From Pseudomonas sp. B21_DOA (GTDB lineage Bacteria > Pseudomonadota > Gammaproteobacteria > Pseudomonadales > Pseudomonadaceae), in assembly GCA_030544685.1 (NCBI GenBank), contig CP086683.1, positions 4,340,001 to 4,404,000 of the forward strand: 64,000 bases of DNA, read 5' to 3'. Every line of letters starts with the position of its first letter. Position 1 is the first letter of the stretch. This document shows positions 1 to 64,000 of this stretch, piece by piece. The position numbers and the translations under genes are program-made. The notes beneath the pieces are model-generated. The model saw nothing but the letters and a program-made list of their open reading frames with translations. It made no database searches and was not told the DNA's origin.

Positions 1-531
1 GACCACCTCGAACACAGCAGCCTGCCCGCGCGCACGCTGCAAGTGGCGAACAACCCGAGCCTGCAAATCGACACCCCGGCCGGCACCCTGCAACCGAGTA
101 CGCCCGACAACGACACCCTGTGGTGGTGGAAACTCAGCACCCTGATCCTCGCCTGCACCACCCTGCTCGGCTTCGGCCTCTGGTGGCGCGCCCGCTGGCA
201 ACCGGCAATCCACCGCGCCGCCCAGACCGGCCCGAGCCCACGCACCCTGCTCGACGACATCAAACGCGCCAGCCAGGCCAACGACCCCCACGCCACCCGC
301 CAGGCACTGGACGCCTGGGCGCGGCAGCAGCCGGAGACACTGGCGGACATGGCCGCGCGGTTTGTACCGTTATCGGACGCGTTGGACGGGCTGAACGGCG
401 CGCTGTACAGCGAGACCGGGCAGCACTGGCAGGGCGAGGATTTGTGGCGGGCGATCCGTACTATTCCCGCCGCCGAGCGCGTGCAGGATCCGGTGAGTGA
501 GAGTGGATTGCCGCCGCTTTATCCGAAGTGA
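1..531 (+). CDS. BatD-like membrane protein, C-terminal part (truncated by window edge)
   Basis: The reading frame is open from the first base, so the gene begins outside the window; 176 residues are visible. A single membrane segment (about residues 42-59, around 'LILACTTLLGFGLWW') is followed by a soluble tail that ends near 'SGLPPLYPK'. A large periplasmic part, one C-terminal membrane helix and a short cytoplasmic tail is the architecture of the BatD (Bacteroides aerotolerance) family, which usually sits downstream of MoxR, BatA and BatB genes in Pseudomonas. The family assignment rests on tail architecture and recall of Pseudomonas BatD tails, because the diagnostic N-terminal part is outside the window. 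A GTG at 43 could be misread as a start, but the frame continues upstream of it. Confidence 0.6.
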   Translation, partial: DHLEHSSLPARTLQVANNPSLQIDTPAGTLQPSTPDNDTLWWWKLSTLILACTTLLGFGLWWRARWQPAIHRAAQTGPSPRTLLDDIKRASQANDPHATRQALDAWARQQPETLADMAARFVPLSDALDGLNGALYSETGQHWQGEDLWRAIRTIPAAERVQDPVSESGLPPLYPK

Positions 532-537
532 AAAGCA

Positions 538-604
538 AAAGATCGCAGCCTTTGGTAGCGCCTACGGATTGTGAGCAGGAGCTGCCGAAGGCTGCGATCT
601 TTGA
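538..604. terminator. Hairpin with 'gatcgcagcc' arms
   Basis: The arms 'aagatcgcagcctttggtag' and 'gccgaaggctgcgatcttt' can form a long stem immediately after the BatD-like stop codon. The same stem sequence recurs at 17366-17424 and in part near 49960, so it is a dispersed repeat that may also act as a transcription terminator between convergent genes. Confidence 0.55.
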
Positions 605-639
605 TTCTCATAAGTACTGATTCCTGAGTACCGTCGAAC

Positions 640-1053
640 CTAGGGCAGTTTGACCAGCACAATTTCATCGGAGCCCTTTGGCAACTCCAGCAAATACTTC
701 CAGCTTTCAATAATTTTCTTCCACTCTTCCAAGCTGAATTTGCTTTCCGGCTGACCGATCCAGTCATCGTTTATGTTTATATCGACCTGTACACCACTCG
801 CATCAATATTCAGGACAACATCATTTCCGCCTTCACAGACTGATAGCTGAGTGCCGTTCATTACTGACGTTAAGGACTCAAGCAGGCGATCACAATCCCC
901 GGAGTATTGGGCAATAGCGCCAAGGACAGAGCAGACATATAGCTCATACCGTTGAACTCCCTCTTGGCCTGGGCTCACTTGCGCCATGTCATGAAAAACC
1001 TCACCCAATACTGGGTGAGTGCCAGCCCTATGATAAAAAAATTGCAATTCCAT
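640..1053 (-). CDS. Small immunity-island protein, unknown function
   Basis: This 137-residue soluble protein has no signal peptide or membrane helix and is acidic (for example 'VQVDININDDWIGQPESKF'). I do not recognise the family. It is the last gene of a minus-strand row of small proteins that follows a ruined cdiA-type gene, and base composition here is visibly A+T-richer than in the flanks. Size, acidity and position suggest an orphan immunity protein of a polymorphic toxin, but this is inference from context. The start ATG follows a weak GAG ribosome site. Confidence 0.6.
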   Translation of the reverse strand: MELQFFYHRAGTHPVLGEVFHDMAQVSPGQEGVQRYELYVCSVLGAIAQYSGDCDRLLESLTSVMNGTQLSVCEGGNDVVLNIDASGVQVDININDDWIGQPESKFSLEEWKKIIESWKYLLELPKGSDEIVLVKLP

Positions 1054-1129
1054 AAATGCATTCTCAGCGAGTAATTCGGGAAAGCTACGCAGTCCCAGAA
1101 GATCTATGAGCCTGGTTTTCTGGTGCGTC

Positions 1130-1546
1130 TTACACGGACAACTCTACGTAGACAGCCCCAACGATGGCGTCGCCTTCTTCGAAATCAGGCACATAAAACC
1201 TTAAACCCACGCCAGTGACACTGAAGCCTGAATTATTGAAAACCAGAACCTCTCCTCGCTTGGCCAAAAACTGTCGAACCACAAGCGCATCTTCACCGAC
1301 CAGTTTCTGGTTGTCCCAAACAAGCTCACTCCATTTCAAAAACTCAACGCCAAAGACCCGGTAGCGCTCATCAAAGTAAACGTGCACGCCTAAATCATCG
1401 TAAGCGTCGGTCGGTACTGTCGAATCTTCGGCTTTGTAAAACGCCTCAAACCGACCACCAAGCGCCTTCCTTGATTCTTCTCGGGACATGCCAGCGTGAA
1501 TCAATCCGAGATCACCGCGACTTAAAAAACTAAATACTATTGTCAT
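1130..1546 (-). CDS. Immunity-like protein, intact paralogue of the broken copy at 2707-3134
   Basis: The 138-residue acidic protein contains 'GMSREESRKALGGRFEAF' near residue 20, then 'GVHVYFDERYRVFGVEFL' and 'NQKLVGEDALVV'. These three blocks are repeated in recognisable form in the degraded gene at 2707-3134, so the two are paralogues. The 'GMSREE..ALG' block resembles small SmpA/Imm-like proteins in polymorphic-toxin immunity arrays, but no certain family can be named. The gene lies 119 nt before its upstream neighbour's stop (1666) and probably shares its transcript. Confidence 0.6.
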   Translation of the reverse strand: MTIVFSFLSRGDLGLIHAGMSREESRKALGGRFEAFYKAEDSTVPTDAYDDLGVHVYFDERYRVFGVEFLKWSELVWDNQKLVGEDALVVRQFLAKRGEVLVFNNSGFSVTGVGLRFYVPDFEEGDAIVGAVYVELSV

Positions 1547-1665
1547 TTTCTTCTGGGATCTCCTGAACCAAGAAAGATGCGCAGTTCCTTCCTAGATGGT
1601 CAGGCTTGACGCCCGCGCCCCTTACTAAAGACCCGATGTCGTCGCATTCTGCACCTATGGATAAC

Positions 1666-2007
1666 TCACTGGTGGTAGCCCTGATCATCAAATCCTTCTG
1701 GAATATCCGGCCAGACTGGCTTGCGCAGCAGTGCATCCAAATCGTCGAAAATATCCCTGAAAAAATTGGCGAGATCCATGAAGTCCACACGTGAATTCAT
1801 CAGCGCAACTTTCAACATGACATCGTCTGCATTTTCCTTGGCGGATGCCGCTCTGGACATATTGTAGAAAGCGTTTGCTAGCCTTTCCGCTAACTCGTCT
1901 TCCCAGTTCAGCTTGTAATCAGCTTCCCAACTGTCACCATCAAAATCACCGGCTTTATCTTTAACCAACTGGATGATCAGTTTCTTTACTGACTCGAAAT
2001 CATTCAT
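1666..2007 (-). CDS. Small acidic protein of the immunity island, unknown function
   Basis: The 113-residue protein is helical in composition, rich in Asp, Glu and Lys, with no membrane segment. It begins 'MNDFESVKKLIIQLVKDKAG' and contains 'NWEDELAERLANAFYNMS'. I do not recognise it. It starts after a purine-rich ribosome site ('aagagaaagttgaaag') and lies between a CdiI-like gene and another immunity-like gene on the same strand, so a role as an immunity protein is plausible but unproven. Confidence 0.55.
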   Translation of the reverse strand: MNDFESVKKLIIQLVKDKAGDFDGDSWEADYKLNWEDELAERLANAFYNMSRAASAKENADDVMLKVALMNSRVDFMDLANFFRDIFDDLDALLRKPVWPDIPEGFDDQGYHQ

Positions 2008-2071
2008 CTTTCAACTTTCTCTTGATCGGATAACTTTTAGCTGCGCTAGACAAATGGAACACTTCTACTTA

Positions 2072-2434
2072 TCAGATATAGCTCCCACTTAAGAGAACAT
2101 CTACTTCAGCGTTACTTTCAGGATGGCGCTGTAGGTATTTATCACAAGCTAGCCGAAGGTATTCCATGCAGACCTCTTCACTGACAATAATTGTGTCTGC
2201 ATCGCTAGAGGGATACCCATAAGAAAACTCCACTCCTTCGAAATGGTCCTCTTCAAATGAGCTATTTACAGCAGGGAAGTTACAGTATGCTCCATCAACA
2301 CTGAACCCCCAACGCCTCACAATATAGCCGGCCGCCTCGATGAAACGGCCATCATCATACATCCTGTCAAAATACCCTTTGACAATCCAATAAGGGTCTG
2401 ACTGGCGGTATGGCTGACCGAACAGCTCCTTCAT
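2072..2434 (-). CDS. CdiI-type ribonuclease-toxin immunity protein (probable)
   Basis: The 120-residue protein carries 'YWIVKGYFDRMYDDGRFIEA' near the N-terminus, 'WGFSVDGAYCNFP' in the middle, and a C-terminal 'CMEYLRLACDKYLQRHPES'. This pattern matches my recollection of the family annotated as ribonuclease toxin immunity protein CdiI, which binds and neutralises the C-terminal RNase domain of a CdiA-type toxin. GAGG lies 8 nt before the ATG. No intact cognate toxin is in the window, so it would be an orphan immunity gene. The family assignment is from memory and should be confirmed by a profile search. Confidence 0.6.
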   Translation of the reverse strand: MKELFGQPYRQSDPYWIVKGYFDRMYDDGRFIEAAGYIVRRWGFSVDGAYCNFPAVNSSFEEDHFEGVEFSYGYPSSDADTIIVSEEVCMEYLRLACDKYLQRHPESNAEVDVLLSGSYI

Positions 2435-2457
2435 AACAACCTCACTTCATCACCGGA

Positions 2458-2694
2458 TCATACACTGTCATTCTTTGAGTCTTCTGAACCGGAAACAATG
2501 TCCAACTCGTCCCACAGCATCGACAAGCCTATGCTTTCCATATAAGTCCCAAAATCCAGAAAAGGCGCAACGCCGATCGCCTCAACTGAAAACCAGGTGG
2601 CGTCACACTCTGGGCACATGAATAATTCTTTGCCAGTGGCCTTGACATGGGCACAGACAATTTAATCCTGCTGACATCTTGGGCAGATGATCAT
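2458..2694 (-). pseudogene. Zinc-ribbon small protein gene interrupted by an in-frame TAA at codon 11
   Basis: Reading the minus strand from an ATG at 2694 (AGGAG 8 nt upstream) gives 'MIICPRCQQD', then TAA (2664-2662), then in the same frame 'IVCAHVKATGKELFMCPECD' followed by about 47 more residues to a TGA at 2458. The two CxxC pairs (CPRC before the stop, CPEC after it) would form one zinc ribbon only if the stop were read through. Small zinc-ribbon proteins like this accompany CDI/Imm clusters. A nonsense mutation in a non-essential passenger gene is the simplest reading; a downstream start would lose one of the two metal-binding pairs. Confidence 0.6.
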
Positions 2695-2706
2695 CTCTGG
2701 CTCCTG

Positions 2707-3134
2707 TTAGAACACGACGCCATTGAATGAGTTTTCGCTACGCAGATTGATATATAAAGTGGTGATCAAGTCGTCGTCATCGTCAACATAGAACCCCATA
2801 CCCAACTCACCGACTTCAAATCCGTCATCGTCAATGACGGGATCAATACCGTGGCGACAAAACAAAGCCAACACGTCCGTGGATGTTTCGCCTACCAGCT
2901 TGTGGCCGTTCCAGGACACCGTGCTTCTTTCGAAAAACTCTACCCCTTTAACCATATCTCGCGCGTCGTAATAGACATGAAGGTCGAGCTGAAAATAAGC
3001 ATCCGTAGTATTCAGGAGTCAGCTGTTTTCCAGAACACTTCGAAACCGGCTCCCAGAATGTCGTGCACTTAAGTTCTGGGCAGTTTTCCATTCAAAGGGC
3101 CGACCGCTCCGTACTCCGCAATTGAAAAGTCCAT
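2707..3134 (-). pseudogene. Decayed paralogue of the 1130-1546 immunity-like gene
   Basis: An ATG at 3134 with a good ribosome site (aagagg) opens 'MDFSIAEYGAVGPLNGKLPRT', then a TAA (3071-3069); the same frame continues 'VHDILGAGFEVFWKTADS' to a TGA at 3012. A one-base frame change near 3012-3020 leads into 'DAYFQLDLHVYYDARD' and on to 'VEFFERSTVSWNGHKLVGE' and the end at 2707. These blocks line up in order with 'ALGGRFEAFYKAEDS', 'DAYDDLGVHVYFDERY' and 'VEFLKWSELVWDNQKLVGE' of the intact gene at 1130-1546. One nonsense codon plus one frame change make it a pseudogene of nearly full length (about 142 codons). Confidence 0.7.
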
Positions 3135-3201
3135 TTGAAGCCTCTTGCTGGTGAACAATCCAGCTCCCACTCTTTCCCCGAAAGCATGTGGGCGCGCTCT
3201 A

Positions 3202-3456
3202 TCATACTTCCTTGATATAGGAAGAAAAGTTTCCGCCACCTTGATCAATATGTAGTCGTTCGCATTTATTGCAGCGATAAACAGCAGTAGCACTCGCACC
3301 TATCTGCTGATAGAACTCTTCCTCAGACAACCAACGATCTGCCAAGGCAGCACCCAGCTCATCTATCTTTCGCTCGGCAACCATTGAAAACTCGGACTCG
3401 GACGTACCATGAGACAAATTGATTATCTGACCGCACACACAAGAAAATTTAGGCAT
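3202..3456 (-). CDS. Small zinc-ribbon protein of the immunity island
   Basis: The 84-residue protein starts 'MPKFSCVCGQIINLSHG' and ends with 'YRCNKCERLHIDQGGG'. The CVC and CNKC pairs separated by about 55 residues are probable zinc ligands. Short proteins with the same 'MPKFxCxCG' start occur beside toxin/immunity genes in polymorphic-toxin loci, but the function is not known to me. It is intact and lies 103 nt downstream of the 3560-4036 gene on the same strand. Confidence 0.6.
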   Translation of the reverse strand: MPKFSCVCGQIINLSHGTSESEFSMVAERKIDELGAALADRWLSEEEFYQQIGASATAVYRCNKCERLHIDQGGGNFSSYIKEV

Positions 3457-3559
3457 TGTATTGGTGGCTCAACTCAAGAAATGTAAAAAGCTCGCCCACG
3501 GTCTTGAGGTGGGTACATTAAGAAAAATCTTTTATCAGCGAGCGTTGGGAAGGGGTCAA

Positions 3560-4036
3560 TCATTGTTTCACCTGATAAAACGTAACCACCGGGCCGTAAT
3601 TCTCATCCGAGTTCGACACCTCGACAGTGAATAACGTGTCCGGGAATTTTTCCTTCAACACCATTCGCCAGGCAAACCCGATCATCTCGCACAGCTGAAG
3701 AAATATTCTGGGCGATACACCATTTCCGTATTGGCCAAAAACTTCATAAATCTTCACATAATTCATAAGCCGCTCAACCTCCGCCATGTCGCCAGCGACC
3801 AGGTTCACGCAGCGCGCGAACGTCTCGTTTGAAAAATTTCGCTCGAGGAACACGCCTCCCTCAGACACGATGAACGTCGGGAAGAGCAACGTGGAAAACA
3901 TCAATATCTGTTCCGGGTAGCATTGGTCGTTGATATACGAATGAATATCCAGACCTTCCTGATTTGCCCATTGCTGCTTCCACGCGTCATAGGGTTCAGT
4001 GTCGATGACGAAGGGTAAAGAGTTGATCAGATGCAT
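3560..4036 (-). CDS. Probable immunity-island protein of unknown family; its open frame extends into a foreign methyltransferase fragment
   Basis: The 158-residue protein starting 'MHLINSLPFVIDTEPYDAWK' has no membrane helix and is not recognised. The open frame extends 28 codons further upstream to an ATG at 4120, but those residues match the interior of a class I methyltransferase (see 4063-4155), so they are unlikely to belong to this gene. The ATG at 4036 has GGAG 8 nt upstream (tctggagccaatgc), which supports the shorter start. It follows the cdiA relic directly, the usual place for the cognate immunity gene. Confidence 0.55.
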   Translation of the reverse strand: MHLINSLPFVIDTEPYDAWKQQWANQEGLDIHSYINDQCYPEQILMFSTLLFPTFIVSEGGVFLERNFSNETFARCVNLVAGDMAEVERLMNYVKIYEVFGQYGNGVSPRIFLQLCEMIGFAWRMVLKEKFPDTLFTVEVSNSDENYGPVVTFYQVKQ

Positions 4037-4062
4037 TGCATTGGCTCCAGACACGATTTTCC

Positions 4063-4155
4063 GCTGGCCGAGAATTTTGAACATCTGCCCGACGAAGCCC
4101 TCCGGCGTCCAGTTCGCCATCCCGATCCGCCCGCCGCGACGACAAACCCTCCGCG
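4063..4155 (-). pseudogene. Short fragment of a class I SAM-dependent methyltransferase
   Basis: Minus-strand translation gives 'RVCRRGGRIGMANWTPEGF' followed by 'VGQMFKILGQ'. This resembles the conserved post-motif region of class I (Methyltransf_11/25-type) methyltransferases, where 'R.CRPGGRIG.ANWTPEGF.GQMFK' is typical in my recollection. Only about 30 codons are present, with no SAM-binding motif. It is fused in frame to the next gene and bordered upstream by the palindrome at 4164-4204, so it is a recombination scar rather than a gene. Confidence 0.55.
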
Positions 4156-4163
4156 GGGGACCT

Positions 4164-4204
4164 CGGGGGGACAGACCTCTATTTATAAGAACTTGGTTTG
4201 TCCC
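4164..4204. repeat. 40-bp imperfect palindrome at the cdiA-relic junction
   Basis: The ends 'ggggacagacc' and 'ggtttgtccc' are inverted copies with one mismatch, separated by an A+T-rich centre. It lies exactly between the end of recognisable cdiA sequence and the methyltransferase fragment. Similar 'gggacagacc' ends are known from small dispersed repeats in gamma-proteobacteria. Confidence 0.5.
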
Positions 4205-4409
4205 TGGTTCTGCTCCATTACCCGCACGATCCAGCGAGATACTGGGATCGGCAACGACGATGCCATCGGACTGCGCTCATAGTGGCTGCAAGACCATGAT
4301 GTTTGCCAGCAGGAACGTCTGTCCGCGCTTGGGCATGCCAATAAACTGATGAGTTCGCCCACAGGGGCAGGAGACTGGTGCGCGAGAAATACGTATGACG
4401 AACGTCCAT
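4205..4409 (-). pseudogene. 5' relic of a CdiA/FhaB-type two-partner-secretion exoprotein
   Basis: From an ATG at 4409 (AGGA upstream) three frames together rebuild the start of a Pseudomonas hemagglutinin/CdiA: 'MDVRHTYF' in frame one, 'LAHQSPAPVGELISLL' in frame two, 'MPKRGQTFLLANIMVLQPL' then TGA (where TGG would be expected) then 'AQSDGIVVADPSISLDRAGN' in frame three. The recalled family start is MDVRQFAFLARQ, then MPKRGLAxxLANxMxWQPLxAQ, then the TPS domain DGIVV. Homology stops at about 4205, so nearly all of the several-kilobase gene is missing. At least two frame changes and one nonsense codon show that it is dead. The immunity-like genes downstream fit the normal cdiA-cdiI order. Confidence 0.65.
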
Positions 4410-4846
4410 GTAGAAGATCCTGTAACGGGCAATAATCGATCTGATCAGGTGCCATGCTCGGCCGGACAGCGGCGCGGATGAGCGCAAAGAGTCGCTGGCG
4501 TCTCTGCACTAGCGCATCAGCCGGCATGATATTAGGTGGCCACTATTTTGGCGTCAATCAATCGATGGATTGAACAATCGGTTTCGATGAGCGGTACAGC
4601 TCGTATCCTCGGGCAATACGCCTGTTAAAGGCTCTGTTTGCCCTGCGTCGGTTTGCGAGCGCGGGTAGGCCTTCAGCGTTACTCACGATTCATCCGAAGT
4701 AACCTCTGTAAGATTTCGGACGATCCCTTGTAGGTTTCATCCCGAGTGTTCGATTCCTACGCAAAACACAGAAAGATCTGACTGCTGTCGTTTTTCAGAT
4801 ACACGCACATTTCTCCGTCACAAACAGACACAGGGAAATGTGCTCA
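4410..4846. other. Intergenic region with no recognisable gene
   Basis: This 437-bp gap lies between the divergent cdiA relic and the VasX-type toxin gene. Short frames on the minus strand (to about 4527) show no family signature. Around 4691-4760 are arms 'gtaggtttcatcc' and 'gattcctac' that can pair as GTAGG...CCTAC, and 'ccgaagt..atttcgg', possibly a regulator site for one of the divergent genes; this is a guess. No tpsB/cdiB transporter gene remains. Confidence 0.4.
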
Positions 4847-7800
4847 ATGATGCACCCCGCCAACCTCGCGGCAGCTGCCGCCTCGAAAGCGCCCATTGGT
4901 GCACCAGCCGCCTGCCCTTGCGCAACACTCACGTGCAACTATTGCCCCTCGCATACGGCCTGGTGGAAAAACCCTTCGATCCCAGCACCGAAATCACGCT
5001 GCCGTACACCCTGACCACGCGCCCCATGGGCATCCGCCGCCTGCGCGATGGCTGGCTGTACATCGTCGACAGTCTCAACGGTGAGCTGTACGAATATCGC
5101 GTGCTCGACGGCGTCATCAGCGCATTGCTGCATCGCGGCAAAAGCGTCAGCGAGGATCAGCGCAGCGCCATCGAAGAACGTCCGGCGTTGATCTTCTCGC
5201 GCAAAAGCACCCTTTACGTGACCTTCGCCGACGTGCAGTTGAGCGCGGCGAAATGCCGACAGATGCTGGACAGCGCGGAGGAGCGCGAGCACTTCATGCA
5301 GGCGGTCGATCTCGGCCCGGTGCATTGTCTGATCGGCGGCGAGCATTTGCTCACCGTGGCCCAGGCCAAACAGTGGCTGGCGGAAGTGGCCTGCACAGCG
5401 AAACCGCTGGCCGAGGCGGACGCCACGCGGATGCCGGCGGTGCAGGTCAGCGACGCGCCGGAGCACGAGCGTGAGCCCTATCTGTGGGAAAACCCGCGAC
5501 GTTTTCGCGAGGCGCATATCGGCGAATTTCTCGGGCGGGTGCGCGGACCATATCAGGACGACACGCTGTTCTCTGCTGGTCAACGACGACCTCGGCGTGA
5601 TGCGCGATCTGGCTGATTATCAGGACCTGGTGGTCGGCTGGATCGAGCAGTGGAGCAACACCGACAACAACGAGCGCGACTATCTGCTGGCCAGTTACAT
5701 CGAGTCGCTGAGCCAGTTGGGCGCTCAGGATTTCGACACCCTGGCCAAGGCCAGCGACGATCCACGCGCCCAGGCATTGTTCGCTGAACTGGAGCAATTG
5801 CCCGAACCGGATCGTGAAAATACCCGGCACGCATTGCTTGAGTATTTGAACAAAGGTGGTGAGGTTGTCCCGACCGATACTCAGGCTCGACCTGAACTGC
5901 AACAACAGCGCGAAAAGGCTTTGGACGAGTCATTGGCGCTGAACCGCTTCGACGGCGTCGCCCCGGATTTCACCGCGCACGCTCGTGTCACCGCCGAGGC
6001 GGATCGACGCTTTTACACCCGCGAATATTTCGCTGAAGTGGCCCCGGCCGATTTCGTCGAGCGCCACCTGAGCACACTGGTCGAGCTCGGCAAGGATCAG
6101 AACCGGCGCATGAAAGACGTGCTCGACGGCCCGCTGCTCAGCGGCAAACGCGGCATCAACGACCTGATCGACCGCCCGGCCATGGACGAGGTGCTGAACA
6201 GTCATCGCGACAACCTGGGCCGCTGGAATCGCATGCTCGAACGCATCACCGCCGACCGCGCGCAACTGCTGTGCGCCGGGCGTTTCCATCGCTCGGCGTG
6301 GTATTTCGACGGCCAACTGCAGATCGATCAGGCGCTCGCCAGCGAATACGCCTGCCTCAAGGACATCGGCCGCAGCGACGCGGCCAACGAACAAATGCTC
6401 GATTACCTCAAGCAACACCCGCAACTGACCCGCCCGCTGTTCTACACCTTGCCGCTGCGCTTGCAGAGCGAACAGGCCGGGCAATATTCAACGCTGTTCA
6501 ACGCCGGCATGGCGATGTTCAACAACCTGCCGGACTGGCTGGCCAAATTGCAGAGCATCGAGCAGCCGCAGCTGCCCGCACACAGTCGCGTCTTGGCGGA
6601 CGCGGTGCAAGACACCTACAGCCCGGCGCTGAACCTCGGCCTGAGCCGGGCGCTGGAAGGTTTTGATCTTGCCGGCGAGAAAATCCCCGACCTCGACGAA
6701 CTGTTCCAGCGCTTGCCCAAAGCCCTGCGCCTGCGCGTCTTCGACGCCGCGCGAACCAGCGGCGTGACCTTCACCGTGTCCACACCGGCAGAGCAAGCGG
6801 CGCTGCAAGCCACGATCAAGGAAGTGCTGCGCGAGCGCGACTACCTGAAAACCCTCAACCGCGAACGCAACCAGCTCACCCACAACAAAAACCGCCAGGG
6901 CCACAAAACCGCCCGGGCGGTGGAATTGCAGCAGGAAATCGTCCGCGTGCGCACGCAATTGGCGCTGTTCGAAGGCCGCCTCGCGGCAGCGTTAAGCCCG
7001 ATCGACGAACTGCCGGATCGCTCGGCGCGGCTGTACGGCGCCACCCCGGCGAAAGCGGGATTGACGGTGGTGTTTCCGCCGGCGCAGCACGGGGAATTGC
7101 GTGGGTTGCTGGAGAACATTCGCGCGGGAGTGGCGGGAGTTTCGAAGGCGAGTCTGGTGCGGACGGAGGGGATGGGGTTGTTGGTGGTGTTGGTGCAGGT
7201 GGTGAATTTGGTGGGGTTTATCGGGAGCTGCGCAGGCAGGCTGTAAATGAAAGAGTGTGGACCTCGTTGATGAATTCAGTCGTTGCAACGGGAGCGGCGG
7301 GATTTAGTGCCGCACAAAGTCTTGCTGATACTGCGTTAAAAGTTCGCTGCGCTTCTCTAGTGGCAAGCGTTCAGCTCCATGCCTTGCAGACCGTGCACGT
7401 GCAGATGGGGAAATTGCATGTGGGATTGGGTTTTTTACATATTTGTCAGGGTTGGCTTCTTCTACGAACAGTATTGTCACGCAGCGCAAAAACTGGGAAC
7501 AGGCGGTTCGCAGTGGAAATCATTCGGCGCAAAGCGCAGCTGCATTGGCGACGATGGGAGCTGGTGGCATGACATCAGTTAGTGGCTATGGTTTGACCAA
7601 CACTGTCCACTCCACATTCAAGGTATTGAAGGCGTCAAGTAATGCCGCTCGTAGAGCTGCTTGGGCCGCTGCTGGCACACGTTTATCCACCGTCTTTTTC
7701 CGCTTCAATCTCGCTGGAGCACTTTTTACTGTTCTAGAGCTGGGGGTAGCTTGCTGTACAGCCGCTACAACATCAGTGCTCACGATAAATGGTTGAAAAT

Positions 7801-8410
7801 CACACCGTGGAGTAGGGATAGCGAGATGCGTGGCGACCACTCACTTGATGACTATCAAAGTTATCTGGCTTTTTTAATTCACGCACCTTACGCGCAGCTT
7901 GGCCCAAATCTGTACGACTCTTGGCTGAAGGATCTGTTATTCAAAGCCAAACCCAGCGATATTCACTTAGCATTGCCGACCCTAACGCTGAATGATCTGC
8001 TGCGTCCGTTTGGCGGCAACCCAACCTCCCGTTTAGGTATCGGCGCGCACCGCATTTCAATTCCGCTGCACAGTCGAGGAGCACCACGAGAGCAGCGAGA
8101 TGTCATTAGTGACGAGATTTTAAGCAGCCTGCGCATCGTGAAGTCCAGCCCAGAAGGACTGATACTTTGTCTCCAGTATCCAGCGGGCCTCGGGTCGGAA
8201 TTTGTTCCCGCGAAAGAAACGCTGGAATTGGCTGTGTGCGTTCAGACATTGAATAAAAAAGGTGAATGGGCATCTCGAACTCGCGTCATTCACCTCGACC
8301 CGCGTGGTGAGGGTCATTTTGGGGTTGTTACTCCCCAACAGGTCAAAGAAAAACCTCCAGTTTTGCTGGTTGAGGCTCACCTGTTAGAAAGAGCTGACCA
8401 TGCTGAATAA
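4847..8410 (+). pseudogene. VasX-type type VI secretion toxin gene, broken into several frames
   Basis: The product would be about 1,190 residues. The N-terminal part, 'PIGAPAACPCA' then 'HVQLLPLAYGLVEKP' and 'RPMGIRRLRDGWLYIVDS', is the signature of the VasX N-terminal region (T6SS effector, BTH_I2691-like); family members reach target membranes through the type VI apparatus. Hydrophobic stretches around 7150-7230 and 7700-7770 would suit a pore-forming C-terminal half. The frame changes at about 4925 (AAA to AA), 5572, 7217 (TTTT to TTT), 7431 (T7 to T6) and 7742 (G6 to G5); four of the five are single losses in homopolymers. Its last codons overlap the ATG of the next gene, a translational coupling typical of effector and immunity partners. 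Start chosen at the tandem ATGs 4847/4850 because the N-terminal motif is in that frame. Confidence 0.7.
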
Positions 8411-9514
8411 TCACGATGATCCATTAGCAACTCGCCCGCTTCGACAGCCTAGAAAGACCGGTGACATTGAGGCGTTTCCGAGCGGAAAAATTACCTATCT
8501 CGCGCCCTTGCCATTACCAACATCAATGCCAGCTTACGGTCCGCATATTGGTGAACTGAATGACGTTTATATGGATTTCGGTTTAGGGACACTGGAGGTT
8601 TTTTCTTGGCAAGTCATTTTAGGCGGACCATTCAGCGGCACATTAATGATCGCGTTTCTATATCCACTGATGGGAGGGTTTATAGGACTTCTGTTAGGTG
8701 ATAGCTGGGAGTTCATTAAAGAAGTCATTGAGGGTATTTTTTTGCCATTTACAAATTGGCTTTCTCAACGGGTTTAATTGCCTTGTTTATTGGCCTAGGC
8801 GTCTGGCACCACGTCCACAAAACCCGCGCCACCCTCATCCCAACCCGCTTCAACCGTCAACGCCGCGAAGTCTGTTTCATGCCCGAGGGCGCCACCGAAC
8901 CAGTCTTCATCCCATGGGAATCGCTGTCCGCGTGGATCATCGAAGCCAAAGGCGCCACCCAGTTTGGCATCCATCGCCAATACGGCATGGGCATCGGTTT
9001 CTACCAAGGTGAAACCCTCATAAGCCAGGAATTCCAATGCGCCGGCCTGGAGCTCGCGATCAGTCATTGGGAAGCGATTCGCGGTTACATGGAGTACGAA
9101 GTCAACGACCTCAAATCGATTCAGGATTTGCAAGACCTTCAAGGCCCAGACGACCCACCCCACGAAGGCCTGCACACTTTCCGCAATGCCCGCGCGCGGA
9201 TGCATCAGCAGATCCGTGAAGGCCGCCGCTCGCGGCTTTCGGGGTTCTTCTGGTACCTGTATCACGTCATGACCTTATGGACGATTCCCAACCGTTTGGT
9301 CGAATGGGAAGTGCGCCGTCTGGAAAGAATCGGCAAACAGGCGTTGCCGGAAGTCATGCGCGCATGGTCCGAGCCGCTGCCGAAAGAGCAATGGGCCAAG
9401 CCCAGTGAAGAGTTGTTGCGGCTGAGCGAACAAGTGCGGCGGATGCACAAGCGCCAGCCGCATCGGCCGATTACGCAGATTTTCGCTGAGATTTGCAGGC
9501 GGGCTGTGGACTGA
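8400..9514 (+). pseudogene. DUF6708-like membrane protein, copy 1 (frame broken near 8758)
   Basis: The first 119 codons ('MLNNHDDPLATRPLRQPRK' to a predicted membrane segment) end at a stop in a shifted frame; the second half, from about 8756, encodes 'GLGVWHHVHKTRATLIPTRF' and 'EVCFMPEGATEPVFIPWESL'. The intact copy at 9746-10876 shows that both halves are one gene of about 370 codons, and one lost G at 8758-8759 restores the frame. The family looks like DUF6708 proteins found directly behind VasX-type toxins: two membrane segments, then a cytoplasmic region. The start overlaps the toxin stop codon by 11 nt, so it is probably the immunity or accessory protein. Confidence 0.65.
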
Positions 9515-9564
9515 TGCAGAGCAGTTTTGTGACCAGACGGAGGGAGGTTTTTTGCCTGTTTGAG

Positions 9565-9596
9565 CGCCTTCGCGAGCAGGCTCGCTCCCACAGGGG
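9565..9596. repeat. Single REP hairpin
   Basis: The sequence 'cttcgcgagcaggctcgctc' followed by 'ccacagg' is one arm of the Pseudomonas REP family that recurs many times in this window. It marks the break between the DUF6708 gene and the toxin-tail remnant. Confidence 0.75.
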
Positions 9597-9619
9597 ACCG
9601 CGTTGGATGCGGATGTTTC

Positions 9620-9756
9620 GGTTGATCTTGGCCGAGGCGAGAGACCCTCGGGGTGGCGGCCATTTCTCAGTTGTTGCTACCGGGTTGGTCAAGGAAAACC
9701 CGATGGTTCTGCTGGTAGAAACTCAATACCTCGAATGGGCTGACCATGCTGAATAA
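9620..9756 (+). pseudogene. Orphan 3' tail of a second VasX-type toxin
   Basis: The segment 'RDPRGGGHFSVVATGLVKEN' followed by 'PMVLLVETQYLEWADHAE' matches the last ~45 residues of the toxin ending at 8410 ('LDPRGEGHFGVVTPQQVKEK', 'PPVLLVEAHLLERADHAE'). It has no toxin body; a REP hairpin lies just upstream at 9565-9596. Its stop overlaps the next gene's ATG exactly as in the complete pair, so it marks a duplicated or displaced toxin-immunity module from which the toxin body was lost. Confidence 0.7.
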
Positions 9757-10876
9757 TCACAATGAGCCTATTGTTGATGCGCAATGTGAGGTGGTCAGAA
9801 AAGCGGGCGATGTAGAGCCGTTTCCAAGCGGAAAGATCACCTATCTCGCACCGTTGCCACTGCCCACACCGATGCCCCCTTATGGCCCACATATCGGTGA
9901 GCTCAATGATGTTTACATGGAATTCGGGATAGGACCGCCACAAGTGTTCATGTGGCAGGTAACAGTAGGGTTGCCCTTTAGTGCAACCTTCATGATCACG
10001 TGCCTTTTTCCCGCAATTGCTGGTTTTATGTTTTTTCTGGCAGGTTCGGGGTGGAATGACATATGCGGCGCCATCGAAGGAGTTTTCGATGCTTTGACTG
10101 GTACGGGCTCTTTGACCATTTTTTGTTGTTTGTGTATTAACCTGGGCGTCTGGCACCACGTCCACAAAAAACGCCTCTCCGTCATCCCAACCCGCTTCAA
10201 CCGCCAACGCCGCGAAGTCTGCTTCATGCCCGAAGGCGCCACCGAACCAGTCTTCATCCCATGGGAATCGCTGTCCGCCTGGATCATCGAAGCCAAAGGC
10301 GCCACCCAATTCGGCGTCCATCGCCAATACGGCATGGGCATCGGTTTTCATCACGGCGATACCCTCACCAGCCTCGAATTCCAATGCGCCGGCCGGGAGC
10401 TTGCGATCAGTCATTGGGAAGCGATTCGCGGTTACATGGAGTACGAAGTCAACGACCTCAAATCGATTCAGGATTTGCAGGATCTGCAAGGCCCGGACGA
10501 CCCACCCCACGAAGGCCTGCATACATTCCACAATGCCCGCGCGCGGATGCATCAGCAGATCCATGAAGGCCGCCGCTCGCGGTTGTCGGGGTTCTTTTGG
10601 TACCTGTATCACGTCATGACTTTATGGACGATTCCCAACCGTCTGCTCGAATGGGAAATTCGTCGGCTGGAAAGAATCGGCAAGCAGGCGCTGCCGGAAG
10701 TCATGCGCGAATGGTCCGAGCCGCTGCCGAAAGAGCAATGGGCCAAGCCCAGTGAAGAGTTGTTGCGACTGAGCGAACAAGTGCGCCGGATGCACAAGCG
10801 CCAGCCGCATCGGCCGATTACCGAAATATTCGCCGCTGTCGGTGCAAGCAGACACACGACAAGGCAAGGGGCGTGA
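9746..10876 (+). CDS. DUF6708-like membrane protein, copy 2 (intact)
   Basis: The 376-residue protein starts 'MLNNHNEPIVDAQCEVVRK', has two hydrophobic segments (about residues 70-95 and 112-135), and a soluble part beginning 'GVWHHVHKKRLSVIPTRF' with 'CFMPEGATEPVFIPWESLS'. The soluble part is nearly identical to copy 1 at 8756-9514, whereas the membrane portion and first 60 residues differ more. This pattern, conserved cytoplasmic region and divergent membrane region, fits an immunity protein whose toxin contact lies in the membrane part; that is inference. The last codons ('VGASRHTTRQGA') also differ from copy 1, where the end reads 'EICRRAVD'. Confidence 0.65.
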   Translation: MLNNHNEPIVDAQCEVVRKAGDVEPFPSGKITYLAPLPLPTPMPPYGPHIGELNDVYMEFGIGPPQVFMWQVTVGLPFSATFMITCLFPAIAGFMFFLAGSGWNDICGAIEGVFDALTGTGSLTIFCCLCINLGVWHHVHKKRLSVIPTRFNRQRREVCFMPEGATEPVFIPWESLSAWIIEAKGATQFGVHRQYGMGIGFHHGDTLTSLEFQCAGRELAISHWEAIRGYMEYEVNDLKSIQDLQDLQGPDDPPHEGLHTFHNARARMHQQIHEGRRSRLSGFFWYLYHVMTLWTIPNRLLEWEIRRLERIGKQALPEVMREWSEPLPKEQWAKPSEELLRLSEQVRRMHKRQPHRPITEIFAAVGASRHTTRQGA

Positions 10877-10952
10877 TTTGCCAGTAAACTCCCTCCTCTC
10901 GCCGCCCTTTGTTCCTCGCGGCCACCCTCTTGATCAAAATGCGGAGTCCACC

Positions 10953-12197
10953 TTGCGTCTGTTCCACACCTCCGACTGGCACCTTGGGCAAAACCTGCAC
11001 GGCCAGGAGCGCGATTTCGAGCACGCGTGTTTTCTCGAATGGCTGCTGCGCCAGTTGCACCTGGCGCAGCCGGATGTGCTGCTGATCGCCGGGGACATCT
11101 TCGATACGGTCAATCCGCCGGTCAAAGCTCAGGAACGCCTTTACGACTTCATCGTCAGCGCTCACGAACAGCAGCCGCTGCTGACCATCGTCATGATTGC
11201 CGGCAACCATGATTCCGGCTCACGGATCGAATTGCCCGCGCCGTTGATGCGGCGTTTGCGCACCCATGCGCTGGGTCGGGTGTTGTGGATGGATGACGGG
11301 CAACTGGACGCCGAACGGCTGTTGCTGCCGTTGCCGGATAAAACCGGTGAAATCGCCGCATGGTGTCTGGCGCTGCCGTTCTTGCGCCCGGCGGAGGTCA
11401 CTGGCGCGCATCTGGGCGACAACTATTTGCGCGGCATCGGTCAGGTGCATGAGTGGCTCATCGCGGCGGCGAATGCCAAGCGTCAGCCCGGTCAGGCGTT
11501 GATCGCTATCAGCCACGCGCACATGGCCGGTGGTTCGGTGTCGGAGGATTCCGAGCGCAGCCTGATCATCGGCAATGCCGAAGCGCTGCCCGCCAGCCTG
11601 TTCGGCGAAAGCATCAGCTATGTCGCCCTCGGCCATTTGCACAAGCCGCAGAAGGTCAACGGTGAGGAGCGCATCCGCTACAGCGGCTCGCCGATTCCGC
11701 TGTCGTTCTCCGAAATCGGTTATCCGCATCAGATTCTCGATGTGGTCCTGGACGGTGAAACTCTGGTCAGCGTCGAGCCGAAACTGATCCCGCGCTCGGT
11801 CAATCTGCAGCGCATCGGCCCGGCGCCGCTGGCCGAGATTCTGCTGCAACTGGCCGACCTGCCGAACATCGATCTGCTCGCCGAAACCCAGCGCCAGCCA
11901 TGGCTCGAAGTGCGCGTGCGCCTGGATGAGCCGCAGCCGGATCTGCGCCACCAAGTGGAAACCGCACTGCAAGGCAAAGCCGTGCGTCTGGTGCGCATCG
12001 CCGCTGAATACGCCGGCAATCGTAGCGCCGATGGAGGCGATGATGGAAGCACGCTGATCGAACTCGACCAGCTCACCCCGCAGGAACTGTTCAGCCGCGC
12101 CTGGCTCGATAACTACGGCAGCGAGGTCGACGAGCAGACGCTCAAGGACTTCGCCGAACTGCTGCAGGACGTGCAACTGGAGGGCGAGCAGCCATGA
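10953..12197 (+). CDS. sbcD: Exonuclease SbcCD subunit D
   Basis: SbcD is the metallo-phosphoesterase of the SbcCD (Mre11-Rad50 type) nuclease that cuts DNA hairpins and blocked ends. All signature motifs are visible: 'HTSDWHLGQ' at the N-terminus, 'LLIAGDIFDTVNPP', 'IAGNHDSGSR', 'ISHAHMAGG' and 'LGHLHKPQ'. I choose the TTG at 10953 because 'LRLFHTSDWHLG' is the family start and GCGGAG lies 6 nt upstream; the open frame runs further upstream (ATG at 10842) but with no family similarity. The length is 414 codons. The stop overlaps the sbcC start (ATGA), so the two are co-translated. Confidence 0.93.
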   Translation: MRLFHTSDWHLGQNLHGQERDFEHACFLEWLLRQLHLAQPDVLLIAGDIFDTVNPPVKAQERLYDFIVSAHEQQPLLTIVMIAGNHDSGSRIELPAPLMRRLRTHALGRVLWMDDGQLDAERLLLPLPDKTGEIAAWCLALPFLRPAEVTGAHLGDNYLRGIGQVHEWLIAAANAKRQPGQALIAISHAHMAGGSVSEDSERSLIIGNAEALPASLFGESISYVALGHLHKPQKVNGEERIRYSGSPIPLSFSEIGYPHQILDVVLDGETLVSVEPKLIPRSVNLQRIGPAPLAEILLQLADLPNIDLLAETQRQPWLEVRVRLDEPQPDLRHQVETALQGKAVRLVRIAAEYAGNRSADGGDDGSTLIELDQLTPQELFSRAWLDNYGSEVDEQTLKDFAELLQDVQLEGEQP

Positions 12198-15100
12198 AAA
12201 TTCTCGCCATTCGTTTGAAGAACCTGGCCTCGCTGGCCGGTCCGTTCGAGATCGATTTCACCGCCGAACCGCTGGCCAGCGCCGGTCTGTTCGCAATCAC
12301 CGGCCCGACGGGCGCCGGCAAAAGCACGTTGCTCGATGCCTTGTGCCTGGCGCTGTTTGGCGCTGTGCCGCGTCTGAACAACACCGGCCGTGATGCGAAA
12401 GTCCCGGATGCTGACGGTGAAATCGCCACTGGCGACCCGCGCACCTTGCTGCGACGCGGCACCGGTGAAGGCTATGCCGAAGTGGATTTTGTCGGCGTCG
12501 ATGGCCGTCGCTATCGCGCGCGCTGGGAAGCCAATCGCGCTCGCGAGAAGGCTGGCGGCAAGCTCCAGGCCAGTCGGCAGAGCCTGCGCGATATCGATCA
12601 GGATCAACTGCTCGCCAGCCAGAAAGGCGAATACAAAACCCAGCTGGAAGCCGCGCTGGGCCTGAGCTTTGAACAGTTCACTCGCGCTGTGCTGCTGGCG
12701 CAGAGTGAGTTCAGTGCGTTCCTCAAGGCTGACGACAACGACCGCAGTGAACTGCTGGAAAAACTCACCGACACCGCGCTGTACACCCGCCTAGGCCGTC
12801 GCGCCTTCGACAAGACCAAAGAAGCCCGCGAAGCACACAAGCTGTTGCAGGATCAGGCCACCGGCGTGACGCCAATGGCGCCGGAAGCGCGCGCCGAACT
12901 CGACGAGCGATTCAACACTGCGCAGCAACAGATGAAGGCGCAACAGGCGCAGCTCAAACAGCTTGAGCAACAGCATGCCTGGCTGAAGGATTTGCGTCTG
13001 TTGCAGGAAGCGCAGCAAGCGGCCAGCGAACAACTGCAAACCGCGCAACAGCAATGGCAGGCACTGGCCGGCGAGCGGGTGAAACTGACGCGTCTGGAAC
13101 AGCTTGGCCCGCAACGCCATCAGTTCGCGCGCAAGGCCCAGCTCGATGCGCTGCTGACGCCATTGGCGGCGCAGATTGCCGCACACACCCAACAACACGC
13201 GGCGCTGGGCGAACGCCAGACGCAGCTGGAACAGAACCTCGACGCAGCGAAAGTCGCCCTGAGCGCAGCGCAACAACGCCAGAGCGAAAATGCGCCGTTG
13301 CTGCGTCAGGCATTCGAAGAGCAAAGCACCCTCGCCCGCCTGATCAAGGACACCGCCAGCAGCGCCGAAGCTCGGCAAGCAGCCGAGCAAGCATTCAAGG
13401 ACGGCCAAAGCGCAATTCAGGCCTTGCAGGAAAAACAGGCTGAGGTCGCCGAGCGTTTGCAACGCATCGCCAGCGAGCTTGAGCAGAGTGCGCATCTGGC
13501 GCCATTGAGCGATGCCTGGAGCGCCTATCGCGATCGTCTGCAACAGCTGATGCTGATCGGCAACCGCTTGAACAAGGGCCAGAGCGAACTGGCCTCCCTC
13601 GAACAGAACGCCGCGCGCAGTGCTGAGCAACTGGCCTCGCACAAACAGCAACTGGAAGTGCTGTTCAAAGAGGCCGGCGCCGAGCCCGATGCGGTGGCCG
13701 AACAGATCGGCCTGCTCGGCACCTTGCTCCAGGACAACCGCAAACAGCTGCGCGCAATCGAAGACCTGTCGCGCTTGTGGGCGTCTCAGCAGGATCTCGA
13801 CAAGCGCAGCGCCGAGTTGCAACAACGTCAGGTCGACGCGCAGCAACAACGCGAACGCCTGACCCAGGACGGGGTGAAAACCAAGGCCGAACTGACCGTC
13901 GCCGAGCAGACCCTCAGCGTCACTCGGGAACTGCTCGAGCGGCAGCGGCTGGCGCGCAGCGCCAGTGTCGAAGAGTTGCGCGCGCAGTTGCAGGACGATC
14001 AGCCCTGTCCGGTCTGCGGCAGCAACGAGCATCCGTATCATCAGCCCGAAGCGCTGTTGCAAAGCCTCGGCCGCCACGATGAAAGCGAACAGGCCAACGC
14101 CCAGCAAGTGGTCGATCAGCTCAAGGAAAAACTGATTGAGCTGCGCGGCGAAGTCGGTGGCGTGATCGCACAACAGAAAGAGCTGCTGCAGCAACAGGAA
14201 CAACTGGCGGCGCAGCAACAAGCCTTGGCGCCGAGCCTCGACGCGCATCCGCTGGCCGCGCAACTGTTCAATCAGGACGCCGACAAACGCGACGCCTGGC
14301 TCAGCCGCCAGACCGAGCAGTTGAACCAGAGCATCACTCAGGACGAACAACGGCAAAGCGCCCTGCTCACCTTGCAACAGGACGCCGCGCGCCTGTCGCA
14401 ACAATTGCGTCAGGCCGAAGTGGCGCATCAGCAAGCGACGCAACAGCTGAGCCATCAGCAGCATGAACTCAACAGCGACCGTCAGCGCCTTGAAGAAGAA
14501 CTCGCCGCGTTCGGCCCGCTGTTGCCCGCCGACACGCTCGAGGCCTTGCGCCTTGAGCCGGCGGCAACGTTCATGCAGTTGGACCGGCAGATCGCCGAGC
14601 GTTTGGCCCAGCTCGAGCAGCAAAAGGAAGAACTGAGCGAACAGCAGCAACGCCAACAAACGCTGGAGAAAGAGCAGGATCGCCAGCAGCTGCGCACTCA
14701 GCAACTGCACAGCGCCGAGCAGCAATTCACGGCGTTGACCGAGCAACAGCAAAACTGTCAGGAAAAACTCGCGCAGTTACTGGGCGAGCACAGCAGCGCC
14801 GAGCATTGGCAGCAGCAACTGGAACACACGGTGGAACAGGCGCGCAGTGCCGAAACCAGCACCGCTGAGGAGCTGCAAAGCGTGCGCACACAGCTTGTGC
14901 AAATCGCTGCAGAACTCAAATCGCAGCAGGAACGCTTGCAGGCGATGGAAGCTGAAGACCAGGCGCTCGCCAACAAGATCGCCGAGTGGCGCGCCAGCCA
15001 TCCGGAACTGGATGACGGCGGCCTGGAAGACTTGTTGAGCGTTGACGACGCCCAAGTCGCTGAGCTACGCCAGACCCTTCAGCACAACGAAAAAGCCATC

Positions 15101-15835
15101 GAACAGGCCCAGGTCTTGTTGCAGGAGCGCGATCAGCGACTGCTCGATCATCAGGCCCGGCAGGACGGCACTCTTGACGCCGAACAGCTCGACAGCGCCC
15201 TCGCCGAGCTGCAAAACCAGTTCGCCGTCAGCGAGCAGCACTGCGCCGAATTGCGCGCCGAACAGGTTGAAGACCAGCGCCGGCAGAACGCCAATCAGGC
15301 GCTGGCCCAGCAGATCGCCGAGGCCTACGCCGAGTACCAGCGCTGGGCGCGGCTCAGTGCCTTGATCGGCTCGGCGACCGGCGACACCTTCCGCAAGATC
15401 GCTCAGGCCTACAACCTCGACTTGCTCGTGCATCACGCCAACGCGCAGCTGCGCCAACTGGTCAAACGCTATCGCCTCAAACGCGGCGGCAGCATGCTCG
15501 GCTTGCTGGTGATGGACACGGAAATGGGCGACGAACTGCGCTCAGTGCATTCGCTTTCCGGCGGCGAGACGTTCCTCGTATCGCTGGCATTGGCGCTGGG
15601 TCTGGCGTCAATGGCGTCGAGCACGCTGAAAATCGAATCGCTGTTTATCGACGAAGGCTTCGGCAGTCTCGATCCGGAATCGCTGCAACTGGCCATGGAC
15701 GCGCTCGATGGCTTGCAGGCGCAGGGGCGCAAGGTGGCGGTGATTTCCCACGTGCAGGAAATGCACGAACGCATCCCGGTGCAGATTCAGGTGCGGCGCC
15801 AGGGCAATGGTTTGAGCACGCTGGAGGTGAAATGA
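12194..15835 (+). CDS. sbcC: Exonuclease SbcCD subunit C
   Basis: This 1,213-residue SMC-like ATPase is the Rad50-type partner of SbcD. Visible are Walker A 'ITGPTGAGKSTLLDAL' (about residues 36-48), a long Gln/Leu/Glu-rich coiled coil, the zinc hook 'DQPCPVCGSNEHP' near residue 604, a second coiled coil, the ABC signature 'LSGGETFLVSLALALGL' near 1121, and Walker B 'SLFIDEGFGSLD' near 1150. Arrangement and size match the family. It overlaps sbcD and the following GST gene by 4 nt each, so all three probably form one operon. Confidence 0.95.
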   Translation: MKILAIRLKNLASLAGPFEIDFTAEPLASAGLFAITGPTGAGKSTLLDALCLALFGAVPRLNNTGRDAKVPDADGEIATGDPRTLLRRGTGEGYAEVDFVGVDGRRYRARWEANRAREKAGGKLQASRQSLRDIDQDQLLASQKGEYKTQLEAALGLSFEQFTRAVLLAQSEFSAFLKADDNDRSELLEKLTDTALYTRLGRRAFDKTKEAREAHKLLQDQATGVTPMAPEARAELDERFNTAQQQMKAQQAQLKQLEQQHAWLKDLRLLQEAQQAASEQLQTAQQQWQALAGERVKLTRLEQLGPQRHQFARKAQLDALLTPLAAQIAAHTQQHAALGERQTQLEQNLDAAKVALSAAQQRQSENAPLLRQAFEEQSTLARLIKDTASSAEARQAAEQAFKDGQSAIQALQEKQAEVAERLQRIASELEQSAHLAPLSDAWSAYRDRLQQLMLIGNRLNKGQSELASLEQNAARSAEQLASHKQQLEVLFKEAGAEPDAVAEQIGLLGTLLQDNRKQLRAIEDLSRLWASQQDLDKRSAELQQRQVDAQQQRERLTQDGVKTKAELTVAEQTLSVTRELLERQRLARSASVEELRAQLQDDQPCPVCGSNEHPYHQPEALLQSLGRHDESEQANAQQVVDQLKEKLIELRGEVGGVIAQQKELLQQQEQLAAQQQALAPSLDAHPLAAQLFNQDADKRDAWLSRQTEQLNQSITQDEQRQSALLTLQQDAARLSQQLRQAEVAHQQATQQLSHQQHELNSDRQRLEEELAAFGPLLPADTLEALRLEPAATFMQLDRQIAERLAQLEQQKEELSEQQQRQQTLEKEQDRQQLRTQQLHSAEQQFTALTEQQQNCQEKLAQLLGEHSSAEHWQQQLEHTVEQARSAETSTAEELQSVRTQLVQIAAELKSQQERLQAMEAEDQALANKIAEWRASHPELDDGGLEDLLSVDDAQVAELRQTLQHNEKAIEQAQVLLQERDQRLLDHQARQDGTLDAEQLDSALAELQNQFAVSEQHCAELRAEQVEDQRRQNANQALAQQIAEAYAEYQRWARLSALIGSATGDTFRKIAQAYNLDLLVHHANAQLRQLVKRYRLKRGGSMLGLLVMDTEMGDELRSVHSLSGGETFLVSLALALGLASMASSTLKIESLFIDEGFGSLDPESLQLAMDALDGLQAQGRKVAVISHVQEMHERIPVQIQVRRQGNGLSTLEVK

Positions 15836-16428
15836 ACACGCTGTATTCCTTCCGCCGCTGCCCTTACGCGATGCGTGCGCGAATGGCCCTGCGCTATGCG
15901 GGCGTGCCGGTGGAGATCGTTGAGGTCAGCCTCAAGAACAAGCCGGCGGAAATGCTCGCGCTCTCGCCCAAAGGCACCGTGCCGGTGCTGAATGCCGATG
16001 GCGTGGTGATTGATGAGAGTCTGCAGATCATGCGCTGGGCGTTGGCGCAGAATGATCCGGATGATTGGTTGCTGGCCGGGGATTCGTTCGCAGCGCTGTG
16101 GATGGAAAAACTGATAGAGGGTAATGATCAGATTTTCAAATCGGCATTGAATCGCTACAAGTACGCCGAGCGTTACCCTGAGCAGCCGATGGAAGCTTAT
16201 CGGGCTGAAGGTGCGTTGTTTCTGCAGAAACTGGATGAGCTGCTCGAAGGCCGCGATTATTTGCTCGCCGATAACCCAAGCCTCGCCGACATCGCCCTGC
16301 TGCCCTTCGTCCGACAGTTCGCTCATGTTGATCGCGAGTGGTTTGCGCAGACGCCTTATGTGCGCTTACAAGCCTGGTTACAGCGCTTGCTCGAATCCGA
16401 GCTGTTCACTTCAATCATGAAGAAGTAA
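15832..16428 (+). CDS. Glutathione S-transferase family protein
   Basis: The 198-residue protein has a thioredoxin-fold N-terminus 'MNTLYSFRRCPYAMRARMAL' (CPYA in the active-site position), the cis-proline region 'GTVPVLNADG' and 'IDESLQIMRW', then an all-helical C-terminal domain with 'LADIALLPFVRQFAHVD'. This is the pattern of bacterial GSTs that conjugate or reduce substrates with glutathione. Its ATG overlaps the sbcC stop, an association seen in other Pseudomonas; the substrate is unknown. Confidence 0.85.
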   Translation: MNTLYSFRRCPYAMRARMALRYAGVPVEIVEVSLKNKPAEMLALSPKGTVPVLNADGVVIDESLQIMRWALAQNDPDDWLLAGDSFAALWMEKLIEGNDQIFKSALNRYKYAERYPEQPMEAYRAEGALFLQKLDELLEGRDYLLADNPSLADIALLPFVRQFAHVDREWFAQTPYVRLQAWLQRLLESELFTSIMKK

Positions 16429-16435
16429 CTCGATT

Positions 16436-16546
16436 GATCGTTCCCACGCTCCGCGTGGGAATGCCTCAACGGACGCTCCGCGTTCGGCTTTGGAGGGACG
16501 CAGAGCGTCCGGGGCTGCATTCCCACGCAGAGCATGGGAACGATCA
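16436..16546. repeat. ~110-bp palindromic intergenic repeat, copy 1
   Basis: Begins 'gatcgttcccacgctccgcg' and ends 'gagcatgggaacgatc'; nested arms 'ggacgctccgcgttc' and 'ggacgcagagcgtcc' form an inner stem. The same element occurs at 17177-17344, 19359-19462, 25483-25593, 35795-35905 and in part at 49992-50046, always between genes. Confidence 0.85.
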
Positions 16547-16550
16547 CTGT

Positions 16551-16808
16551 CTACGCCAGGGCGTTGCACATGCCCAGCGCCATGCAATCCACTTCAAACG
16601 GCCCGAGAAAATCCACCGCGACCTTGACCGGTGGATTGCCGGCCATCAGCCCCAGCGTGTTGGCGCGTTCAATGTTGTGCGCGATGTTGTGGTTGGCCTC
16701 TATGGCCCGGGCCAAGCCGCCCACCGAGCCCTGGCCAAATCCCAAGAGTGAGGCGCCGTTGGTCATCAGCGCGAGGCTGGCGATGACCCAGAGTCTGTAG
16801 CCTTTCAT
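16551..16808 (-). CDS. Small secreted or membrane protein, unknown function
   Basis: The 85-residue product begins 'MKGYRLWVIASLALMTNGAS', a probable signal sequence or membrane anchor, and continues with 'GSVGGLARAIEANHNIAHNI'. The ATG overlaps the stop of the upstream small gene (ATGA), so the two are translated together. I do not recognise the family. Confidence 0.6.
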   Translation of the reverse strand: MKGYRLWVIASLALMTNGASLLGFGQGSVGGLARAIEANHNIAHNIERANTLGLMAGNPPVKVAVDFLGPFEVDCMALGMCNALA

Positions 16809-17017
16809 GCGCCGCCGACTCCTGCGAGTTCGGCCCTGTCGACCATCGCACTTTGCGAGCGCAGTTCGAACTGGATGCCGGGGTGGGCGACGTCGATCGG
16901 GGCGTCGAAGCTGTGTTCCATCTGTGCGCTGATGCTGACGAACAGCACCACGGCCAGGTACAGACCGATGGCCAGGTAGGCGCCGCGTTTGGCGGAAGTG
17001 AGGATTGCGCTGGCCAT
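16805..17017 (-). CDS. Small inner-membrane protein, unknown function
   Basis: The 70-residue product 'MASAILTSAKRGAYLAIGLY' has one clear membrane helix (about residues 12-28) followed by a polar tail. The start at 17017 has GGAG 8 nt upstream; an upstream in-frame start near 17059 lacks such a site. It overlaps the next small gene by 4 nt, forming a two-gene operon of short envelope proteins. Confidence 0.6.
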   Translation of the reverse strand: MASAILTSAKRGAYLAIGLYLAVVLFVSISAQMEHSFDAPIDVAHPGIQFELRSQSAMVDRAELAGVGGA

Positions 17018-17176
17018 GGTGTTCTCCGTGGGCAAAGGTTTCGATGGCCACAGAATCAATCAAAAAAGCCGGGGTAACCACTCAGGGTTTGCAATGGTGA
17101 ACATCAGCTTCGTTGATTATTTAGCCGCTCTATTCCCTCGCTTGAAGAAACCTATGACCGAATGCCGCGCACCACT

Positions 17177-17344
17177 GATCGTTCCCACGCGCAAAGTAAT
17201 GCCTCTTACTGATCGTTCGATCGTACCCACGCTCTGCGTGGGAATGCAGCCGGGACGCTCCGCGTCCCATGGAACGCGGAGCGTCCCTAGAGGCATTCCC
17301 ACGCAGAGCGTGGAACGATCAAAAACGTAGCGCGTGGGAACGAT
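17177..17344. repeat. Palindromic intergenic repeat, copy 2 with an extra half element
   Basis: The core 'cccacgctctgcgtgggaat' to 'cattcccacgcagagcgtgg' with the inner 'cgctccgcgtccc' stem is the same family as at 16436. It is flanked on both sides by extra 'gatcgttcccacgcgc' or 'gcgcgtgggaacgatc' half sites, as if one copy had inserted into another. Confidence 0.8.
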
Positions 17345-17365
17345 CGGTGGTGTTGAGCGCGCGCA

Positions 17366-17424
17366 AAAAGGGCCGTCGAAGGCTGCGATCTTTGACGTAA
17401 ATCGCAGCCTTCGACAGCCCTTTT
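17366..17424 (-). terminator. Strong hairpin with T-tract for the small gene at 17440
   Basis: Arms 'gggccgtcgaaggctgcgat' and 'atcgcagccttcgacagccc' form a long stem; read on the minus strand the stem is followed by 'ttttt'. It starts 15 nt after the small gene's stop. The stem is related to the one at 538-604. Confidence 0.65.
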
Positions 17425-17439
17425 CAGGTGACGGGAATT

Positions 17440-17618
17440 TCAGGCCTGGGTTTTGTGATCCAGCGCGGCGTAGAAGTTGGCGCTTTGTTGCAGGTATTTC
17501 TGGGTGTAGCTCTGGGTGTGGGATTTTTGCTGGCGATTTCGACGTTGGCACCGGCTGGCAATACCACGGTGGCAGAAATGGCGGAAGCGGCGATGACGGA
17601 GAAGAGATTGAAGTTCAT
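17440..17618 (-). pseudogene. Small exported protein with a frame break in an A-run
   Basis: The start 'MNFNLFSVIAASAISATVVL' followed by 'PAGANVEIASKN' is a clear signal peptide with GAGGG upstream of the ATG at 17618. In the shifted frame the end reads 'TQSYTQKYLQQSANFYAAL' then 'DHKTQA' and stops at 17440, a sensible helical tail with Tyr and Gln. The run 'agcaaaaatccc' (minus strand; 17524-17528) needs one more A to join both parts. Without that change the frame ends at 17424 with an improbable Pro/Thr/Arg-rich tail. The intact product would be about 59 residues, exported, of unknown function. Confidence 0.55.
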
Positions 17619-17747
17619 GGCGGTAACCCTCGTGTTCGTTTGCTTGGTTTGCCCGGTCGGGCTGTGAAACAAACGTAACGCTCGAGGGTTACTCGCTTGA
17701 AATCTTTTGTAGCATTAGCCGTTATCAGTGCAATTAATACAACGATG

Positions 17748-17770
17748 CAGGCCCCGCAGACCGGGGCCTG
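17748..17770 (-). terminator. Hairpin after the lactonase gene
   Basis: 'caggccccgcagaccggggc' plus 'ctg' forms a GC-rich 9-bp stem 5 nt downstream of the lactonase stop. The T-tract on the minus strand is poor, so termination strength is uncertain. Confidence 0.5.
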
Positions 17771-17774
17771 TGGC

Positions 17775-18965
17775 TTATTGTCGCACCAGGAATTTCAGAT
17801 CGCTTGGCGCGTCGATCGGCAGTTTTTGCACGGTTTTGCCGAGCAGACCGGTCTTGGCATCGCGCTCGACGACGACAATCTGGTTGCTCTTCTGGTTGGC
17901 AATCAAGACGAATTTACCGCTCGGATCGAGGGCAAACTCGCGCGGGTGATCACCTTCGACTGAGCGCTTTTGCAGCTCTTTCAACTGTCCGGTCGCCGGA
18001 TCAACGCCGAACACTACGAGCTGATTGGCCGTGCCGCGATTGCTCACGTAGAGAAACTTGCCATCAGCCGAGGCATGCAGCGCCGCGCCGGCCTTGTCCG
18101 AGGTTGGCTGGCCCGCCGCGAGATCGACCAGTTGCGTCTGGGTCAGTACGCCCTCGTTGTAGTCGAACACGGCAACCTGCGCGCTCATCTCCATGGTCAG
18201 CCAAGCGTGCTTGCCATCAGCGCTGAACAGCAGATGACGCGGGCCACTGCCGGCCGGCAAGGCTACCGAGGCGGTTTTCGCCGGGGTCAGCGGCAAGTGC
18301 GGGTTGGCCTTCGGGTCGTATTGATAGATGAACACCTTGTCCGCGCCCAAATCATTGGAGAACACGTAACGACCGTCCGGTGACGACACCGTCGAGTGCA
18401 CGTGATTCGAGGCTTGGCGCTCAGGGTTGACCCGACTCGCCGGGTGCCCGCTCATCTGCACCACCGGTTTCAGCTGGCCGTCGGCATCGACCGGCAATAC
18501 CGCCAGGGTGCCGCCCGGATCTTCCATCACCGAGTAGTTGCTGACGAACAGGTGTTTGGCGTCAGCGCTGAGGCTGGAGTGGGTCGGCTCGTTGCCCAGG
18601 CTCTGCACCTGATTGATCAGGCTTAGCGCGTGGGTCTTCGGGTCGATGGCGAAGCTGCTGACACGACCGACCGGGTCAGTCTGGCCCGGGCCGTTTTCGT
18701 TGACCACGAACAAGCGCTTCTGGTCTTTCGAGAGGGTCAGCCACGAAGGGTTTTCGGTCTTGACCACTTGCAGCGGCTTGGCGTCGATCTGGCCGGTGGC
18801 GCTGTCGAACTGCATGCGGTAGATGCCTTGGCTGGAACCGGCGGTGTACGAGCCGACCAGCAACTGCAAGGTGTCGGCAGAGGCGCTGGAAAGCCCCATC
18901 GCGCCGACGCTGCCGGCCATCAGCAAGGGCCAGAAGTTACGCATCTTCATTATTGTCATCCTCAT
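17775..18965 (-). CDS. Beta-propeller lactonase family protein (6-phosphogluconolactonase type, exported)
   Basis: The 396-residue protein carries a signal peptide ending near 'GLSSASA' and then propeller repeats with typical 'LTLSKDQKRLFVVNENG', 'LSADAKHLFVSNYS', 'SPDGRYVFSNDLGADKVFIY' and 'ASADGKFLYVSNRG' blades. This matches the lactonase (YbhE/Pgl-like) family, which hydrolyses sugar lactones; a periplasmic location follows from the signal peptide. Candidate starts are the ATGs at 18965, 18956 and 18950; the first overlaps the upstream gene by 29 nt, and the last ('MKMRNFWPLL') gives a more usual signal peptide. It probably shares a transcript with the gene at 18937-19248. Confidence 0.85.
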   Translation of the reverse strand: MRMTIMKMRNFWPLLMAGSVGAMGLSSASADTLQLLVGSYTAGSSQGIYRMQFDSATGQIDAKPLQVVKTENPSWLTLSKDQKRLFVVNENGPGQTDPVGRVSSFAIDPKTHALSLINQVQSLGNEPTHSSLSADAKHLFVSNYSVMEDPGGTLAVLPVDADGQLKPVVQMSGHPASRVNPERQASNHVHSTVSSPDGRYVFSNDLGADKVFIYQYDPKANPHLPLTPAKTASVALPAGSGPRHLLFSADGKHAWLTMEMSAQVAVFDYNEGVLTQTQLVDLAAGQPTSDKAGAALHASADGKFLYVSNRGTANQLVVFGVDPATGQLKELQKRSVEGDHPREFALDPSGKFVLIANQKSNQIVVVERDAKTGLLGKTVQKLPIDAPSDLKFLVRQ

Positions 18966-19248
18966 CGTCGCTGCTGCTGACTACGTCGCCGAGGCACACC
19001 AGACGATGCTCGCCCGTGGTCTTGGTGTCGCTGGCGTAACCGACGATCAGCCAGCTCTGCAGCGTCTCATCGAACGTCGCCGCCGCGACCTGCGCCGGGG
19101 TGAATTCCCAGTGCTTGGCTTCACGGCCATCGATGCATTCGATGTGCAGGTTATCGTCCTCGTCGAGGGCGAATTCGAAGGCGTGCAGGCCATCGATTTC
19201 GACCATACCGCAGTGTTCGAGGGCGTTGAGAAGGGTTTGGGCAGTCAT
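18937..19248 (-). CDS. DUF5629-like small cytoplasmic protein
   Basis: The 103-residue acidic protein 'MTAQTLLNALEHCGMVEIDG' then 'LHAFEFALDEDDNLHIECID' and 'EHRLVCLGDVVSSSDDED' resembles a Pseudomonas-restricted small family that I recall as DUF5629. Function is unknown. Its 3' end overlaps the 5' end of the lactonase gene, so the two are likely co-transcribed. The C-terminal run of Asp, Asn and Glu is low complexity. Confidence 0.65.
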   Translation of the reverse strand: MTAQTLLNALEHCGMVEIDGLHAFEFALDEDDNLHIECIDGREAKHWEFTPAQVAAATFDETLQSWLIVGYASDTKTTGEHRLVCLGDVVSSSDDEDDNNEDA

Positions 19249-19318
19249 GGCAAACAGTCTTTCTAGGGGAAAGGGCCAATGATAGCCCAATGTGATCCGA
19301 AGGCCCCTGCTGGAACCT

Positions 19319-19349
19319 CTGTGGGAGCGAGCCTGCTCGCGAAAGCGGT
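19319..19349. repeat. Single REP hairpin
   Basis: 'gtgggagcgagcctgctcgc' followed by 'gaaagcggt' is one REP arm, immediately before a copy of the larger palindromic repeat. Confidence 0.75.
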
Positions 19350-19358
19350 GTGCCAGTT

Positions 19359-19462
19359 GATCGTTCCCACGCTCTGCGTGGGAATGCCTCAAGGGACGCT
19401 CCGCGTTCCAGTGGGACGCAGAGCGTCCCGGGCTGCATTCCACGCAGAGCGTGGGAACGATC
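19359..19462. repeat. Palindromic intergenic repeat, copy 3
   Basis: Runs from 'gatcgttcccacgctctgcg' to 'cacgcagagcgtgggaacga'; same family as 16436-16546. One C is missing in the right arm ('gcattccacgc'). Confidence 0.85.
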
Positions 19463-19484
19463 AACACAAAAATCGCGGTGTTGG

Positions 19485-21064
19485 CTAGATCGCCTCACGC
19501 GATGGCTTGCCATCCACCAAACGCTGAATCCGCAGCGGGTTGGCGTTTTTCAGCGGTTCGGGCAGCAAGCTGTCCGGGTAGTTCTGGAAGCACACCGGGC
19601 GCAGGAAGCGATCGATCGCCAGCGTGCCCACCGAGGTGCCGCGCGCATCGGACGTCGCCGGGTACGGCCCGCCATGCACCATCGAATCGCACACTTCGAC
19701 ACCGGTCGGATAACCGTTGAGCAGGATGCGCCCGACCTTCTGTTCCAGCAGTGGCGTCAGTTCGGCGAATTGCTCGAAGTCAGACGGCTCACCAATGATC
19801 GTCGCGGTCAATTGACCGTGCAGGCCGTGCAGCGCTGCGCTCAGTTGTGCCTGATCGGCCACTTCGATGATGACCGTGGTCGGGCCGAATACTTCTTCCT
19901 GCAGCACTTCGTCACCGTTGATCAACAGGCTGACATCAGCCTTGAACAGCTGCGGCTGCGCTTGGTTGCCCTGCTGCGGATTACCGGCCAGATGCTCGAT
20001 GCCGCTGTGCGCGAGAAGCTTTTCCAGGCCTTTGCCATAGCTGCCGAGGGTGCCGGCGTTGAGCATGGTTTGCGCCGGTTGATCACCGATCGCAGCGGCG
20101 ACCTGCTCTACAAACGCGCTGAACTGCGGCGAGCGAATACCGATGACCAGACCCGGGTTGGTGCAGAACTGACCGCAACCCTGCACCACCGAAGCGGTGA
20201 GGTCACGCGCAACGGTTTCCGAACGCGTGGCCAGTGCCTGGGGCAGGACGATGACCGGGTTGATGCTCGACATCTCGGCAAACACCGGGATCGGTTGCGG
20301 ACGTGCAGCGGCCATGTCGCACAAAGCGCGACCGCCCTTCAGCGAGCCAGTGAAACCAACGGCCTGAATCGCCGGATGCTTGACCAGCCATTCGCCGACG
20401 CCGCCACCGTAGATCATGTTGAACACGCCGGCAGGCATGCCGGTTTTTCCGCTGCACGAATGATCGCGTCGGCGACCAGTTCAGCGGTGGCCATGTGGCC
20501 GCTGTGCGCCTTGAACACCACCGGGCAACCGGCGGCCAGTGCTGCTGCGGTATCGCCACCGGCAGTGGAGAATGCCAGCGGGAAGTTGCTCGCACCAAAC
20601 ACCGCAACCGGGCCGAGGCCGATGCGGTATTGGCGCAGATCCGGACGTGGCAGCGGTTGGCGGTCCGGCAAGGCCAGATCGATGCGTGCGCCATAGAAAT
20701 CACCGCGACGCAGGACTTTGGCGAACAGACGCATCTGCCCGCTGGTGCGACCGCGCTCGCCCTGAATGCGTCCGGCCGGCAGCGCGGTTTCGCGGCAGAC
20801 CACGGCGAGGAAATCGTCGCCAAGCGCATCCAGTTCATCGGCGACTGCGTCGAGGAACTGCGCGCGACGTTCGGCGCTGAGGCTGCGATAGGTCGGGTAA
20901 GCCGCAGCGGCGGCCTTGGCGGCGGCGTCGACTTCTTCGGCTGTGGCCTGAATGAAATCGTGCGGCAGGGCCTCGCCAGTGCTGGCGTCGACCGAGTGCA
21001 GTTTGACGCTGCCGGCGGCGCTGCGCTGACCGCCGATGTAGTTGTGACCGAGAATCTGAGTCAT
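19485..21064 (-). pseudogene. 2-oxoglutarate semialdehyde dehydrogenase (frame broken at 20444-20448)
   Basis: The two frames together give about 526 residues of an aldehyde dehydrogenase: 'MTQILGHNYIGGQRSAAGS', 'FGASNFPLAFSTAGGDTA' and, after the break, 'AVGFTGSLKGGRALCD', 'VFAEMSSINPVIVLP' (catalytic Glu) and 'GCGQFCTNPGL' (catalytic Cys). The pattern matches ketoglutarate semialdehyde dehydrogenases of the oxidative pentose pathways, which make 2-oxoglutarate with NAD(P). One more A in the run at 20444-20448 (minus strand 'gcggaaaaaccgg') would join 'IIRAAEKTG' to 'MPAGVFNMIYGG', so a sequencing error is a likely cause. It starts 9 nt after the AraD1-like gene. Confidence 0.8.
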
Positions 21065-21073
21065 GGGATCTCC

Positions 21074-22066
21074 TTAAAGGGTGCCGATGCTGTCCGGTTC
21101 AAAAGCCGCCTGAACCGGCGCGATACCGTTGACCAGCGGTGCGCCGAAGTCGGCCTGGCTGATCTCGAACGTGTCGCCCGGCTGGGTGCGGATGCCGTCG
21201 GCAAACGACAGGGTCGCAGTGCCGAAAAAGTGAATGTGCACGTCGCCCGGACGCAGGAACTGACTGTATTTGAAGTGGTGGTATTCGAGGTTCGCCAGGC
21301 TGTGGCACATGTTGGCCTCGCCGCTGAGGAACTCGTTCTGCCAGAGCACTTCGCCGTCACGCAGGATTCGGCTGGTGCCGGCAAGGTGTTGAGGCAATTC
21401 ACCGGTGCGAAGTTCCGGACCATAACTGCAACTGCGCAATTTCGAGTGCGCCAGGTACAGGTAATTCTTGCGCTCCATGACGTGGTCGGAGAACTCGTTG
21501 CCTACCGCAAAACCGAGGCGATACGGCTTGCCGTCGTTGCCAATGATGTACAGGCCGGCCATCTCCGGCTCTTCGCCAGCGTCTTCGGCGAACGGCGGCA
21601 GCGGGAACGGCTGCCCCGGACGCACGACGATGCTGCCGTCGCCCTTGTAGAACCACTCTGGTTGCACGCCGGCCTGCCCCGCCGCCGGTTTGCCACCCTC
21701 CACGCCCCATTTGAAAATGCGCATGGTGTCGGTCATCGCCGCTTCATCGCCGGCCTGCTGGTGCATCTTGTCCCGCGCCGAGGCGCTGCCCAAATGGGTC
21801 AGGCCGGTACCGCTGACCAGCATGTGCGCCGGGTCCGGGTGATCGAGTGGCGGCAGGATGCGCAGGTCTTTGAGCAACTGCGCGTAGTCGTGGCTGGCGC
21901 CGAAGCCGAGGCTTTGCACTTGCTGCTCAAGGGAGCTGCCGGCTTCGATCGCGGACAGAGCCAGATCGCGCACACTCCGCGCGTCCTGCACTTCGCGGAC
22001 CTGACCGTTGTCGACCACGCCGACACGGCGCTCACCGTTGGGTAATTCGAATTGAACCAGATGCAT
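21074..22066 (-). CDS. AraD1-type FAH-family 2-keto-3-deoxy-pentonate dehydratase
   Basis: The 330-residue protein begins 'MHLVQFELPNGERRVGVVDN' and contains 'LVSGTGLTHLGSASARDKMH', 'KPYRLGFAVGNEFSDHVMER' and 'KLRSCSYGPELRTG', typical of the fumarylacetoacetate-hydrolase superfamily subgroup annotated AraD1/GguC. In oxidative L-arabinose or D-xylose pathways this family dehydrates 2-keto-3-deoxy-pentonate to 2-oxoglutarate semialdehyde, the substrate of the adjacent dehydrogenase. The gene order dehydratase, semialdehyde dehydrogenase, transporter and IlvD-type dehydratase supports this. Confidence 0.8.
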   Translation of the reverse strand: MHLVQFELPNGERRVGVVDNGQVREVQDARSVRDLALSAIEAGSSLEQQVQSLGFGASHDYAQLLKDLRILPPLDHPDPAHMLVSGTGLTHLGSASARDKMHQQAGDEAAMTDTMRIFKWGVEGGKPAAGQAGVQPEWFYKGDGSIVVRPGQPFPLPPFAEDAGEEPEMAGLYIIGNDGKPYRLGFAVGNEFSDHVMERKNYLYLAHSKLRSCSYGPELRTGELPQHLAGTSRILRDGEVLWQNEFLSGEANMCHSLANLEYHHFKYSQFLRPGDVHIHFFGTATLSFADGIRTQPGDTFEISQADFGAPLVNGIAPVQAAFEPDSIGTL

Positions 22067-22097
22067 ATGTCCTCTCCTTTATCCAAAATTCCGAAAC

Positions 22098-22200
22098 ACC
22101 GCAAAACCCTGTGGGAGCTGGCTTGCCAGCGATAGCAACCTGTCTGACACATCAATGTTGGATGTGCTGCCGTCATCGCTGGCAAGCCAGCTCCCACAGG
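22098..22200. repeat. Inverted REP doublet (REPIN)
   Basis: Arms 'gtgggagctggcttgccagc' and 'gctggcaagccagctcccac' bracket about 55 bp. The arm variant (ctggcttgcc) differs from the 'cgagcctgctcg' variant seen elsewhere and recurs at 33889-33983. Confidence 0.8.
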
Positions 22201-22222
22201 GGTGGTAATTGATCCATAGGTG

Positions 22223-23545
22223 TCAGGTTCGGGTCGCGCCACGGGCGCTGGCGGCGAACTGGTCGACGGGCAGCACATGCTTGCGTTCCAGAACGCGATA
22301 AACGATGCCGGTCAGAATCAGCCCGAACACCATCACGCCCGAGAGGAAATACAGCCCCGAAGCCAGATTGCCGGTGTATTCCTTCAACGCGCCAATCACG
22401 AACGGCCCGATATACCCGCCGAGGTTGCCGACCGAGTTGATCAAGGCAATCCCCGCCGCGGCACTGGCGCCAGCAAAGAAACGCCCGGGCAAGGTCCAGA
22501 ACACCGCTGTGCACGAGAACAACGCGAATGCCACCAGACATAGCGCCGCCAGTTGCGCCACCGGCAGCGACAGCCAGGCACTGAGGAACAGGCCCAGCGC
22601 ACCGAGCACATAGAGCACCGCCAAGTGGCCGTAGCGATCATTCAAACGATCGGAGCTGCGCGGAATGATCAGCAGACCGATGATCCCGAAAATGTACGGC
22701 ACGGAAGAAACGAAACCGGTGACCAGATCGCTGCCGCCGAACTGTTTGATCAGCGTCGGCAGCCACAGGCCGAGGCCATAAATGCTCAGGGTCACTGGCA
22801 GATAGAACAGCGCCAGCAGCAACACGCGTTTGTCTTTCAGCGCATGCAATGGATTGCCGTGGCGGGTCTGGCCGTACTCCTGCAGATCCTTTTTCAGCTC
22901 GCCGGTCAGCCAGTCTTTTTCCGCCTGATCCATCCACTTCACTTGCTGCGGGCCGTCCGGCAGCCAGCGCAGGACCGGCCAGGTCAGCAGGATCGCCGGG
23001 GTGCCGATGACGATGAACAGCCACTGCCAGCCGTGCAGACCAAGGATGCCGTCCATGCCCAGCAAACCGCCGGACACGGGACCGGTGATCATCATCGCAA
23101 TGGGTTGCGAGAGGATGAACAGGCCGAGGATCTTGCCGCGATGGCGCACCGGGAACCACTGGGTGATGTAGTACAGCACGCCAGGGAAGAAGCCCGCCTC
23201 CGCCGCGCCGAGCAGAAAGCGCATCACATAGAAGCTGTGCGGCCCTTGCACGAAGGCCATGCCGATGGTGATCGCGCCCCAGGTGATCATGATCCGCGCG
23301 AACCAGCGCCGTGCGCCGAAGCGTTCGAGCATCAGGTTGCTGGGGATTTCGAGAAGAAAGTAGCCGATGAAAAACAGCCCGGCGCCGAGGCCATAGGCGG
23401 CGTCGCCGATGCCAATGTCGGCGCCCATGTGCAGCTTGGCAAAGCCGACGGCGGAGCGATCCACATAGGCGATCAGGTACAGCAGGATCAGGAAGGGAAT
23501 CAGTTTCAGTGTGATGCGCCGGACAAGCCGCAATTCCTGGCTCAT
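22223..23545 (-). CDS. MFS transporter, anion:cation symporter type (sugar-acid uptake)
   Basis: The 440-residue protein has about twelve membrane helices and begins 'MSQELRLVRRITLKLIPFLI' with 'YVDRSAVGFAKLHMG' in helix 1, the usual start of the ACS family (phthalate, galactarate, tartrate and similar anions). The mid-loop 'RHRGKILGLF' is the conserved inter-helix motif. It lies 156 nt downstream of nothing else on its strand and divergently from the IlvD-type dehydratase gene, with pathway enzymes downstream on the same strand, so uptake of a pentonate or related sugar acid is likely. Confidence 0.85.
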   Translation of the reverse strand: MSQELRLVRRITLKLIPFLILLYLIAYVDRSAVGFAKLHMGADIGIGDAAYGLGAGLFFIGYFLLEIPSNLMLERFGARRWFARIMITWGAITIGMAFVQGPHSFYVMRFLLGAAEAGFFPGVLYYITQWFPVRHRGKILGLFILSQPIAMMITGPVSGGLLGMDGILGLHGWQWLFIVIGTPAILLTWPVLRWLPDGPQQVKWMDQAEKDWLTGELKKDLQEYGQTRHGNPLHALKDKRVLLLALFYLPVTLSIYGLGLWLPTLIKQFGGSDLVTGFVSSVPYIFGIIGLLIIPRSSDRLNDRYGHLAVLYVLGALGLFLSAWLSLPVAQLAALCLVAFALFSCTAVFWTLPGRFFAGASAAAGIALINSVGNLGGYIGPFVIGALKEYTGNLASGLYFLSGVMVFGLILTGIVYRVLERKHVLPVDQFAASARGATRT

Positions 23546-23629
23546 GAGATCGGTCTCCGATTGTTGTTTTTATAGAACCTCGGGGGACGCCTCTCGCCGA
23601 AACAGCCAGGGCCATCCCTCCGTCAAAAA

Positions 23630-23655
23630 CGACTATATAGTAATACTAATTACCC
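23630..23655. promoter_or_regulatory. Candidate operator in the divergent pentonate promoter
   Basis: Between the divergent transporter and dehydratase starts lies 'TAGTAATACTA' (23638-23648), a perfect 5-bp inverted repeat with a 1-bp spacer inside an A+T-rich tract ('gactatatagtaatactaat'). FCD-GntR regulators commonly bind short A/T-rich palindromes with TAC-type arms, and such a regulator gene is at 25669. Assignment is inference from position and symmetry. Confidence 0.4.
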
Positions 23656-23737
23656 AACAACACTTCCAAAGCGCAGATTTTGAGCTTAGATTAAGCGTCA
23701 GCTCGCAAACAATAGTCTTACAATAAGAGAATCGATC

Positions 23738-25474
23738 ATGTCTGATAAGAAACCCACCCTGCGCTCCGCCCAATGGTTTGGCACGGCCGACAAGAACGGC
23801 TTCATGTACCGCAGCTGGATGAAGAATCAGGGCATCGCCGACCATCAGTTCCACGGCAAGCCGATCATCGGCATCTGCAACACCTGGTCGGAACTGACCC
23901 CGTGCAACGCGCACTTCCGCCAGATCGCGGAGCACGTCAAACGCGGGGTGATCGAGGCCGGTGGTTTTCCGGTGGAATTCCCGGTGTTCTCCAACGGCGA
24001 ATCGAACCTGCGCCCGACTGCCATGCTCACCCGCAACCTGGCGAGCATGGACGTTGAGGAAGCGATTCGCGGCAACCCGATCGACGGCGTCGTGCTGCTC
24101 ACCGGTTGCGACAAAACCACTCCGGCGCTGTTGATGGGCGCAGCCAGTTGCGACGTGCCGGCCATCGTCGTCACCGGCGGGCCGATGCTCAACGGCAAGC
24201 ACAAAGGCAAGAACATCGGTTCCGGCACCGTGGTCTGGCAGCTCAGCGAACAGGTCAAGGCCGGCACCATCACCATCGATGACTTCCTCGCAGCCGAGGG
24301 CGGCATGTCGCGTTCGGCGGGCACCTGCAACACCATGGGCACCGCGTCGACCATGGCGTGCATGGCTGAAGCGCTGGGCACTTCGCTGCCGCACAACGCG
24401 GCGATTCCGGCTGTGGATGCACGCCGTTATGTGCTGGCGCACATGTCCGGCATGCGTGCGGTGGAGATGGTTCGCGAAGATTTGAAACTGTCGAAGATCC
24501 TCACCAAGGAAGCCTTCGAAAACGCTATTCGTGTCAACGCTGCCATCGGCGGTTCGACCAACGCCGTGATCCACTTGAAAGCCATCGCCGGGCGCATCGG
24601 CGTCGAGCTCGATCTGGACGACTGGACGCGCATCGGTCGCGGCATGCCGACCATCGTCGACCTGCAACCGTCCGGGCGTTTCCTGATGGAAGAGTTCTAT
24701 TACGCCGGTGGTTTGCCAGCGGTACTGCGCCGCTTGGGTGAAGCCAATCTGATCCCCAACCCGAACGCGCTGACCGTCAATGGCAAGTCCATCGGCGAGA
24801 ACACCAAGGACGCGCCGATCTACGGTGAAGACCAAGTGATCCGCACCCTCGACAATCCGATTCGCGCCGACGGCGGCATTTGCGTGTTGCGCGGCAATCT
24901 GGCGCCGCTGGGTGCGGTACTCAAGCCCTCCGCCGCCACTGCTGAACTGATGCAGCATCGCGGGCGCGCGGTGGTGTTCGAGAACTTCGACATGTACAAG
25001 GCGCGGATCAACGATCCGGAGCTGGACGTCGATAAGGATTCGATTCTGGTGATGAAGAACTGCGGGCCGAAGGGTTATCCGGGCATGGCCGAAGTCGGCA
25101 ACATGGGCCTGCCGGCCAAGCTGCTGGCAGAAGGCGTGACCGACATGGTGCGCATTTCTGACGCACGGATGAGCGGCACGGCGTATGGCACGGTGGTTCT
25201 GCACGTCGCGCCGGAAGCGGCAGCGGGCGGGCCTTTGGCGGCGGTGCAGGAAGGCGACTGGATCGAACTCGATTGCGCCAGCGGCCGTTTGCATCTGGAC
25301 ATTCCGGATGCTGAACTGGCCGCACGCATGGCTGATCTGCAAGCGCCGCAGCAGTTGTTGGTGGGCGGTTATCGTCAGCTGTACATCGACCACGTGCTGC
25401 AGGCGGATCAGGGTTGCGATTTTGACTTCCTGGTCGGTTGCCGTGGTGCCGAGGTTCCGCGTCACTCCCATTGA
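23738..25474 (+). CDS. IlvD/Edd-family sugar-acid dehydratase (L-arabinonate dehydratase type)
   Basis: The 578-residue protein has the cysteines that ligate the iron-sulfur cluster in this family: 'GICNTWSELTPCNAHF', 'LLTGCDKTTPA' and 'GTCNTMGTASTMAC'. The start 'MSDKKPTLRSAQWFGTADKN' and 'FMYRSWMKNQG' is that of pentonate dehydratases rather than of IlvD. It dehydrates an aldonic acid (L-arabinonate, possibly D-xylonate or D-galactonate) to the 2-keto-3-deoxy acid, the first step before the AraD1-like enzyme. It is transcribed divergently from the transporter. Confidence 0.85.
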   Translation: MSDKKPTLRSAQWFGTADKNGFMYRSWMKNQGIADHQFHGKPIIGICNTWSELTPCNAHFRQIAEHVKRGVIEAGGFPVEFPVFSNGESNLRPTAMLTRNLASMDVEEAIRGNPIDGVVLLTGCDKTTPALLMGAASCDVPAIVVTGGPMLNGKHKGKNIGSGTVVWQLSEQVKAGTITIDDFLAAEGGMSRSAGTCNTMGTASTMACMAEALGTSLPHNAAIPAVDARRYVLAHMSGMRAVEMVREDLKLSKILTKEAFENAIRVNAAIGGSTNAVIHLKAIAGRIGVELDLDDWTRIGRGMPTIVDLQPSGRFLMEEFYYAGGLPAVLRRLGEANLIPNPNALTVNGKSIGENTKDAPIYGEDQVIRTLDNPIRADGGICVLRGNLAPLGAVLKPSAATAELMQHRGRAVVFENFDMYKARINDPELDVDKDSILVMKNCGPKGYPGMAEVGNMGLPAKLLAEGVTDMVRISDARMSGTAYGTVVLHVAPEAAAGGPLAAVQEGDWIELDCASGRLHLDIPDAELAARMADLQAPQQLLVGGYRQLYIDHVLQADQGCDFDFLVGCRGAEVPRHSH

Positions 25475-25482
25475 CCCCCACT

Positions 25483-25593
25483 GATCGTTCCCACGCTCCG
25501 CGTGGGAATGCAGCCCGGACGCTCCGCGTCCCTTTCAGAGCTGGAACGCGGAGCGTCCCTTGAGGCATTCCCACGCAGAGCGTGGGAACGATC
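25483..25593. repeat. Palindromic intergenic repeat, copy 4
   Basis: Starts 'gatcgttcccacgctccgcg' and ends 'cacgcagagcgtgggaacga' with an inner 'gacgctccgcgtccc' / 'ggaacgcggagcgtccc' stem; same family as 16436-16546. Confidence 0.85.
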
Positions 25594-25668
25594 ATTGCCT
25601 ACCTCAAGATTGTGCCGTGCCTGCTATGATGCGCGGCATCTCCATCGCTCAGGATCGCGCCACTCCCC

Positions 25669-26388
25669 ATGGATTACCGCAAACCTTCCGACCGTAAAAG
25701 CATGCACTCGCGCATCGTCCAGGAACTGGGCATGCAGATCGTCTCCGGACGCTTTTTGCCCGACGACAAACTGCCCGCCGAAGCCCTGCTCTGCGAGGAG
25801 TACGCGGTCAGTCGGCCGGTGTTGCGCGAAGCGACTCGAGTGCTGGTGGCCAAGGGGTTGGTGTATTCCAAACCGCGCGTGGGCACGGTCGTCAAGGCGC
25901 GCCGCGAGTGGCACATGCTCGACCCGGACGTGCTGCACTGGCTGATGCAAAGCAGCCCGCAGAATGAATTCTTCAACGTGCTGACCGGTGTGCGCAGCAT
26001 CATCGAACCGGCCGCCGCCGCCCTCGCCGCTCAGCATGCAACCGATGCCGACATCGCCGCGATCAACGAAGCCTACCAACGCATGGAAGCCGCGCCGACC
26101 CCGGAAGCGCTGTTGCAGCCGGACCTGGACTTCCACAGCCGCATTGCCGATGCCACGCACAACGACCTGCTGGCGAACCTGTGCAACATGTTGGCGGTAG
26201 CGATCGCCGAGGCGTTGAAGCATTCCAATCAACGGCCGAATCTGCATGAACTGGCGTTGCCCAGGCACAAGGCGATTCTGACGGCAATTGAAAATCGCGA
26301 CGCGCTGGGTGCCAGGCATGCGACGCTGGTGCAGCTGGATGATGCGCGCAGTGCGTTGAGTGTGGTGCTGGGTGCTGAGCTCACTTAG
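25669..26388 (+). CDS. FCD-domain GntR-family regulator, pentonate module
   Basis: The 239-residue protein has an N-terminal winged helix ('EEYAVSRPVLREATRVLVAK', 'LVYSKPRVGTVV') and a C-terminal FCD ligand domain with the usual metal-binding pattern: 'DLDFHSRIADATHN' and 'RHKAILTAIENRDALGARH'. It is the FadR subgroup. Placed directly after the dehydratase gene, it probably represses the divergent transporter/dehydratase promoter and responds to a pathway intermediate; this is inference from context. Confidence 0.85.
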   Translation: MDYRKPSDRKSMHSRIVQELGMQIVSGRFLPDDKLPAEALLCEEYAVSRPVLREATRVLVAKGLVYSKPRVGTVVKARREWHMLDPDVLHWLMQSSPQNEFFNVLTGVRSIIEPAAAALAAQHATDADIAAINEAYQRMEAAPTPEALLQPDLDFHSRIADATHNDLLANLCNMLAVAIAEALKHSNQRPNLHELALPRHKAILTAIENRDALGARHATLVQLDDARSALSVVLGAELT

Positions 26389-26401
26389 AGCTGAAGATCG
26401 G

Positions 26402-26496
26402 CCTGTGGGAGCGAGCCTGCTCGCGAAAGCGGTCTGCCTGTGACATTTGTGCTGTCTGACCCTCTGCCTTCGCGAGCAGGCTCGCTCCCACAGGGG
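26402..26496. repeat. Inverted REP doublet (REPIN)
   Basis: Arms 'gtgggagcgagcctgctcgc' and 'gcgagcaggctcgctcccac' bracket a ~45-bp loop, between the GntR gene and the terminator of the opposite-strand MMPL gene. Confidence 0.85.
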
Positions 26497-26521
26497 AATC
26501 GGCGCCTGGTTCAAAAATAAC

Positions 26522-26551
26522 AAAGCCGCAACCCCTCAAGGTTGCGGCTTT
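26522..26551 (-). terminator. Intrinsic terminator of the MMPL operon
   Basis: 'aaagccgcaaccc' and 'ggttgcggcttt' form a 10-bp stem with a 4-base loop, followed on the minus strand by 'gttattttt'. It lies 20 nt after the MMPL stop. Confidence 0.85.
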
Positions 26552-26570
26552 GTCGTTTCAGGCCTTCAGA

Positions 26571-28955
26571 TCAGTGGGCAAACAACGAATTACCCTTCTG
26601 CCCCGCCAGTTTCTCCGGCTTGATCAGGAACTTGGCCAGCGCTGGCAACAGCCACAGCGCGCCGAACATGTTCCACAGCAGCATGAAAGTCAGCATCAGG
26701 CCCATGTCGGCCTGGAACTTGATCGCCGAGAAGATCCAGGTGCACACGCCGATCGCCAGGCACAGGCCGGTGAACAGCACCGCTTTACCGGTGGACTTCA
26801 GCGTCTGGTAATAGGCTTCCTGCAACGGCAGCCCGGCACGCAGGAAACTTTCCAGGCGGCTGTAGATGTAGATACCGTAGTCCACACCAATCCCCACGCC
26901 CAGCGCCACCACCGGCAGCGTCGCGACTTTCACGCCGATGCCCATGAACGCCATCAGCGCGTTGCCGAGTACCGAGGTCAGCACCAGCGGCAGGACGATG
27001 CACAGGGTTGCAGCCCAGGAGCGGAAGGTGATCATGCACATCACCGCCACGCAGATGTACACCAGAATCAGGATGGTCAACTCAGCCTGTTTGATGACTT
27101 CGTTGGTCGCTGCTTCGATCCCGGCGTTACCAGCAGCGAGGATGAATTCCAGGCCGTCCTTGTTGTTTTCCTTGGCGAATTCCTGCACCGCGTTCACCGC
27201 ACGATCGAGGGTCTCGGCCTTGTGATCGTTGAGGAACACCAGCACCGGTGCCAGCGAGCAGCTGTTGTTGTACAGGCCATCGGCACGGGCGATCGAGTTG
27301 TTCAGCACATCCGGGTTGCGCGACAGGGTTTCCCATTTCAGGTTGCCCTCGTTCATGCCCTTGATCATCTGCTTGGACACGGTCACCAGCGAGATCGCCG
27401 ACTGCACGCCCTCGGTGTTCTGCATCTTCCACATCAGCTGATCGATCGGCGCCATGGCTTCGTAGCGCGAGCAGCCTTCGGCTTTGGTCTTGACCATCAC
27501 CACCAGCACGTCGGAACTGGTCGAGTAATTGCTGATGATGAAGTTGTTGTCCTTGTTGTAGCGCGAGTCCGGACGCAGTTCTGGCGCGCCCTGGTCGAGG
27601 TCGCCGATCTTCAGGTTCTGGCTGTACCAGAGGCCGCCACCGAAGGCGATCAGCGCCAGCGCTACCGAAATCGGTGCGACTTTCGGGCTGGCGAAGTTCG
27701 ACAGCAGGCGCCAGAACGGGTGCTCGCGGTTGGCGTCCTTCTTGCTCTTGGCAATCGCGCGTTTGCTGATGCCGACATAGGAAATCGCCACCGGCAGCAG
27801 GATCAGGTTGGTGAACACGATCACCGCAACGCCGATGGACGCGCCGATCGCCAGTTCACGGATCACGCCGATGTCGATGATCAGCAGGGTGATGAAGCCC
27901 ACCGCATCGGCCAGAATCGCGATCATCCCCGGCAGGAACAACTGCCGGAAGGTGCGTCGTGCAGCGGTCAGGGCGTTATCGGCCTCGCTGGATTGCAGGG
28001 CGATACCGTTGATCTTCTGCACGCCGTGGGAAATACCGATGGCGAAAATCAGGAACGGCACCAGCATCGAATACGGGTCGAGGCCGAAGCCGAAGAAGTG
28101 CATCAAGCCGAGCTGCCAGACCACCGCCACCAGCGTCGTGCTCAACACCGCAATGGTGCTGCGCAGGCAGTTGGTGAACCAAAGCAGCAGAATCAGGGTG
28201 ATGACGAAGGCGACACCGAAGAACAGCACCACCATCACCAGACCGTCGATCAGGTCACCGACCTTCTTGGCGAAACCGACGATGTGGATCTTGATGTTGG
28301 GGTTCTGCGCTTCGAACTTGTTGCGGATCTTGTCTTCGAGTTCATGGGAGAACTGGCGATAGTCCAGCGCCAGCAACTTGCCCTGATCCTGCGGGTCCGG
28401 ATAGGCCTCCAGCAGCGGGATGTCGACGATGCTCGACTTGAAGTCGTTGGCCACCAGACGTCCGACCTGGCCGGACTTGAGCACGTTGTTGCGCAGCAGA
28501 TCGAGGCTGTCCTGGGAGCCGTTGTAGCTCTGCGGAATCACTTCACCGCCGGCGAAACCCTCTTCGGTCACTTCGGTCCAGCGTACGCTCGGGCTCCACA
28601 GCGATTTGAGGCCGGAACGATCGACGCCGGAAATGTAGAACACTTCGTCGTTGATCTGGCGCAGGGTCTCCATGTACTCCTTGGAGAAGATGTCGCCGTC
28701 GGTGGCTTCCACCGAAATACGCACGGTGTTGCCGAGGTTCGCCAGATCGTTACGGTGTTCCATCATCTTTTCGATGAAGGGATGCTGCAGCGGGATCATT
28801 TTTTCGAAACTGGTCGACGGCCGGATCAGCGTGGCCTGCCAGAACAGGAAAATGCTCACCACCAGGCAGATCAGGATCACGGCCGGGCGGTTGTTGAAGA
28901 TCAGGCGCTCGAGAACCGTCGCCTTTTCCTGCTGAGGAGTGATCAAGGAAGTCAT
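26571..28955 (-). CDS. RND/MMPL-family transporter
   Basis: The 794-residue protein has an N-terminal helix ('PAVILICLVVSIFLFWQATL'), a large periplasmic loop ('TSFEKMIPLQHPFIEKMM'), a block of membrane helices, a second loop and a second helix block: the duplicated MMPL/sterol-sensing RND layout. Motifs such as 'FAIGISHGVQKINGIAL' and 'VGIGVDYGIYIYSRLESF' are typical of the family exporting hydrophobic compounds. Its ATG overlaps the stop of the YCF48-like gene (ATGA). In Pseudomonas this pair normally follows DUF1302 and DUF1329 genes, absent here. Confidence 0.85.
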   Translation of the reverse strand: MTSLITPQQEKATVLERLIFNNRPAVILICLVVSIFLFWQATLIRPSTSFEKMIPLQHPFIEKMMEHRNDLANLGNTVRISVEATDGDIFSKEYMETLRQINDEVFYISGVDRSGLKSLWSPSVRWTEVTEEGFAGGEVIPQSYNGSQDSLDLLRNNVLKSGQVGRLVANDFKSSIVDIPLLEAYPDPQDQGKLLALDYRQFSHELEDKIRNKFEAQNPNIKIHIVGFAKKVGDLIDGLVMVVLFFGVAFVITLILLLWFTNCLRSTIAVLSTTLVAVVWQLGLMHFFGFGLDPYSMLVPFLIFAIGISHGVQKINGIALQSSEADNALTAARRTFRQLFLPGMIAILADAVGFITLLIIDIGVIRELAIGASIGVAVIVFTNLILLPVAISYVGISKRAIAKSKKDANREHPFWRLLSNFASPKVAPISVALALIAFGGGLWYSQNLKIGDLDQGAPELRPDSRYNKDNNFIISNYSTSSDVLVVMVKTKAEGCSRYEAMAPIDQLMWKMQNTEGVQSAISLVTVSKQMIKGMNEGNLKWETLSRNPDVLNNSIARADGLYNNSCSLAPVLVFLNDHKAETLDRAVNAVQEFAKENNKDGLEFILAAGNAGIEAATNEVIKQAELTILILVYICVAVMCMITFRSWAATLCIVLPLVLTSVLGNALMAFMGIGVKVATLPVVALGVGIGVDYGIYIYSRLESFLRAGLPLQEAYYQTLKSTGKAVLFTGLCLAIGVCTWIFSAIKFQADMGLMLTFMLLWNMFGALWLLPALAKFLIKPEKLAGQKGNSLFAH

Positions 28956-29995
28956 AGCCCCGCCTTCTTGTTATTGGTCTCGGCACCGTTTGGCTGGGTG
29001 ATGTGCAAACCACCCTGCCCGGTCAGAATCAGGTTGCCGTTGCCGGCGGCGGTGACCGACGACAGCGAAATGCGATCCGGGCGGTTGAACACGCTGAAGG
29101 TTTCGCCGTTGTCGCTGCTGCTGATCACCGAGCCGCCGTTGCCGACGATGACGATCGAGCCGTCTTCCAGAAGCGTGCCGCCGGACAGGCCGAACTCCAG
29201 CGCACCGCGTGCGGCTTTGAGTTCGACCTGCTCCCAGTTGCTGCCGAAATCGGTGGAGCGATAAAGATTGCCGCGCAAGCCGTACGCCAGCAGGGTCTGC
29301 GCTTGCGCCGTGCCGATCACGCCGAACAGTGAACCTTCGTACGGGCCTTCGAGTTTTTCCCAGGTCTGGCCGTCATCGGCGGAGCGGAACATGCTGCCGG
29401 ACTCGCCGACGATGAACAGCCCGGCGTCTTTCACGGCGGCGATGGCGTTGAGGTGGAACTGGTCTTCGTTGTCGAGGCGATCGCTGACGTCTTCCCAGTG
29501 CTTGCCGCCGTCGGTGGTCTCCAGCAGCGTGCCGTAGGCGCCCACGGCAAAGCCGCTGCTGGCGTCCTTGAACCAGACGTCGAGCAACGGCGATTCACGT
29601 GCAAGGTCTTCGAATTGTTTGGTCCAGGTCAGACCGCCGTCTGCGCTGGCGAGAATCTGCGCGTCGTGGCCCACGGCCCAACCGTTTTTGTCGTCGACGA
29701 AATACACGGCGGTGAGCAGTTGCCGGGTCGGCACCTTGGCCTGGGTCCAGGTCTTGCCCTGGTCATCGGAATAGACGATGTGCCCGCGATCGCCGACCGC
29801 GACCAGACGCGCGCCAGCGTGGACGACATCGAGAATGAGGCTTTTGGCGGCCTTGGCCGATTCGGTGGCATAGACCACGTCAGCCGGGGCCTCGGCGGCA
29901 ATCACAGGTGCCGATAACGTGGCAAAGCCCAGCAGCGAGAGTGCTGTGGCCAGCAACGCGGTGTTGCGTAACGCCGGCGGGCGGCAACGACTCAT
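28952..29995 (-). CDS. YCF48-like beta-propeller protein, exported
   Basis: The 347-residue product has a signal peptide ('LLATALSLLGFATLSAPVIA') and repeated BNR/YCF48 blades: 'DRGHIVYSDDQGKTWTQAK', 'DAQILASADGGLTWTKQF', 'GTLLETTDGGKHWEDVS' and 'SGSMFRSADDGQTWEKLEG'. Family members are propeller scaffolds; this one is predicted to be periplasmic. It is translationally coupled to the MMPL exporter, suggesting a shared export or envelope role; substrate unknown. Confidence 0.85.
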   Translation of the reverse strand: MSRCRPPALRNTALLATALSLLGFATLSAPVIAAEAPADVVYATESAKAAKSLILDVVHAGARLVAVGDRGHIVYSDDQGKTWTQAKVPTRQLLTAVYFVDDKNGWAVGHDAQILASADGGLTWTKQFEDLARESPLLDVWFKDASSGFAVGAYGTLLETTDGGKHWEDVSDRLDNEDQFHLNAIAAVKDAGLFIVGESGSMFRSADDGQTWEKLEGPYEGSLFGVIGTAQAQTLLAYGLRGNLYRSTDFGSNWEQVELKAARGALEFGLSGGTLLEDGSIVIVGNGGSVISSSDNGETFSVFNRPDRISLSSVTAAGNGNLILTGQGGLHITQPNGAETNNKKAGL

Positions 29996-30386
29996 AGACC
30001 TTCCCCTATTTATTATTGTTGGGCCATCGGGCCTTCAAGGGCGCCGCAAGAGTGCTCGGCTACTGGCATTTCAGAAGCATCCTCCTGAAACCCGCAATCC
30101 AGAGCCCCTTCGGAAGCTGGCTCATCCTATCGGGCTTTGCAAATGTCTGACAATCGGCGCCACGTTATCTTTTGTTAACCGAAAGCGGCCTTCTGTAACG
30201 AAGAAATTCCCTGTGGGAGCGAGCTTGCTCGCGAAAGCGCCGGATCAGTCAACATTTGAGTTGAATGACACACCGCCTTCGCGAGCAAGCTCGCTCCCAC
30301 AGGGGTTGGTGGTGAGTGCGGGATTTGAATACATGACCATTCGCCGGGGTGATGAGGCAAATCTCATCAGAGGGACTTGCAGGATC
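29996..30386. other. Intergenic region with a REPIN and the divergent promoters
   Basis: No gene is seen. The region holds the start-proximal part of the YCF48 transcript (about 30000-30180), then an inverted REP doublet at 30210-30304 (arms 'gtgggagcgagcttgctcgc' and 'gcgagcaagctcgctcccac'), then the palindromic operator of the next gene. Confidence 0.6.
30210..30304. repeat. Inverted REP doublet (REPIN)
   Basis: Two inverted copies of the 'gtgggagcgagcttgctcgc' REP arm with a ~50-bp loop; same family as the other doublets and the tandem array at 46101-47526. Confidence 0.85.
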
Positions 30387-30410
30387 GGTATTATGGTATA
30401 CCATCAGACG
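30387..30410. promoter_or_regulatory. Palindromic operator, site 1 (upstream of AA_synth gene)
   Basis: 'gtattatggtataccatcag' has the perfect palindrome ATGGTATACCAT (30393-30404). It ends about 40 nt before the AA_synth start codon and recurs at 36231, 37588, 62207 and 62381. The core is the TGGTATACCA type often bound by FCD-GntR regulators; the gene at 34450 is the natural candidate. Confidence 0.7.
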
Positions 30411-30444
30411 CATAGACACTCTCAATCCCCCAACGGAGCAGCTC

Positions 30445-31035
30445 ATGAGTTTCGAAATTCGCAAGATCGTCAGCTATGTCGAAGAAATCTTCATCGAAGG
30501 CGGCAAGGCTACTGACAAGCCGGTAACCATGGTCGGCCTCGCCGTGGTAATGAAGAACCCGTGGGTGGGCAACGGTTTTGTCGAAGACCTCAAGCCGCAG
30601 ATCCGCGCCAATTGCTCCGACCTCGGCGCAATGATGGTCGAGCGTCTGGTCGGCATTATCGGCGGAGCCGATAAGATCGAGGCTTACGGCAAAGCGGCGG
30701 TAGTCGGCGCTGATGGCGAGATCGAGCACGCGTCGGCGGTGATCCACACCCTGCGCTTCGGCAACCACTACCGCGAAGCGGTGAAAGCCAAGAGCTACCT
30801 GAGCTTCACCAACAAGCGCGGCGGTCCGGGCACTTCGATTCAGATCCCGATGATGCACAAGGACGACGAAGGCCTGCGTTCGCACTACATCACTCTGGAA
30901 ATGCAGATCGAAGACGCGCCGCGTGCCGACGAAATCGTCGTCGTGCTGGGTTGCGCCGACGGTGGCCGCCTGCACCCGCGCATCGGTAACCGCTACATCG
31001 ATCTGGAAGAACTGGCTGCCGAAAAAGCCCAGTAA
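30445..31035 (+). CDS. AA_synth (DUF1185) family protein
   Basis: The 196-residue protein starts 'MSFEIRKIVSYVEEIFIEGG' and has 'NPWVGNGFVEDLKPQIRANC', 'RFGNHYREAVKAKSYLSF' and 'VVVLGCADGGRLHPRIGNRY', characteristic of the AA_synth (DUF1185) family. Despite its name, no biochemical activity is established to my knowledge. It is the first gene after operator site 1 and is followed at short distance by a hydrolase, an aldehyde dehydrogenase and a flavin reductase, so here it is most likely a catabolic enzyme, possibly hydrolytic or isomerising. The start at 30445 has GGAG 9 nt upstream. Confidence 0.85.
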   Translation: MSFEIRKIVSYVEEIFIEGGKATDKPVTMVGLAVVMKNPWVGNGFVEDLKPQIRANCSDLGAMMVERLVGIIGGADKIEAYGKAAVVGADGEIEHASAVIHTLRFGNHYREAVKAKSYLSFTNKRGGPGTSIQIPMMHKDDEGLRSHYITLEMQIEDAPRADEIVVVLGCADGGRLHPRIGNRYIDLEELAAEKAQ

Positions 31036-31065
31036 TCACAATAAAAGGCATTGCAGGAGCGCTCC

Positions 31066-31899
31066 ATGATTCGGCTCACCGCTGAACTCACCCCGGCTGG
31101 CACCAGTTACCTGGCGACCGGCCAAGGCCAGCCCGTGGTTTTGATCCACGGCGTGGGCCTGAATAAAGAAATGTGGGGCGGGCAGATTGTCGGCCTCGCC
31201 AGCCAGTACCAGGTGATCGCCTACGACATGCTCGGCCACGGCGCCAGCCCGCGCCCGGCCAGCGGCACCGACCTGCTCGGTTACGCCGATCAGTTGCTCG
31301 AGCTGCTTGATCACTTGAATGTGCCGCAGGCAGCGGTGATCGGTTTCTCCATGGGCGGCCTGGTCGCGCGGGCCTTTGCCTTGCATTACCCGGAGCGCCT
31401 GCAAAGCCTGGTGGTGTTGAACAGCGTGTTCAACCGCAGCGAAGAACAGCGTGCCGGCGTCATCGCTCGCACCGCGCAGGCTGCCGAACATGGCCCGGAC
31501 GCCAATGCCGAAGCGGCGTTGTCCCGCTGGTTCAGCCGTGAATATCAGGCGGCTAACCCGGCGCAGATCGCTGCATTGCGCCAGACCTTGGCCAACAACG
31601 ATCCGCAGGGCTACCTGACCACCTACGAATTGTTTGCCACCCAGGACATGTACCGCGCCGACGACCTGAGCAGTATTCAGGCGCCGACGCTGATCGCCAC
31701 CGGCGAACTCGACCCCGGCTCGACCCCGGAAATGGCCGAGCAACTGGCCCGACGCATCCCCGGTGCGAAGGTTGCCGTGCTGCCCGAGCAACGGCATATG
31801 ATGCCGGTAGAGTCGCCGCGTCTGGTCAACCAGATGCTGCTGGAATTTCTCCAATTCGCACACTCCCGACAAAACCATATAAAGGGGATCGTTGCATGA
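31066..31899 (+). CDS. Alpha/beta-fold hydrolase
   Basis: The 277-residue protein shows the oxyanion region 'VVLIHGVGLNKEMWGGQ', the nucleophile elbow 'VIGFSMGGLVARAFAL', a likely acid residue in 'IATGELDPGSTPEM', and a C-terminal His in 'PEQRHMMPVESP'. This resembles 3-oxoadipate enol-lactonase/RutD-type hydrolases, acting on an ester, lactone or carbamate. AGGAG is 6 nt before the ATG at 31066. It lies 30 nt after the AA_synth gene and overlaps the dehydrogenase gene by 4 nt, so it belongs to the same operon. Confidence 0.85.
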   Translation: MIRLTAELTPAGTSYLATGQGQPVVLIHGVGLNKEMWGGQIVGLASQYQVIAYDMLGHGASPRPASGTDLLGYADQLLELLDHLNVPQAAVIGFSMGGLVARAFALHYPERLQSLVVLNSVFNRSEEQRAGVIARTAQAAEHGPDANAEAALSRWFSREYQAANPAQIAALRQTLANNDPQGYLTTYELFATQDMYRADDLSSIQAPTLIATGELDPGSTPEMAEQLARRIPGAKVAVLPEQRHMMPVESPRLVNQMLLEFLQFAHSRQNHIKGIVA

Positions 31900-33377
31900 C
31901 ACTCGCACGCTTCCAGATGTGCATCGGCGGAGACTGGGTCGACGCCCTCTCCGGCAAGACCTTCGAAAGCCTCAACCCGGCCTCCGCGCAAGCCTGGGCG
32001 GAACTGCCCGACGCCGATGAAGCGGACGTCGAACGCGCCGTGCAAGCGGCGCAAACGGCCTTCGACAGCCCGGCGTGGCGCGGCCTCACCGCCACCGCGC
32101 GCGGTAAACTGCTGCGCCGTCTCGGTGATCTGATCGCAGAAAACAAGGAACACCTGGCGCAGCTGGAAAGCCGCGACAACGGCAAGCTGATCCGCGAAAC
32201 CCGTGGCCAGGTCAGCTATCTGCCGGAGTTCTTCCACTACACCGCAGGCCTCGCTGACAAGCTTGAAGGCGGCACCCTGCCGCTGGACAAGCCTGACCTG
32301 TTTGCCTACACCGTGCACGAAGCCATGGGTGTGGTCGCCGCGATCATTCCGTGGAACAGCCCGCTGTACCTGACAGCGATCAAACTGGCCCCGGCCCTCG
32401 CCGCCGGCAACACGATTGTGATCAAGCCGTCCGAGCACGCCTCGGCGACCATTCTCGAACTGGCGCGTCTGGCCCTTGAAGCCGGAATTCCGCCGGGTGT
32501 GGTCAACGTCGTCACCGGTTACGGGCCGAGCACCGGCGCCGCCCTCACCCGCCATCCGCTGATCCGCAAGATCGCCTTCACCGGCGGCGCGGCCACGGCG
32601 CGGCATGTAGTACGCAGCAGCGCCGAGAACTTCGCCAAGCTGTCGCTGGAACTGGGCGGCAAGTCGCCGAACATCATCTTCGCCGATGCCGATCTCGACA
32701 GCGCGATCAACGGCGCGATCGCGGGGATCTATGCGGCGTCCGGGCAGAGCTGCGTGTCCGGTTCGCGCTTGCTGGTGCAGGACGAAATCTACGACGAGTT
32801 CGTCAATCGTCTGGTCGAGCGCGCCCAGCGCATCCGCATCGGCAACCCGCAGGAAGACCACAGTGAAATGGGCCCGATGGCCACCGCGCAGCAACTGGCG
32901 GTGGTCGAAGGACTGGTCGCCGATGCGATCGCCGAAGGCGCGCGCTTGCGCACCGGCGGCAAGCGTCCGAGCGATGTTGGCGAAGGCTGGTTCTACGAGC
33001 CGACGCTGTTCGAATGCGACCGCAATTCGATGAAGATCATGCAGGAAGAAGTCTTCGGCCCGGTGGCTTCGGTGATTCGTTTCAAAGACGAAGCCGAAGC
33101 GCTGGCGATCGCCAATGACTCACAGTTCGGCCTCGCCGCCGGCATCTGGACCCGCGACCTCGGTCGCGCCCATCGTCTGGCGCGCGATGTGCGCTCGGGG
33201 ATTATCTGGGTCAACACTTACCGCGCGGTGTCGGCGATGGCGCCGATCGGCGGCTTCAAGAACAGTGGCTATGGACGCGAAAGCGGCATCGACTCGGTGC
33301 TGGCCTACACCGAACTGAAAACGGTGTGGATCAACCTCTCCCAGGCGCCAATGCCTGATCCGTTTGTGATGCGCTAG
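31896..33377 (+). CDS. Aldehyde dehydrogenase family protein
   Basis: The 493-residue protein has the NAD-binding 'IIPWNSPLYLTAIKLAPALA', the catalytic Glu motif 'LELGGKSPNIIFADAD', the catalytic Cys in 'ASGQSCVSGSRLL', and the C-terminal 'EEVFGPVASVIRF' and 'GGFKNSGYGRESG'. It is a general NAD(P) aldehyde dehydrogenase; the substrate cannot be told from sequence. Overlapping the hydrolase gene by 4 nt and followed 12 nt later by the flavin reductase, it probably oxidises an aldehyde released earlier in the pathway. Confidence 0.9.
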   Translation: MTLARFQMCIGGDWVDALSGKTFESLNPASAQAWAELPDADEADVERAVQAAQTAFDSPAWRGLTATARGKLLRRLGDLIAENKEHLAQLESRDNGKLIRETRGQVSYLPEFFHYTAGLADKLEGGTLPLDKPDLFAYTVHEAMGVVAAIIPWNSPLYLTAIKLAPALAAGNTIVIKPSEHASATILELARLALEAGIPPGVVNVVTGYGPSTGAALTRHPLIRKIAFTGGAATARHVVRSSAENFAKLSLELGGKSPNIIFADADLDSAINGAIAGIYAASGQSCVSGSRLLVQDEIYDEFVNRLVERAQRIRIGNPQEDHSEMGPMATAQQLAVVEGLVADAIAEGARLRTGGKRPSDVGEGWFYEPTLFECDRNSMKIMQEEVFGPVASVIRFKDEAEALAIANDSQFGLAAGIWTRDLGRAHRLARDVRSGIIWVNTYRAVSAMAPIGGFKNSGYGRESGIDSVLAYTELKTVWINLSQAPMPDPFVMR

Positions 33378-33389
33378 GAGTCCTGAGAA

Positions 33390-33875
33390 ATGATCGAACC
33401 CGGCATTTACAAAGACGTCATGAGTTCGTTCCCGTCCGGCGTCACGGTGGTCACCACCCTCGACCCGGACGGCGGCATCGTCGGCATCACCGCCAGCGCG
33501 TTCAGCGCGCTTTCGATTGACCCGGCGCTGGTGCTGTTCTGCCCCAACTACGCCTCCGACACCTACCCGGTGCTGCGCGACAGCAAGAAATTCGCCATCC
33601 ACTTGCTCTCCGCCGAGCAGACCGCCGAAGCCTACGCGTTCGCCGGCAAGGGCAAGGAAAAGGCCAAGGGTATCGAGTGGCACCTGAGCGATCTGGGCAA
33701 CCCGATTCTGGCCAAGGCCACGGCGATCATCGAGTGCGAGTTGTGGCGTGAATACGACGGCGGCGATCACGCGATCATTGTCGGCGCAGTGAAGAACCTG
33801 ATCCTGCCCGAGCAACCGGTGACGCCGATGATTTACCACAAGGGCAAGCTGGGTGCGTTGCCGCCCCTTGTTTGA
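33390..33875 (+). CDS. Flavin reductase family protein (copy A)
   Basis: The 161-residue protein has the flavin reductase-like FMN-binding split barrel: 'MSSFPSGVTVVTTLDPDG', 'GITASAFSALSIDPALVLFC', 'FAIHLLSAEQTAEAYAFA' and 'GGDHAIIVGAVKNL'. Members supply reduced FMN/FAD to two-component monooxygenases (HpaC, RutF and similar). A very similar copy (about three quarters identical by eye) lies at 62448. No partner monooxygenase is in the window. It is the fourth gene of the 30445-33875 operon. Confidence 0.88.
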   Translation: MIEPGIYKDVMSSFPSGVTVVTTLDPDGGIVGITASAFSALSIDPALVLFCPNYASDTYPVLRDSKKFAIHLLSAEQTAEAYAFAGKGKEKAKGIEWHLSDLGNPILAKATAIIECELWREYDGGDHAIIVGAVKNLILPEQPVTPMIYHKGKLGALPPLV

Positions 33876-33888
33876 GAACAATGCAAAA

Positions 33889-33983
33889 CCCTGTGGAGCT
33901 GGCTTGCCAGCGATGGCGACGGGACATTCAACATCAATGCTGACTGAACTACCGCTATCGCTGGCAAGCCAGCTCCCACAGGA
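33889..33983. repeat. Inverted REP doublet (REPIN)
   Basis: Arms 'gtggagctggcttgccagcg' and 'cgctggcaagccagctccca', the same arm variant as at 22098-22200, separate the reductase gene from the carboxymuconolactone-decarboxylase-like gene. Confidence 0.8.
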
Positions 33984-34002
33984 TTGAGGTGAGGCGAAAG
34001 AA

Positions 34003-34392
34003 ATGAGTAACGAAAAATACGAAAAAGGCCTGCAAATCCGCACGCAGGTACTCGGCGAAGCCTACGTGCAACGCTCGATCGAGAACGCCGACGATTTCAC
34101 CCGTCCGCTGCAGGAAATGGTCACTGAATACTGCTGGGGCCATGTCTGGGGGCGTGAGGGTCTGTCGCTCAAGGAGCGCAGCATGATCAACCTGGCGATG
34201 ATCTCGGCGCTCAACCGCCCGCATGAACTCAAGCTGCATGTGCGTGGCGCCTTGCGTAACGGCCTGAGTCGTGAGCAAATACGCGAAATTCTGCTTCAGG
34301 TCGGCATTTATTGCGGCGTTCCGGCGGCCGTGGACAGTTTCCGGCTGGCCCGTGAAGCCTTTGCCGAAGCCGACGCCGAGGCCTCCAGTTAA
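34003..34392 (+). CDS. Carboxymuconolactone decarboxylase family protein
   Basis: The 129-residue, mostly helical protein 'MSNEKYEKGLQIRTQVLGEA' contains 'EMVTEYCWGHVWGREGLSLK', 'MINLAMISALNRPHELKLH' and 'EQIREILLQVGIYCGVPAAV', the typical gamma-carboxymuconolactone decarboxylase fold. It lacks the CxxC of AhpD-type peroxidases, so a decarboxylase-like role in ring-derived acid degradation is more likely. It belongs to the same locus as the hydrolase, dehydrogenase and flavin reductase. Confidence 0.85.
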   Translation: MSNEKYEKGLQIRTQVLGEAYVQRSIENADDFTRPLQEMVTEYCWGHVWGREGLSLKERSMINLAMISALNRPHELKLHVRGALRNGLSREQIREILLQVGIYCGVPAAVDSFRLAREAFAEADAEASS

Positions 34393-34449
34393 CCCTCGGC
34401 TGTTTTGATGCCCGTCTGGCATGGACAGCCAAGCTCAAGAGCGGACCCC

Positions 34450-35214
34450 ATGAAACGCCAGCCACTCGACGACAGCTTCAAGGTCAATCGCAACCCCGTT
34501 ACCCTGCGCGAAATCGTGCTGGACAAACTGCGTAGCGCGATCATGAATTTCCAGCTCATGCCAGGGGATCGTTTGGTCGAACGCGACCTGTGCGATCGCC
34601 TCGGTGTCAGCCGCACCTCGGTGCGCGAAGCCTTGCGTCACCTTGAATCCGAAGGCCTGGTGGAATTCGCCGACGCCAAAGGCCCGCGCGTAGCCATCAT
34701 CACCCTTGACGACGCTGTCGATATCTACGAACTGCGTTGCGTGCTCGAAGGCCTGATCGTGCAGCTGTTCACCCTGCGCGCCAAAGCCAAGGACATCAAA
34801 GCTTTGGAAAAAGCCCTCGATGACAACCGCAAGGCGCTCAAGGACGGCGAGTTGCAACAGGTGATCGACTCGGTGCAGGGTTTCTACGACGTGTTGCTCG
34901 AAGGCTCGGGCAACCATGTCGCCGCCACGCAATTGCGCCAGTTGCAGGCGCGCATCAGCTATCTGCGCGCGACCTCGGTCTCCCAGGAAAACCGACGCGG
35001 CGCGAGTAATCACGAGATGGAAAAAATGGTCGAGGCGATCAAGAGCGGTGATCCGCTGGCGGCGCATCAGGCCTGCGTCGATCACGTCCGCGCGGCGGCT
35101 GCCGTGGCCCTCGACTACCTCAAGCGCAAGCAGGAAGAAACCGGCGTCGCCGTCAAAGGCACTCCGGCGATCACCCTGCCGATCGCGCTGAAAGAACCCC
35201 GCATAGGTCAATGA
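34450..35214 (+). CDS. FCD-domain GntR-family regulator, candidate regulator of the five-site palindrome regulon
   Basis: The 254-residue protein starts 'MKRQPLDDSFKVNRNPVTLR', followed by the winged helix 'CDRLGVSRTSVREALRHLES' and an FCD ligand domain with 'DIYELRCVLEGLIVQLFTL', 'YDVLLEGSGNHVAATQL' and 'HQACVDHVRAAAAVALDY'. I take the ATG at 34450; an in-frame upstream ATG at 34405 precedes a non-family stretch. It sits in the middle of the locus whose promoters carry the TATGGTATACCA palindrome and is the only regulator gene nearby, so it is the likely repressor; the effector is unknown. Confidence 0.85.
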   Translation: MKRQPLDDSFKVNRNPVTLREIVLDKLRSAIMNFQLMPGDRLVERDLCDRLGVSRTSVREALRHLESEGLVEFADAKGPRVAIITLDDAVDIYELRCVLEGLIVQLFTLRAKAKDIKALEKALDDNRKALKDGELQQVIDSVQGFYDVLLEGSGNHVAATQLRQLQARISYLRATSVSQENRRGASNHEMEKMVEAIKSGDPLAAHQACVDHVRAAAAVALDYLKRKQEETGVAVKGTPAITLPIALKEPRIGQ

Positions 35215-35215
35215 C

Positions 35216-35779
35216 ATGTTCAGCCCGAGCTTTTGCCCGAAATGCGGTGGCCCTGACCTCGGTCAGCAGACGCCGCCGGGTGATACGCACGAGCGCCTGA
35301 TGTGCCGCGGCTGCGGCTATATCCACTACGTCAATCCGAAGATCATTGCCGGCTGCATCATCGAGCAGGACGGCAAATACCTCCTGTGCCAACGGGCGAT
35401 CCCACCACGCCCGGGCACCTGGACGCTGCCGGCCGGGTTCATGGAAAGCGGTGAAACCACCGAGCAGGCGGCGCTGCGCGAAGTCTGGGAAGAAAGCGGC
35501 GTGCGCGCGGAAATCGTCTCGCCGTATTCGATTTTCAGCGTGCCGAAGATCAGCGAGGTGTACATCATCTTCCGCGCCATCGCCCTCGAGATTACCGGGC
35601 AGTACGGGCCGGAGACCATGGATTACAAGTTCTTCGCCCCGGAAGAGATTCCGTGGGAGCAGATCTACTACCCGGCGATCCGGCAGATCCTCGAGCGCTA
35701 TATCGAAGAGCGCCAGGCCGGGGTTTACGGGATTTACATGGGTAATGATGACAGCGGCAAGATCCATTTCATGCGCTAA
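35216..35779 (+). CDS. NUDIX hydrolase with N-terminal zinc ribbon
   Basis: The 187-residue protein has a zinc ribbon with CPKC and CRGC pairs ('FCPKCGGPDL', 'MCRGCGYIHYVNPK') and a complete Nudix box 'GFMESGETTEQAALREVW' 'EESGV'. Zinc-ribbon Nudix proteins of this type hydrolyse NADH, ADP-ribose or FAD-like dinucleotides. Starting 2 nt after the regulator gene, it is in the same transcript. Cleaning up damaged NAD(P)H or turning over FAD would suit a flavin-linked pathway, but the substrate is not known. Confidence 0.85.
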   Translation: MFSPSFCPKCGGPDLGQQTPPGDTHERLMCRGCGYIHYVNPKIIAGCIIEQDGKYLLCQRAIPPRPGTWTLPAGFMESGETTEQAALREVWEESGVRAEIVSPYSIFSVPKISEVYIIFRAIALEITGQYGPETMDYKFFAPEEIPWEQIYYPAIRQILERYIEERQAGVYGIYMGNDDSGKIHFMR

Positions 35780-35794
35780 AAATCACCTGCCCCT

Positions 35795-35905
35795 GATCGT
35801 TCCCACGCTCCGCGTGGGAATGCCTCTACGGACGTTCCGCGTTCGGCTCTGGATGGGACGCAGAGCGTCCCGGGCTGCATTCCCACGCGGAGCGTGGGAA
35901 CGATC
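35795..35905. repeat. Palindromic intergenic repeat, copy 5
   Basis: Starts 'gatcgttcccacgctccgcg' and ends 'cacgcggagcgtgggaacga'; same family as 16436-16546, here between the convergent NUDIX and DUF1330 genes. Confidence 0.85.
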
Positions 35906-35913
35906 AATGCGGC

Positions 35914-36210
35914 TTAAATCGGGGCAACGCCCTCAACGATGATGATCTCCGCCCTCGCCCATTCCTCGCGGTAACTCTTCGCCTCCTGATACGCCGCCGA
36001 GCGGTAGCACGCCACGGCTGTTTCGTAGCTTTCAAACTCGATGATCACCGTGCGCTGTGGCGTCTCCCGTCCTTCCAGCGCCTCGCTGCGCCCGCCTCTG
36101 GCGACAAACTTGCCGCCGAATGCGGCAATCGCCTGCGAGGTGCGCTGGGTGTATTGGCTGTAGTGCTCGGCATCGGCTATATCCACATGTGCAATCCAGT
36201 ACGCCTTCAT
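35914..36210 (-). CDS. DUF1330 family protein
   Basis: The 98-residue protein 'MKAYWIAHVDIADAEHYSQY' then 'AIAAFGGKFVARGGRSEALE', 'RTVIIEFESYETAVACYRS' and 'YREEWARAEIIIVEG' is a typical DUF1330 dimeric alpha-beta barrel protein, about the usual 95 residues. Some relatives act on small catabolic intermediates but no general function is established. It is divergent from the RibBX-like gene, with operator site 2 between them. Confidence 0.85.
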   Translation of the reverse strand: MKAYWIAHVDIADAEHYSQYTQRTSQAIAAFGGKFVARGGRSEALEGRETPQRTVIIEFESYETAVACYRSAAYQEAKSYREEWARAEIIIVEGVAPI

Positions 36211-36230
36211 AGTGACCTCTTTGTTGATTT

Positions 36231-36252
36231 TGTATTATGGTATACCAATATA
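36231..36252. promoter_or_regulatory. Palindromic operator, site 2 (DUF1330 / RibBX divergent promoter)
   Basis: 'tgtattatggtataccaata' contains TTGG-type core TGGTATACCA as at site 1. The two divergent start codons are only 68 bp apart, so this single site can control both. Confidence 0.7.
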
Positions 36253-36278
36253 TTTCCAACGAACCCTGAGAGTCCAGC

Positions 36279-37388
36279 ATGGCCTTCAACAGCATCGAAG
36301 AAATCATCGAAGATTATCGCCTCGGCAAAATGGTCCTGCTGGTCGATGACGAAGACCGCGAGAACGAAGGCGACCTGCTGCTGGCCGCCGACCGCTGCAC
36401 GCCGGAGGCTATCAGCTTCATGGCCCGCGAGGCACGTGGGCTGATCTGCCTGACCCTGACCGATGAACATTGTCAGCGCCTGGGTCTGGAGCAAATGGTG
36501 CCTGCCAACGGCAGTGTATTCAGCACTGCATTTACCGTGTCGATCGAAGCGGCAGTTGGCGTGACCACCGGCATTTCCGCGGCAGACCGGGCCTGCACCG
36601 TTGCCGCTGCTGTCGCGCCGAATGCCCGCGCCGAAGACCTGGTGCAGCCCGGCCACATCTTCCCGCTGCGCGCCAAGGAAGGTGGCGTGCTCACCCGCGC
36701 CGGGCATACCGAGGCCGGTTGCGATCTGGCGCGCCTGGCCGGTTTCACCCCGGCCTCGGTGATCGTCGAAGTCATGAACGACGACGGCACCATGGCGCGC
36801 CGCCCGGATCTGGAGCAGTTCGCGCGCAAGCACGGGATCAAGATCGGCACCATCGCGGACCTGATCCACTACCGCCTGAGCACCGAGCACACCATCGAAC
36901 GCATCGGTGAACGAGAGCTGCCGACGGTGCATGGCACCTTCCGTTTGATCACTTTCGAGGATCGCATCGAAGGCGGCGTGCACATGGCGATGGTCATGGG
37001 CGACTTGCGTCGTGAAGAGCCGACACTGGTGCGCGTGCACGTGATCGATCCGCTGCGCGATCTGGTCGGTGCCGAGTACAGCGGGCCGACGAACTGGACG
37101 CTGTGGGCGGCGCTGCAACGGGTCGCGGCGGAAGGTCATGGGGTTGTGGTGGTGCTGGCCAATCATGAATCGTCGCAGGCGTTGCTTGAGCGCGTGCCGC
37201 AGCTGACCCAGCCGCCACGGCAGTTCAGCCGCTCGCAGTCGCGGATTTATTCCGAGGTCGGGACGGGGGCGCAGATTCTGCAGAACCTTGGGGTGGGCAA
37301 GCTGCGGCATCTGGGGCCGCCGCTGAAATATGCGGGGTTGACCGGGTATGACCTTGAGGTGGTTGAAAGCATTCCCTTCAGCGAATAA
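36279..37388 (+). CDS. RibBX-like 3,4-dihydroxy-2-butanone-4-phosphate synthase with degenerate GTP cyclohydrolase II domain
   Basis: The N-terminal ~205 residues carry all RibB signatures: '[17 protein letters not shown]', '[18 protein letters not shown]', '[14 protein letters not shown]', '[20 protein letters not shown]' and '[11 protein letters not shown]', so it should make the four-carbon precursor of riboflavin. The C-terminal ~160 residues follow the RibA fold ('[20 protein letters not shown]') but where GTP cyclohydrolase II has its zinc cysteines (HSxCLTGD region) the sequence reads '[17 protein letters not shown]', with no cysteines. This is the RibBX arrangement. Placed behind operator site 2 in a flavin-reductase-containing regulon, it may raise FMN supply for a flavoenzyme pathway; that link is inference. 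Confidence 0.85.
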
Positions 37389-37407
37389 CCCACTTGAAAC
37401 AACATTC

Positions 37408-37502
37408 TCTGTGGGAGGGGCTTGCTCCCGAAGGCGTCCTGTCAGCTGACATCAGTGTTGCTTGACCCGACGCATTCGCGAGCAAGCCCGCTCCCACAAG
37501 GG
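37408..37502. repeat. Inverted REP doublet (REPIN)
   Basis: Arms 'gtgggaggggcttgctcccg' (variant) and 'gcgagcaagcccgctcccac'. It lies between the RibBX-like gene and the ABC transporter promoter. Confidence 0.75.
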
Positions 37503-37569
37503 ATCCGCGCTTCAAACCAAATTCTGTCGAACGACAAAAAGCTTATCCGCCAGATAACCGGTAAGGCAA

Positions 37570-37610
37570 AGTGCTTGCACAAAGTTTGGAATACCATAAT
37601 ATGATATTCC
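37570..37610. promoter_or_regulatory. Operator site 3 within a promoter block shared with the NCS1 gene
   Basis: 'gcttgcacaaagtttggaat' followed by 'accataatatgatattcc' matches, in reverse orientation, the block at 62207-62238 ('gcttgtgcaaagtttggaat', 'accataatatgg'). The 'ggaatac' and 'gatattcc' ends form an inverted repeat. It precedes the ABC substrate-binding gene by about 100 nt. Confidence 0.65.
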
Positions 37611-37707
37611 ATAGATCGGACGAACCGAAAAACCGTCCAGCTACTGCTCCCGACAGGCGGGCAACAACGCAAGGCCCGCTCAAAAACACAACAATGAGGG
37701 CGTGAAC

Positions 37708-38733
37708 ATGGTGTTGAACAAAGCTGCAACCGCGATCTTTTTCGCGGGACTGCTCAGCGTTACCGGCCAGGCTGCAATGGCTGCCGAAAGCGTGAATTTT
37801 GTCAGCTGGGGCGGTAGCACCCAGGATGCGCAGAAACAGGCCTGGGCCGATCCGTTCAGCAAGGCCAGCGGCATCACCGTCGTTCAAGACGGGCCGACCG
37901 ACTACGGCAAACTCAAGGCCATGGTCGAAAGCGGCAACGTGCAGTGGGACGTGGTCGATGTCGAAGCCGATTTTGCCCTGCGCGCCGCTGCCGAAGGCCT
38001 GCTCGAACCGCTCGACTTCAAAGTGATCCAGCGCGACAAGATCGATCCGCGCTTCGTCAACGATCACGGGGTCGGTTCGTTCTTCTTCTCCTTTGTCCTC
38101 GGCTACAACGAAGGCAAGCTCGGCGCCAACAAGCCGCAGGACTGGAGCGCGCTGTTCGACACCAAGACCTACCCCGGCAAACGCGCCCTGTACAAATGGC
38201 CAAGCCCCGGCGTGCTCGAACTGGCGCTGCTGGCCGACGGCGTTGCGGCTGACAAGCTCTACCCGCTGGATCTTGATCGCGCCTTCAAGAAACTCGACAC
38301 CATCAAGAAAGACATCGTCTGGTGGGGCGGCGGCGCGCAGTCGCAGCAACTGCTGGCGTCCGGCGAAGCGAGCATGGGCCAGTTCTGGAACGGTCGCGTG
38401 CACGCCTTGCAGGAAGACGGCGCACCGGTGGGCGTGAGCTGGAAACAGAACCTGGTCATGGCCGACATTCTGGTCATTCCAAAAGGCTCGAAAAACAAGG
38501 ACGCGGCGATGAAGTTCCTCGCCAATGCCAGCAGCGCCAAAGGCCAGGCCGACTTCTCCAACCTGACCGCCTACGCGCCGGTCAACCTCGACAGTGTGGA
38601 GCGTCTGGATTCGACGCTGGCGCCCAACCTGCCGACGGCTTACGCCAAGGATCAGATCACCCTTGATTTCGCTTACTGGGCCAAGAACGGTCCGGCTATC
38701 GCGACACGGTGGAACGAATGGCTGGTCAAATGA
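37708..38733 (+). CDS. Polyamine/opine-type ABC transporter substrate-binding protein
   Basis: The 341-residue protein has a signal peptide 'MVLNKAATAIFFAGLLSVTG' 'QAAMA' and a mature start 'ESVNFVSWGGSTQDAQKQAW', typical of the PotD/PotF-like (SBP_bac_8/13) family. The start at 37708 has GAGGG 8 nt upstream; a GTG two codons earlier is also possible. It heads an operon with two permease genes and an ATPase gene and is preceded by operator site 3. The ligand cannot be predicted; family members bind polyamines, opines, amino-alcohols and related amines. Confidence 0.85.
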   Translation: MVLNKAATAIFFAGLLSVTGQAAMAAESVNFVSWGGSTQDAQKQAWADPFSKASGITVVQDGPTDYGKLKAMVESGNVQWDVVDVEADFALRAAAEGLLEPLDFKVIQRDKIDPRFVNDHGVGSFFFSFVLGYNEGKLGANKPQDWSALFDTKTYPGKRALYKWPSPGVLELALLADGVAADKLYPLDLDRAFKKLDTIKKDIVWWGGGAQSQQLLASGEASMGQFWNGRVHALQEDGAPVGVSWKQNLVMADILVIPKGSKNKDAAMKFLANASSAKGQADFSNLTAYAPVNLDSVERLDSTLAPNLPTAYAKDQITLDFAYWAKNGPAIATRWNEWLVK

Positions 38734-39638
38734 AAATCGCGGCCACTGCGCCCCGTCCCTCCACGGCCACCGGGAGCGCCGCCGGCGCTGCCGGTTCGGC
38801 CCTCAAGCAACGCTGGCGCGGCGCCGGCAACCTCGTCCCTGCGCTGCTGTTCCTCGGCCTGTTCTTTCTGGCGCCGTTGATTGGCCTGCTGCTGCGCGGT
38901 GTGCTGGAACCTGTGCCTGGCCTTGGCAACTACGAACAACTGTTCGCCAATTCGGCCTATGCGCGGGTGCTGCTCAACACCTTTTCGGTGGCCGGGCTGG
39001 TGACGTTGTTCAGTCTGCTGCTGGGCTTTCCGCTGGCCTGGGCGATCACCTTGGTGCCGCGCGGCTGGGGGCGCTGGATCCTCAACATCGTCCTGCTGTC
39101 GATGTGGACCAGCCTGCTCGCCCGCACTTATTCTTGGCTGGTGCTGCTGCAAGCCTCGGGCGTGATTAACAAGGCCTTGATGGCGATGGGCATCATCGAT
39201 CAACCGCTGGAGATGGTGCACAACCTCACCGGCGTGGTGATCGGCATGAGTTACATCATGATCCCGTTCATCGTGCTGCCGTTGCAGGCGACCATGCAGG
39301 CTATCGACCCGATGATCCTGCAGGCCGGCTCGATCTGCGGCGCCAGTCCGTGGACCAACTTCTTCCGGGTGTTCCTGCCGCTGTGCCGGCCGGGCCTGGC
39401 CTCAGGGGGTTTGATGGTGTTCGTGATGTCGCTCGGTTACTACGTCACCCCCGCTTTGCTGGGCGGGGCGCAGAACATGATGCTGCCGGAGTTCATCATT
39501 CAGCAGGTGCAATCGTTCCTCAACTGGGGCCTGGCCAGTGCCGGCGCCGCGTTGTTGATCGCAATCACCTTGGTGCTGTTCTACTTCTACCTGAAGCTTC
39601 AACCGGAATCCCCGGTTGGCGCCAGTAACGCGAGGTAA
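38730..39638 (+). CDS. ABC transporter permease (PotB type)
   Basis: The 302-residue protein begins 'MKIAATAPRPSTATGSAAGA' and has six membrane helices with the permease loop 'EAGSICGASP'-like 'LQAGSICGASPWTNFFRVFL', i.e. the EAA-type coupling motif. The start at 38730 overlaps the binding-protein stop (ATGA). It pairs with the permease at 39645. Confidence 0.88.
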   Translation: MKIAATAPRPSTATGSAAGAAGSALKQRWRGAGNLVPALLFLGLFFLAPLIGLLLRGVLEPVPGLGNYEQLFANSAYARVLLNTFSVAGLVTLFSLLLGFPLAWAITLVPRGWGRWILNIVLLSMWTSLLARTYSWLVLLQASGVINKALMAMGIIDQPLEMVHNLTGVVIGMSYIMIPFIVLPLQATMQAIDPMILQAGSICGASPWTNFFRVFLPLCRPGLASGGLMVFVMSLGYYVTPALLGGAQNMMLPEFIIQQVQSFLNWGLASAGAALLIAITLVLFYFYLKLQPESPVGASNAR

Positions 39639-39644
39639 GCCGAC

Positions 39645-40454
39645 ATGCTCCTGACCCCCAATGCCATGAGCCGGCGCATGCGTTTCGGCCTCTACGCCAC
39701 TACTGGACTGATCGGTCTGTTCCTGCTGTTGCCGATCGTGTTCATCGTGCTGCTGTCGTTCGGCTCCTCGCAGTGGCTGGTGTTCCCGCCACCGGGCTGG
39801 ACGCTGAAATGGTACGGCCAGTTCTTCTCCAACCCCGACTGGATGAACGCCGCTGCCGCCAGCCTCAAGGTCGCCGTGCTGACCACGATCTGCGCCGTGG
39901 CCCTCGGTTTGCCGACCGCGTTTGCGCTGGTACGCGGGCGCTTTCCCGGCCGCGAGATGCTCTACGGCCTGTTCACCCTGCCGATGATCGTGCCGCTGGT
40001 GATCATCGCCGTGGCGGTCTACGCGCTGTTCCTCAAGCTCGGTTATACCGGGACGATGTTCGCCTTCGTCGTCAGCCATGTGATCGTCGCGCTGCCGTTC
40101 ACCATCATCTCGATCATCAACTCGCTGAAGCTGTTCGATCAGTCGATTGAAGACGCTGCAGTGATCTGCGGTGCCTCGCGCCTGCAAGCGGTGTTCAAGG
40201 TGACGTTTCCGGCGATCCGCCCGGGCATGGTCGCCGGCGCCCTCTTCGCCTTTCTCGTTTCGTGGGACGAAGTGGTGCTCAGCGTGATGATGGCCAGCCC
40301 GACCCTGCAAACCCTTCCCGTGAAAATGTGGACCACCCTGCGCCAGGACCTGACCCCGGTGATCGCCGTCGCTTCGACGCTGCTGATCGGCCTGTCGGTA
40401 TTGGTCATGGTGATCGCCGCCGCCCTGCGCCGGCGCAATGAAATCAGCGCCTGA
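39645..40454 (+). CDS. ABC transporter permease (PotC type)
   Basis: The 269-residue protein has six membrane helices ('LIGLFLLLPIVFIVLLSFGS' is the first) and the coupling loop 'EDAAVICGASRLQAVFKVTF' (EAA motif). It starts 6 nt after the previous permease stop and is followed 17 nt later by the ATPase gene, so the four form one operon. Confidence 0.88.
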   Translation: MLLTPNAMSRRMRFGLYATTGLIGLFLLLPIVFIVLLSFGSSQWLVFPPPGWTLKWYGQFFSNPDWMNAAAASLKVAVLTTICAVALGLPTAFALVRGRFPGREMLYGLFTLPMIVPLVIIAVAVYALFLKLGYTGTMFAFVVSHVIVALPFTIISIINSLKLFDQSIEDAAVICGASRLQAVFKVTFPAIRPGMVAGALFAFLVSWDEVVLSVMMASPTLQTLPVKMWTTLRQDLTPVIAVASTLLIGLSVLVMVIAAALRRRNEISA

Positions 40455-40471
40455 GCGCCCAGGAGTACGAC

Positions 40472-41626
40472 ATGAGTGCCGTGATCAAAGACGCATCCCA
40501 GCAGAACGACAAACCCCTGGTCAGCCTGCGCAACCTGAACAAGCACTACGGCGATTTCGCTGCCGTCGACAACATCTCGCTGGACATCAAGGACGGTGAA
40601 TTCCTCACCTTCCTCGGCTCCAGCGGCTCGGGCAAAAGCACCACGCTGTCGATGCTCGCCGGGTTCGAAACCCCGAGCAGCGGCGAGATCCTCGTCAACG
40701 GCCAGTCGCTGGTCAATGTGCCGCCGCACAAGCGCGACATCGGCATGGTCTTCCAGCGCTATTCGCTGTTCCCGCATCTGTCGGTGCGTGACAACATCGC
40801 TTTCCCTTTGGCGATTCGCAAACTGGCGGCGGCCGAGCGCGACAAACGCGTCGACGTCATGCTGAAACTGGTGCAGCTGGAACAGTTCGCCCATCGCCGC
40901 CCTTCGCAACTCTCTGGTGGTCAGCAACAACGTGTCGCCATCGCCCGGGCGCTGGTTTACGAGCCGCGCATTCTGTTGATGGACGAACCACTCGGTGCGC
41001 TGGATAAAAAACTGCGCGAAGACCTGCAAGACGAACTGCGCCAACTGCACCGGCGCCTGGGCATCACCATCGTCTACGTGACCCACGACCAGGAAGAAGC
41101 CATGCGTCTGTCGCAACGCATCGCGATTTTCAGCCACGGCAAGATTGTCGGGCTGGGCAGTGGTTATGACCTTTATCAAAATCCGCCGAATGCGTTTGTT
41201 GCGTCGTTTCTGGGTAACTCGAACTTCCTCAAGCTCAAGGCGCAGAGCAATGCAGCGGCGAGTTTCGAGGGGCAGTCGTTGTCGATTCGGCTGACGGCTG
41301 GGCTGCACACTGATCAGGATGTTCTGTTGATGGTGCGGCCGGAAAAGGCTGTGGCGCTGAGTGTGCAGCAAGCGAGTGATGAGCCGCTCGCGGCGGGCTG
41401 GAATGAGGTGTCGGCGAATGTTGTGGAGGTGCTGTTTCTCGGTGAAAGCCAGACGTGCAGCGTGGTGACGGCGGGCGGGACGTCGATGACGGTAAAAGCA
41501 CTGTCGGCCGCGGGCATGCCACTCAAGGCTGGGGATCCGGTGCGGGTGCGCTGGGCGACGGCGGATGCGTGTGTTTATACCGAGTGGACGGAGAGCGACC
41601 TGAACAAAGCAGCGGGTGCTCACTAA
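40472..41626 (+). CDS. ABC transporter ATP-binding protein (PotA type)
   Basis: The 384-residue ATPase has Walker A 'LGSSGSGKSTTLSMLAGF', signature 'LSGGQQQRVAIARALVYEP', Walker B 'RILLMDEPLGALD', the switch His in 'VYVTHDQEEAM', and a C-terminal TOBE domain ('VLLMVRPEKAVAL'). This is the PotA/FbpC subgroup that drives polyamine- or iron-type importers. It is the last gene of the importer operon. Confidence 0.9.
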   Translation: MSAVIKDASQQNDKPLVSLRNLNKHYGDFAAVDNISLDIKDGEFLTFLGSSGSGKSTTLSMLAGFETPSSGEILVNGQSLVNVPPHKRDIGMVFQRYSLFPHLSVRDNIAFPLAIRKLAAAERDKRVDVMLKLVQLEQFAHRRPSQLSGGQQQRVAIARALVYEPRILLMDEPLGALDKKLREDLQDELRQLHRRLGITIVYVTHDQEEAMRLSQRIAIFSHGKIVGLGSGYDLYQNPPNAFVASFLGNSNFLKLKAQSNAAASFEGQSLSIRLTAGLHTDQDVLLMVRPEKAVALSVQQASDEPLAAGWNEVSANVVEVLFLGESQTCSVVTAGGTSMTVKALSAAGMPLKAGDPVRVRWATADACVYTEWTESDLNKAAGAH

Positions 41627-41649
41627 AACTTCCAATCCAGTGAAATTCC

Positions 41650-41742
41650 CCGTGGGAGCGAGCTTGCTCGCGAAGAGGCCGTGTCAGTCACCATTAATGT
41701 TGAATGACGCACCGCATTCGCGAGCAAGCTCGCTCCCACAGG
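41650..41742. repeat. Inverted REP doublet (REPIN)
   Basis: Arms 'gtgggagcgagcttgctcgc' and 'gcgagcaagctcgctcccac' between the convergent ABC operon and the methionine aminopeptidase gene. Confidence 0.85.
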
Positions 41743-41753
41743 TTCGGTATTGT

Positions 41754-42545
41754 TCAATGAATCGGGGAATACCCTTCAACCTCATCCGGCCAAGCCGTCA
41801 GCACTTCAAACCCGCTCTCCGTCACCGCCACCATATGCTCCCACTGTGCCGACAACGAGCCATCCTTGGTCAGCACGGTCCAGCCATCCGGCATGTTCTT
41901 CACATGGCGTTTGCCGGCATTGAGCATCGGTTCCACGGTGAAAATCATCCCGGCCTTGAGCTTCAGCCCTTGATTGGGGAAGCCGTAATGCAGGATCTGC
42001 GGCTCATCGTGATAGACCTTGCCGATGCCGTGACCGCAGTACTCGCGCACTACACTGAAGCCCTCCGCCTCCGCCAGGCTCTGGATCGCATGACCGATAT
42101 CCCCCAGCGTTGCGCCCGGTTTGACTGCGCGAATGCCCGCGCACATCGCATCGTAAGTGGTCTTGATCAAGTGCTGCGCCTCGGGGCTCGCCTCACCCAC
42201 GACATACATGCGGCTGGTATCACCGAACCAGCCGTCCTTGATCACGGCGATGTCGAGGTTGACGATATCGCCATCCTTCAATGGCGTACCCGATGGAATC
42301 CCGTGGCACACCACGTCATTGACCGATGCGCAGACGGTTTTCGGAAAACCGTGATACCCGACGTTGGCCGGCACGGCTTTCTGCACATTGACGATGTAGT
42401 CGTTGCACAGCCGATCCAGTTCATCGGTGGTCACGCCGGCCTTCACATGAGGCACCAGCATCGCCAGCACTTCGGCGGCGAGTTTGCCGGCAGCGCGGGA
42501 TTTTTCGATGTCGGCGGGGGTGTTGAGCTTGATCTGGTTTCTCAT
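41754..42545 (-). CDS. map: Type I methionine aminopeptidase
   Basis: Methionine aminopeptidase removes the initiator Met from new proteins. The 263-residue product shows the metal-ligand set: 'GDIVNLDIAVIKDGWFGDTS' (two Asp), 'YCGHGIGKVYHDEPQILHYG' (His), 'GMIFTVEPML' (Glu) and 'AQWEHMVAVTESG' (Glu). The start at 42545 ('MRNQIKLNTPADIEKSR') overlaps the ParD-like stop by 4 nt. The housekeeping map gene normally lies near rpsB/glnD, so this is probably a second paralogue, as in other Pseudomonas with a ParD-like partner. Confidence 0.9.
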   Translation of the reverse strand: MRNQIKLNTPADIEKSRAAGKLAAEVLAMLVPHVKAGVTTDELDRLCNDYIVNVQKAVPANVGYHGFPKTVCASVNDVVCHGIPSGTPLKDGDIVNLDIAVIKDGWFGDTSRMYVVGEASPEAQHLIKTTYDAMCAGIRAVKPGATLGDIGHAIQSLAEAEGFSVVREYCGHGIGKVYHDEPQILHYGFPNQGLKLKAGMIFTVEPMLNAGKRHVKNMPDGWTVLTKDGSLSAQWEHMVAVTESGFEVLTAWPDEVEGYSPIH

Positions 42546-42769
42546 GCGAGGGCGACGTCCTGTGTCAGTTGTTGCAGATCCAGGCCACCATTCTGTTCGG
42601 CGCGGATCAGCAGGCGGCAAATGGCGCTGTGGTCGAGGTTGGGATGCAGCTCGGCGAGCATGCCGATGCGCATCCAGTGCTCGGCCTGCGCGTTGATCGA
42701 GCGGCTGAGGGCGTTGCTGGAGATACGCAGGTTCTCGTGCATGTCCTCTGAAATCTTTACGATGCCCAT
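42542..42769 (-). CDS. ParD-like antitoxin-family protein
   Basis: The 75-residue protein 'MGIVKISEDMHENLRISSNA' 'LSRSINAQAEHWMRIGMLAE' has the ribbon-helix-helix start and the 'RSINAQAEHW' core of the ParD_like family (PF11903 type). No ParE toxin gene is adjacent; the downstream partner is methionine aminopeptidase, with a 4-nt overlap. A DNA-binding autoregulator of this two-gene unit is likely. The A+T-rich upstream region ('cgtatatacacatcg'-like repeats on the other strand) is a plausible operator. Confidence 0.8.
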   Translation of the reverse strand: MGIVKISEDMHENLRISSNALSRSINAQAEHWMRIGMLAELHPNLDHSAICRLLIRAEQNGGLDLQQLTQDVALA

Positions 42770-42903
42770 ATATGAATCCGATACGATGTGTATATGGATC
42801 GTATATTAATCAGTGCATACGGGAGATTGCAATGCCGACGACAAAATCGACGCTGTGGCAGATTCGCCTCCCCTCCACCGCGCAAATCGACTACCATGCC
42901 GCC

Positions 42904-43080
42904 GCCGGTTTCCACACGGAATTAATAGGGAATCCGAAATGCTTGCACAGCATCAATCGGAACTGCCCCCGCAACTGTAGGTGCCGAGCCTGCTCCTTGA
43001 CTGCCACTGGGTGAAACCCGGGAAGGCCGGAGCATGGCGACGACGCACCAGTCAGGAGACCTGCCGGCACAATGACGACT
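42904..43080 (+). promoter_or_regulatory. Cobalamin (B12) riboswitch
   Basis: The leader carries the conserved elements in order: 'ggaattaatagggaatccga', the B12-box neighbourhood 'actgcccccgcaactgtag', 'gccactgggtgaaacccggg' 'aaggc', and 'agtcaggagacctgccggca' near 43050. These are the hallmark conserved boxes of the cobalamin riboswitch. It precedes the BtuFCD-like genes, so B12 should repress their expression. Confidence 0.9.
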
Positions 43081-43219
43081 AACCGGCGGGGTGTCCGGGA
43101 AGGACATCGTGCCGTGCGCGTTTTCCCCGTGCCGGCCTTGCGCAGTTTCCACGACCGCGCCCGAGGTGTGTTTCCAACCGTACCCGCCCTCCCCGTACGG
43201 TTCCCCTGGAGACTGCCCC

Positions 43220-44233
43220 ATGCTGCTGCCCCGCGTTGCTACCCTGCTCACCGGTCTGAGCCTTTGCGCCCTGGCGCAAGCGGCGCCGACTGCGTATCCG
43301 CTGACCATCGAAAACTGCGGCAGCAGCCTGACCTTTCAGCACGCGCCCGCGCGTACGGTGACCATCGGCCAGGCCGGTACGGAAATGCTTTATGCCTTGG
43401 GCCTGGGCGACAAAGTCGTCGGCACCTCGTTGTGGTTCAACGACGTGCTGGGCAGCTACAAAACGCAGAATGACCGGATCGAGCGCCTCGCCGATAACGA
43501 ACCGAGTTTCGAAGCGGTGATCGGCAAACGTCCGGAGCTGGTTGCGGTGGAGCTGGAATGGATGGTCGGCCCGCAAGGCGCGGTCGGCACTCGCGAGCAA
43601 TTCCATGAACTGAAGATTCCCACCTACCTGCTGCCGTCTGATTGCGAAGCCAAGGACAACCTCGTCGGCTCGGACGGCACGCGGCTGGCGCCGTTTCGCA
43701 TCGACAGCATCTTCAAAAGCGTGAGCCAACTGGCGGCGATTTTCGATGTGCAGGCGCGTGGCGAACAGCTCAATCAGCAGCTCAAAGCCAGCCTTGCGCA
43801 GTCGATCGCCACGGCGAAAAAACAGCAGCGCAAAGACGTCAGCGCCCTGGTCTGGTTCTCCAGCGCCGAGATGGACATCGAGCCGTTCGTGGCCGGCCAC
43901 AAAGGTGTTCCCGATTTCATGCTCAGCATCCTCGGCGTGCGCAACGTCGTCGAGTCCGATGAAGAATGGCCGACCGTCGGCTGGGAAACCATCGCCAAGG
44001 CCAACCCGACGTTTCTGGTGATCGCGCGCATGGATCGTCGACGTTTCCCGGCGGACGACTATCAGAAGAAACTCGCCTTTCTGCACAGCGATCCGGTGAC
44101 GCGCAACATGGACGCGGTCAAGCACAATCGCATCATCATCCTTGACGCCATGGCCATGCAGGCCAGCCTGCGCACCTTCGATGGCCTCGCACAACTGGCC
44201 AGCGCCATCAACGGCTACGACCTGTCGCAATGA
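43220..44233 (+). CDS. Periplasmic cobalamin-type binding protein (BtuF/FepB-like)
   Basis: The 337-residue protein has a signal peptide ('MLLPRVATLLTGLSLCALAQ' 'AAP') and a periplasmic binding fold: 'RTVTIGQAGTEMLYALGLGD', 'GTSLWFNDVLGSYK' and 'GWETIAKANPTFLVIARMD'. The family binds iron siderophores or cobamides; the riboswitch upstream indicates B12. GGAG lies 8 nt before the ATG at 43220. It overlaps the permease gene by 4 nt. Confidence 0.85.
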   Translation: MLLPRVATLLTGLSLCALAQAAPTAYPLTIENCGSSLTFQHAPARTVTIGQAGTEMLYALGLGDKVVGTSLWFNDVLGSYKTQNDRIERLADNEPSFEAVIGKRPELVAVELEWMVGPQGAVGTREQFHELKIPTYLLPSDCEAKDNLVGSDGTRLAPFRIDSIFKSVSQLAAIFDVQARGEQLNQQLKASLAQSIATAKKQQRKDVSALVWFSSAEMDIEPFVAGHKGVPDFMLSILGVRNVVESDEEWPTVGWETIAKANPTFLVIARMDRRRFPADDYQKKLAFLHSDPVTRNMDAVKHNRIIILDAMAMQASLRTFDGLAQLASAINGYDLSQ

Positions 44234-45246
44234 GCAGACGCCTGATCCGTTTGCTGCTGGTGCTGTTGACGCTGTCGGTTGCGCTGACCGGCGGCGTGGC
44301 CATTGGTGAGACTTCGATCGAGCCGAGCGTGGTGTTGCAGGTGCTGGCCAACAAGCTGTGGGGCGCCGGCTATGTGCTCGACCCGATCGACGAAGGCATT
44401 GTCTGGAACTATCGCCTGACCCGCGCGCTGGTCGCGGCGGCCTGCGGCGCCGGTCTGGCGACATGCGGGGTGATTTTGCAATCGCTGCTGCGCAATCCGT
44501 TGGCCGATCCGTATCTGCTGGGAATTTCCGCTGGCGCCTCGACCGGCGCGGTGATGGTCGCCCTGCTTGGGGTCGGCGCCGGGGCGATTTCATTGTCGGC
44601 GGGTGCCTTTGCCGGTGCGGTGACCGCGTTCGCGCTGGTGATCCTGTTGGCGCGGGTCAGCGGCTCGGCCAGCGGCACCGGGCAGATCATTCTGGCCGGG
44701 ATCGCCGGCTCACAATTGTTCAATGCCCTCACCGCGTTTCTGATCACCCGCTCGGCCAGTTCGGAACAGGCACGCGGCATCATGTTCTGGCTGCTCGGCA
44801 ATCTTGGCGGTGTGCGCTGGCCGTCGGTGTGGCTGGCGGTGCCGGTGGCGCTGCTGGGTTTGGTGGTGTGCCTGTGGCATCGCCGGGCGCTGGATGCGTT
44901 CACCTTTGGCGCGGATTCGGCGGCGTCCCTCGGCATTCCAGTGCGACGCGTGCAGATTCTGTTGATCGGTTGCGCCGCGCTGGTGACGGCGGTAATGGTG
45001 TCGATCGTCGGCTCGATCGGTTTTGTCGGTCTGGTGATTCCCCACGCCGCGCGGTTGTTGCTCGGCACGGGGCATGCGCGTCTGCTGCCCGCCAGTGCAC
45101 TGGGCGGCGCGGTGTTTCTGATTGCCGCCGATGTGCTGTCGCGCACCCTGATCAAGGGTCAGGTGATTCCGGTCGGCGTGATCACCGCGCTGGTCGGCGC
45201 GCCGGTGTTCGCGCTGATTCTGGTAGGCCGGAGATCGGCGCGATGA
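44230..45246 (+). CDS. FecCD/BtuC-type ABC permease
   Basis: The 338-residue protein has about ten membrane helices with family motifs 'RALVAAACGAGLATCGVILQ', 'RNPLADPYLLGISAGASTGA' and 'GFVGLVIPHAARLLLGTGH'. It is a vitamin B12/siderophore class permease and is translationally coupled to both neighbours (4-nt overlaps). The riboswitch points to cobalamin. Confidence 0.88.
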   Translation: MSRRLIRLLLVLLTLSVALTGGVAIGETSIEPSVVLQVLANKLWGAGYVLDPIDEGIVWNYRLTRALVAAACGAGLATCGVILQSLLRNPLADPYLLGISAGASTGAVMVALLGVGAGAISLSAGAFAGAVTAFALVILLARVSGSASGTGQIILAGIAGSQLFNALTAFLITRSASSEQARGIMFWLLGNLGGVRWPSVWLAVPVALLGLVVCLWHRRALDAFTFGADSAASLGIPVRRVQILLIGCAALVTAVMVSIVGSIGFVGLVIPHAARLLLGTGHARLLPASALGGAVFLIAADVLSRTLIKGQVIPVGVITALVGAPVFALILVGRRSAR

Positions 45247-46006
45247 ACACGGTTCTGAGTTGTGCGGGTGTGGGCTTCAAGGTGCGCGGTGTCGAGTTGC
45301 TCAACGGTGTCAGCCTCGACGTTCAGCGCGGCGAGACCTTGGGCATTGTCGGGCCAAACGGTTCGGGGAAATCCACGTTGCTCAAATTGCTCGCCGGGCT
45401 GCGTGAACCGAGCGTGGGCCATGTGCAACTCGACGGTCAGGCGCTGGGCAAGATGTCACGGCGCAGCATCGCGCAGACACTCGCGGTGGTTGAGCAACAG
45501 GCCGATACCGACGATGGCATTCGCGTGTTCGACGCGGTGGCGCTGGGGCGGACGCCGTGGTTGTCGGCGCTACAACCGTGGTCCCCGCCGATGATGCGAT
45601 CGTCGAGCAAGCGCTGGTTGACGTCGACGCCTTGCACCTGCGCAACCGACTCTGGCGCAGCCTCTCCGGCGGCGAACGCCAACGCGTGCACATCGCCCGC
45701 GCTCTGGCACAACGCCCACAGATCCTGCTGCTCGACGAACCGGCCAACCACCTCGACATCCAGCATCAGTTGAGCATTCTGCAAGTAGTCCGCGCACTGC
45801 CGGTGACGACGTTGATCGCCTTGCACGATCTCAATCAGGCACTCAAGTGCGATCGCCTGGCGGTGCTGGAGCGCGGGCGTCTGGTGGCGTTGGGCGAGCC
45901 GCTGCACGTGCTGACGCCGGAGCGGTTGCAGACGACTTTCGGGGTCAGGGCGCACTACCTGACGGACCCGTTCGATGGTGCGCCGATATTGCGTTTCCTT
46001 GCTTGA
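45243..46006 (+). pseudogene. BtuD/FecE-type ABC ATPase (frame broken at 45583-45586)
   Basis: The first frame gives Walker A 'GIVGPNGSGKSTLLKLLAGL' and continues to 'VALGRTPWLSALQPWS'; the second gives the signature 'LSGGERQRVHIARALAQRP', Walker B 'QILLLDEPANHLD' and 'LIALHDLNQALKCDRLAVL'. One extra C in 'tggtccccgcc' joins them into about 254 residues, the usual family length. Either the importer is inactive or, more likely given the same error type elsewhere, the run is under-called. Confidence 0.8.
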
Positions 46007-46029
46007 TGCATGTGTAGCTGACAGACCGC

Positions 46030-46056
46030 CTTCGCGAGCAAGCCCGCTCCCACATG
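46030..46056. repeat. Single REP hairpin before the array
   Basis: 'cttcgcgagcaagcccgctc' 'ccac' is one unpaired REP arm just after the ATPase gene and before the tandem array. Confidence 0.7.
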
Positions 46057-46100
46057 AGATTTGTGGAGTTGCCGGGATTCTTTAGTACAACCGAAATCCT

Positions 46101-47526
46101 GTGGGAGTGGGCTTGCTCACGAAGGCGGCAGGTCGGGCGATTTATTTGTGGCTGACAGACTGCTTTCGCGAGCAGGCTCGCTCCCACAATGGATTTGTGG
46201 GTTGCCGGGAATCGGGGTGTAGCGCGAAATCCTGTGGGAGTGAGCTTGCTCACGAAGGCGGCAGGTCGGGCGATTTATTTGTGGCTGACAGACCGCTTTC
46301 GCGAGCAGGCTCGCTCCCACATTGGTTTTGTGGGTTGCCGGGGATGGCGGTTGTAGCGCGAAATTCTGTGGGAGTGAGCTTGCTCACGAAGGCGGCAGGT
46401 CGGGCAATTTATTTGGGGCTGACACACCGCTTTCGCGAGCAAGCTCGCTCCCACATTGGTTTTGTGGGTTGGCGCGGATGGCGGGTGTAGCGCGAAATCC
46501 TGTGGGAGTGGGCTTGCTCACGAAGGCGGCAGGTCGGGCGATTTATTTGTGGCTGACAGACCGCTTTCGCGAGCAAGCTCGCTCACACACTGGACTTGTG
46601 GGTTGCCGGGGATCGCGGGTGTAGCGCGTGATCTGGTGGGAGTGGGCTTGCTCACGAAGGCGGCAGGTCAGGCAATTTATCTGTGCCTGACACACCGCTT
46701 TCGCGAGCAGGCTCGCTCCCACAGTGGATTTGTGGGTTGCCGGGGATCGGGGGTGTAGCGCGAAATCCTGTGGGAGTGGGCTTGCTCACGAAGGCGGCAG
46801 GTCAGGCATTTTATCGGTGGCTGACACGCCGCCTTCGCGAGCAAGCTCGCTCCCACATTGGTTTTGTGGGTTGCCGGGGATGGGGGTGTAGCGCGAAATC
46901 CTGTGGGAGTGGGCTTGCTCACGAAGGCGGCAGGTCGGGCGATTTATTTGTGGCTGACAGACTGCGTTCGCGAGCAGGCTCGCTCCCACATTGGTTTTGT
47001 GGGTTGCCGGGGATCGCGGGTGTAGCGCGAAATCCTGTGGGAGTGGGCTTGCTCACGAAGGCGGCAGGTCGGGCAATTTATTTGGGGCTGACACACCGCT
47101 TTCGCGAGCAAGCTCGCTCACACACTGGACTTGTGGGTTGCCGGGGATCGCGGGTGTAGCGCGAAATCCTGTGGGAGTGGGCTTACTCACGAAGGTGGCA
47201 GGTCAGGCAATTTATTTGTGGCTGACAGACCGCTTTCGCGAGCAGGCTCGCTCCCACACTGGTTTTTTGGGTTGCCGGGGATCGCGGGTGTAGCGCGAAA
47301 TCCTGTGGGAGTGGGCTTGCTCACGAAGGCGGCAGGTCGGGCAATTTATTTGTGGCTGACAGACCGCTTTCGCGAGCAGGCTCGCTCCCACATTGGTTTT
47401 GTGGGTTGCCGGGGATCGCGGGTGTAGCGCGAAATCCTGTGGGAGTGGGCTTGCTCACGAAGGCGGCAGGTCGGGCAATTATCTGTGGCTGACACACCGC
47501 TTTCGCGAGCAGGCTCGCTCCCACAG
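46101..47526. repeat. Tandem REPIN array, 11 units of ~134 bp
   Basis: The unit starts 'gtgggagtgggcttgctcac', continues 'gaaggcggcaggtcgggc', a loop 'gatttatttgtggctgacag', the inverted arm 'gctttcgcgagcaggctcgc' 'tcccac', and a spacer 'ttggttttgtgggttgccgg' 'ggatcgcgggtgtagcgcga'. Units begin at 46101, 46234, 46368, 46502, 46636, 46770, 46903, 47037, 47171, 47305 and 47439; steps are 133-134 bp. Units differ by scattered substitutions, so the array is not a recent single-step duplication. Left arms are mostly 'gggcttgctcac', a variant rare in solitary REPs here. Repetitive open frames on both strands are not genes. Confidence 0.92.
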
Positions 47527-47554
47527 GGGTTCTGTATTCCAGGGCGGTAATGGA

Positions 47555-49843
47555 TCAGGCCCAGTCTTTGCGCAGTTGTCGTGCGGCGTTGACCATGTGC
47601 ACCAACGCCGCTTCGGTCTCTGGCCAGCTTCGGGTTTTCAACCCGCAATCCGGATTGACCCACAGCCGCTCGACCGGAATGCGCTGGGCAGCTTTGCGCA
47701 GCAAGCCAACCATTTCCGTCACATCAGGAATCCGTGGCGAGTGAATATCGTAGACGCCCGGGCCGATGTCGTTCGGGTAGGCGAACGCTTCGAAAGCCTC
47801 AAGCAGTTCCATGTCCGACCGTGAGGTTTCGATGGTGATGACATCGGCATCCATCGCCGCGATCGACTCGATCACATCGTTGAATTCGCTGTAGCACATG
47901 TGCGTATGGATTTGGGTTTCATCGCGCACGCCGGAGGCGCACAGGCGGAAAGCTTCGCTTGCCCATTCCAGATACGCCGGCCACTGCGCCCGGCGTAACG
48001 GCAAGCCTTCGCGGAACGCCGCTTCGTCGATCTGCACGATTTTGATTCCTGCCGCTTCCAGATCATTCACTTCGTCACGAATGGCCAGCGCCAGTTGTCG
48101 AGCCTGCACCTCGCGGCTGGCGTCTTCGCGGGCGAACGACCACATCAGCATGGTCACCGGGCCGGTCAGCATGCCTTTCATGACTTTGTTGGTCAGACCT
48201 TGGGCGTAGCGAATCCACTCGACCGTCATCGCTTGCGGGCGGCTGAGGTCGCCGAAGATTACCGCCGGTTTGACGCAGCGCGAACCGTAGCTCTGCACCC
48301 AGCCAAAACGGGTGAAGGCATAGCCGTCGAGTTGTTCGGCAAAGTATTCGACCATGTCGTTGCGCTCGGCTTCACCGTGCACCAGCACATCCAGGCCGAG
48401 GCGTTCTTGAATTTCTACAGCGTGGCGAATCTCCGTGTGCATCGCATCGGTGTAATCGGCGGCGCTGAGCTTGCCTTGCTTGTAGGCCTGACGCGCCAGT
48501 CGGATCGCCGCCGTTTGCGGAAACGAACCAATGGTGGTGGTCGGAAACAGCGGTAAATCGAGTTTGCCGCGCTGTTTGGCGATGCGCTGGGCAAACGGCG
48601 ATTGGCGTTGCGCATCCCTGGCAGTGATCGCCGCAACCCGCGCTTGCACCGCCGGTTTGTGAATACGCGGCGAGGCGGCGCGGCTGGTTTGTACCGAGCG
48701 GCTTTGCGCCAGGGCGCGCAACACCTGCGGCGCTTCCGGCTCGCTGACCGCTTGGGCGAGCACGGCGACCTCTTCGCACTTCTGCACGGCAAATGCCAGC
48801 CAACTTTTCAGTTCGGCATCGAGCTGGTCTTCTCGGCCCAGATCAACCGGGCTGTGCAGCAACGAGCAGGACGGCGCCACCCACAAACGATCACCCAGAC
48901 GCTCATGGGCATGGCGCAGCGTCGCCAGCGCGTTTTGCAGATCGCAGCGCCAGACGTTGCGGCCATTGACCACACCCAGCGACAGCACTTTATAGGCCGG
49001 CAGACGATCCAGAATGGTCGGGTACTGATCCGGCGCGCGCACCAGATCGATGTGCAGGCCATCGACCGGCAGGTTCGCCGCCAGGCCGAGGTTTTCTTCC
49101 AGACCACCAAAGTACGTAGCAAGCAGTTTTTTCAGCGGATCGCGCTGGATCTGGTTGTAGGCGCGCTCGAAGGCATTCTTCCAGTCCTGAGGCAGATCGA
49201 GCACCAGAATCGGCTCGTCGATCTGCACCCACTCCACCCCCAATGCTGCCAGTCGCGCGAAGATCTGGCCGTACAGCGGCAGCAGGCGATCAAGCAAATC
49301 GAGCTTGTCGAAATCGGTGCCTTTGGTTTTGCCCAGCCACAGATAGGTCAGCGGGCCGATGATCACCGGTTTGACGTTGTGCCCCAGCGCACGGGCCTCT
49401 TCAGTTTCTTCAAACAGCTGCTCCCAACCCAGCTGGAAGTGCTGGTCGACACTGAATTCCGGTACGAGGTAGTGATAGTTGGTGTCGAACCACTTGGTCA
49501 TTTCCTGAGCATGGCCGTCGCCGCAGCAAGCATTGCTGACACCTCGGGCCATGCTGAACAGGGTTTGCAGCGTGGCTTTGCCGTCATGCGGGCGGAAGCG
49601 TTCGGGGATCACGCCGAACATCAGCGAGTGCGTGAGCACCTGGTCGTACCAAGCGAAATCGCCGACCGGCAGCAAGTCGATGCCAGCGTTTTTCTGCAAG
49701 TTCCAATGGGCCTTGCGCAGCGCACGCCCGACGTCACGCAAGCCCGCCTCGTTCAGTTCTCCTTTCCAGAACGCCTCTTGCGCTTTCTTCAGTTCGCGGT
49801 CGCGACCGATGCGCGGAAATCCAAGGGAATGGGCCAGTGCCAT
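47555..49843 (-). CDS. metE: Cobalamin-independent methionine synthase
   Basis: MetE transfers a methyl group from 5-methyltetrahydropteroyl-triglutamate to homocysteine without B12. The 762-residue protein begins '[20 protein letters not shown]' with GGAG upstream; zinc ligands are visible in '[12 protein letters not shown]', '[15 protein letters not shown]' and '[18 protein letters not shown]'. Length and both homologous halves match the family. It is next to the cobalamin importer but on the opposite strand, separated by the REPIN array. Confidence 0.95.
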
Positions 49844-50288
49844 GACAAAAAACTCCAAATGCTTATTCGATGGCAGCCATTGTCGGGATCCGATCCTAAT
49901 GAAACAAACTCAATCTTTTCTGCTTCATGACAAGTTTTGCTCATGCACAGTGGCACGTGTAGGATCTGCCGAAGGCTGCGATCTTCGGCCCGTAGGGACG
50001 CTGAGCGTCCCCGGCTGCATTCCCACGCAGAGCGCGGGAACGATCGAAACCCGGGGAGACAAATCAAGCTTTTGTCGCGACGAAGACGCCCTTTGAATAC
50101 TCGATGACGCCTTGCTGTAAACACATCGGAACTCTTCCGGCAGCTTGCCGATTTCGTTCTATCGTTAGATCCAAATGGCTGGATTTTCCAGGGTTTAAAG
50201 GTTGCGAGAGAAGATGTCTGCGCCTAAGTTGCACGCGAGTCTTTTCCCCGCGATCGGAACGCGATCAACACCATAAAGAGGTGAAGAA
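49844..50288. other. Intergenic region between metE and the transsulfuration genes
   Basis: No gene is seen. Upstream of metE, 'TGAAACAAACTCA' (49900-49912) is one mismatch from the MetR-type box TGAA-N5-TTCA and could be the site of a MetR activator. Around 49960-50046 lie a piece of the 'gccgaaggctgcgatctt' stem and a half copy of the palindromic repeat ending 'cacgcagagcgcgggaacga'. The last 200 bp hold the promoter of the cystathionine beta-synthase gene. Confidence 0.45.
49992..50046. repeat. Half copy of the palindromic intergenic repeat
   Basis: Only the right half is present: 'gggacgctgagcgtccccgg' then 'gcattcccacgcagagcgcg' 'ggaacgatc'. The left arm seen at 16436 is replaced by part of the 'gatcgcagcc' hairpin repeat. 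Confidence 0.7.
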
Positions 50289-51665
50289 ATGTCGAAGGAA
50301 TCACGCCCTGCCGTGCTTGGGCTGATAGGCAATACTCCGCTGGTGCAGGTCACCCGCTTCGATACCGGACCGTGCACGCTGTTTCTCAAACTTGAATCGC
50401 AGAACCCCGGCGGCTCGATCAAGGACCGTATCGGTCTGGCGATGATCGACGCTGCGGAACGTGACGGCCGCCTGCAACCGGGCGGCACGATTGTCGAGGC
50501 CACTGCCGGCAATACCGGTCTGGGTCTGGCCCTGGTCGGCCGGGCCAAAGGCTATCGTGTGGTGCTGGTGGTGCCGGACAAAATGTCCACCGAGAAAGTC
50601 CTGCACTTGAAGGCCATGGGCGCCGAAGTGCACATCACCCGCTCCGATGTCGGCAAGGGCCATCCCGAGTATTACCAGGACGTCGCGGCGCGTTTGGCCA
50701 AGGACATTCCCGGGGCGTTTTTCGCTGATCAGTTCAACAACCCGGCCAATCCGCTCGCCCACGAATGCAGCACCGCGCCGGAGATCTGGGCGCAGACCGA
50801 ACATGATCTGGACGCCATCGTCGTTGGCGTCGGATCGGCCGGCACGCTGACCGGGCTGAGTCGCTTCTTCAAGCGCGTGCAGCCGAATCTGGAAATGGTG
50901 CTCGCCGATCCGGTCGGCTCGGTGATGGCGCAATACAGCCGCGACGGCACCTTGCCGACGCCCGGTTCGTGGGCCGTCGAGGGCATCGGCGAAGACTTCA
51001 TTCCGTCGATCACTGACCTGTCCAGCGTGCGCCACGCCTACTCGATCAGCGATGCGGAAAGCTTCGATCACGCCCGCCAGTTGCTCAAGGCCGAGGGCAT
51101 TCTCGGTGGTTCATCGACCGGCACCCTGTTCGCTGCCGCGCTGCGTTATTGCCGCGAACAGACCGAGCCGAAACGCGTGGTCAGCTTCGTCTGCGACACC
51201 GGCACGCGCTACCTGTCGAAGGTCTACAACGATCAGTGGATGACCGACCAGGGCCTGTTGCAACGTAAGGGCTACGGCGATCTGCGCGATTTGATTGCAC
51301 GGCGTTTCGAAGACGGCCGGGTGATCAGCGTCGGCCCGGACGACACCCTGCTCACGGCGTTCCAGCGCATGCGTCTGGCGGACGTTTCGCAATTGCCGGT
51401 GCTGGTCGAAGGCAAGCAACTGGTGGGCGTGATCGATGAGTCCGACATCCTCCTCGGCGTGCACGAAGACGCCGCGCGCTTCAGCCAGTCGGTGTCCAGC
51501 GTGATGACTGACAAACTGCAAACCCTCGCCCCGGCTGCAACCCTGGCCGAACTGGAAGCGGTGCTCAGCCGTGGCCTCGTCGCGATCATCGCTGACGCGT
51601 CCGGCTTCCATGGCCTGATCACCCGCACCGATATGCTCAACCAATTACGGAGATCCCTTGCATGA
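50289..51665 (+). CDS. Cystathionine beta-synthase (pyridoxal-phosphate enzyme with CBS domains)
   Basis: The 458-residue protein has the PLP-lysine motif 'LESQNPGGSIKDRIGLAMID', the phosphate-binding 'EATAGNTGLGLALVGRAKGY' and 'VVGVGSAGTLTGLSRFF', then two C-terminal CBS modules ('VGPDDTLLTAFQRMRLADV', 'VGVIDESDILLGVHEDA', 'VAIIADASGFHGLITRTDML'). It condenses serine with homocysteine to cystathionine (reverse transsulfuration). Its stop overlaps the next gene's start by 4 nt. Confidence 0.9.
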   Translation: MSKESRPAVLGLIGNTPLVQVTRFDTGPCTLFLKLESQNPGGSIKDRIGLAMIDAAERDGRLQPGGTIVEATAGNTGLGLALVGRAKGYRVVLVVPDKMSTEKVLHLKAMGAEVHITRSDVGKGHPEYYQDVAARLAKDIPGAFFADQFNNPANPLAHECSTAPEIWAQTEHDLDAIVVGVGSAGTLTGLSRFFKRVQPNLEMVLADPVGSVMAQYSRDGTLPTPGSWAVEGIGEDFIPSITDLSSVRHAYSISDAESFDHARQLLKAEGILGGSSTGTLFAAALRYCREQTEPKRVVSFVCDTGTRYLSKVYNDQWMTDQGLLQRKGYGDLRDLIARRFEDGRVISVGPDDTLLTAFQRMRLADVSQLPVLVEGKQLVGVIDESDILLGVHEDAARFSQSVSSVMTDKLQTLAPAATLAELEAVLSRGLVAIIADASGFHGLITRTDMLNQLRRSLA

Positions 51666-52834
51666 GTCAGCACGACGATAAATCCCAAGGCTTTGCCACC
51701 CGGGTGATCCACGCCGGGCAACAGCCCGACCCGACCACCGGCGCACTGATGCCGCCGATCTACGCCAACTCCACCTATCTGCAAGACAGCCCCGGCGTGC
51801 ACAAGGGTTTCGACTACGGTCGCTCGCACAATCCGACGCGCTTTGCCCTAGAACGCTGCGTAGCGGATCTTGAAGGCGGCACCCGCGCCTTCGCCTTCGC
51901 CTCGGGGCTGGCAGCGATTTCCACGGTATTGGAACTGCTGGATGCCGGCTCGCACATCGTTTCCGGCAATGACTTGTACGGCGGCACGTTCCGCCTGTTC
52001 GACAAGGTCCGCCAGCGCAGTGCCGGGCACCGTTTCAGCTTCGTCGACCTGACCGATCTGTCGGCGTTCGAAGCCTCGCTGCAGGACGACACGCGCATGG
52101 TCATGGTCGAAACCCCGACCAACCCGCTGCTGAGCCTGTCGGACCTGGCCGCCATCGCGCGCATCTGCCGCGCACGCGGGATCATCTGCGTGGCCGACAA
52201 CACCTTCGCCAGCCCCTACATCCAGCGCCCACTGGAGTTGGGTTTCGACATCGTCCTGCACTCGACCACCAAATACCTCAACGGCCATTCCGACGTGATC
52301 GGCGGCATTGCCGTGGTCGGGCAGAACGCCGAGCTGGCGGAAAAACTCGGTTTTCTGCAGAACGCCGTCGGCGCGATTTCCGGGCCGTTCGATGCGTTCT
52401 TGACTCTGCGCGGAGTGAAAACCCTGGCGCTGCGCATGGAGCGTCATTGCAGCAACGCCCTGGATCTGGCGCAGTGGCTCGAGCAGCAACCGCAGGTCAA
52501 GCGCGTCCACTATCCGGGCCTCGAGTCGCACCCTCAGCATGAGCTGGCCAAGCGGCAGATGCGTGGTTTTGGCGGGATGATTTCTGTTGATCTGAACAGC
52601 GATCTGGCCGGTGCGCGGCGGTTTTTGGAGAACGTGAAGATCTTTGCGTTGGCGGAAAGTCTGGGCGGCGTGGAGAGCCTGATCGAGCACCCGGCGATCA
52701 TGACCCACGCGACCATTCCGCCGGAAACCCGTGCGAAGCTGGGGATCGGCGACGGGCTGGTGCGGTTGTCGGTCGGAGTGGAAGACGTTGAAGACCTGCG
52801 CACCGACCTGGCCCAGGCATTGGCAAACATTTAA
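51662..52834 (+). CDS. Cystathionine gamma-lyase/gamma-synthase family enzyme
   Basis: The 390-residue PLP enzyme has 'QGFATRVIHAGQQPDPTTGA', 'SGLAAISTVLELLDAGSHIV', the PLP lysine in 'HSTTKYLNGHSDVIGG' and the C-terminal 'FALAESLGGVESLIEHPAIM'. Family members split or form cystathionine. Coupled behind cystathionine beta-synthase, the lyase direction to cysteine is more likely than gamma-synthase. Confidence 0.88.
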   Translation: MSQHDDKSQGFATRVIHAGQQPDPTTGALMPPIYANSTYLQDSPGVHKGFDYGRSHNPTRFALERCVADLEGGTRAFAFASGLAAISTVLELLDAGSHIVSGNDLYGGTFRLFDKVRQRSAGHRFSFVDLTDLSAFEASLQDDTRMVMVETPTNPLLSLSDLAAIARICRARGIICVADNTFASPYIQRPLELGFDIVLHSTTKYLNGHSDVIGGIAVVGQNAELAEKLGFLQNAVGAISGPFDAFLTLRGVKTLALRMERHCSNALDLAQWLEQQPQVKRVHYPGLESHPQHELAKRQMRGFGGMISVDLNSDLAGARRFLENVKIFALAESLGGVESLIEHPAIMTHATIPPETRAKLGIGDGLVRLSVGVEDVEDLRTDLAQALANI

Positions 52835-52849
52835 CAAGCCCCACACAAC

Positions 52850-52878
52850 GAAGCCCGCGCAATGCGGGCTTGTTTTTT
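52850..52878 (+). terminator. Intrinsic terminator of the transsulfuration operon
   Basis: 'aagcccgcgcaatgcgggct' 't' forms an 8-bp GC stem followed by 'gttttttt', 15 nt after the lyase stop. Confidence 0.9.
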
Positions 52879-53083
52879 TCTTTCCGTCGATCTCCCCGCC
52901 GTGGCGGTTCTCGAGGCCGGTCCTATACTCAATCGGTTCGATCAGATTCATGTCGACACCCGCACGCCACTCGGTGTGCCCGTGCCTTTCGCCAACCAGG
53001 TAAACCCAGGCCAATGAGTCGTGGCGTCTATATGCATCGCGCGCGATTGATCGCTGTATGGCAGCCGGGTCGTGGAGAAAACC

Positions 53084-53770
53084 ATGAAATACAAGTTGTT
53101 GTCAGGCGTGCTTCTTGCGGTAGCGGCCAGCGTCGTGGTGCCCAATGTCTGGGCGGCGCAACCGCAGGCAGTGGCTTCTGATGGGGCCGATAAGGTCGGT
53201 GCCGGGGCGGTGGCTTCTGACGGCGCCGATCATGTCGGCGCCGGTGCGGTAGCTTCTGACGGCGCCGATAAGGTCGGGGCTGGCGCGGTAGCTTCTGACG
53301 GCGCCGATCATGTCGGGGCTGGCGCGGTAGCTTCTGACGGCGCCGATCATGTCGGGGCCGGCGCGGTGGCTTCTGACGGCGCCGATCATGTCGGCGCCGG
53401 TGCGGTAGCTTCTGACGGCGCCGATAAGGTCGGGGCTGGCGCGGTAGCTTCTGACGGCGCCGATAAGGTCGGGGCTGGCGCGGTAGCTTCCGATGGCGCC
53501 GATAAGGTCGGGGCTGGCGCGGTAGCTTCCGATGGCGCCGATAAGGTCGGGGCTGGCGCGGTAGCTTCCGATGGCGCCGACAAGGTCGGGGCTGGCGCGG
53601 TAGCTTCCGATGGCGCCGATAAGGTCGGGGCCGGGGCTTTGGCGGCGGATGGCGCCGACCGTACCGGCGTGAACCGTGTGGCCTATTCTCGAGTCGGAGT
53701 CGGTTCTGATCGCGTGGCATCAGCGCTGATGACCGGCAGCTATTCCGATCAGTTCAATAGCCCGCAATAA
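53084..53770 (+). CDS. Exported protein with 13 tandem 13-residue repeats
   Basis: The 228-residue product has a signal peptide ('MKYKLLSGVLLAVAASVVVP' 'NVWA') followed by 12 copies of the unit AVASDGAD(K/H)VGAG and one variant ALAADGADRTGVN, then a unique tail 'RVAYSRVGVGSDRVASALMT'. The repeat is 39 bp in DNA, so units can expand or contract. Every unit has two Asp residues around a Gly ('SDGAD'), which might bind Ca or shape an extended repeat; this is inference. I recall similar Ala/Gly/Asp repeats in Pseudomonas proteins labelled 'phage infection protein', without known function. GGAG is 8 nt upstream of the ATG at 53084. Confidence 0.75.
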   Translation: MKYKLLSGVLLAVAASVVVPNVWAAQPQAVASDGADKVGAGAVASDGADHVGAGAVASDGADKVGAGAVASDGADHVGAGAVASDGADHVGAGAVASDGADHVGAGAVASDGADKVGAGAVASDGADKVGAGAVASDGADKVGAGAVASDGADKVGAGAVASDGADKVGAGAVASDGADKVGAGALAADGADRTGVNRVAYSRVGVGSDRVASALMTGSYSDQFNSPQ

Positions 53771-53821
53771 ACGCCCCGGTGTAACGGGCCGGTTCCCTGA
53801 GCCGCCCGTTCACATCGGCCT

Positions 53822-55450
53822 TTACAGCATTTGTTCAACCGCTTCGCCTTGTCGATCACGCAGGGCGCGCAACGTCGCGCGTAACTCGGCCGGCCGCACA
53901 GGCTTCGACAGAATCGCAATCTGCCGGTCATGCAAGGCTGCCTGAATCTTCTCGATTTCGTGCCCGGTGATGATCATCGCCGGCACTGCCCAGCCGCGCT
54001 GCCTGCGCACTGCGTCGATGCATTCGATGCCAGTGGCGTGGGTGCCGAGGTCATAGTCGGCGACGATGATGTCGCAGCCAGTCACCAGATCTTCAGCTGA
54101 CAACTCGGCCTGAACCACACAGCCCCAGCGTGCAAGCAACGCTGAGGTTGCCAGCAGTACGTTGCGATCATCCTCGACCAGACACACCTTCAGCCCGGTC
54201 AACAAACCCACCTGCCGGGCTTCACCGTGAACGACCCGTGACTGCGGCGCCGCTACGATCGGCAACCCTGCTAGGGTCACAGCTGTGCCGCGCCCCAACT
54301 GTGAACGCAGAGCGACTTGCACATCGATCAGTTCACCCAGGCGCTTGATGATCGACAGGCCCAGGCCGACACCCTCGACATCTTTGTCGCGAACCTGCCG
54401 CACCCGATAAAACTCCTCGAAAACCTTGTGCAGGTGCTCTTCGGCAATACCATTGCCGCAGTCATAAACAACAATGGCCAGCCCTGCCCCGCGTTTGCGC
54501 ACACCCATCAGCACCGGCCGCTGCGCGCCGTATTTGAAGCAATTGGAGAGCACATTCTGCACCATGGTCGCCAGCAGCGCCGGGTCAGTTCTGATCCAGT
54601 GGGTACACGGTCGCAGCCGCAGCTCGACGCCCGACCACCGTGCCGCTTCCTGATGTTGCTGGACAATGTCCGCGAGCCATTCACCGAGGTTCAACGTTTG
54701 CATTTTTGCTTCGACCCGACCGTTATCCAGGGTGTAAAGGTCGAGAATTGAACGGAACAGTTGCGAAACATTGAGCAGTGAGCGGTCGATGTTGTCGACC
54801 AACCGCCGCTCGTCATCCCCCAAGCGCGACTCGCGCAAACAGGCGGTAAACAAGCCAATGGAGTGAATCGGCTGACGCAAGTCGTGACTGGCCTGCGCCA
54901 GAAACCTCGATTTCTCCAGATTCGCCGCCACCGCTTCTTCCGATGCCTTGCGTGTGCGCTCCAACAGCAAATGCGCATAGAACGGAATCACCGTGCTGGT
55001 AATCAGCAGCATCAGCACCATGAACGGCTGCGCCTGCCAATACGGCGTCAGGCGATAGACCACCAGCAGCGCCACCAGCGCAAGCCCGGTGGCAATTGCC
55101 AGGTAGCGCGAGCCGTAGCGCATGCCGTTGCCAAGGTTGACCCAGACCATCACCGCGTACAGCGGCAGCGCCGCTTCGCCGCCGATCACCAGCCCGAAAC
55201 AGGTACCGGTGTAATCGTGGACCATGGCAAAAATCCGCCGCGCTGGATAATGCCCCGGCCAACGCGCAATGGCTTGGCGAAACACGATGGACGCCAGCAG
55301 GAACAGGCTGATGTAGGTGATGACCGGCAGGTAGGTCTCGAAGCGATGGCCCGGCAGAAAGACCAGTACGACCATATAGACCACCGCGATGGCGGCGATG
55401 ATGATGCGCAGATTGGCCTGGTCGAGTTCGGTGTTTTTCTCGAACTTCAT
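53822..55450 (-). CDS. Hybrid sensor histidine kinase with receiver domain
   Basis: The 542-residue protein begins 'MKFEKNTELDQANLRIIIAA' with six or so membrane helices (about residues 12-165). Kinase core: H-box 'FLAQASHDLRQPIHSIGLF', N-box 'MVQNVLSNCFKYG', G-box 'IVVYDCGNGIAEEHL' and 'GVGLGLSIIKRLGELI'. The receiver has 'VCLVEDDRNVLLAT', the phospho-acceptor Asp in 'IIVADYDLGTHATG' and Lys in 'QIAILSKPVRPAEL'. It is the usual partner of the LuxR-type regulator encoded divergently at 55564. AGGA precedes the ATG at 55450. Confidence 0.9.
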   Translation of the reverse strand: MKFEKNTELDQANLRIIIAAIAVVYMVVLVFLPGHRFETYLPVITYISLFLLASIVFRQAIARWPGHYPARRIFAMVHDYTGTCFGLVIGGEAALPLYAVMVWVNLGNGMRYGSRYLAIATGLALVALLVVYRLTPYWQAQPFMVLMLLITSTVIPFYAHLLLERTRKASEEAVAANLEKSRFLAQASHDLRQPIHSIGLFTACLRESRLGDDERRLVDNIDRSLLNVSQLFRSILDLYTLDNGRVEAKMQTLNLGEWLADIVQQHQEAARWSGVELRLRPCTHWIRTDPALLATMVQNVLSNCFKYGAQRPVLMGVRKRGAGLAIVVYDCGNGIAEEHLHKVFEEFYRVRQVRDKDVEGVGLGLSIIKRLGELIDVQVALRSQLGRGTAVTLAGLPIVAAPQSRVVHGEARQVGLLTGLKVCLVEDDRNVLLATSALLARWGCVVQAELSAEDLVTGCDIIVADYDLGTHATGIECIDAVRRQRGWAVPAMIITGHEIEKIQAALHDRQIAILSKPVRPAELRATLRALRDRQGEAVEQML

Positions 55451-55563
55451 GGGAAACGTCCTTGTGCAGCGATTGCAGTTTCGGAAGCAGCCTACAGGCA
55501 ACCTTCGCGTCCAGTGCTAAGGTGCAGGCCTTGAATCACGCCTGACCCAGGGAGGGTCGCGTC

Positions 55564-56165
55564 ATGACGTGCCGGATCATCATAGCCGACGATCACCCAC
55601 TGTTTCGCGAAGCAATGCTGCGCACCGTGCAGCGCTTGCTGCCCGAAGCGAATATCTGCGAGGCCGGCGACTTCGACGCTGTGCTCAAGTTACTGTCAGA
55701 GGGTAACGAGCCGGACACGCTGATGCTCGATCTGCGCTTTCCGGGCTGACCTGCATCACTCAACTCGCCGACTTGCGAGGACGATTGCCGCGCACCACGC
55801 TGATCGTGGTGTCGATGGTCGACGACCAGGCGTTGATCAGTGAAGTCATGGCGGCGGGCATTGACGGTTTCATTGGCAAAAACATTGCGCCGGATGAAAT
55901 CGGCCAGGCGATTCTGGCCATTCGTGAAGGCGAGGTGTTGGTGAAGTCGGCGCCGTCCGGCTTGTTGCCGCTGGAAACCGCGACGACGCTGACGCCGCGT
56001 CAGCAGGACGTGCTGCGTTTGATCGCGCAAGGCAAGACCAACAAGGAAATTGCCCGTGAACTGGATATCTCCCCGTTCACGGTACGCATCCATGTGTCTT
56101 CGTTGCTGCGCACGCTGGATGTGCCGACGCGGGCGGCAGCGGCGGTCAAGTATTCGGGGCTGTGA
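55564..56165 (+). pseudogene. LuxR-type response regulator (frame broken at 55743-55745)
   Basis: The first frame gives 'MTCRIIIADDHPLFREAMLR' and 'LMLDLRFPG', with the phospho-acceptor Asp; the second gives the rest of the receiver ('[20 protein letters not shown]') and the LuxR helix-turn-helix '[20 protein letters not shown]' '[20 protein letters not shown]'. One lost G in 'ccgggctgacc' separates them. The intact protein would be about 200 residues, divergent from its likely partner kinase. As the kinase gene is intact, a sequencing error is a good explanation. Confidence 0.8.
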
Positions 56166-56172
56166 AGCGCTT

Positions 56173-57181
56173 TTACGGATCAACCTGCGCCATCAGATCC
56201 GGCACCGACTCCGGCCGTTTCGCATAGCGCTGGGCCAATACCGCGCAGACCATCAGTTGAATCTGATGGAACAGCATCAGCGGCAGAATCAACACGCCGA
56301 TGGTGCTGCCGGCAAAGAGTACCTGCGCCATCGGCACGCCGGTGGCCAGGCTCTTTTTCGAACCGCAGAACAGGATGGTGATGCGGTCTTCCTGATTGAA
56401 GCCAAAGGCTTTGCCCAAAAAGGTCGAGGCCAGTAGAACCAGCGCCAGCAGAATGCAGCAGACCACCACCAGGCCGAGCAATTCGAACAACGGAATCTGC
56501 TGCCAGATGCCTTCGTTTACGGCTTCGCTGAATGCGCCGTACACCACCAGCAGAATCGAACCCTGATCAACGAATTTCAGCCAGTTCTTGTTGCGCCCGA
56601 CCCACGCGCCGATCCAGCGCCGAGCAATTTGCCCGGCAATGAACGGCAGCAGCAACTGCACACTGATTTTGACGATCGCATCGAGGGTCGAACCGCCGTC
56701 GCCGTGCACGTTGAGCAGCAGCGTCACCAGCAGCGGTGTAAGGAAAATCCCAAATAGACTGGACGCCGCGGCACTGCAGATCGCCGCCGGAATATTACCT
56801 CGCGCCAGTGAGGTAAACGCGATGGCCGACTGCACGGTGGCCGGCAATGCGCACAGATAGAGCATGCCCATGTACAGCTGATCGCCAATCAGCGGTGACA
56901 ACAACGGTTTCAGCGCCAGGCCGAGGATCGGGAACAGTACGAAGGTCAGGCCGAACACCAGCAGGTGCAGACGCCAGTGGCCGGCGCCGGCGATGATCGA
57001 TTCGCGCGACAGCTTGGCACCGTGCAGGAAAAACAGCAGGGCGATGGCGATGTTGGTCAGCCAGCCGAAGCCGACGGCAACTCTGGCCGCTGGCGGGCAG
57101 AAAACTGGCCAGCACAACCACAGCAATCAAAGTCAGGGTGAAGTTATCGGGTAAAAAACGTGGGCGCGTCATGAAATTCAT
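56173..57181 (-). pseudogene. BASS-family (bile acid:sodium symporter) transporter, frame broken at ~57079-57094
   Basis: The N-terminal frame 'MTRPRFLPDNFTLTLIAVVV' 'LASFLPASG' and the main frame 'VAVGFGWLTNIAIALLFFLH' 'GAKLSRESI' together make a ~330-residue ten-helix transporter. The main frame also has 'YLCALPATVQSAIAFTSLAR' and 'LFCGSKKSLATGVPMAQVLF', a BASS signature. The break is one extra base or two lost and is not in a clear homopolymer. It is divergent from an AraC-type regulator; together they form a common efflux/uptake pair. Confidence 0.75.
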
Positions 57182-57253
57182 CCGGGGTTGCCAGTGCGTG
57201 CCGACGACTCTAACGTGACTGGCAATTACCGACTAACGCCGAAGAGCCGCAAG

Positions 57254-58108
57254 ATGCCGCCTAAAGGACAGAGCAAAAGCGTGCGCCGCAGTGTTCCCGG
57301 GTTGCCCAGCCTGCCGCGCCCCGTGTACGGACGCACCGAATCGCTGCCCAATCGCGCCCTCACCCGCCGCCACAGTCATCCGTGGGTGCAGTTGTCCTAC
57401 GCGATTCAAGGCGTGCTCGAAGTGCAGACCAGCGCTGGCCGTTTCGTCGCGCCGCCGGAGCGTGCGGTGTGGATTCCGGCCGGCGTGCCGCACCGGGTTT
57501 TCAGCGCACCGCATACGGAAATGCGCAGCCTGTATATCGACAGTAGCGTCACCGGTTGGGCCGCCGAGCATTGCCATGTGCTCGGCGTCAGCGATCTGCT
57601 CAGGGAGTTGATTCGCGCCTTCAGTCAGGTGCCAGTGGAATACGACGAAAGCGGCCCTGACGGACGCTTGGCCCAGGTGATCCTTGATCAATTGGCCAAC
57701 GCGCCGACCATCGACTTGATGCTGCCGCTCCCGCAAGACCCGCGCTTGAAGCAGATCTACCAGAGCCTTGAGCAACACCCCGAACAGCAGACCACGCTGA
57801 GCCACTGGAGCGAAAAATTCGGCGTCACTGAAAAGACCCTGACCCGCCTGTTTTTGCGCGACACCGGCCTGACCTTCCGCGCTTGGCGCCAGCGCTTGCG
57901 CTTGCTCGGCGCCCTGACCCCGCTGGAGAAAGGCGAGCGTGTGACCGATGTTGCGCTGGCTTGTGGATACGACTCGACCTCGGCGTTTATCGCCGCGTTT
58001 CGTCAGCAGTTTGGTGAGACGCCGGGGAGTTTTTCCGCTGACACTTCGTTTTTGCCGAACTGTCAGTCAGAAATAAACGATTTTTCTTTGCTCCAGATCC
58101 GTCGCTAG
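57254..58108 (+). CDS. AraC-family regulator
   Basis: The 284-residue protein starts 'MPPKGQSKSVRRSVPGLPSL', with an N-terminal cupin-like sensor ('RRHSHPWVQLSYAIQGVLEV', 'PERAVWIPAGVPHRVFSAPH') and a C-terminal AraC helix-turn-helix ('EKTLTRLFLRDTGLTFRAWR', 'VTDVALACGYDSTSAFIAAF'). The frame is open upstream to 57188, so the start is uncertain. It sits divergently to the BASS gene and most likely regulates it. Confidence 0.85.
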   Translation: MPPKGQSKSVRRSVPGLPSLPRPVYGRTESLPNRALTRRHSHPWVQLSYAIQGVLEVQTSAGRFVAPPERAVWIPAGVPHRVFSAPHTEMRSLYIDSSVTGWAAEHCHVLGVSDLLRELIRAFSQVPVEYDESGPDGRLAQVILDQLANAPTIDLMLPLPQDPRLKQIYQSLEQHPEQQTTLSHWSEKFGVTEKTLTRLFLRDTGLTFRAWRQRLRLLGALTPLEKGERVTDVALACGYDSTSAFIAAFRQQFGETPGSFSADTSFLPNCQSEINDFSLLQIRR

Positions 58109-58147
58109 CATGGCCCCGTCTGACTTTGATCGAGAAGAGAAGATGAT

Positions 58148-58241
58148 CCCTGTGGGAGCGAGCCTGCTCGCGAACGCGGTGGGTCAGCAACCTCAACTTC
58201 ACTGTTCCATCGCATTCGCGAGCAGGCTCGCTCCCACAGGA
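58148..58241. repeat. Inverted REP doublet (REPIN)
   Basis: Arms 'gtgggagcgagcctgctcgc' and 'gcgagcaggctcgctcccac', between the AraC-type and TerC genes. Confidence 0.85.
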
Positions 58242-58279
58242 GATGTGCTTGCTGCAAATAAAAAGACAGGGAGCGTGCC

Positions 58280-59254
58280 ATGCCTGCCACGAACATCAAC
58301 ATCGGCGAACCCTGGATGTGGGGCGCCTTCATCGTCTTCGTTCTGGCCATGCTGGCCCTGGACTTGTTTGTCTTCGGCGGGCGCAAGGCGCACCGGGTGT
58401 CGGTGCGGGAAGCGTCGGCCTGGGTGATTGCCTGGTGCCTGTTGGCACTGAGTTTTGCCGGGCTGCTCTGGTGGTATCTGCACGGCGAATTCGGCGGTGA
58501 AATCGCCCGGCAGAAAACCCTGGAATTCCTCACCGGCTATCTGATCGAGCAGTCGCTGTCGATCGACAATATGTTCGTCTTCGTGATGATCTTCAGCTAT
58601 TTCGCCGTGCCGCCGGAATTGCAGCGGCGGGTGCTGCTGTACGGCGTGCTGGGCGCGATTGTCATGCGCGCGATAATGATTTTTGCCGGGGTATGGCTGG
58701 TCTCGCAGTTCGAATGGCTGCTGTATGCCTTCGGGGTGTTCCTGATCATCACCGGGATCAAAATGCTGGTGTTTGCCGACCAGCAACCGGATCTCGACAA
58801 CAATCCGCTGTTGCGCTGGGTTCGCGGGCATATGCGCATCACCAGCGGCTTTCACGGCGAGAAGTTTTTCATCCTGCAGAGCGGCGTGCGCTGGGCGACA
58901 CCGATGTTTCTGGTGCTGGTGCTGATCGAGGCCAGCGACCTGATGTTCGCGGTCGACAGCATCCCGGCGATCTTCGCCGTGACCACCGACCCGTTCATTG
59001 TTTTCACTTCGAACATCTTCGCGATCATGGGCCTGCGCGCGCTGTATTTCCTGCTGGCAGACATGGCGGACCGTTTTCACCTGCTCAAGTATGGGCTGGC
59101 GATCGTGCTGGTATTTATTGGCGGCAAGATGGTTGTGATGCCGTGGTTCCACATGCCGGTGGAATGGTCGCTGGCAGTGGTGGGCTCGGTGATTCTGGGG
59201 TCGGTGCTGTTGAGTCTGGTGACGACGCGCGAGGCTGAACGCCGCACCGAATGA
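58280..59254 (+). CDS. TerC-family membrane protein
   Basis: The 324-residue protein has about nine membrane helices and the family motifs 'EQSLSIDNMFVFVMIFSYF' and 'LIEASDLMFAVDSIPAIFAV' 'TTDPFIVFTSNIFAIMGLRA'. TerC/Alx proteins take part in metal-ion (manganese) export or tellurite tolerance. GGGAG lies 6 nt before the ATG. No Alx-type leader RNA is evident; the upstream space holds a REPIN. Confidence 0.9.
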   Translation: MPATNINIGEPWMWGAFIVFVLAMLALDLFVFGGRKAHRVSVREASAWVIAWCLLALSFAGLLWWYLHGEFGGEIARQKTLEFLTGYLIEQSLSIDNMFVFVMIFSYFAVPPELQRRVLLYGVLGAIVMRAIMIFAGVWLVSQFEWLLYAFGVFLIITGIKMLVFADQQPDLDNNPLLRWVRGHMRITSGFHGEKFFILQSGVRWATPMFLVLVLIEASDLMFAVDSIPAIFAVTTDPFIVFTSNIFAIMGLRALYFLLADMADRFHLLKYGLAIVLVFIGGKMVVMPWFHMPVEWSLAVVGSVILGSVLLSLVTTREAERRTE

Positions 59255-59268
59255 CACCACACAAAATC

Positions 59269-59363
59269 CCTGTAGGAGTGAGCCTGCTCGCGATCGCGGT
59301 GTATCAGCCAACATCTACGTCAACTGACACACCGCTATCGCGAGCAGGCTCACTCCTACAGGG
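59269..59363. repeat. Inverted REP doublet (REPIN)
   Basis: Arms 'gtaggagtgagcctgctcgc' and 'gcgagcaggctcactcctac', a variant with T/A in place of G/C pairs at the stem base, conserved by compensating changes in both arms. Confidence 0.8.
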
Positions 59364-59370
59364 GATGCTG

Positions 59371-60471
59371 TTATTTATCGGATTTGATACTGGTCCACAC
59401 CCGCGTCCGCACCCGCTCCATCTTCTGGGGCAACGGCTGCACCACATAAAGAGTTTTCAGCGCTTCGCTGGTCGGCGTCAGGTTGGGGTTATCGGTGATG
59501 TCCTTGTTGACCAGCGGCATCGAGTCCTTGTTGGCATTCGGGTAACCGAGGAAATCACTGATGGGTGCGATCACTTTCGGATCGAGCAAGTGGTTGAGGA
59601 ATTCGTGAGCCTCGGCAACGTTCTTCGCGCTTTTCGGAATGGCGAACGTGTCGAACCAGATCGGCGCGCCCTCCTTCGGCAGACGCCAGTCGACCACCAC
59701 ACCGTTGCCCGCCTCTTTGGCGCGATTGCCGAACTGGTAGAAGCTGCCGGAATAACCGATCGCCACGCAGATGTCGCCGTTGGCGATGTCGGTCATGTAC
59801 TTGGCCGAGTTGAAGTAGGTCACGTATGGGCGAATCTTCATCATCAAGGCCTTGGCCTTTTCATAGTCCGCCGGGTTCTGGCTGTTCGGATCGAGGCCGA
59901 GGTAATGCAGGGCCAGCGGCAGGATTTCCGACGGCGAATCGAGCATCGCCACGCCGCAGGCCTTGAGCTTTTCCATGTTCTCGGGTTTGAACACCAGATC
60001 CCAACTGTCCACTGGCGCGTTATCGCCCAGGGCAGCCTTGACCTTGGCCGGGTTGAAGCCGATCAGCACGGTGCCATACATGTACGGCACGCCGTACTGG
60101 TTGCCGGGGTCGTTGGCATCGAGCAACTTGAGCAAGGCCGGATCCTGATGCTGCCAGTTCGGCAGTTTCGACTTATCGAGTTTCTGGAACACGCCGGCCT
60201 TGATCTGGGTTTCGATGAACTGATTGGACGGCACCACCAGGTCGTAACCGGAGTTGCCGGTGAGCAGTTTGGCTTCCAGGGATTCGTTGGTGTCGAAGGT
60301 GTCCCAGGTCACTTTGATCTTGCTTTGCTCGGCGAAGTCCTTGGGCACTGAAGGCAGGATGTAATCCGCCCAGTTGTACACCCGCAGTTCGCGCTGCTCG
60401 GCCTGGACGGCGCTGGCCAGCAGCGTCAGGCCACACACGGTGGCGCCCAGAATGCGTTTGATCGTGACCAT
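59371..60471 (-). CDS. Polyamine ABC transporter substrate-binding protein (PotF type)
   Basis: The 366-residue protein has a signal peptide ('MVTIKRILGATVCGLTLLAS' 'AVQA') and a PotD/PotF core: 'LRVYNWADYILPSVPKDFAE', 'GYDLVVPSNQFIETQIKAGV', 'VPYMYGTVLIGFNPAKVKAA' and 'GAPIWFDTFAIPKSAKN'. It is a stand-alone binding-protein gene; no permease or ATPase is adjacent, so it probably works with a Pot complex encoded elsewhere. It lies downstream of the NCS1 gene on the same strand. Confidence 0.88.
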   Translation of the reverse strand: MVTIKRILGATVCGLTLLASAVQAEQRELRVYNWADYILPSVPKDFAEQSKIKVTWDTFDTNESLEAKLLTGNSGYDLVVPSNQFIETQIKAGVFQKLDKSKLPNWQHQDPALLKLLDANDPGNQYGVPYMYGTVLIGFNPAKVKAALGDNAPVDSWDLVFKPENMEKLKACGVAMLDSPSEILPLALHYLGLDPNSQNPADYEKAKALMMKIRPYVTYFNSAKYMTDIANGDICVAIGYSGSFYQFGNRAKEAGNGVVVDWRLPKEGAPIWFDTFAIPKSAKNVAEAHEFLNHLLDPKVIAPISDFLGYPNANKDSMPLVNKDITDNPNLTPTSEALKTLYVVQPLPQKMERVRTRVWTSIKSDK

Positions 60472-60675
60472 GGTTGTTTCCCCGAATGCGACGTGAGATC
60501 GATGGTTTTTATGTTCTGTACACGGCAGTGGCTGTAACGATAGCCAAGGGCAAAAAGGTCGAGCCTGTTGTTATGGTTTCGATTCTTGCTGACAGCGTAG
60601 CGCGGTGACAGTAGGCGGCAGGCCAAAGGGGATCGATATGGCCAATTTCCGTGACCGCTGAAATGCGCAAACAAA

Positions 60676-60700
60676 AATGCCCGGCGCTGGGCCGGGCATT
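60676..60700 (-). terminator. Intrinsic terminator of the NCS1 gene
   Basis: 'aatgcccggcgctgggccgg' 'gcatt' forms a GC-rich stem followed on the minus strand by 'tttttg', 18 nt after the NCS1 stop. Confidence 0.85.
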
Positions 60701-60718
60701 GCTGGATTGCGGTTGCAG

Positions 60719-62130
60719 TCAGTCGGTATAGCCGAGTCTGGCCGCCCTGCTCTGCTGCGCCTGACCGCGAGTTGCCAGGCAGTAATACAACGGCACGGTG
60801 ACCACCAGGCCAACCAGCCACGACAGGTCGGCACCTTCGACGAGATTGGCGTACGGCCCGACGTACAGCGAGGTGTTGGCGAATGGCAGTTGCACGATGA
60901 TGCCGATGAAGTAGGCAATGATCGCGTGCAGGTTGAAGCGCCCGTAGATGCCACCGTCGGCGCGGAAGATCGAGGTGATGTCGTAGTTGCCGCGCTTGAT
61001 CAGGTAGAAATCGATCAGGTTGATCGACGCCCACGGCACCAGCACCAGCAACAGCGCCAGAATCAGTCCGATGAATTCGGAAATGAAATCCGCCGAAGCA
61101 CCGAGGGCGACCACACAGCAACCGGCCAGGATCACGCTCGACAGCACCACGCGCACCTTGATGCTCGGCGTCCACTGGCTGGCGAACGTCTGGATCGAGG
61201 TGATGATCGACAACACCGCGCCATACAGATTGAGCGCGTTGTGGCTGATGATGTTGAGCAGAAACAGCACCATCAGAATCGGCCCCAGCCAACCGGTGGA
61301 CTGCTTGACCGCTGCCATCGCTTCAGTGCCTTCCGGCGTCGCCAGTACCGCCACCGCGCCAAAACTGAACGACAGGATCGTGCCCAGCGTCGCGCCCAGA
61401 TACGTCGCCCAAAAGGGTTTGGCGATACCGATGTCTGCTGGCAGATATCGCGAGTAGTCGGAGACGTATGGCGAGAAGCTGATCTGCCAGATGATGCCCA
61501 GCGACACCGTCGCCAGCCAGCCGGACAGGTTGAAACTGCCGCGCGTCAGGAAGTCTGCCGGCAAGTCATGGGCGAAGATGTAGATGAAGCCTGCGAGCAA
61601 TGCGCCGCCCATCACCCAGGTGCCGATGCGGTTGAGGGTGTGGATGAAGTTGTAGCCGATCACACCGATCGCCGTCGCGGCGAGCGCGCCGATCAGAATG
61701 CTCAGCGGCGCTGGCACAGACGGCGCAATGCCAACGATGGATTTGCCGGCCAGCACGATGTTGGAAATGAAGAAGCCGATGTAGATGAGCGCCGCAAAGA
61801 ACACGATCAGCAGTGCGCCATAACGACCGAACTGACCGCGACTCTGGACCATTTGCGGAATGCCCATGCGCGGGCCCTGGGCCGAGGCCAGCGCGATCAC
61901 CACGCCGCCGATCATGTGCCCCAGCGCAATCGCCAGCAGCCCCAGAACAGATTGAGGTGGAACACCTGAACCACCATGGCGCCGGTGACGATGGGCAGTG
62001 GCGCGATGTTGGTGCTGAACCAAAGAGTGAACAGATCGCGGGCCTTCCCGTGGCGTTCCGCGAGTGGGACGTAATCGACCGTATGATTCTCGATCAACGG
62101 ATCTTGCCGGGACATCTGGGACATATGCAT
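60719..62130 (-). pseudogene. NCS1-family nucleobase/cation symporter (frame broken at 61940-61943)
   Basis: The N-terminal frame starts at the ATG 62130 ('MHMSQMSRQDPLIENHTVDY' 'VPLAERHGKARDLFTLWFST' 'NIAPLPIVTGAM'), the classical NCS1 N-terminus; the rest continues in another frame as 'LLAIALGHMIGGVVIALASA' 'QGPRMGIPQMVQSRGQFGRY'. One lost G in 'ctggggctgctgg' (minus strand) separates the two. The intact protein would be about 470 residues with twelve helices. The longer open frame from 62236 has a nonsense-looking, Arg-rich N-terminus and is not the true start. Substrates are nucleobases, allantoin or related N-heterocycles. Operator site 4 lies upstream. Confidence 0.85.
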
Positions 62131-62206
62131 GAACTCGAGTTTGTCTGTTTTTATCTTTGTATGAAGCCAAACCGGGAGGACTCTTGGGTCGCCCCTCAGA
62201 TGCAGA

Positions 62207-62238
62207 CCATATTATGGTATTCCAAACTTTGCACAAGC
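62207..62238. promoter_or_regulatory. Operator site 4 with the promoter block shared with site 3
   Basis: 'ccatattatggtattccaaa' 'ctttgcacaagc' is the reverse complement, with few mismatches, of the block at 37570-37603. It drives the minus-strand NCS1 gene. The match extends beyond the palindrome, so two distant transporter operons share a common promoter architecture. Confidence 0.65.
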
Positions 62239-62380
62239 CTGATCCGCTGATTGTGTCGCCCTCTGATCCGCTATCCTCGCTGATCCCACCCCTGCACGGC
62301 TAGCTGAACGCCCCGTAAACATTGCCTTTCCGACGAAAGTCGCACGTTTATCGGTTCACCAGAAAAGCTCTTGCAAGATA

Positions 62381-62400
62381 TGTATTACGGTATACCATCA
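62381..62400. promoter_or_regulatory. Palindromic operator, site 5 (upstream of flavin reductase copy B)
   Basis: 'tgtattacggtataccatca' matches site 1 and site 2 except for one base in the left arm. It ends 48 nt before the reductase ATG. With site 4 about 145 bp away, the divergent NCS1 and reductase genes each have their own copy. Confidence 0.7.
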
Positions 62401-62447
62401 GACCTACAAACCATAAAAACCGCGTCACACCACCCGAGGACCACCCA

Positions 62448-62933
62448 ATGATCGATGCTGCCATTTACAAACAAGTCATGGGCTCGTTCCCGTCCGGCGT
62501 CACCGTCATCACCACGCTGGACGACGACGGCCAGATCGTCGGCCTGACCGCCAGCGCGTTCAGCTCACTGTCGATGGACCCGGCGCTGGTGCTGTTCTGC
62601 CCCAACTACAGCTCCGACTCCTATCCCGTGCTGATCAAGAACAAACGCTTTGCGATTCACCTGTTGTCCAGCGTGCAGCAAAGCGAGGCCTATGCCTTCG
62701 CCCGCAAAGGCAAGGACAAGGCGCAGGGCATCGAATGGACGTTGAGCGCACTGGGCAACCCGATCCTCGCCAATGCGACGGCGGTGATCGAGTGCGAGTT
62801 GTGGCGTGAATACGAAGGTGGCGACCACGCGATCATGGTCGGCGCGGTGAAGAACCTGATCGTCCCTGAGCAGGTGGCGGGACCGCTGGTGTACTGCCAC
62901 GGCAAGATGGGTGCGTTGCCGGTTGTGGCGTGA
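62448..62933 (+). CDS. Flavin reductase family protein (copy B)
   Basis: The 161-residue protein parallels copy A at 33390: 'MGSFPSGVTVITTLDDDGQI', 'VGLTASAFSSLSMDPALVLF', 'FAIHLLSSVQQSEAYAFA' and 'GGDHAIMVGAVKNLIVPEQ'. GAGGA lies 9 nt before the ATG at 62448. It is preceded by operator site 5 and no monooxygenase gene follows. It presumably supplies reduced flavin to the same unseen monooxygenase or to a paralogous one. Confidence 0.88.
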   Translation: MIDAAIYKQVMGSFPSGVTVITTLDDDGQIVGLTASAFSSLSMDPALVLFCPNYSSDSYPVLIKNKRFAIHLLSSVQQSEAYAFARKGKDKAQGIEWTLSALGNPILANATAVIECELWREYEGGDHAIMVGAVKNLIVPEQVAGPLVYCHGKMGALPVVA

Positions 62934-62955
62934 TTTCACTAGATCTCGGATAGCC

Positions 62956-63052
62956 CATGTGGGAGCGAGCCTGCTCGCGAAAGCGATGGGTCAGTTGTTA
63001 CATTTTTGACTGACCCGACGCCTTCGCGAGCAGGCTCGCTCCCACAGGTTTT
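62956..63052. repeat. Inverted REP doublet (REPIN)
   Basis: Arms 'gtgggagcgagcctgctcgc' and 'gcgagcaggctcgctcccac' between the convergent reductase and chemoreceptor genes. Confidence 0.85.
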
Positions 63053-63073
63053 GGTGTTGCCTGGGCGACCGTG

Positions 63074-64000
63074 TCAGGTCCGGAACCGGCTCACCAGCTG
63101 ATTCAACGTCTGCGACAGCGCCGTCAGGTTCTGCGCATCCTGGCGAGTCGAATCAGCCAGGCTCGCCACCAACTGCGCATCACCATGAATCTGGCCGATG
63201 TGGCGATTGATGTCCTCGGCCACTTGATGCTGTTCCTCCGCCGCCGTGGCGATCTGCGTGTTCATGTCGCGGATCACGTCGACCGATTCACGGATCAATT
63301 CAAAACTCGCCCGCGCCTCGTTGATCGACACCACGGTTTCCTGCGAGACCTCGAGGCTGGCGTGCATCTGCTTGCCCATCTGATGGGTGCGCCGCGCCAG
63401 ATTGCCGAGCAGCGCATCAATCTCACCGGTGGAATCCGCGGTGCGTTTGGCCAGCGCGCGGACTTCATCGGCGACCACGGCAAAGCCCCTGCCCTGTTCA
63501 CCGGCGCGCGCCGCTTCAATAGCGGCGTTGAGCGCGAGCAGATTGGTCTGCTCGGCAATCGAGCGGATGGTGCCGAGGATCGACTGAATGTCGTTGCTGT
63601 CCTGCTCCAGTTGCTGCATCGACTCGGCACTGTGGCCGATCTCCTGACTCAAGCGCCCGACGTTGCTCACCGCCGCGTCGATCTGCTGCTGCCCGGTGTG
63701 TGCCTGACGCTGACCGTTGTCTGCTGAATCGGCCGCTTGACTGCACGAGCGCGCGACCTCATTGGAAGTGGCGACCATTTCGTGAAACGCGGTCGACACC
63801 ATGTCCACCGCCTCACGCTGACGCGAAGCCACGTCGGCCATTTCCGCCGAGACCTCAGTGGCGCTGCCGGAGCTGCTGTGAATCTGCCCTGCCGCTTGGC
63901 CGATGCGTTGAATCAGTGTGCGAATCGCTTCGAGAAACTGGTTGAACCAGCCCGCCAGTTGCGCGGTTTCGTCCTGCCCGCGTACTTCCAGTCGCGCAGT
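63074..64000 (-). CDS. Methyl-accepting chemotaxis protein, C-terminal part (truncated by window edge)
   Basis: The frame is open to the window edge. Visible are the end of a HAMP domain ('[20 protein letters not shown]') and the complete cytoplasmic signalling domain with the hairpin tip '[20 protein letters not shown]' '[20 protein letters not shown]'. The C-terminal end is '[17 protein letters not shown]'. The sensor domain lies outside the window, so the ligand is unknown. Coordinates on the left are the true stop; the start is beyond 64000. Confidence 0.9.

Follow-up and report, generated by a model that had tools for sequence, protein, structure and literature searches.

What unites the genes of a locus in which one short palindrome recurs before enzymes, importers and a flavin synthesis gene, and which protein reads that palindrome? 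The window, that is, the whole stretch of 64,000 nucleotides of Pseudomonas sp. B21_DOA analyzed here, carries a set of genes that resembles the one for degradation of trigonelline (N-methylnicotinate), tgn. Trigonelline is a betaine of plants on which bacteria feed. One operator sequence probably controls the scattered genes for finding, importing and opening this compound and for making the flavin cofactor.

Operators and the genes behind them

A preliminary description of this DNA listed five sites with a shared core. All five are real and lie within a few bases of the positions it gave, although the core is exact in only four of them, with ATTATGGTATNCCA at 30390 (+), 36234 (+), 37587 (-) and 62211 (+) in the window search. 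The site at 62384 (+) reads ATTACGGTATACCA, one mismatch away from ATTATGGTATNCCA. The list also missed a sixth operator, an exact ATTATGGTATNCCA at G000:C1:4405077-4405094, 1.08 kb past the window end. Each of the five precedes the start codon of a pathway gene, as had been proposed, by 24-108 bp.

Operator 1 (ATTATGGTATACCATCAG, 30390..30407, +) ends 38 bp before the ATG of a TgnF-like AA_synth/DUF1185 protein (30445..31035; Pfam PF06684, 1.7e-70), behind which come, all on the plus strand, a TgnD-like alpha/beta hydrolase (31066..31899; Pfam), a TgnC-like aldehyde dehydrogenase (ALDH, 31896..33377; Pfam, 1.7e-173), flavin reductase 1, similar to the TgnA reductase domain (33390..33875; Pfam PF01613), a carboxymuconolactone-decarboxylase-like protein (CMD, 34003..34392; Pfam PF02627), the FCD-GntR regulator proposed as the cognate one (34450..35214; Pfam GntR 1.2e-17, FCD 1.4e-24) and, directly 3' of the regulator gene, a Nudix hydrolase (35216..35779; Pfam NUDIX and Zn_ribbon_Nudix). 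Operator 2 (ATTATGGTATACCAATAT, 36234..36251, +) lies between two divergent genes, 24 bp from that of a DUF1330 protein (35914..36210, -; from its translation) and 28 bp from that of a RibBX-like protein with a DHBP synthase half and a GTP cyclohydrolase II half (36279..37388, +; Pfam). A 46% identical homologue of the DUF1330 protein, assigned to Pfam DUF1330, adjoins the GntR gene of Acinetobacter baylyi. Operator 3 (AGTTTGGAATACCATAAT, 37583..37600, +, with the core on the minus strand; window search) is overlapped by an imperfect second site at 37598-37611 and stands 108 bp before the solute-binding protein gene (SBP, 37708..38733, +; Pfam SBP_bac_8) of a polyamine-type ABC importer, whose permeases (38730-39638 and 39645-40454) and ATPase (40472-41626) follow as ORFs (38730..41626, +).

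At the distant end, operator 4 (ATTATGGTATTCCAAACT, 62211..62228, +) is found ~80 bp before an NCS1-type permease gene (60719..62130, -; Pfam PF02133) whose frame is interrupted between ~61918 and ~61942 in the window genome; in both relatives checked (G033 and G097) it is an intact ORF of 470 aa. Operator 5 (ATTACGGTATACCATCAG, 62384..62401, +) precedes flavin reductase 2 (62448..62933, +; Pfam PF01613, 1e-42) by 47 bp. The sixth operator is flanked by a dCache chemoreceptor gene, with its C-terminal part in the window (63074..64000, -) and its start at G000:C1:4405020, 57 bp away, and, on the opposite side, by a luciferase-like monooxygenase (LLM) gene at 4405224.

In the 5.94 Mb genome ATTATGGTATNCCA occurs at no more than one mismatch in only six places, five exact and one with one mismatch, all of them these operators and all inside one 35 kb region; the remaining matches listed carry two mismatches. 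An independent-base model with 60% GC predicts 0.05 exact and 2.2 one-mismatch matches genome-wide, so that the five exact operators are decisive by themselves, and the case for the one-mismatch operator 5 rests on its position and conservation. Within the window there were 16 matches at up to three mismatches, whereas 100 shuffles averaged 4.71 and never exceeded 12. On these three counts a chance origin was rejected. A general GntR motif present at many promoters was rejected as well, since the genome-wide scan at 0-1 mismatch returned the six operators only and no unrelated promoter.

The regulator that goes with the sites

The gene of the 34450 protein is present in 64 of 119 genomes of the genus and that of the LLM in 62, all among the 64. 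Co-occurrence was tested in a subset of each group, 29 out of 64 genomes carrying the regulator gene and 20 out of 55 lacking it: sites were found in 29/29 of the former and in 0/20 of the latter, related Pseudomonas genomes as well. Together with the uniqueness of the sites in the genome, these counts bear out the proposal that one palindromic operator and one FCD-GntR protein link two distant loci. The GntR of the A. baylyi locus has the 34450 protein as its best match in the window genome (8.6e-36 versus 7.2e-14 for the next one). This protein reaches no NCBIfam equivalog cut-off, the best being phnR_burk with 124.9 bits versus 271.5 required. Comparative genomics gives good support to the regulon and to its pairing with this regulator.

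The sites might instead be owned by another regulator of the same broad family, with the 34450 protein as a bystander: the product of a second FCD-GntR-like gene (25669), for instance, or a housekeeping GntR that has a TGGTATACCA core. The TGGTATACCA core is indeed common to other FCD-GntR operators, those of UxuR/ExuR type, and the genome contains two further TGGTATACCA places, with flanks different from those of the operators. However, the 20 genomes lacking the 34450 gene are all site-free though 10 of them have a 25669-type regulator, for which reason the latter was rejected as the cognate one, and 80 of 85 loci from outside the genus had a GntR homologue within the DNA fetched (five had none), in many cases divergent from AA_synth. 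Another owner is thus highly improbable.

Conservation within and beyond the genus

A matrix scan (score threshold 16) covered 40 loci in 30 genomes, picked for spread and contiguity among the 62 with both GntR and LLM and all relatives of the genome that supplied the matrix. Sites were found upstream of AA_synth in 22/22 cases, RibBX in 23/23, DUF1330 in 23/23, SBP in 22/23 (the exception in G042), NCS1 in 17/18, flavin reductase 2 in 26/27 (the exception in G010), LLM in 13/30 and the chemoreceptor in 4/4, while the operon-internal genes had none (GntR 0/30, CMD 0/20, Nudix 0/30, perm1 0/23, ALDH 0/27). The idea that transport, flavin synthesis and flavin reduction share one operator thus holds in the relatives too. 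The 17 of the 30 LLM genes without a site of their own all stand behind flavin reductase 2 in the same orientation, with 30-215 bp in between. Only 3 of 129 matrix hits had no assigned gene, and three column-shuffled control matrices gave 0, 5 and 2 matches. In seven genomes the RibBX-ABC module has been relocated with both sites retained, operator 2 being kept in 7/7. The modal base reached frequencies of 0.90-0.98 inside sites versus 0.43-0.91 in flanks, a count with n = 0 for NCS1, where the query was without its first part.

One orphan site, in G018, precedes a type III glutamine-synthetase-like gene (L107:4579) with a score of 21.0. The same upstream stretch is in view in three other loci, where the best scores are 2.9 (L113), 10.2 (L111) and 7.7 (L132), all below 16, and in L111 and L113 the best-scoring place lies at a distance nearly equal to that of the G018 site (114-118 bp). 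Membership of methylamine genes in the regulon, as this site could suggest, is unproven.

Outside the genus 85 loci were scanned, which belong almost entirely to other Proteobacteria and include that of A. baylyi; 83 of them have an operator-type site in front of AA_synth, so that conservation upstream of orthologues extends beyond the genus scan. The sample rests on the best 80 of 548, with many close kin, and the 83 sites comprise 37 distinct 18-mers. As many as 78 of the 83 are placed 26-42 bp from the gene, with a TTGACA-like sequence just 5' of the sites. Of 513 upstream stretches taken as controls from these 85 loci, 29 reach the threshold too. Among plasmid LLMs the nearest (79%) is from Arthrobacter, and its locus had no site.

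Promoter geometry and mode of control

The operator is palindromic and spans 18-22 bp, with GTATTATGGTATACCATAATAC as its fullest form. Just 5' of it there is a conserved CTTGCAC, CTTGCAA or TTGACA-like element, which puts the operator between -35 and -10 and therefore in the geometry of a repressor. A consensus scan detected one promoter-like TGCACA-18-TATGAT spanning operator 3 and no match around operators 1, 4 and 5. Activation at some or all promoters is the other way to read these sites: their distance to the ATG is varied (about 24 to 167 bp). Against activation stand the -35-like element just 5' of the operator and the promoter-like match across operator 3, though operators 1, 4 and 5 gave none, and we find it improbable. 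Our preferred reading, which we judge likely, makes the 34450 FCD-GntR a repressor dedicated to one dispersed regulon, whose genes serve to break down an N-methylpyridinium betaine, most probably trigonelline.

The substrate

The preliminary description took the pathway for an undescribed one. This did not stand: the gene set, if the LLM beyond the window end is included, matches the locus L134 of A. baylyi DSM 14961, which we take to be the tgn cluster. This trigonelline degradation cluster was reportedly described by Perchat et al. in 2018, and A. baylyi is the species from which the pathway was elucidated. The two-component flavin monooxygenase set is present, with 50% (LLM) and 37% (reductase) identity to the proteins of A. 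baylyi, as are together the ALDH, hydrolase and AA_synth protein (52%, 36% and 55%) and the CMD (78%). A second (succinate semialdehyde) dehydrogenase, present in the A. baylyi locus, was absent from the ORFs of the window cluster; some relatives carry a second ALDH (39-41% identity) in the operon. The uracil Rut pathway was rejected, since the RutF and RutD models scored far below cut-off.

The LLM is also 47-53% identical to those of other proteobacterial loci, and in a midpoint-rooted tree with two clades (100/100 support) it groups with Actinobacteria. Between the clades 22 positions (one a gap) are fixed differently and 123 alike, fixed meaning at least 95% within each group. Its substrate may have shifted, given the 50% identity to A. 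baylyi and the separate clade with Actinobacteria: the regulon and regulator would be the same and the LLM of Pseudomonas/Actinobacteria type would open another N-methylated pyridinium or a related N-heterocycle, in a sister pathway. On the other side, operator type, neighbours and regulator family are those of the A. baylyi locus, and among the 119 genomes the protein nearest to the A. baylyi LLM reaches 52%, with none closer. Glutamate-synthase-like genes near regulon genes in 8/30 genomes (counted with no background control), presumably for methylamine assimilation, would fit methylamine release. In addition, Pseudomonas isolates grow on trigonelline, used by 53 of 53 in Table 2 of PMC10890144, which bears only indirectly on the genes considered here; the same paper notes that trigonelline use by its P. 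syringae pv. actinidiae isolates is at odds with the descriptions of other authors. We consider a sister pathway unlikely. Three of the 120 LLM matches listed (79-84% identical) are annotated by JGI as 'flavin-dependent trigonelline monooxygenase, oxygenase component'; others are alkanesulfonate-monooxygenase-like for JGI, and NCBI has only 'LLM class flavin-dependent oxidoreductase'. No homarine pathway appeared among the literature matches listed for homarine.

A broader evolutionary scenario is tentative and in our opinion doubtful. A TgnR-like GntR and its operator may have persisted in Proteobacteria at large, and the pathway itself may have been remodelled in Pseudomonas. There an oxygenase from the clade shared with Actinobacteria would act on a different pyridinium, and the chemoreceptor, the second FMN reductase and flavin biosynthesis would have joined one at a time, each by gaining the operator. 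The outcome would be an FMN supply, switched on by the substrate, for an oxygenase that works with free flavin.

Proposed working of the regulon

With trigonelline as the most likely substrate, the 34450 protein would bind the palindrome between the -35-like element and the -10 region, six operators, two of them divergent, serving eight gene starts. Release of the operators would follow when the FCD domain binds trigonelline or an intermediate from early in the pathway. The chemoreceptor, ABC importer and NCS1 permease would then be made for detection and uptake, the LLM, fed with FMNH2 by the two flavin reductases, would open the ring, and the ALDH, hydrolase and AA_synth protein would convert the product towards succinate semialdehyde. 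RibBX might add to the riboflavin precursor from which the free flavin of the two-component oxygenase is made. By eye, its GTP cyclohydrolase II half lacks the Cys motif present in the RibA of the same genome; a zinc-cysteine motif in the C-terminal half is a feature of GTP cyclohydrolase II in bifunctional RibBA. A second RibBX copy, 58% identical, is located at G000:C1:251003 and the separate RibA at 247020. Operator binding, repression, the inducer, the exact substrate and the role of RibBX are what we infer from these data.

If correct, the operator offers a simple test for the sensing and use of trigonelline that also points to the regulator, and some parts of the regulon are candidates for building a trigonelline biosensor. 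A further prediction is that the flavin-using oxygenase and the synthesis of riboflavin precursor are induced together.

Comparison with known systems

The pathway is already known elsewhere; the operator was not met in the literature covered. Papers on trigonelline, Pseudomonas and GntR contained no account of such a regulon in the parts covered, and trigonelline was absent among the matches listed for regulons, GntR and riboflavin. In the sections of PMC13408031 covered, tgnR is in use as an annotation gene name, listed as a name only, and the table of a 2021 review gives nodD as the sole trigonelline sensor (PMC9151330).

The 34450 protein combines GntR and FCD domains with a TGGTATACCA palindrome core, like the UxuR/ExuR, PdhR and NanR types, which are FCD-type GntR repressors of catabolic operons, but unlike theirs the operators of the window carry ATTA/TAAT flanks. 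On pSymA of Sinorhizobium meliloti 1021 there are, as in the window genome, genes for a GntR, AA_synth, hydrolase, flavin reductase, LLM, ALDH and a related ABC importer, a set that would correspond to the trigonelline catabolism (trc) region; a strain without pSymA does not grow on trigonelline (PMC4207669). The SBP is 58-60% identical to proteins of the pSymA and Mesorhizobium loci, and in the rhizobial loci L125 and L128 homologues of the ABC permeases and ATPase sit after the LLM and ALDH genes. Unlike in the window genome, the pSymA genes form one compact locus with the site core TGGCATACCA, in which no NCS1 homologue was seen, and the 41 kb read contained no RibBX match.

PMC7913881 names ADP1 and TgnE/TgnF and gives TgnF as homologous to a DUF1185 protein. 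The A. baylyi locus shares with the window genome DUF1330, FCD-GntR, AA_synth, hydrolase, flavin reductase, LLM, ALDH, NCS1 permease and CMD, with an operator-type site of variant core TTGTATACCA before AA_synth and an exact TGGTATACCA ~100 bp before the second ALDH. In the window genome, by contrast, the genes are split into several units across ~36 kb, there are two short flavin reductases, and the RibBX, ABC importer and chemoreceptor genes bear operators too. The best reading is that, besides the genes for trigonelline, this regulon has come to include a chemoreceptor, two importers and the synthesis of flavin.

Operator sites in the genome

A pattern search of the window found the palindrome ATTATGGTATNCCA exactly at 30390, 36234, 37587 (minus strand) and 62211, and with one mismatch at 62384. 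All five sites of the palindromic operator put forward in the preliminary description are therefore present, although only four carry the exact sequence. Allowing up to three mismatches, the window holds 16 matches, whereas 100 shuffles averaged 4.71. Over the 5.94 Mb contig, of which the window spans G000:C1:4340001-4404000, matches with 0-1 mismatch occur at exactly six places, all in the region of the window, so that the motif is not spread over unrelated promoters; the remaining genome-wide matches listed have two mismatches each. The sixth site (4405077-4405094, 1.08 kb past the window end) lies between a chemoreceptor and a luciferase-like monooxygenase (LLM) gene, 57 bp from the former, which is divergent, and 130 bp from the latter. 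The looser core TGGTATNCCA was found at 11 distinct places, five in the regulon and six elsewhere with different flanks. A separate palindrome, TGGTATACCA with ATT/AAT flanks at 4435448 of the same contig (G000:C1), may serve a different FCD-GntR regulator as its operator.

Conservation within Pseudomonas

The FCD-GntR protein (gene 34450..35214, plus strand) is found in 64 of the 119 genus genomes (E <= 1e-60) and the LLM in 62 (E <= 1e-100). All genomes with the LLM also have the regulator, which appears without it in G057 and G075. The sequence ATTATGGTATACCA, at up to one mismatch, was present in all 29 tested genomes with the GntR gene and in none of the 20 tested without it. A second GntR-type regulator gene (25669-26388), which adjoins a dehydratase-like ORF (family assigned by eye), occurs in 10 of these 20 operator-free genomes and is probably not the cognate regulator.

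The preliminary expectation of sites conserved upstream of orthologues was borne out when a matrix built from the six sites was scanned over 40 loci from 30 genomes. Sites preceded AA_synth (22/22), RibBX (23/23), DUF1330 (23/23), the ABC solute-binding protein (SBP, 22/23), the NCS1 permease (17/18), flavin reductase 2 (26/27), the chemoreceptor (4/4) and LLM (13/30); the 17 LLM genes without a site of their own all follow flavin reductase 2 in the same orientation. No sites preceded the operon-internal genes for GntR (0/30), the carboxymuconolactone-decarboxylase-like protein (CMD, 0/20), Nudix (0/30), the ABC permease perm1 (0/23) and aldehyde dehydrogenase (ALDH, 0/27). The NCS1 exception is G084, where a site exists but, at 320 bp from a shortened query start, falls beyond the 300 bp limit set for this count. 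Only 3 of 129 matrix matches were left unassigned, one of them preceding AA_synth at the edge of a sequence stretch, and shuffled matrices gave 0, 5 and 2 matches. Site columns were more conserved than their flanks, those of the SBP and chemoreceptor sites being fairly conserved too. In seven genomes (G056, G015, G003, G024, G116, G064 and G009) the RibBX-ABC module has been relocated with both sites retained. At L094:7117 (G068) the genes on either side of an operator are a second SBP paralogue (61%) and a chemoreceptor unlike the first (34%); chemoreceptors may therefore have been captured more than once.

Genes and regulation

Pfam searches identified AA_synth (DUF1185), alpha/beta hydrolase, ALDH, flavin reductase, CMD, FCD-GntR, Nudix, both RibBX halves, SBP and a second flavin reductase, together with an NCS1-type permease and a dCache chemoreceptor. 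The LLM, encoded just beyond the window, matches luciferase-like monooxygenase families and is the enzyme absent from the pathway as first described. The NCS1 frame is broken at 61918-61942, whereas the 470-aa ORF is whole in G033 and G097; the gene is either a pseudogene peculiar to this strain or has been misread in sequencing (genome completeness 95.3%). The genome has a further RibBX copy at 251003, 58% identical to the one in the window. In the window RibBX the cyclohydrolase half is without the Cys motif that RibA of this genome carries, so its likely contribution, judged from sequence, is an additional DHBP synthase.

A -35-like CTTGCAC or CTTGCAA stands directly upstream of the AA_synth, SBP and flavin reductase 2 sites, and a TTGACA-like sequence precedes the site in other taxa, an arrangement in which GntR bound to the operator would obstruct RNA polymerase. 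Because the GntR gene follows AA_synth in the same orientation, GntR would probably control its own expression.

Conservation beyond the genus

A scan of named genomes with an Acinetobacter junii LLM gave 548 loci, and the best 80 plus five plasmid loci were analyzed. A site scoring at least 16 within 350 bp before AA_synth was found in 83 of these 85, its end being 26-42 bp before the AA_synth start in 78 of the 83; A. baylyi has the variant core TTGTATACCA. No such site preceded AA_synth in Xanthomonas cucurbitae (L150, degenerate site) or in the Arthrobacter dokdonellae plasmid locus L126. As a control, the sequence before other genes of these loci was scored, and 29 of 513 such stretches reach 16, some adjoining true sites. 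A GntR homologue is present in 80 of the 85 loci, and with A. baylyi GntR as query the window protein was the best match (8.6e-36; next 7.2e-14). Mean identity to the window GntR over 78 homologues was 58% in the DNA-binding half versus 29% in the FCD half, a difference that counts for little since these halves are unequally conserved in many GntR proteins. Four Caballeronia loci (L170, L172, L173, L175) have two adjacent divergent operons resembling those for trigonelline degradation (tgn), with two different LLM types.

The L126 locus encodes an LLM 79% identical to that of Pseudomonas, a tautomerase and two AA_synth proteins; its riboflavin kinase and NUDIX genes near the LLM suggest that flavin supply joined such loci on more than one occasion.

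Possible methylamine-related neighbours

Glutamate-synthase-like genes lie near the regulon loci in 8 of 30 Pseudomonas genomes (raw count; G064, G070, G084, G085, G018, G056, G065 and G093), and in four of these the stretch covered also includes a type III glutamine-synthetase-like gene. These genes may be those of methylamine assimilation (GmaS-Mgs). Sarcosine-oxidase-like genes, scoring below curated cut-offs, flank the A. baylyi locus. In G018 an orphan operator-like site (L107:4579) was seen 118 bp before the type III glutamine-synthetase-like gene; the same stretch in three other loci gave only weaker, below-threshold matches.

Identity of the pathway and known systems

The A. baylyi locus, which we assume to be the trigonelline cluster of this species, contains DUF1330, GntR, AA_synth, hydrolase, flavin reductase, LLM, ALDH and NCS1 permease genes, besides a porin-like ORF (by eye), a second ALDH and CMD. 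Among the 120 LLM matches listed, three (79-84% identical) bear the JGI name trigonelline monooxygenase; other JGI names there are alkanesulfonate-monooxygenase-like. The LLM shares only 47-53% identity with its counterparts in the other proteobacterial loci and groups with Actinobacteria in the tree. Given this divergence and placement, trigonelline itself is the probable substrate rather than a near certainty, and a related pyridinium, to which both observations would point, is an unlikely one.

TgnF of A. baylyi is described as a DUF1185 homologue that stimulates TgnE-dependent succinate semialdehyde oxidation (PMC7913881), and ring opening is assigned to TgnA/TgnB (PMC8269262). One study reports trigonelline use by 53 of 53 Pseudomonas isolates, its authors noting that the result for one pathovar departs from other reports (PMC10890144).

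The pathway, which had looked undescribed, is already known, as is the regulator family, and the gene name tgnR is in use. In the open-licence papers searched, neither the operator nor the regulon is described; a description may exist elsewhere. Plasmid pSymA of Sinorhizobium meliloti carries the same set of GntR, AA_synth, hydrolase, flavin reductase, LLM and ALDH genes and, according to PMC4207669, S. meliloti without pSymA does not grow on trigonelline.
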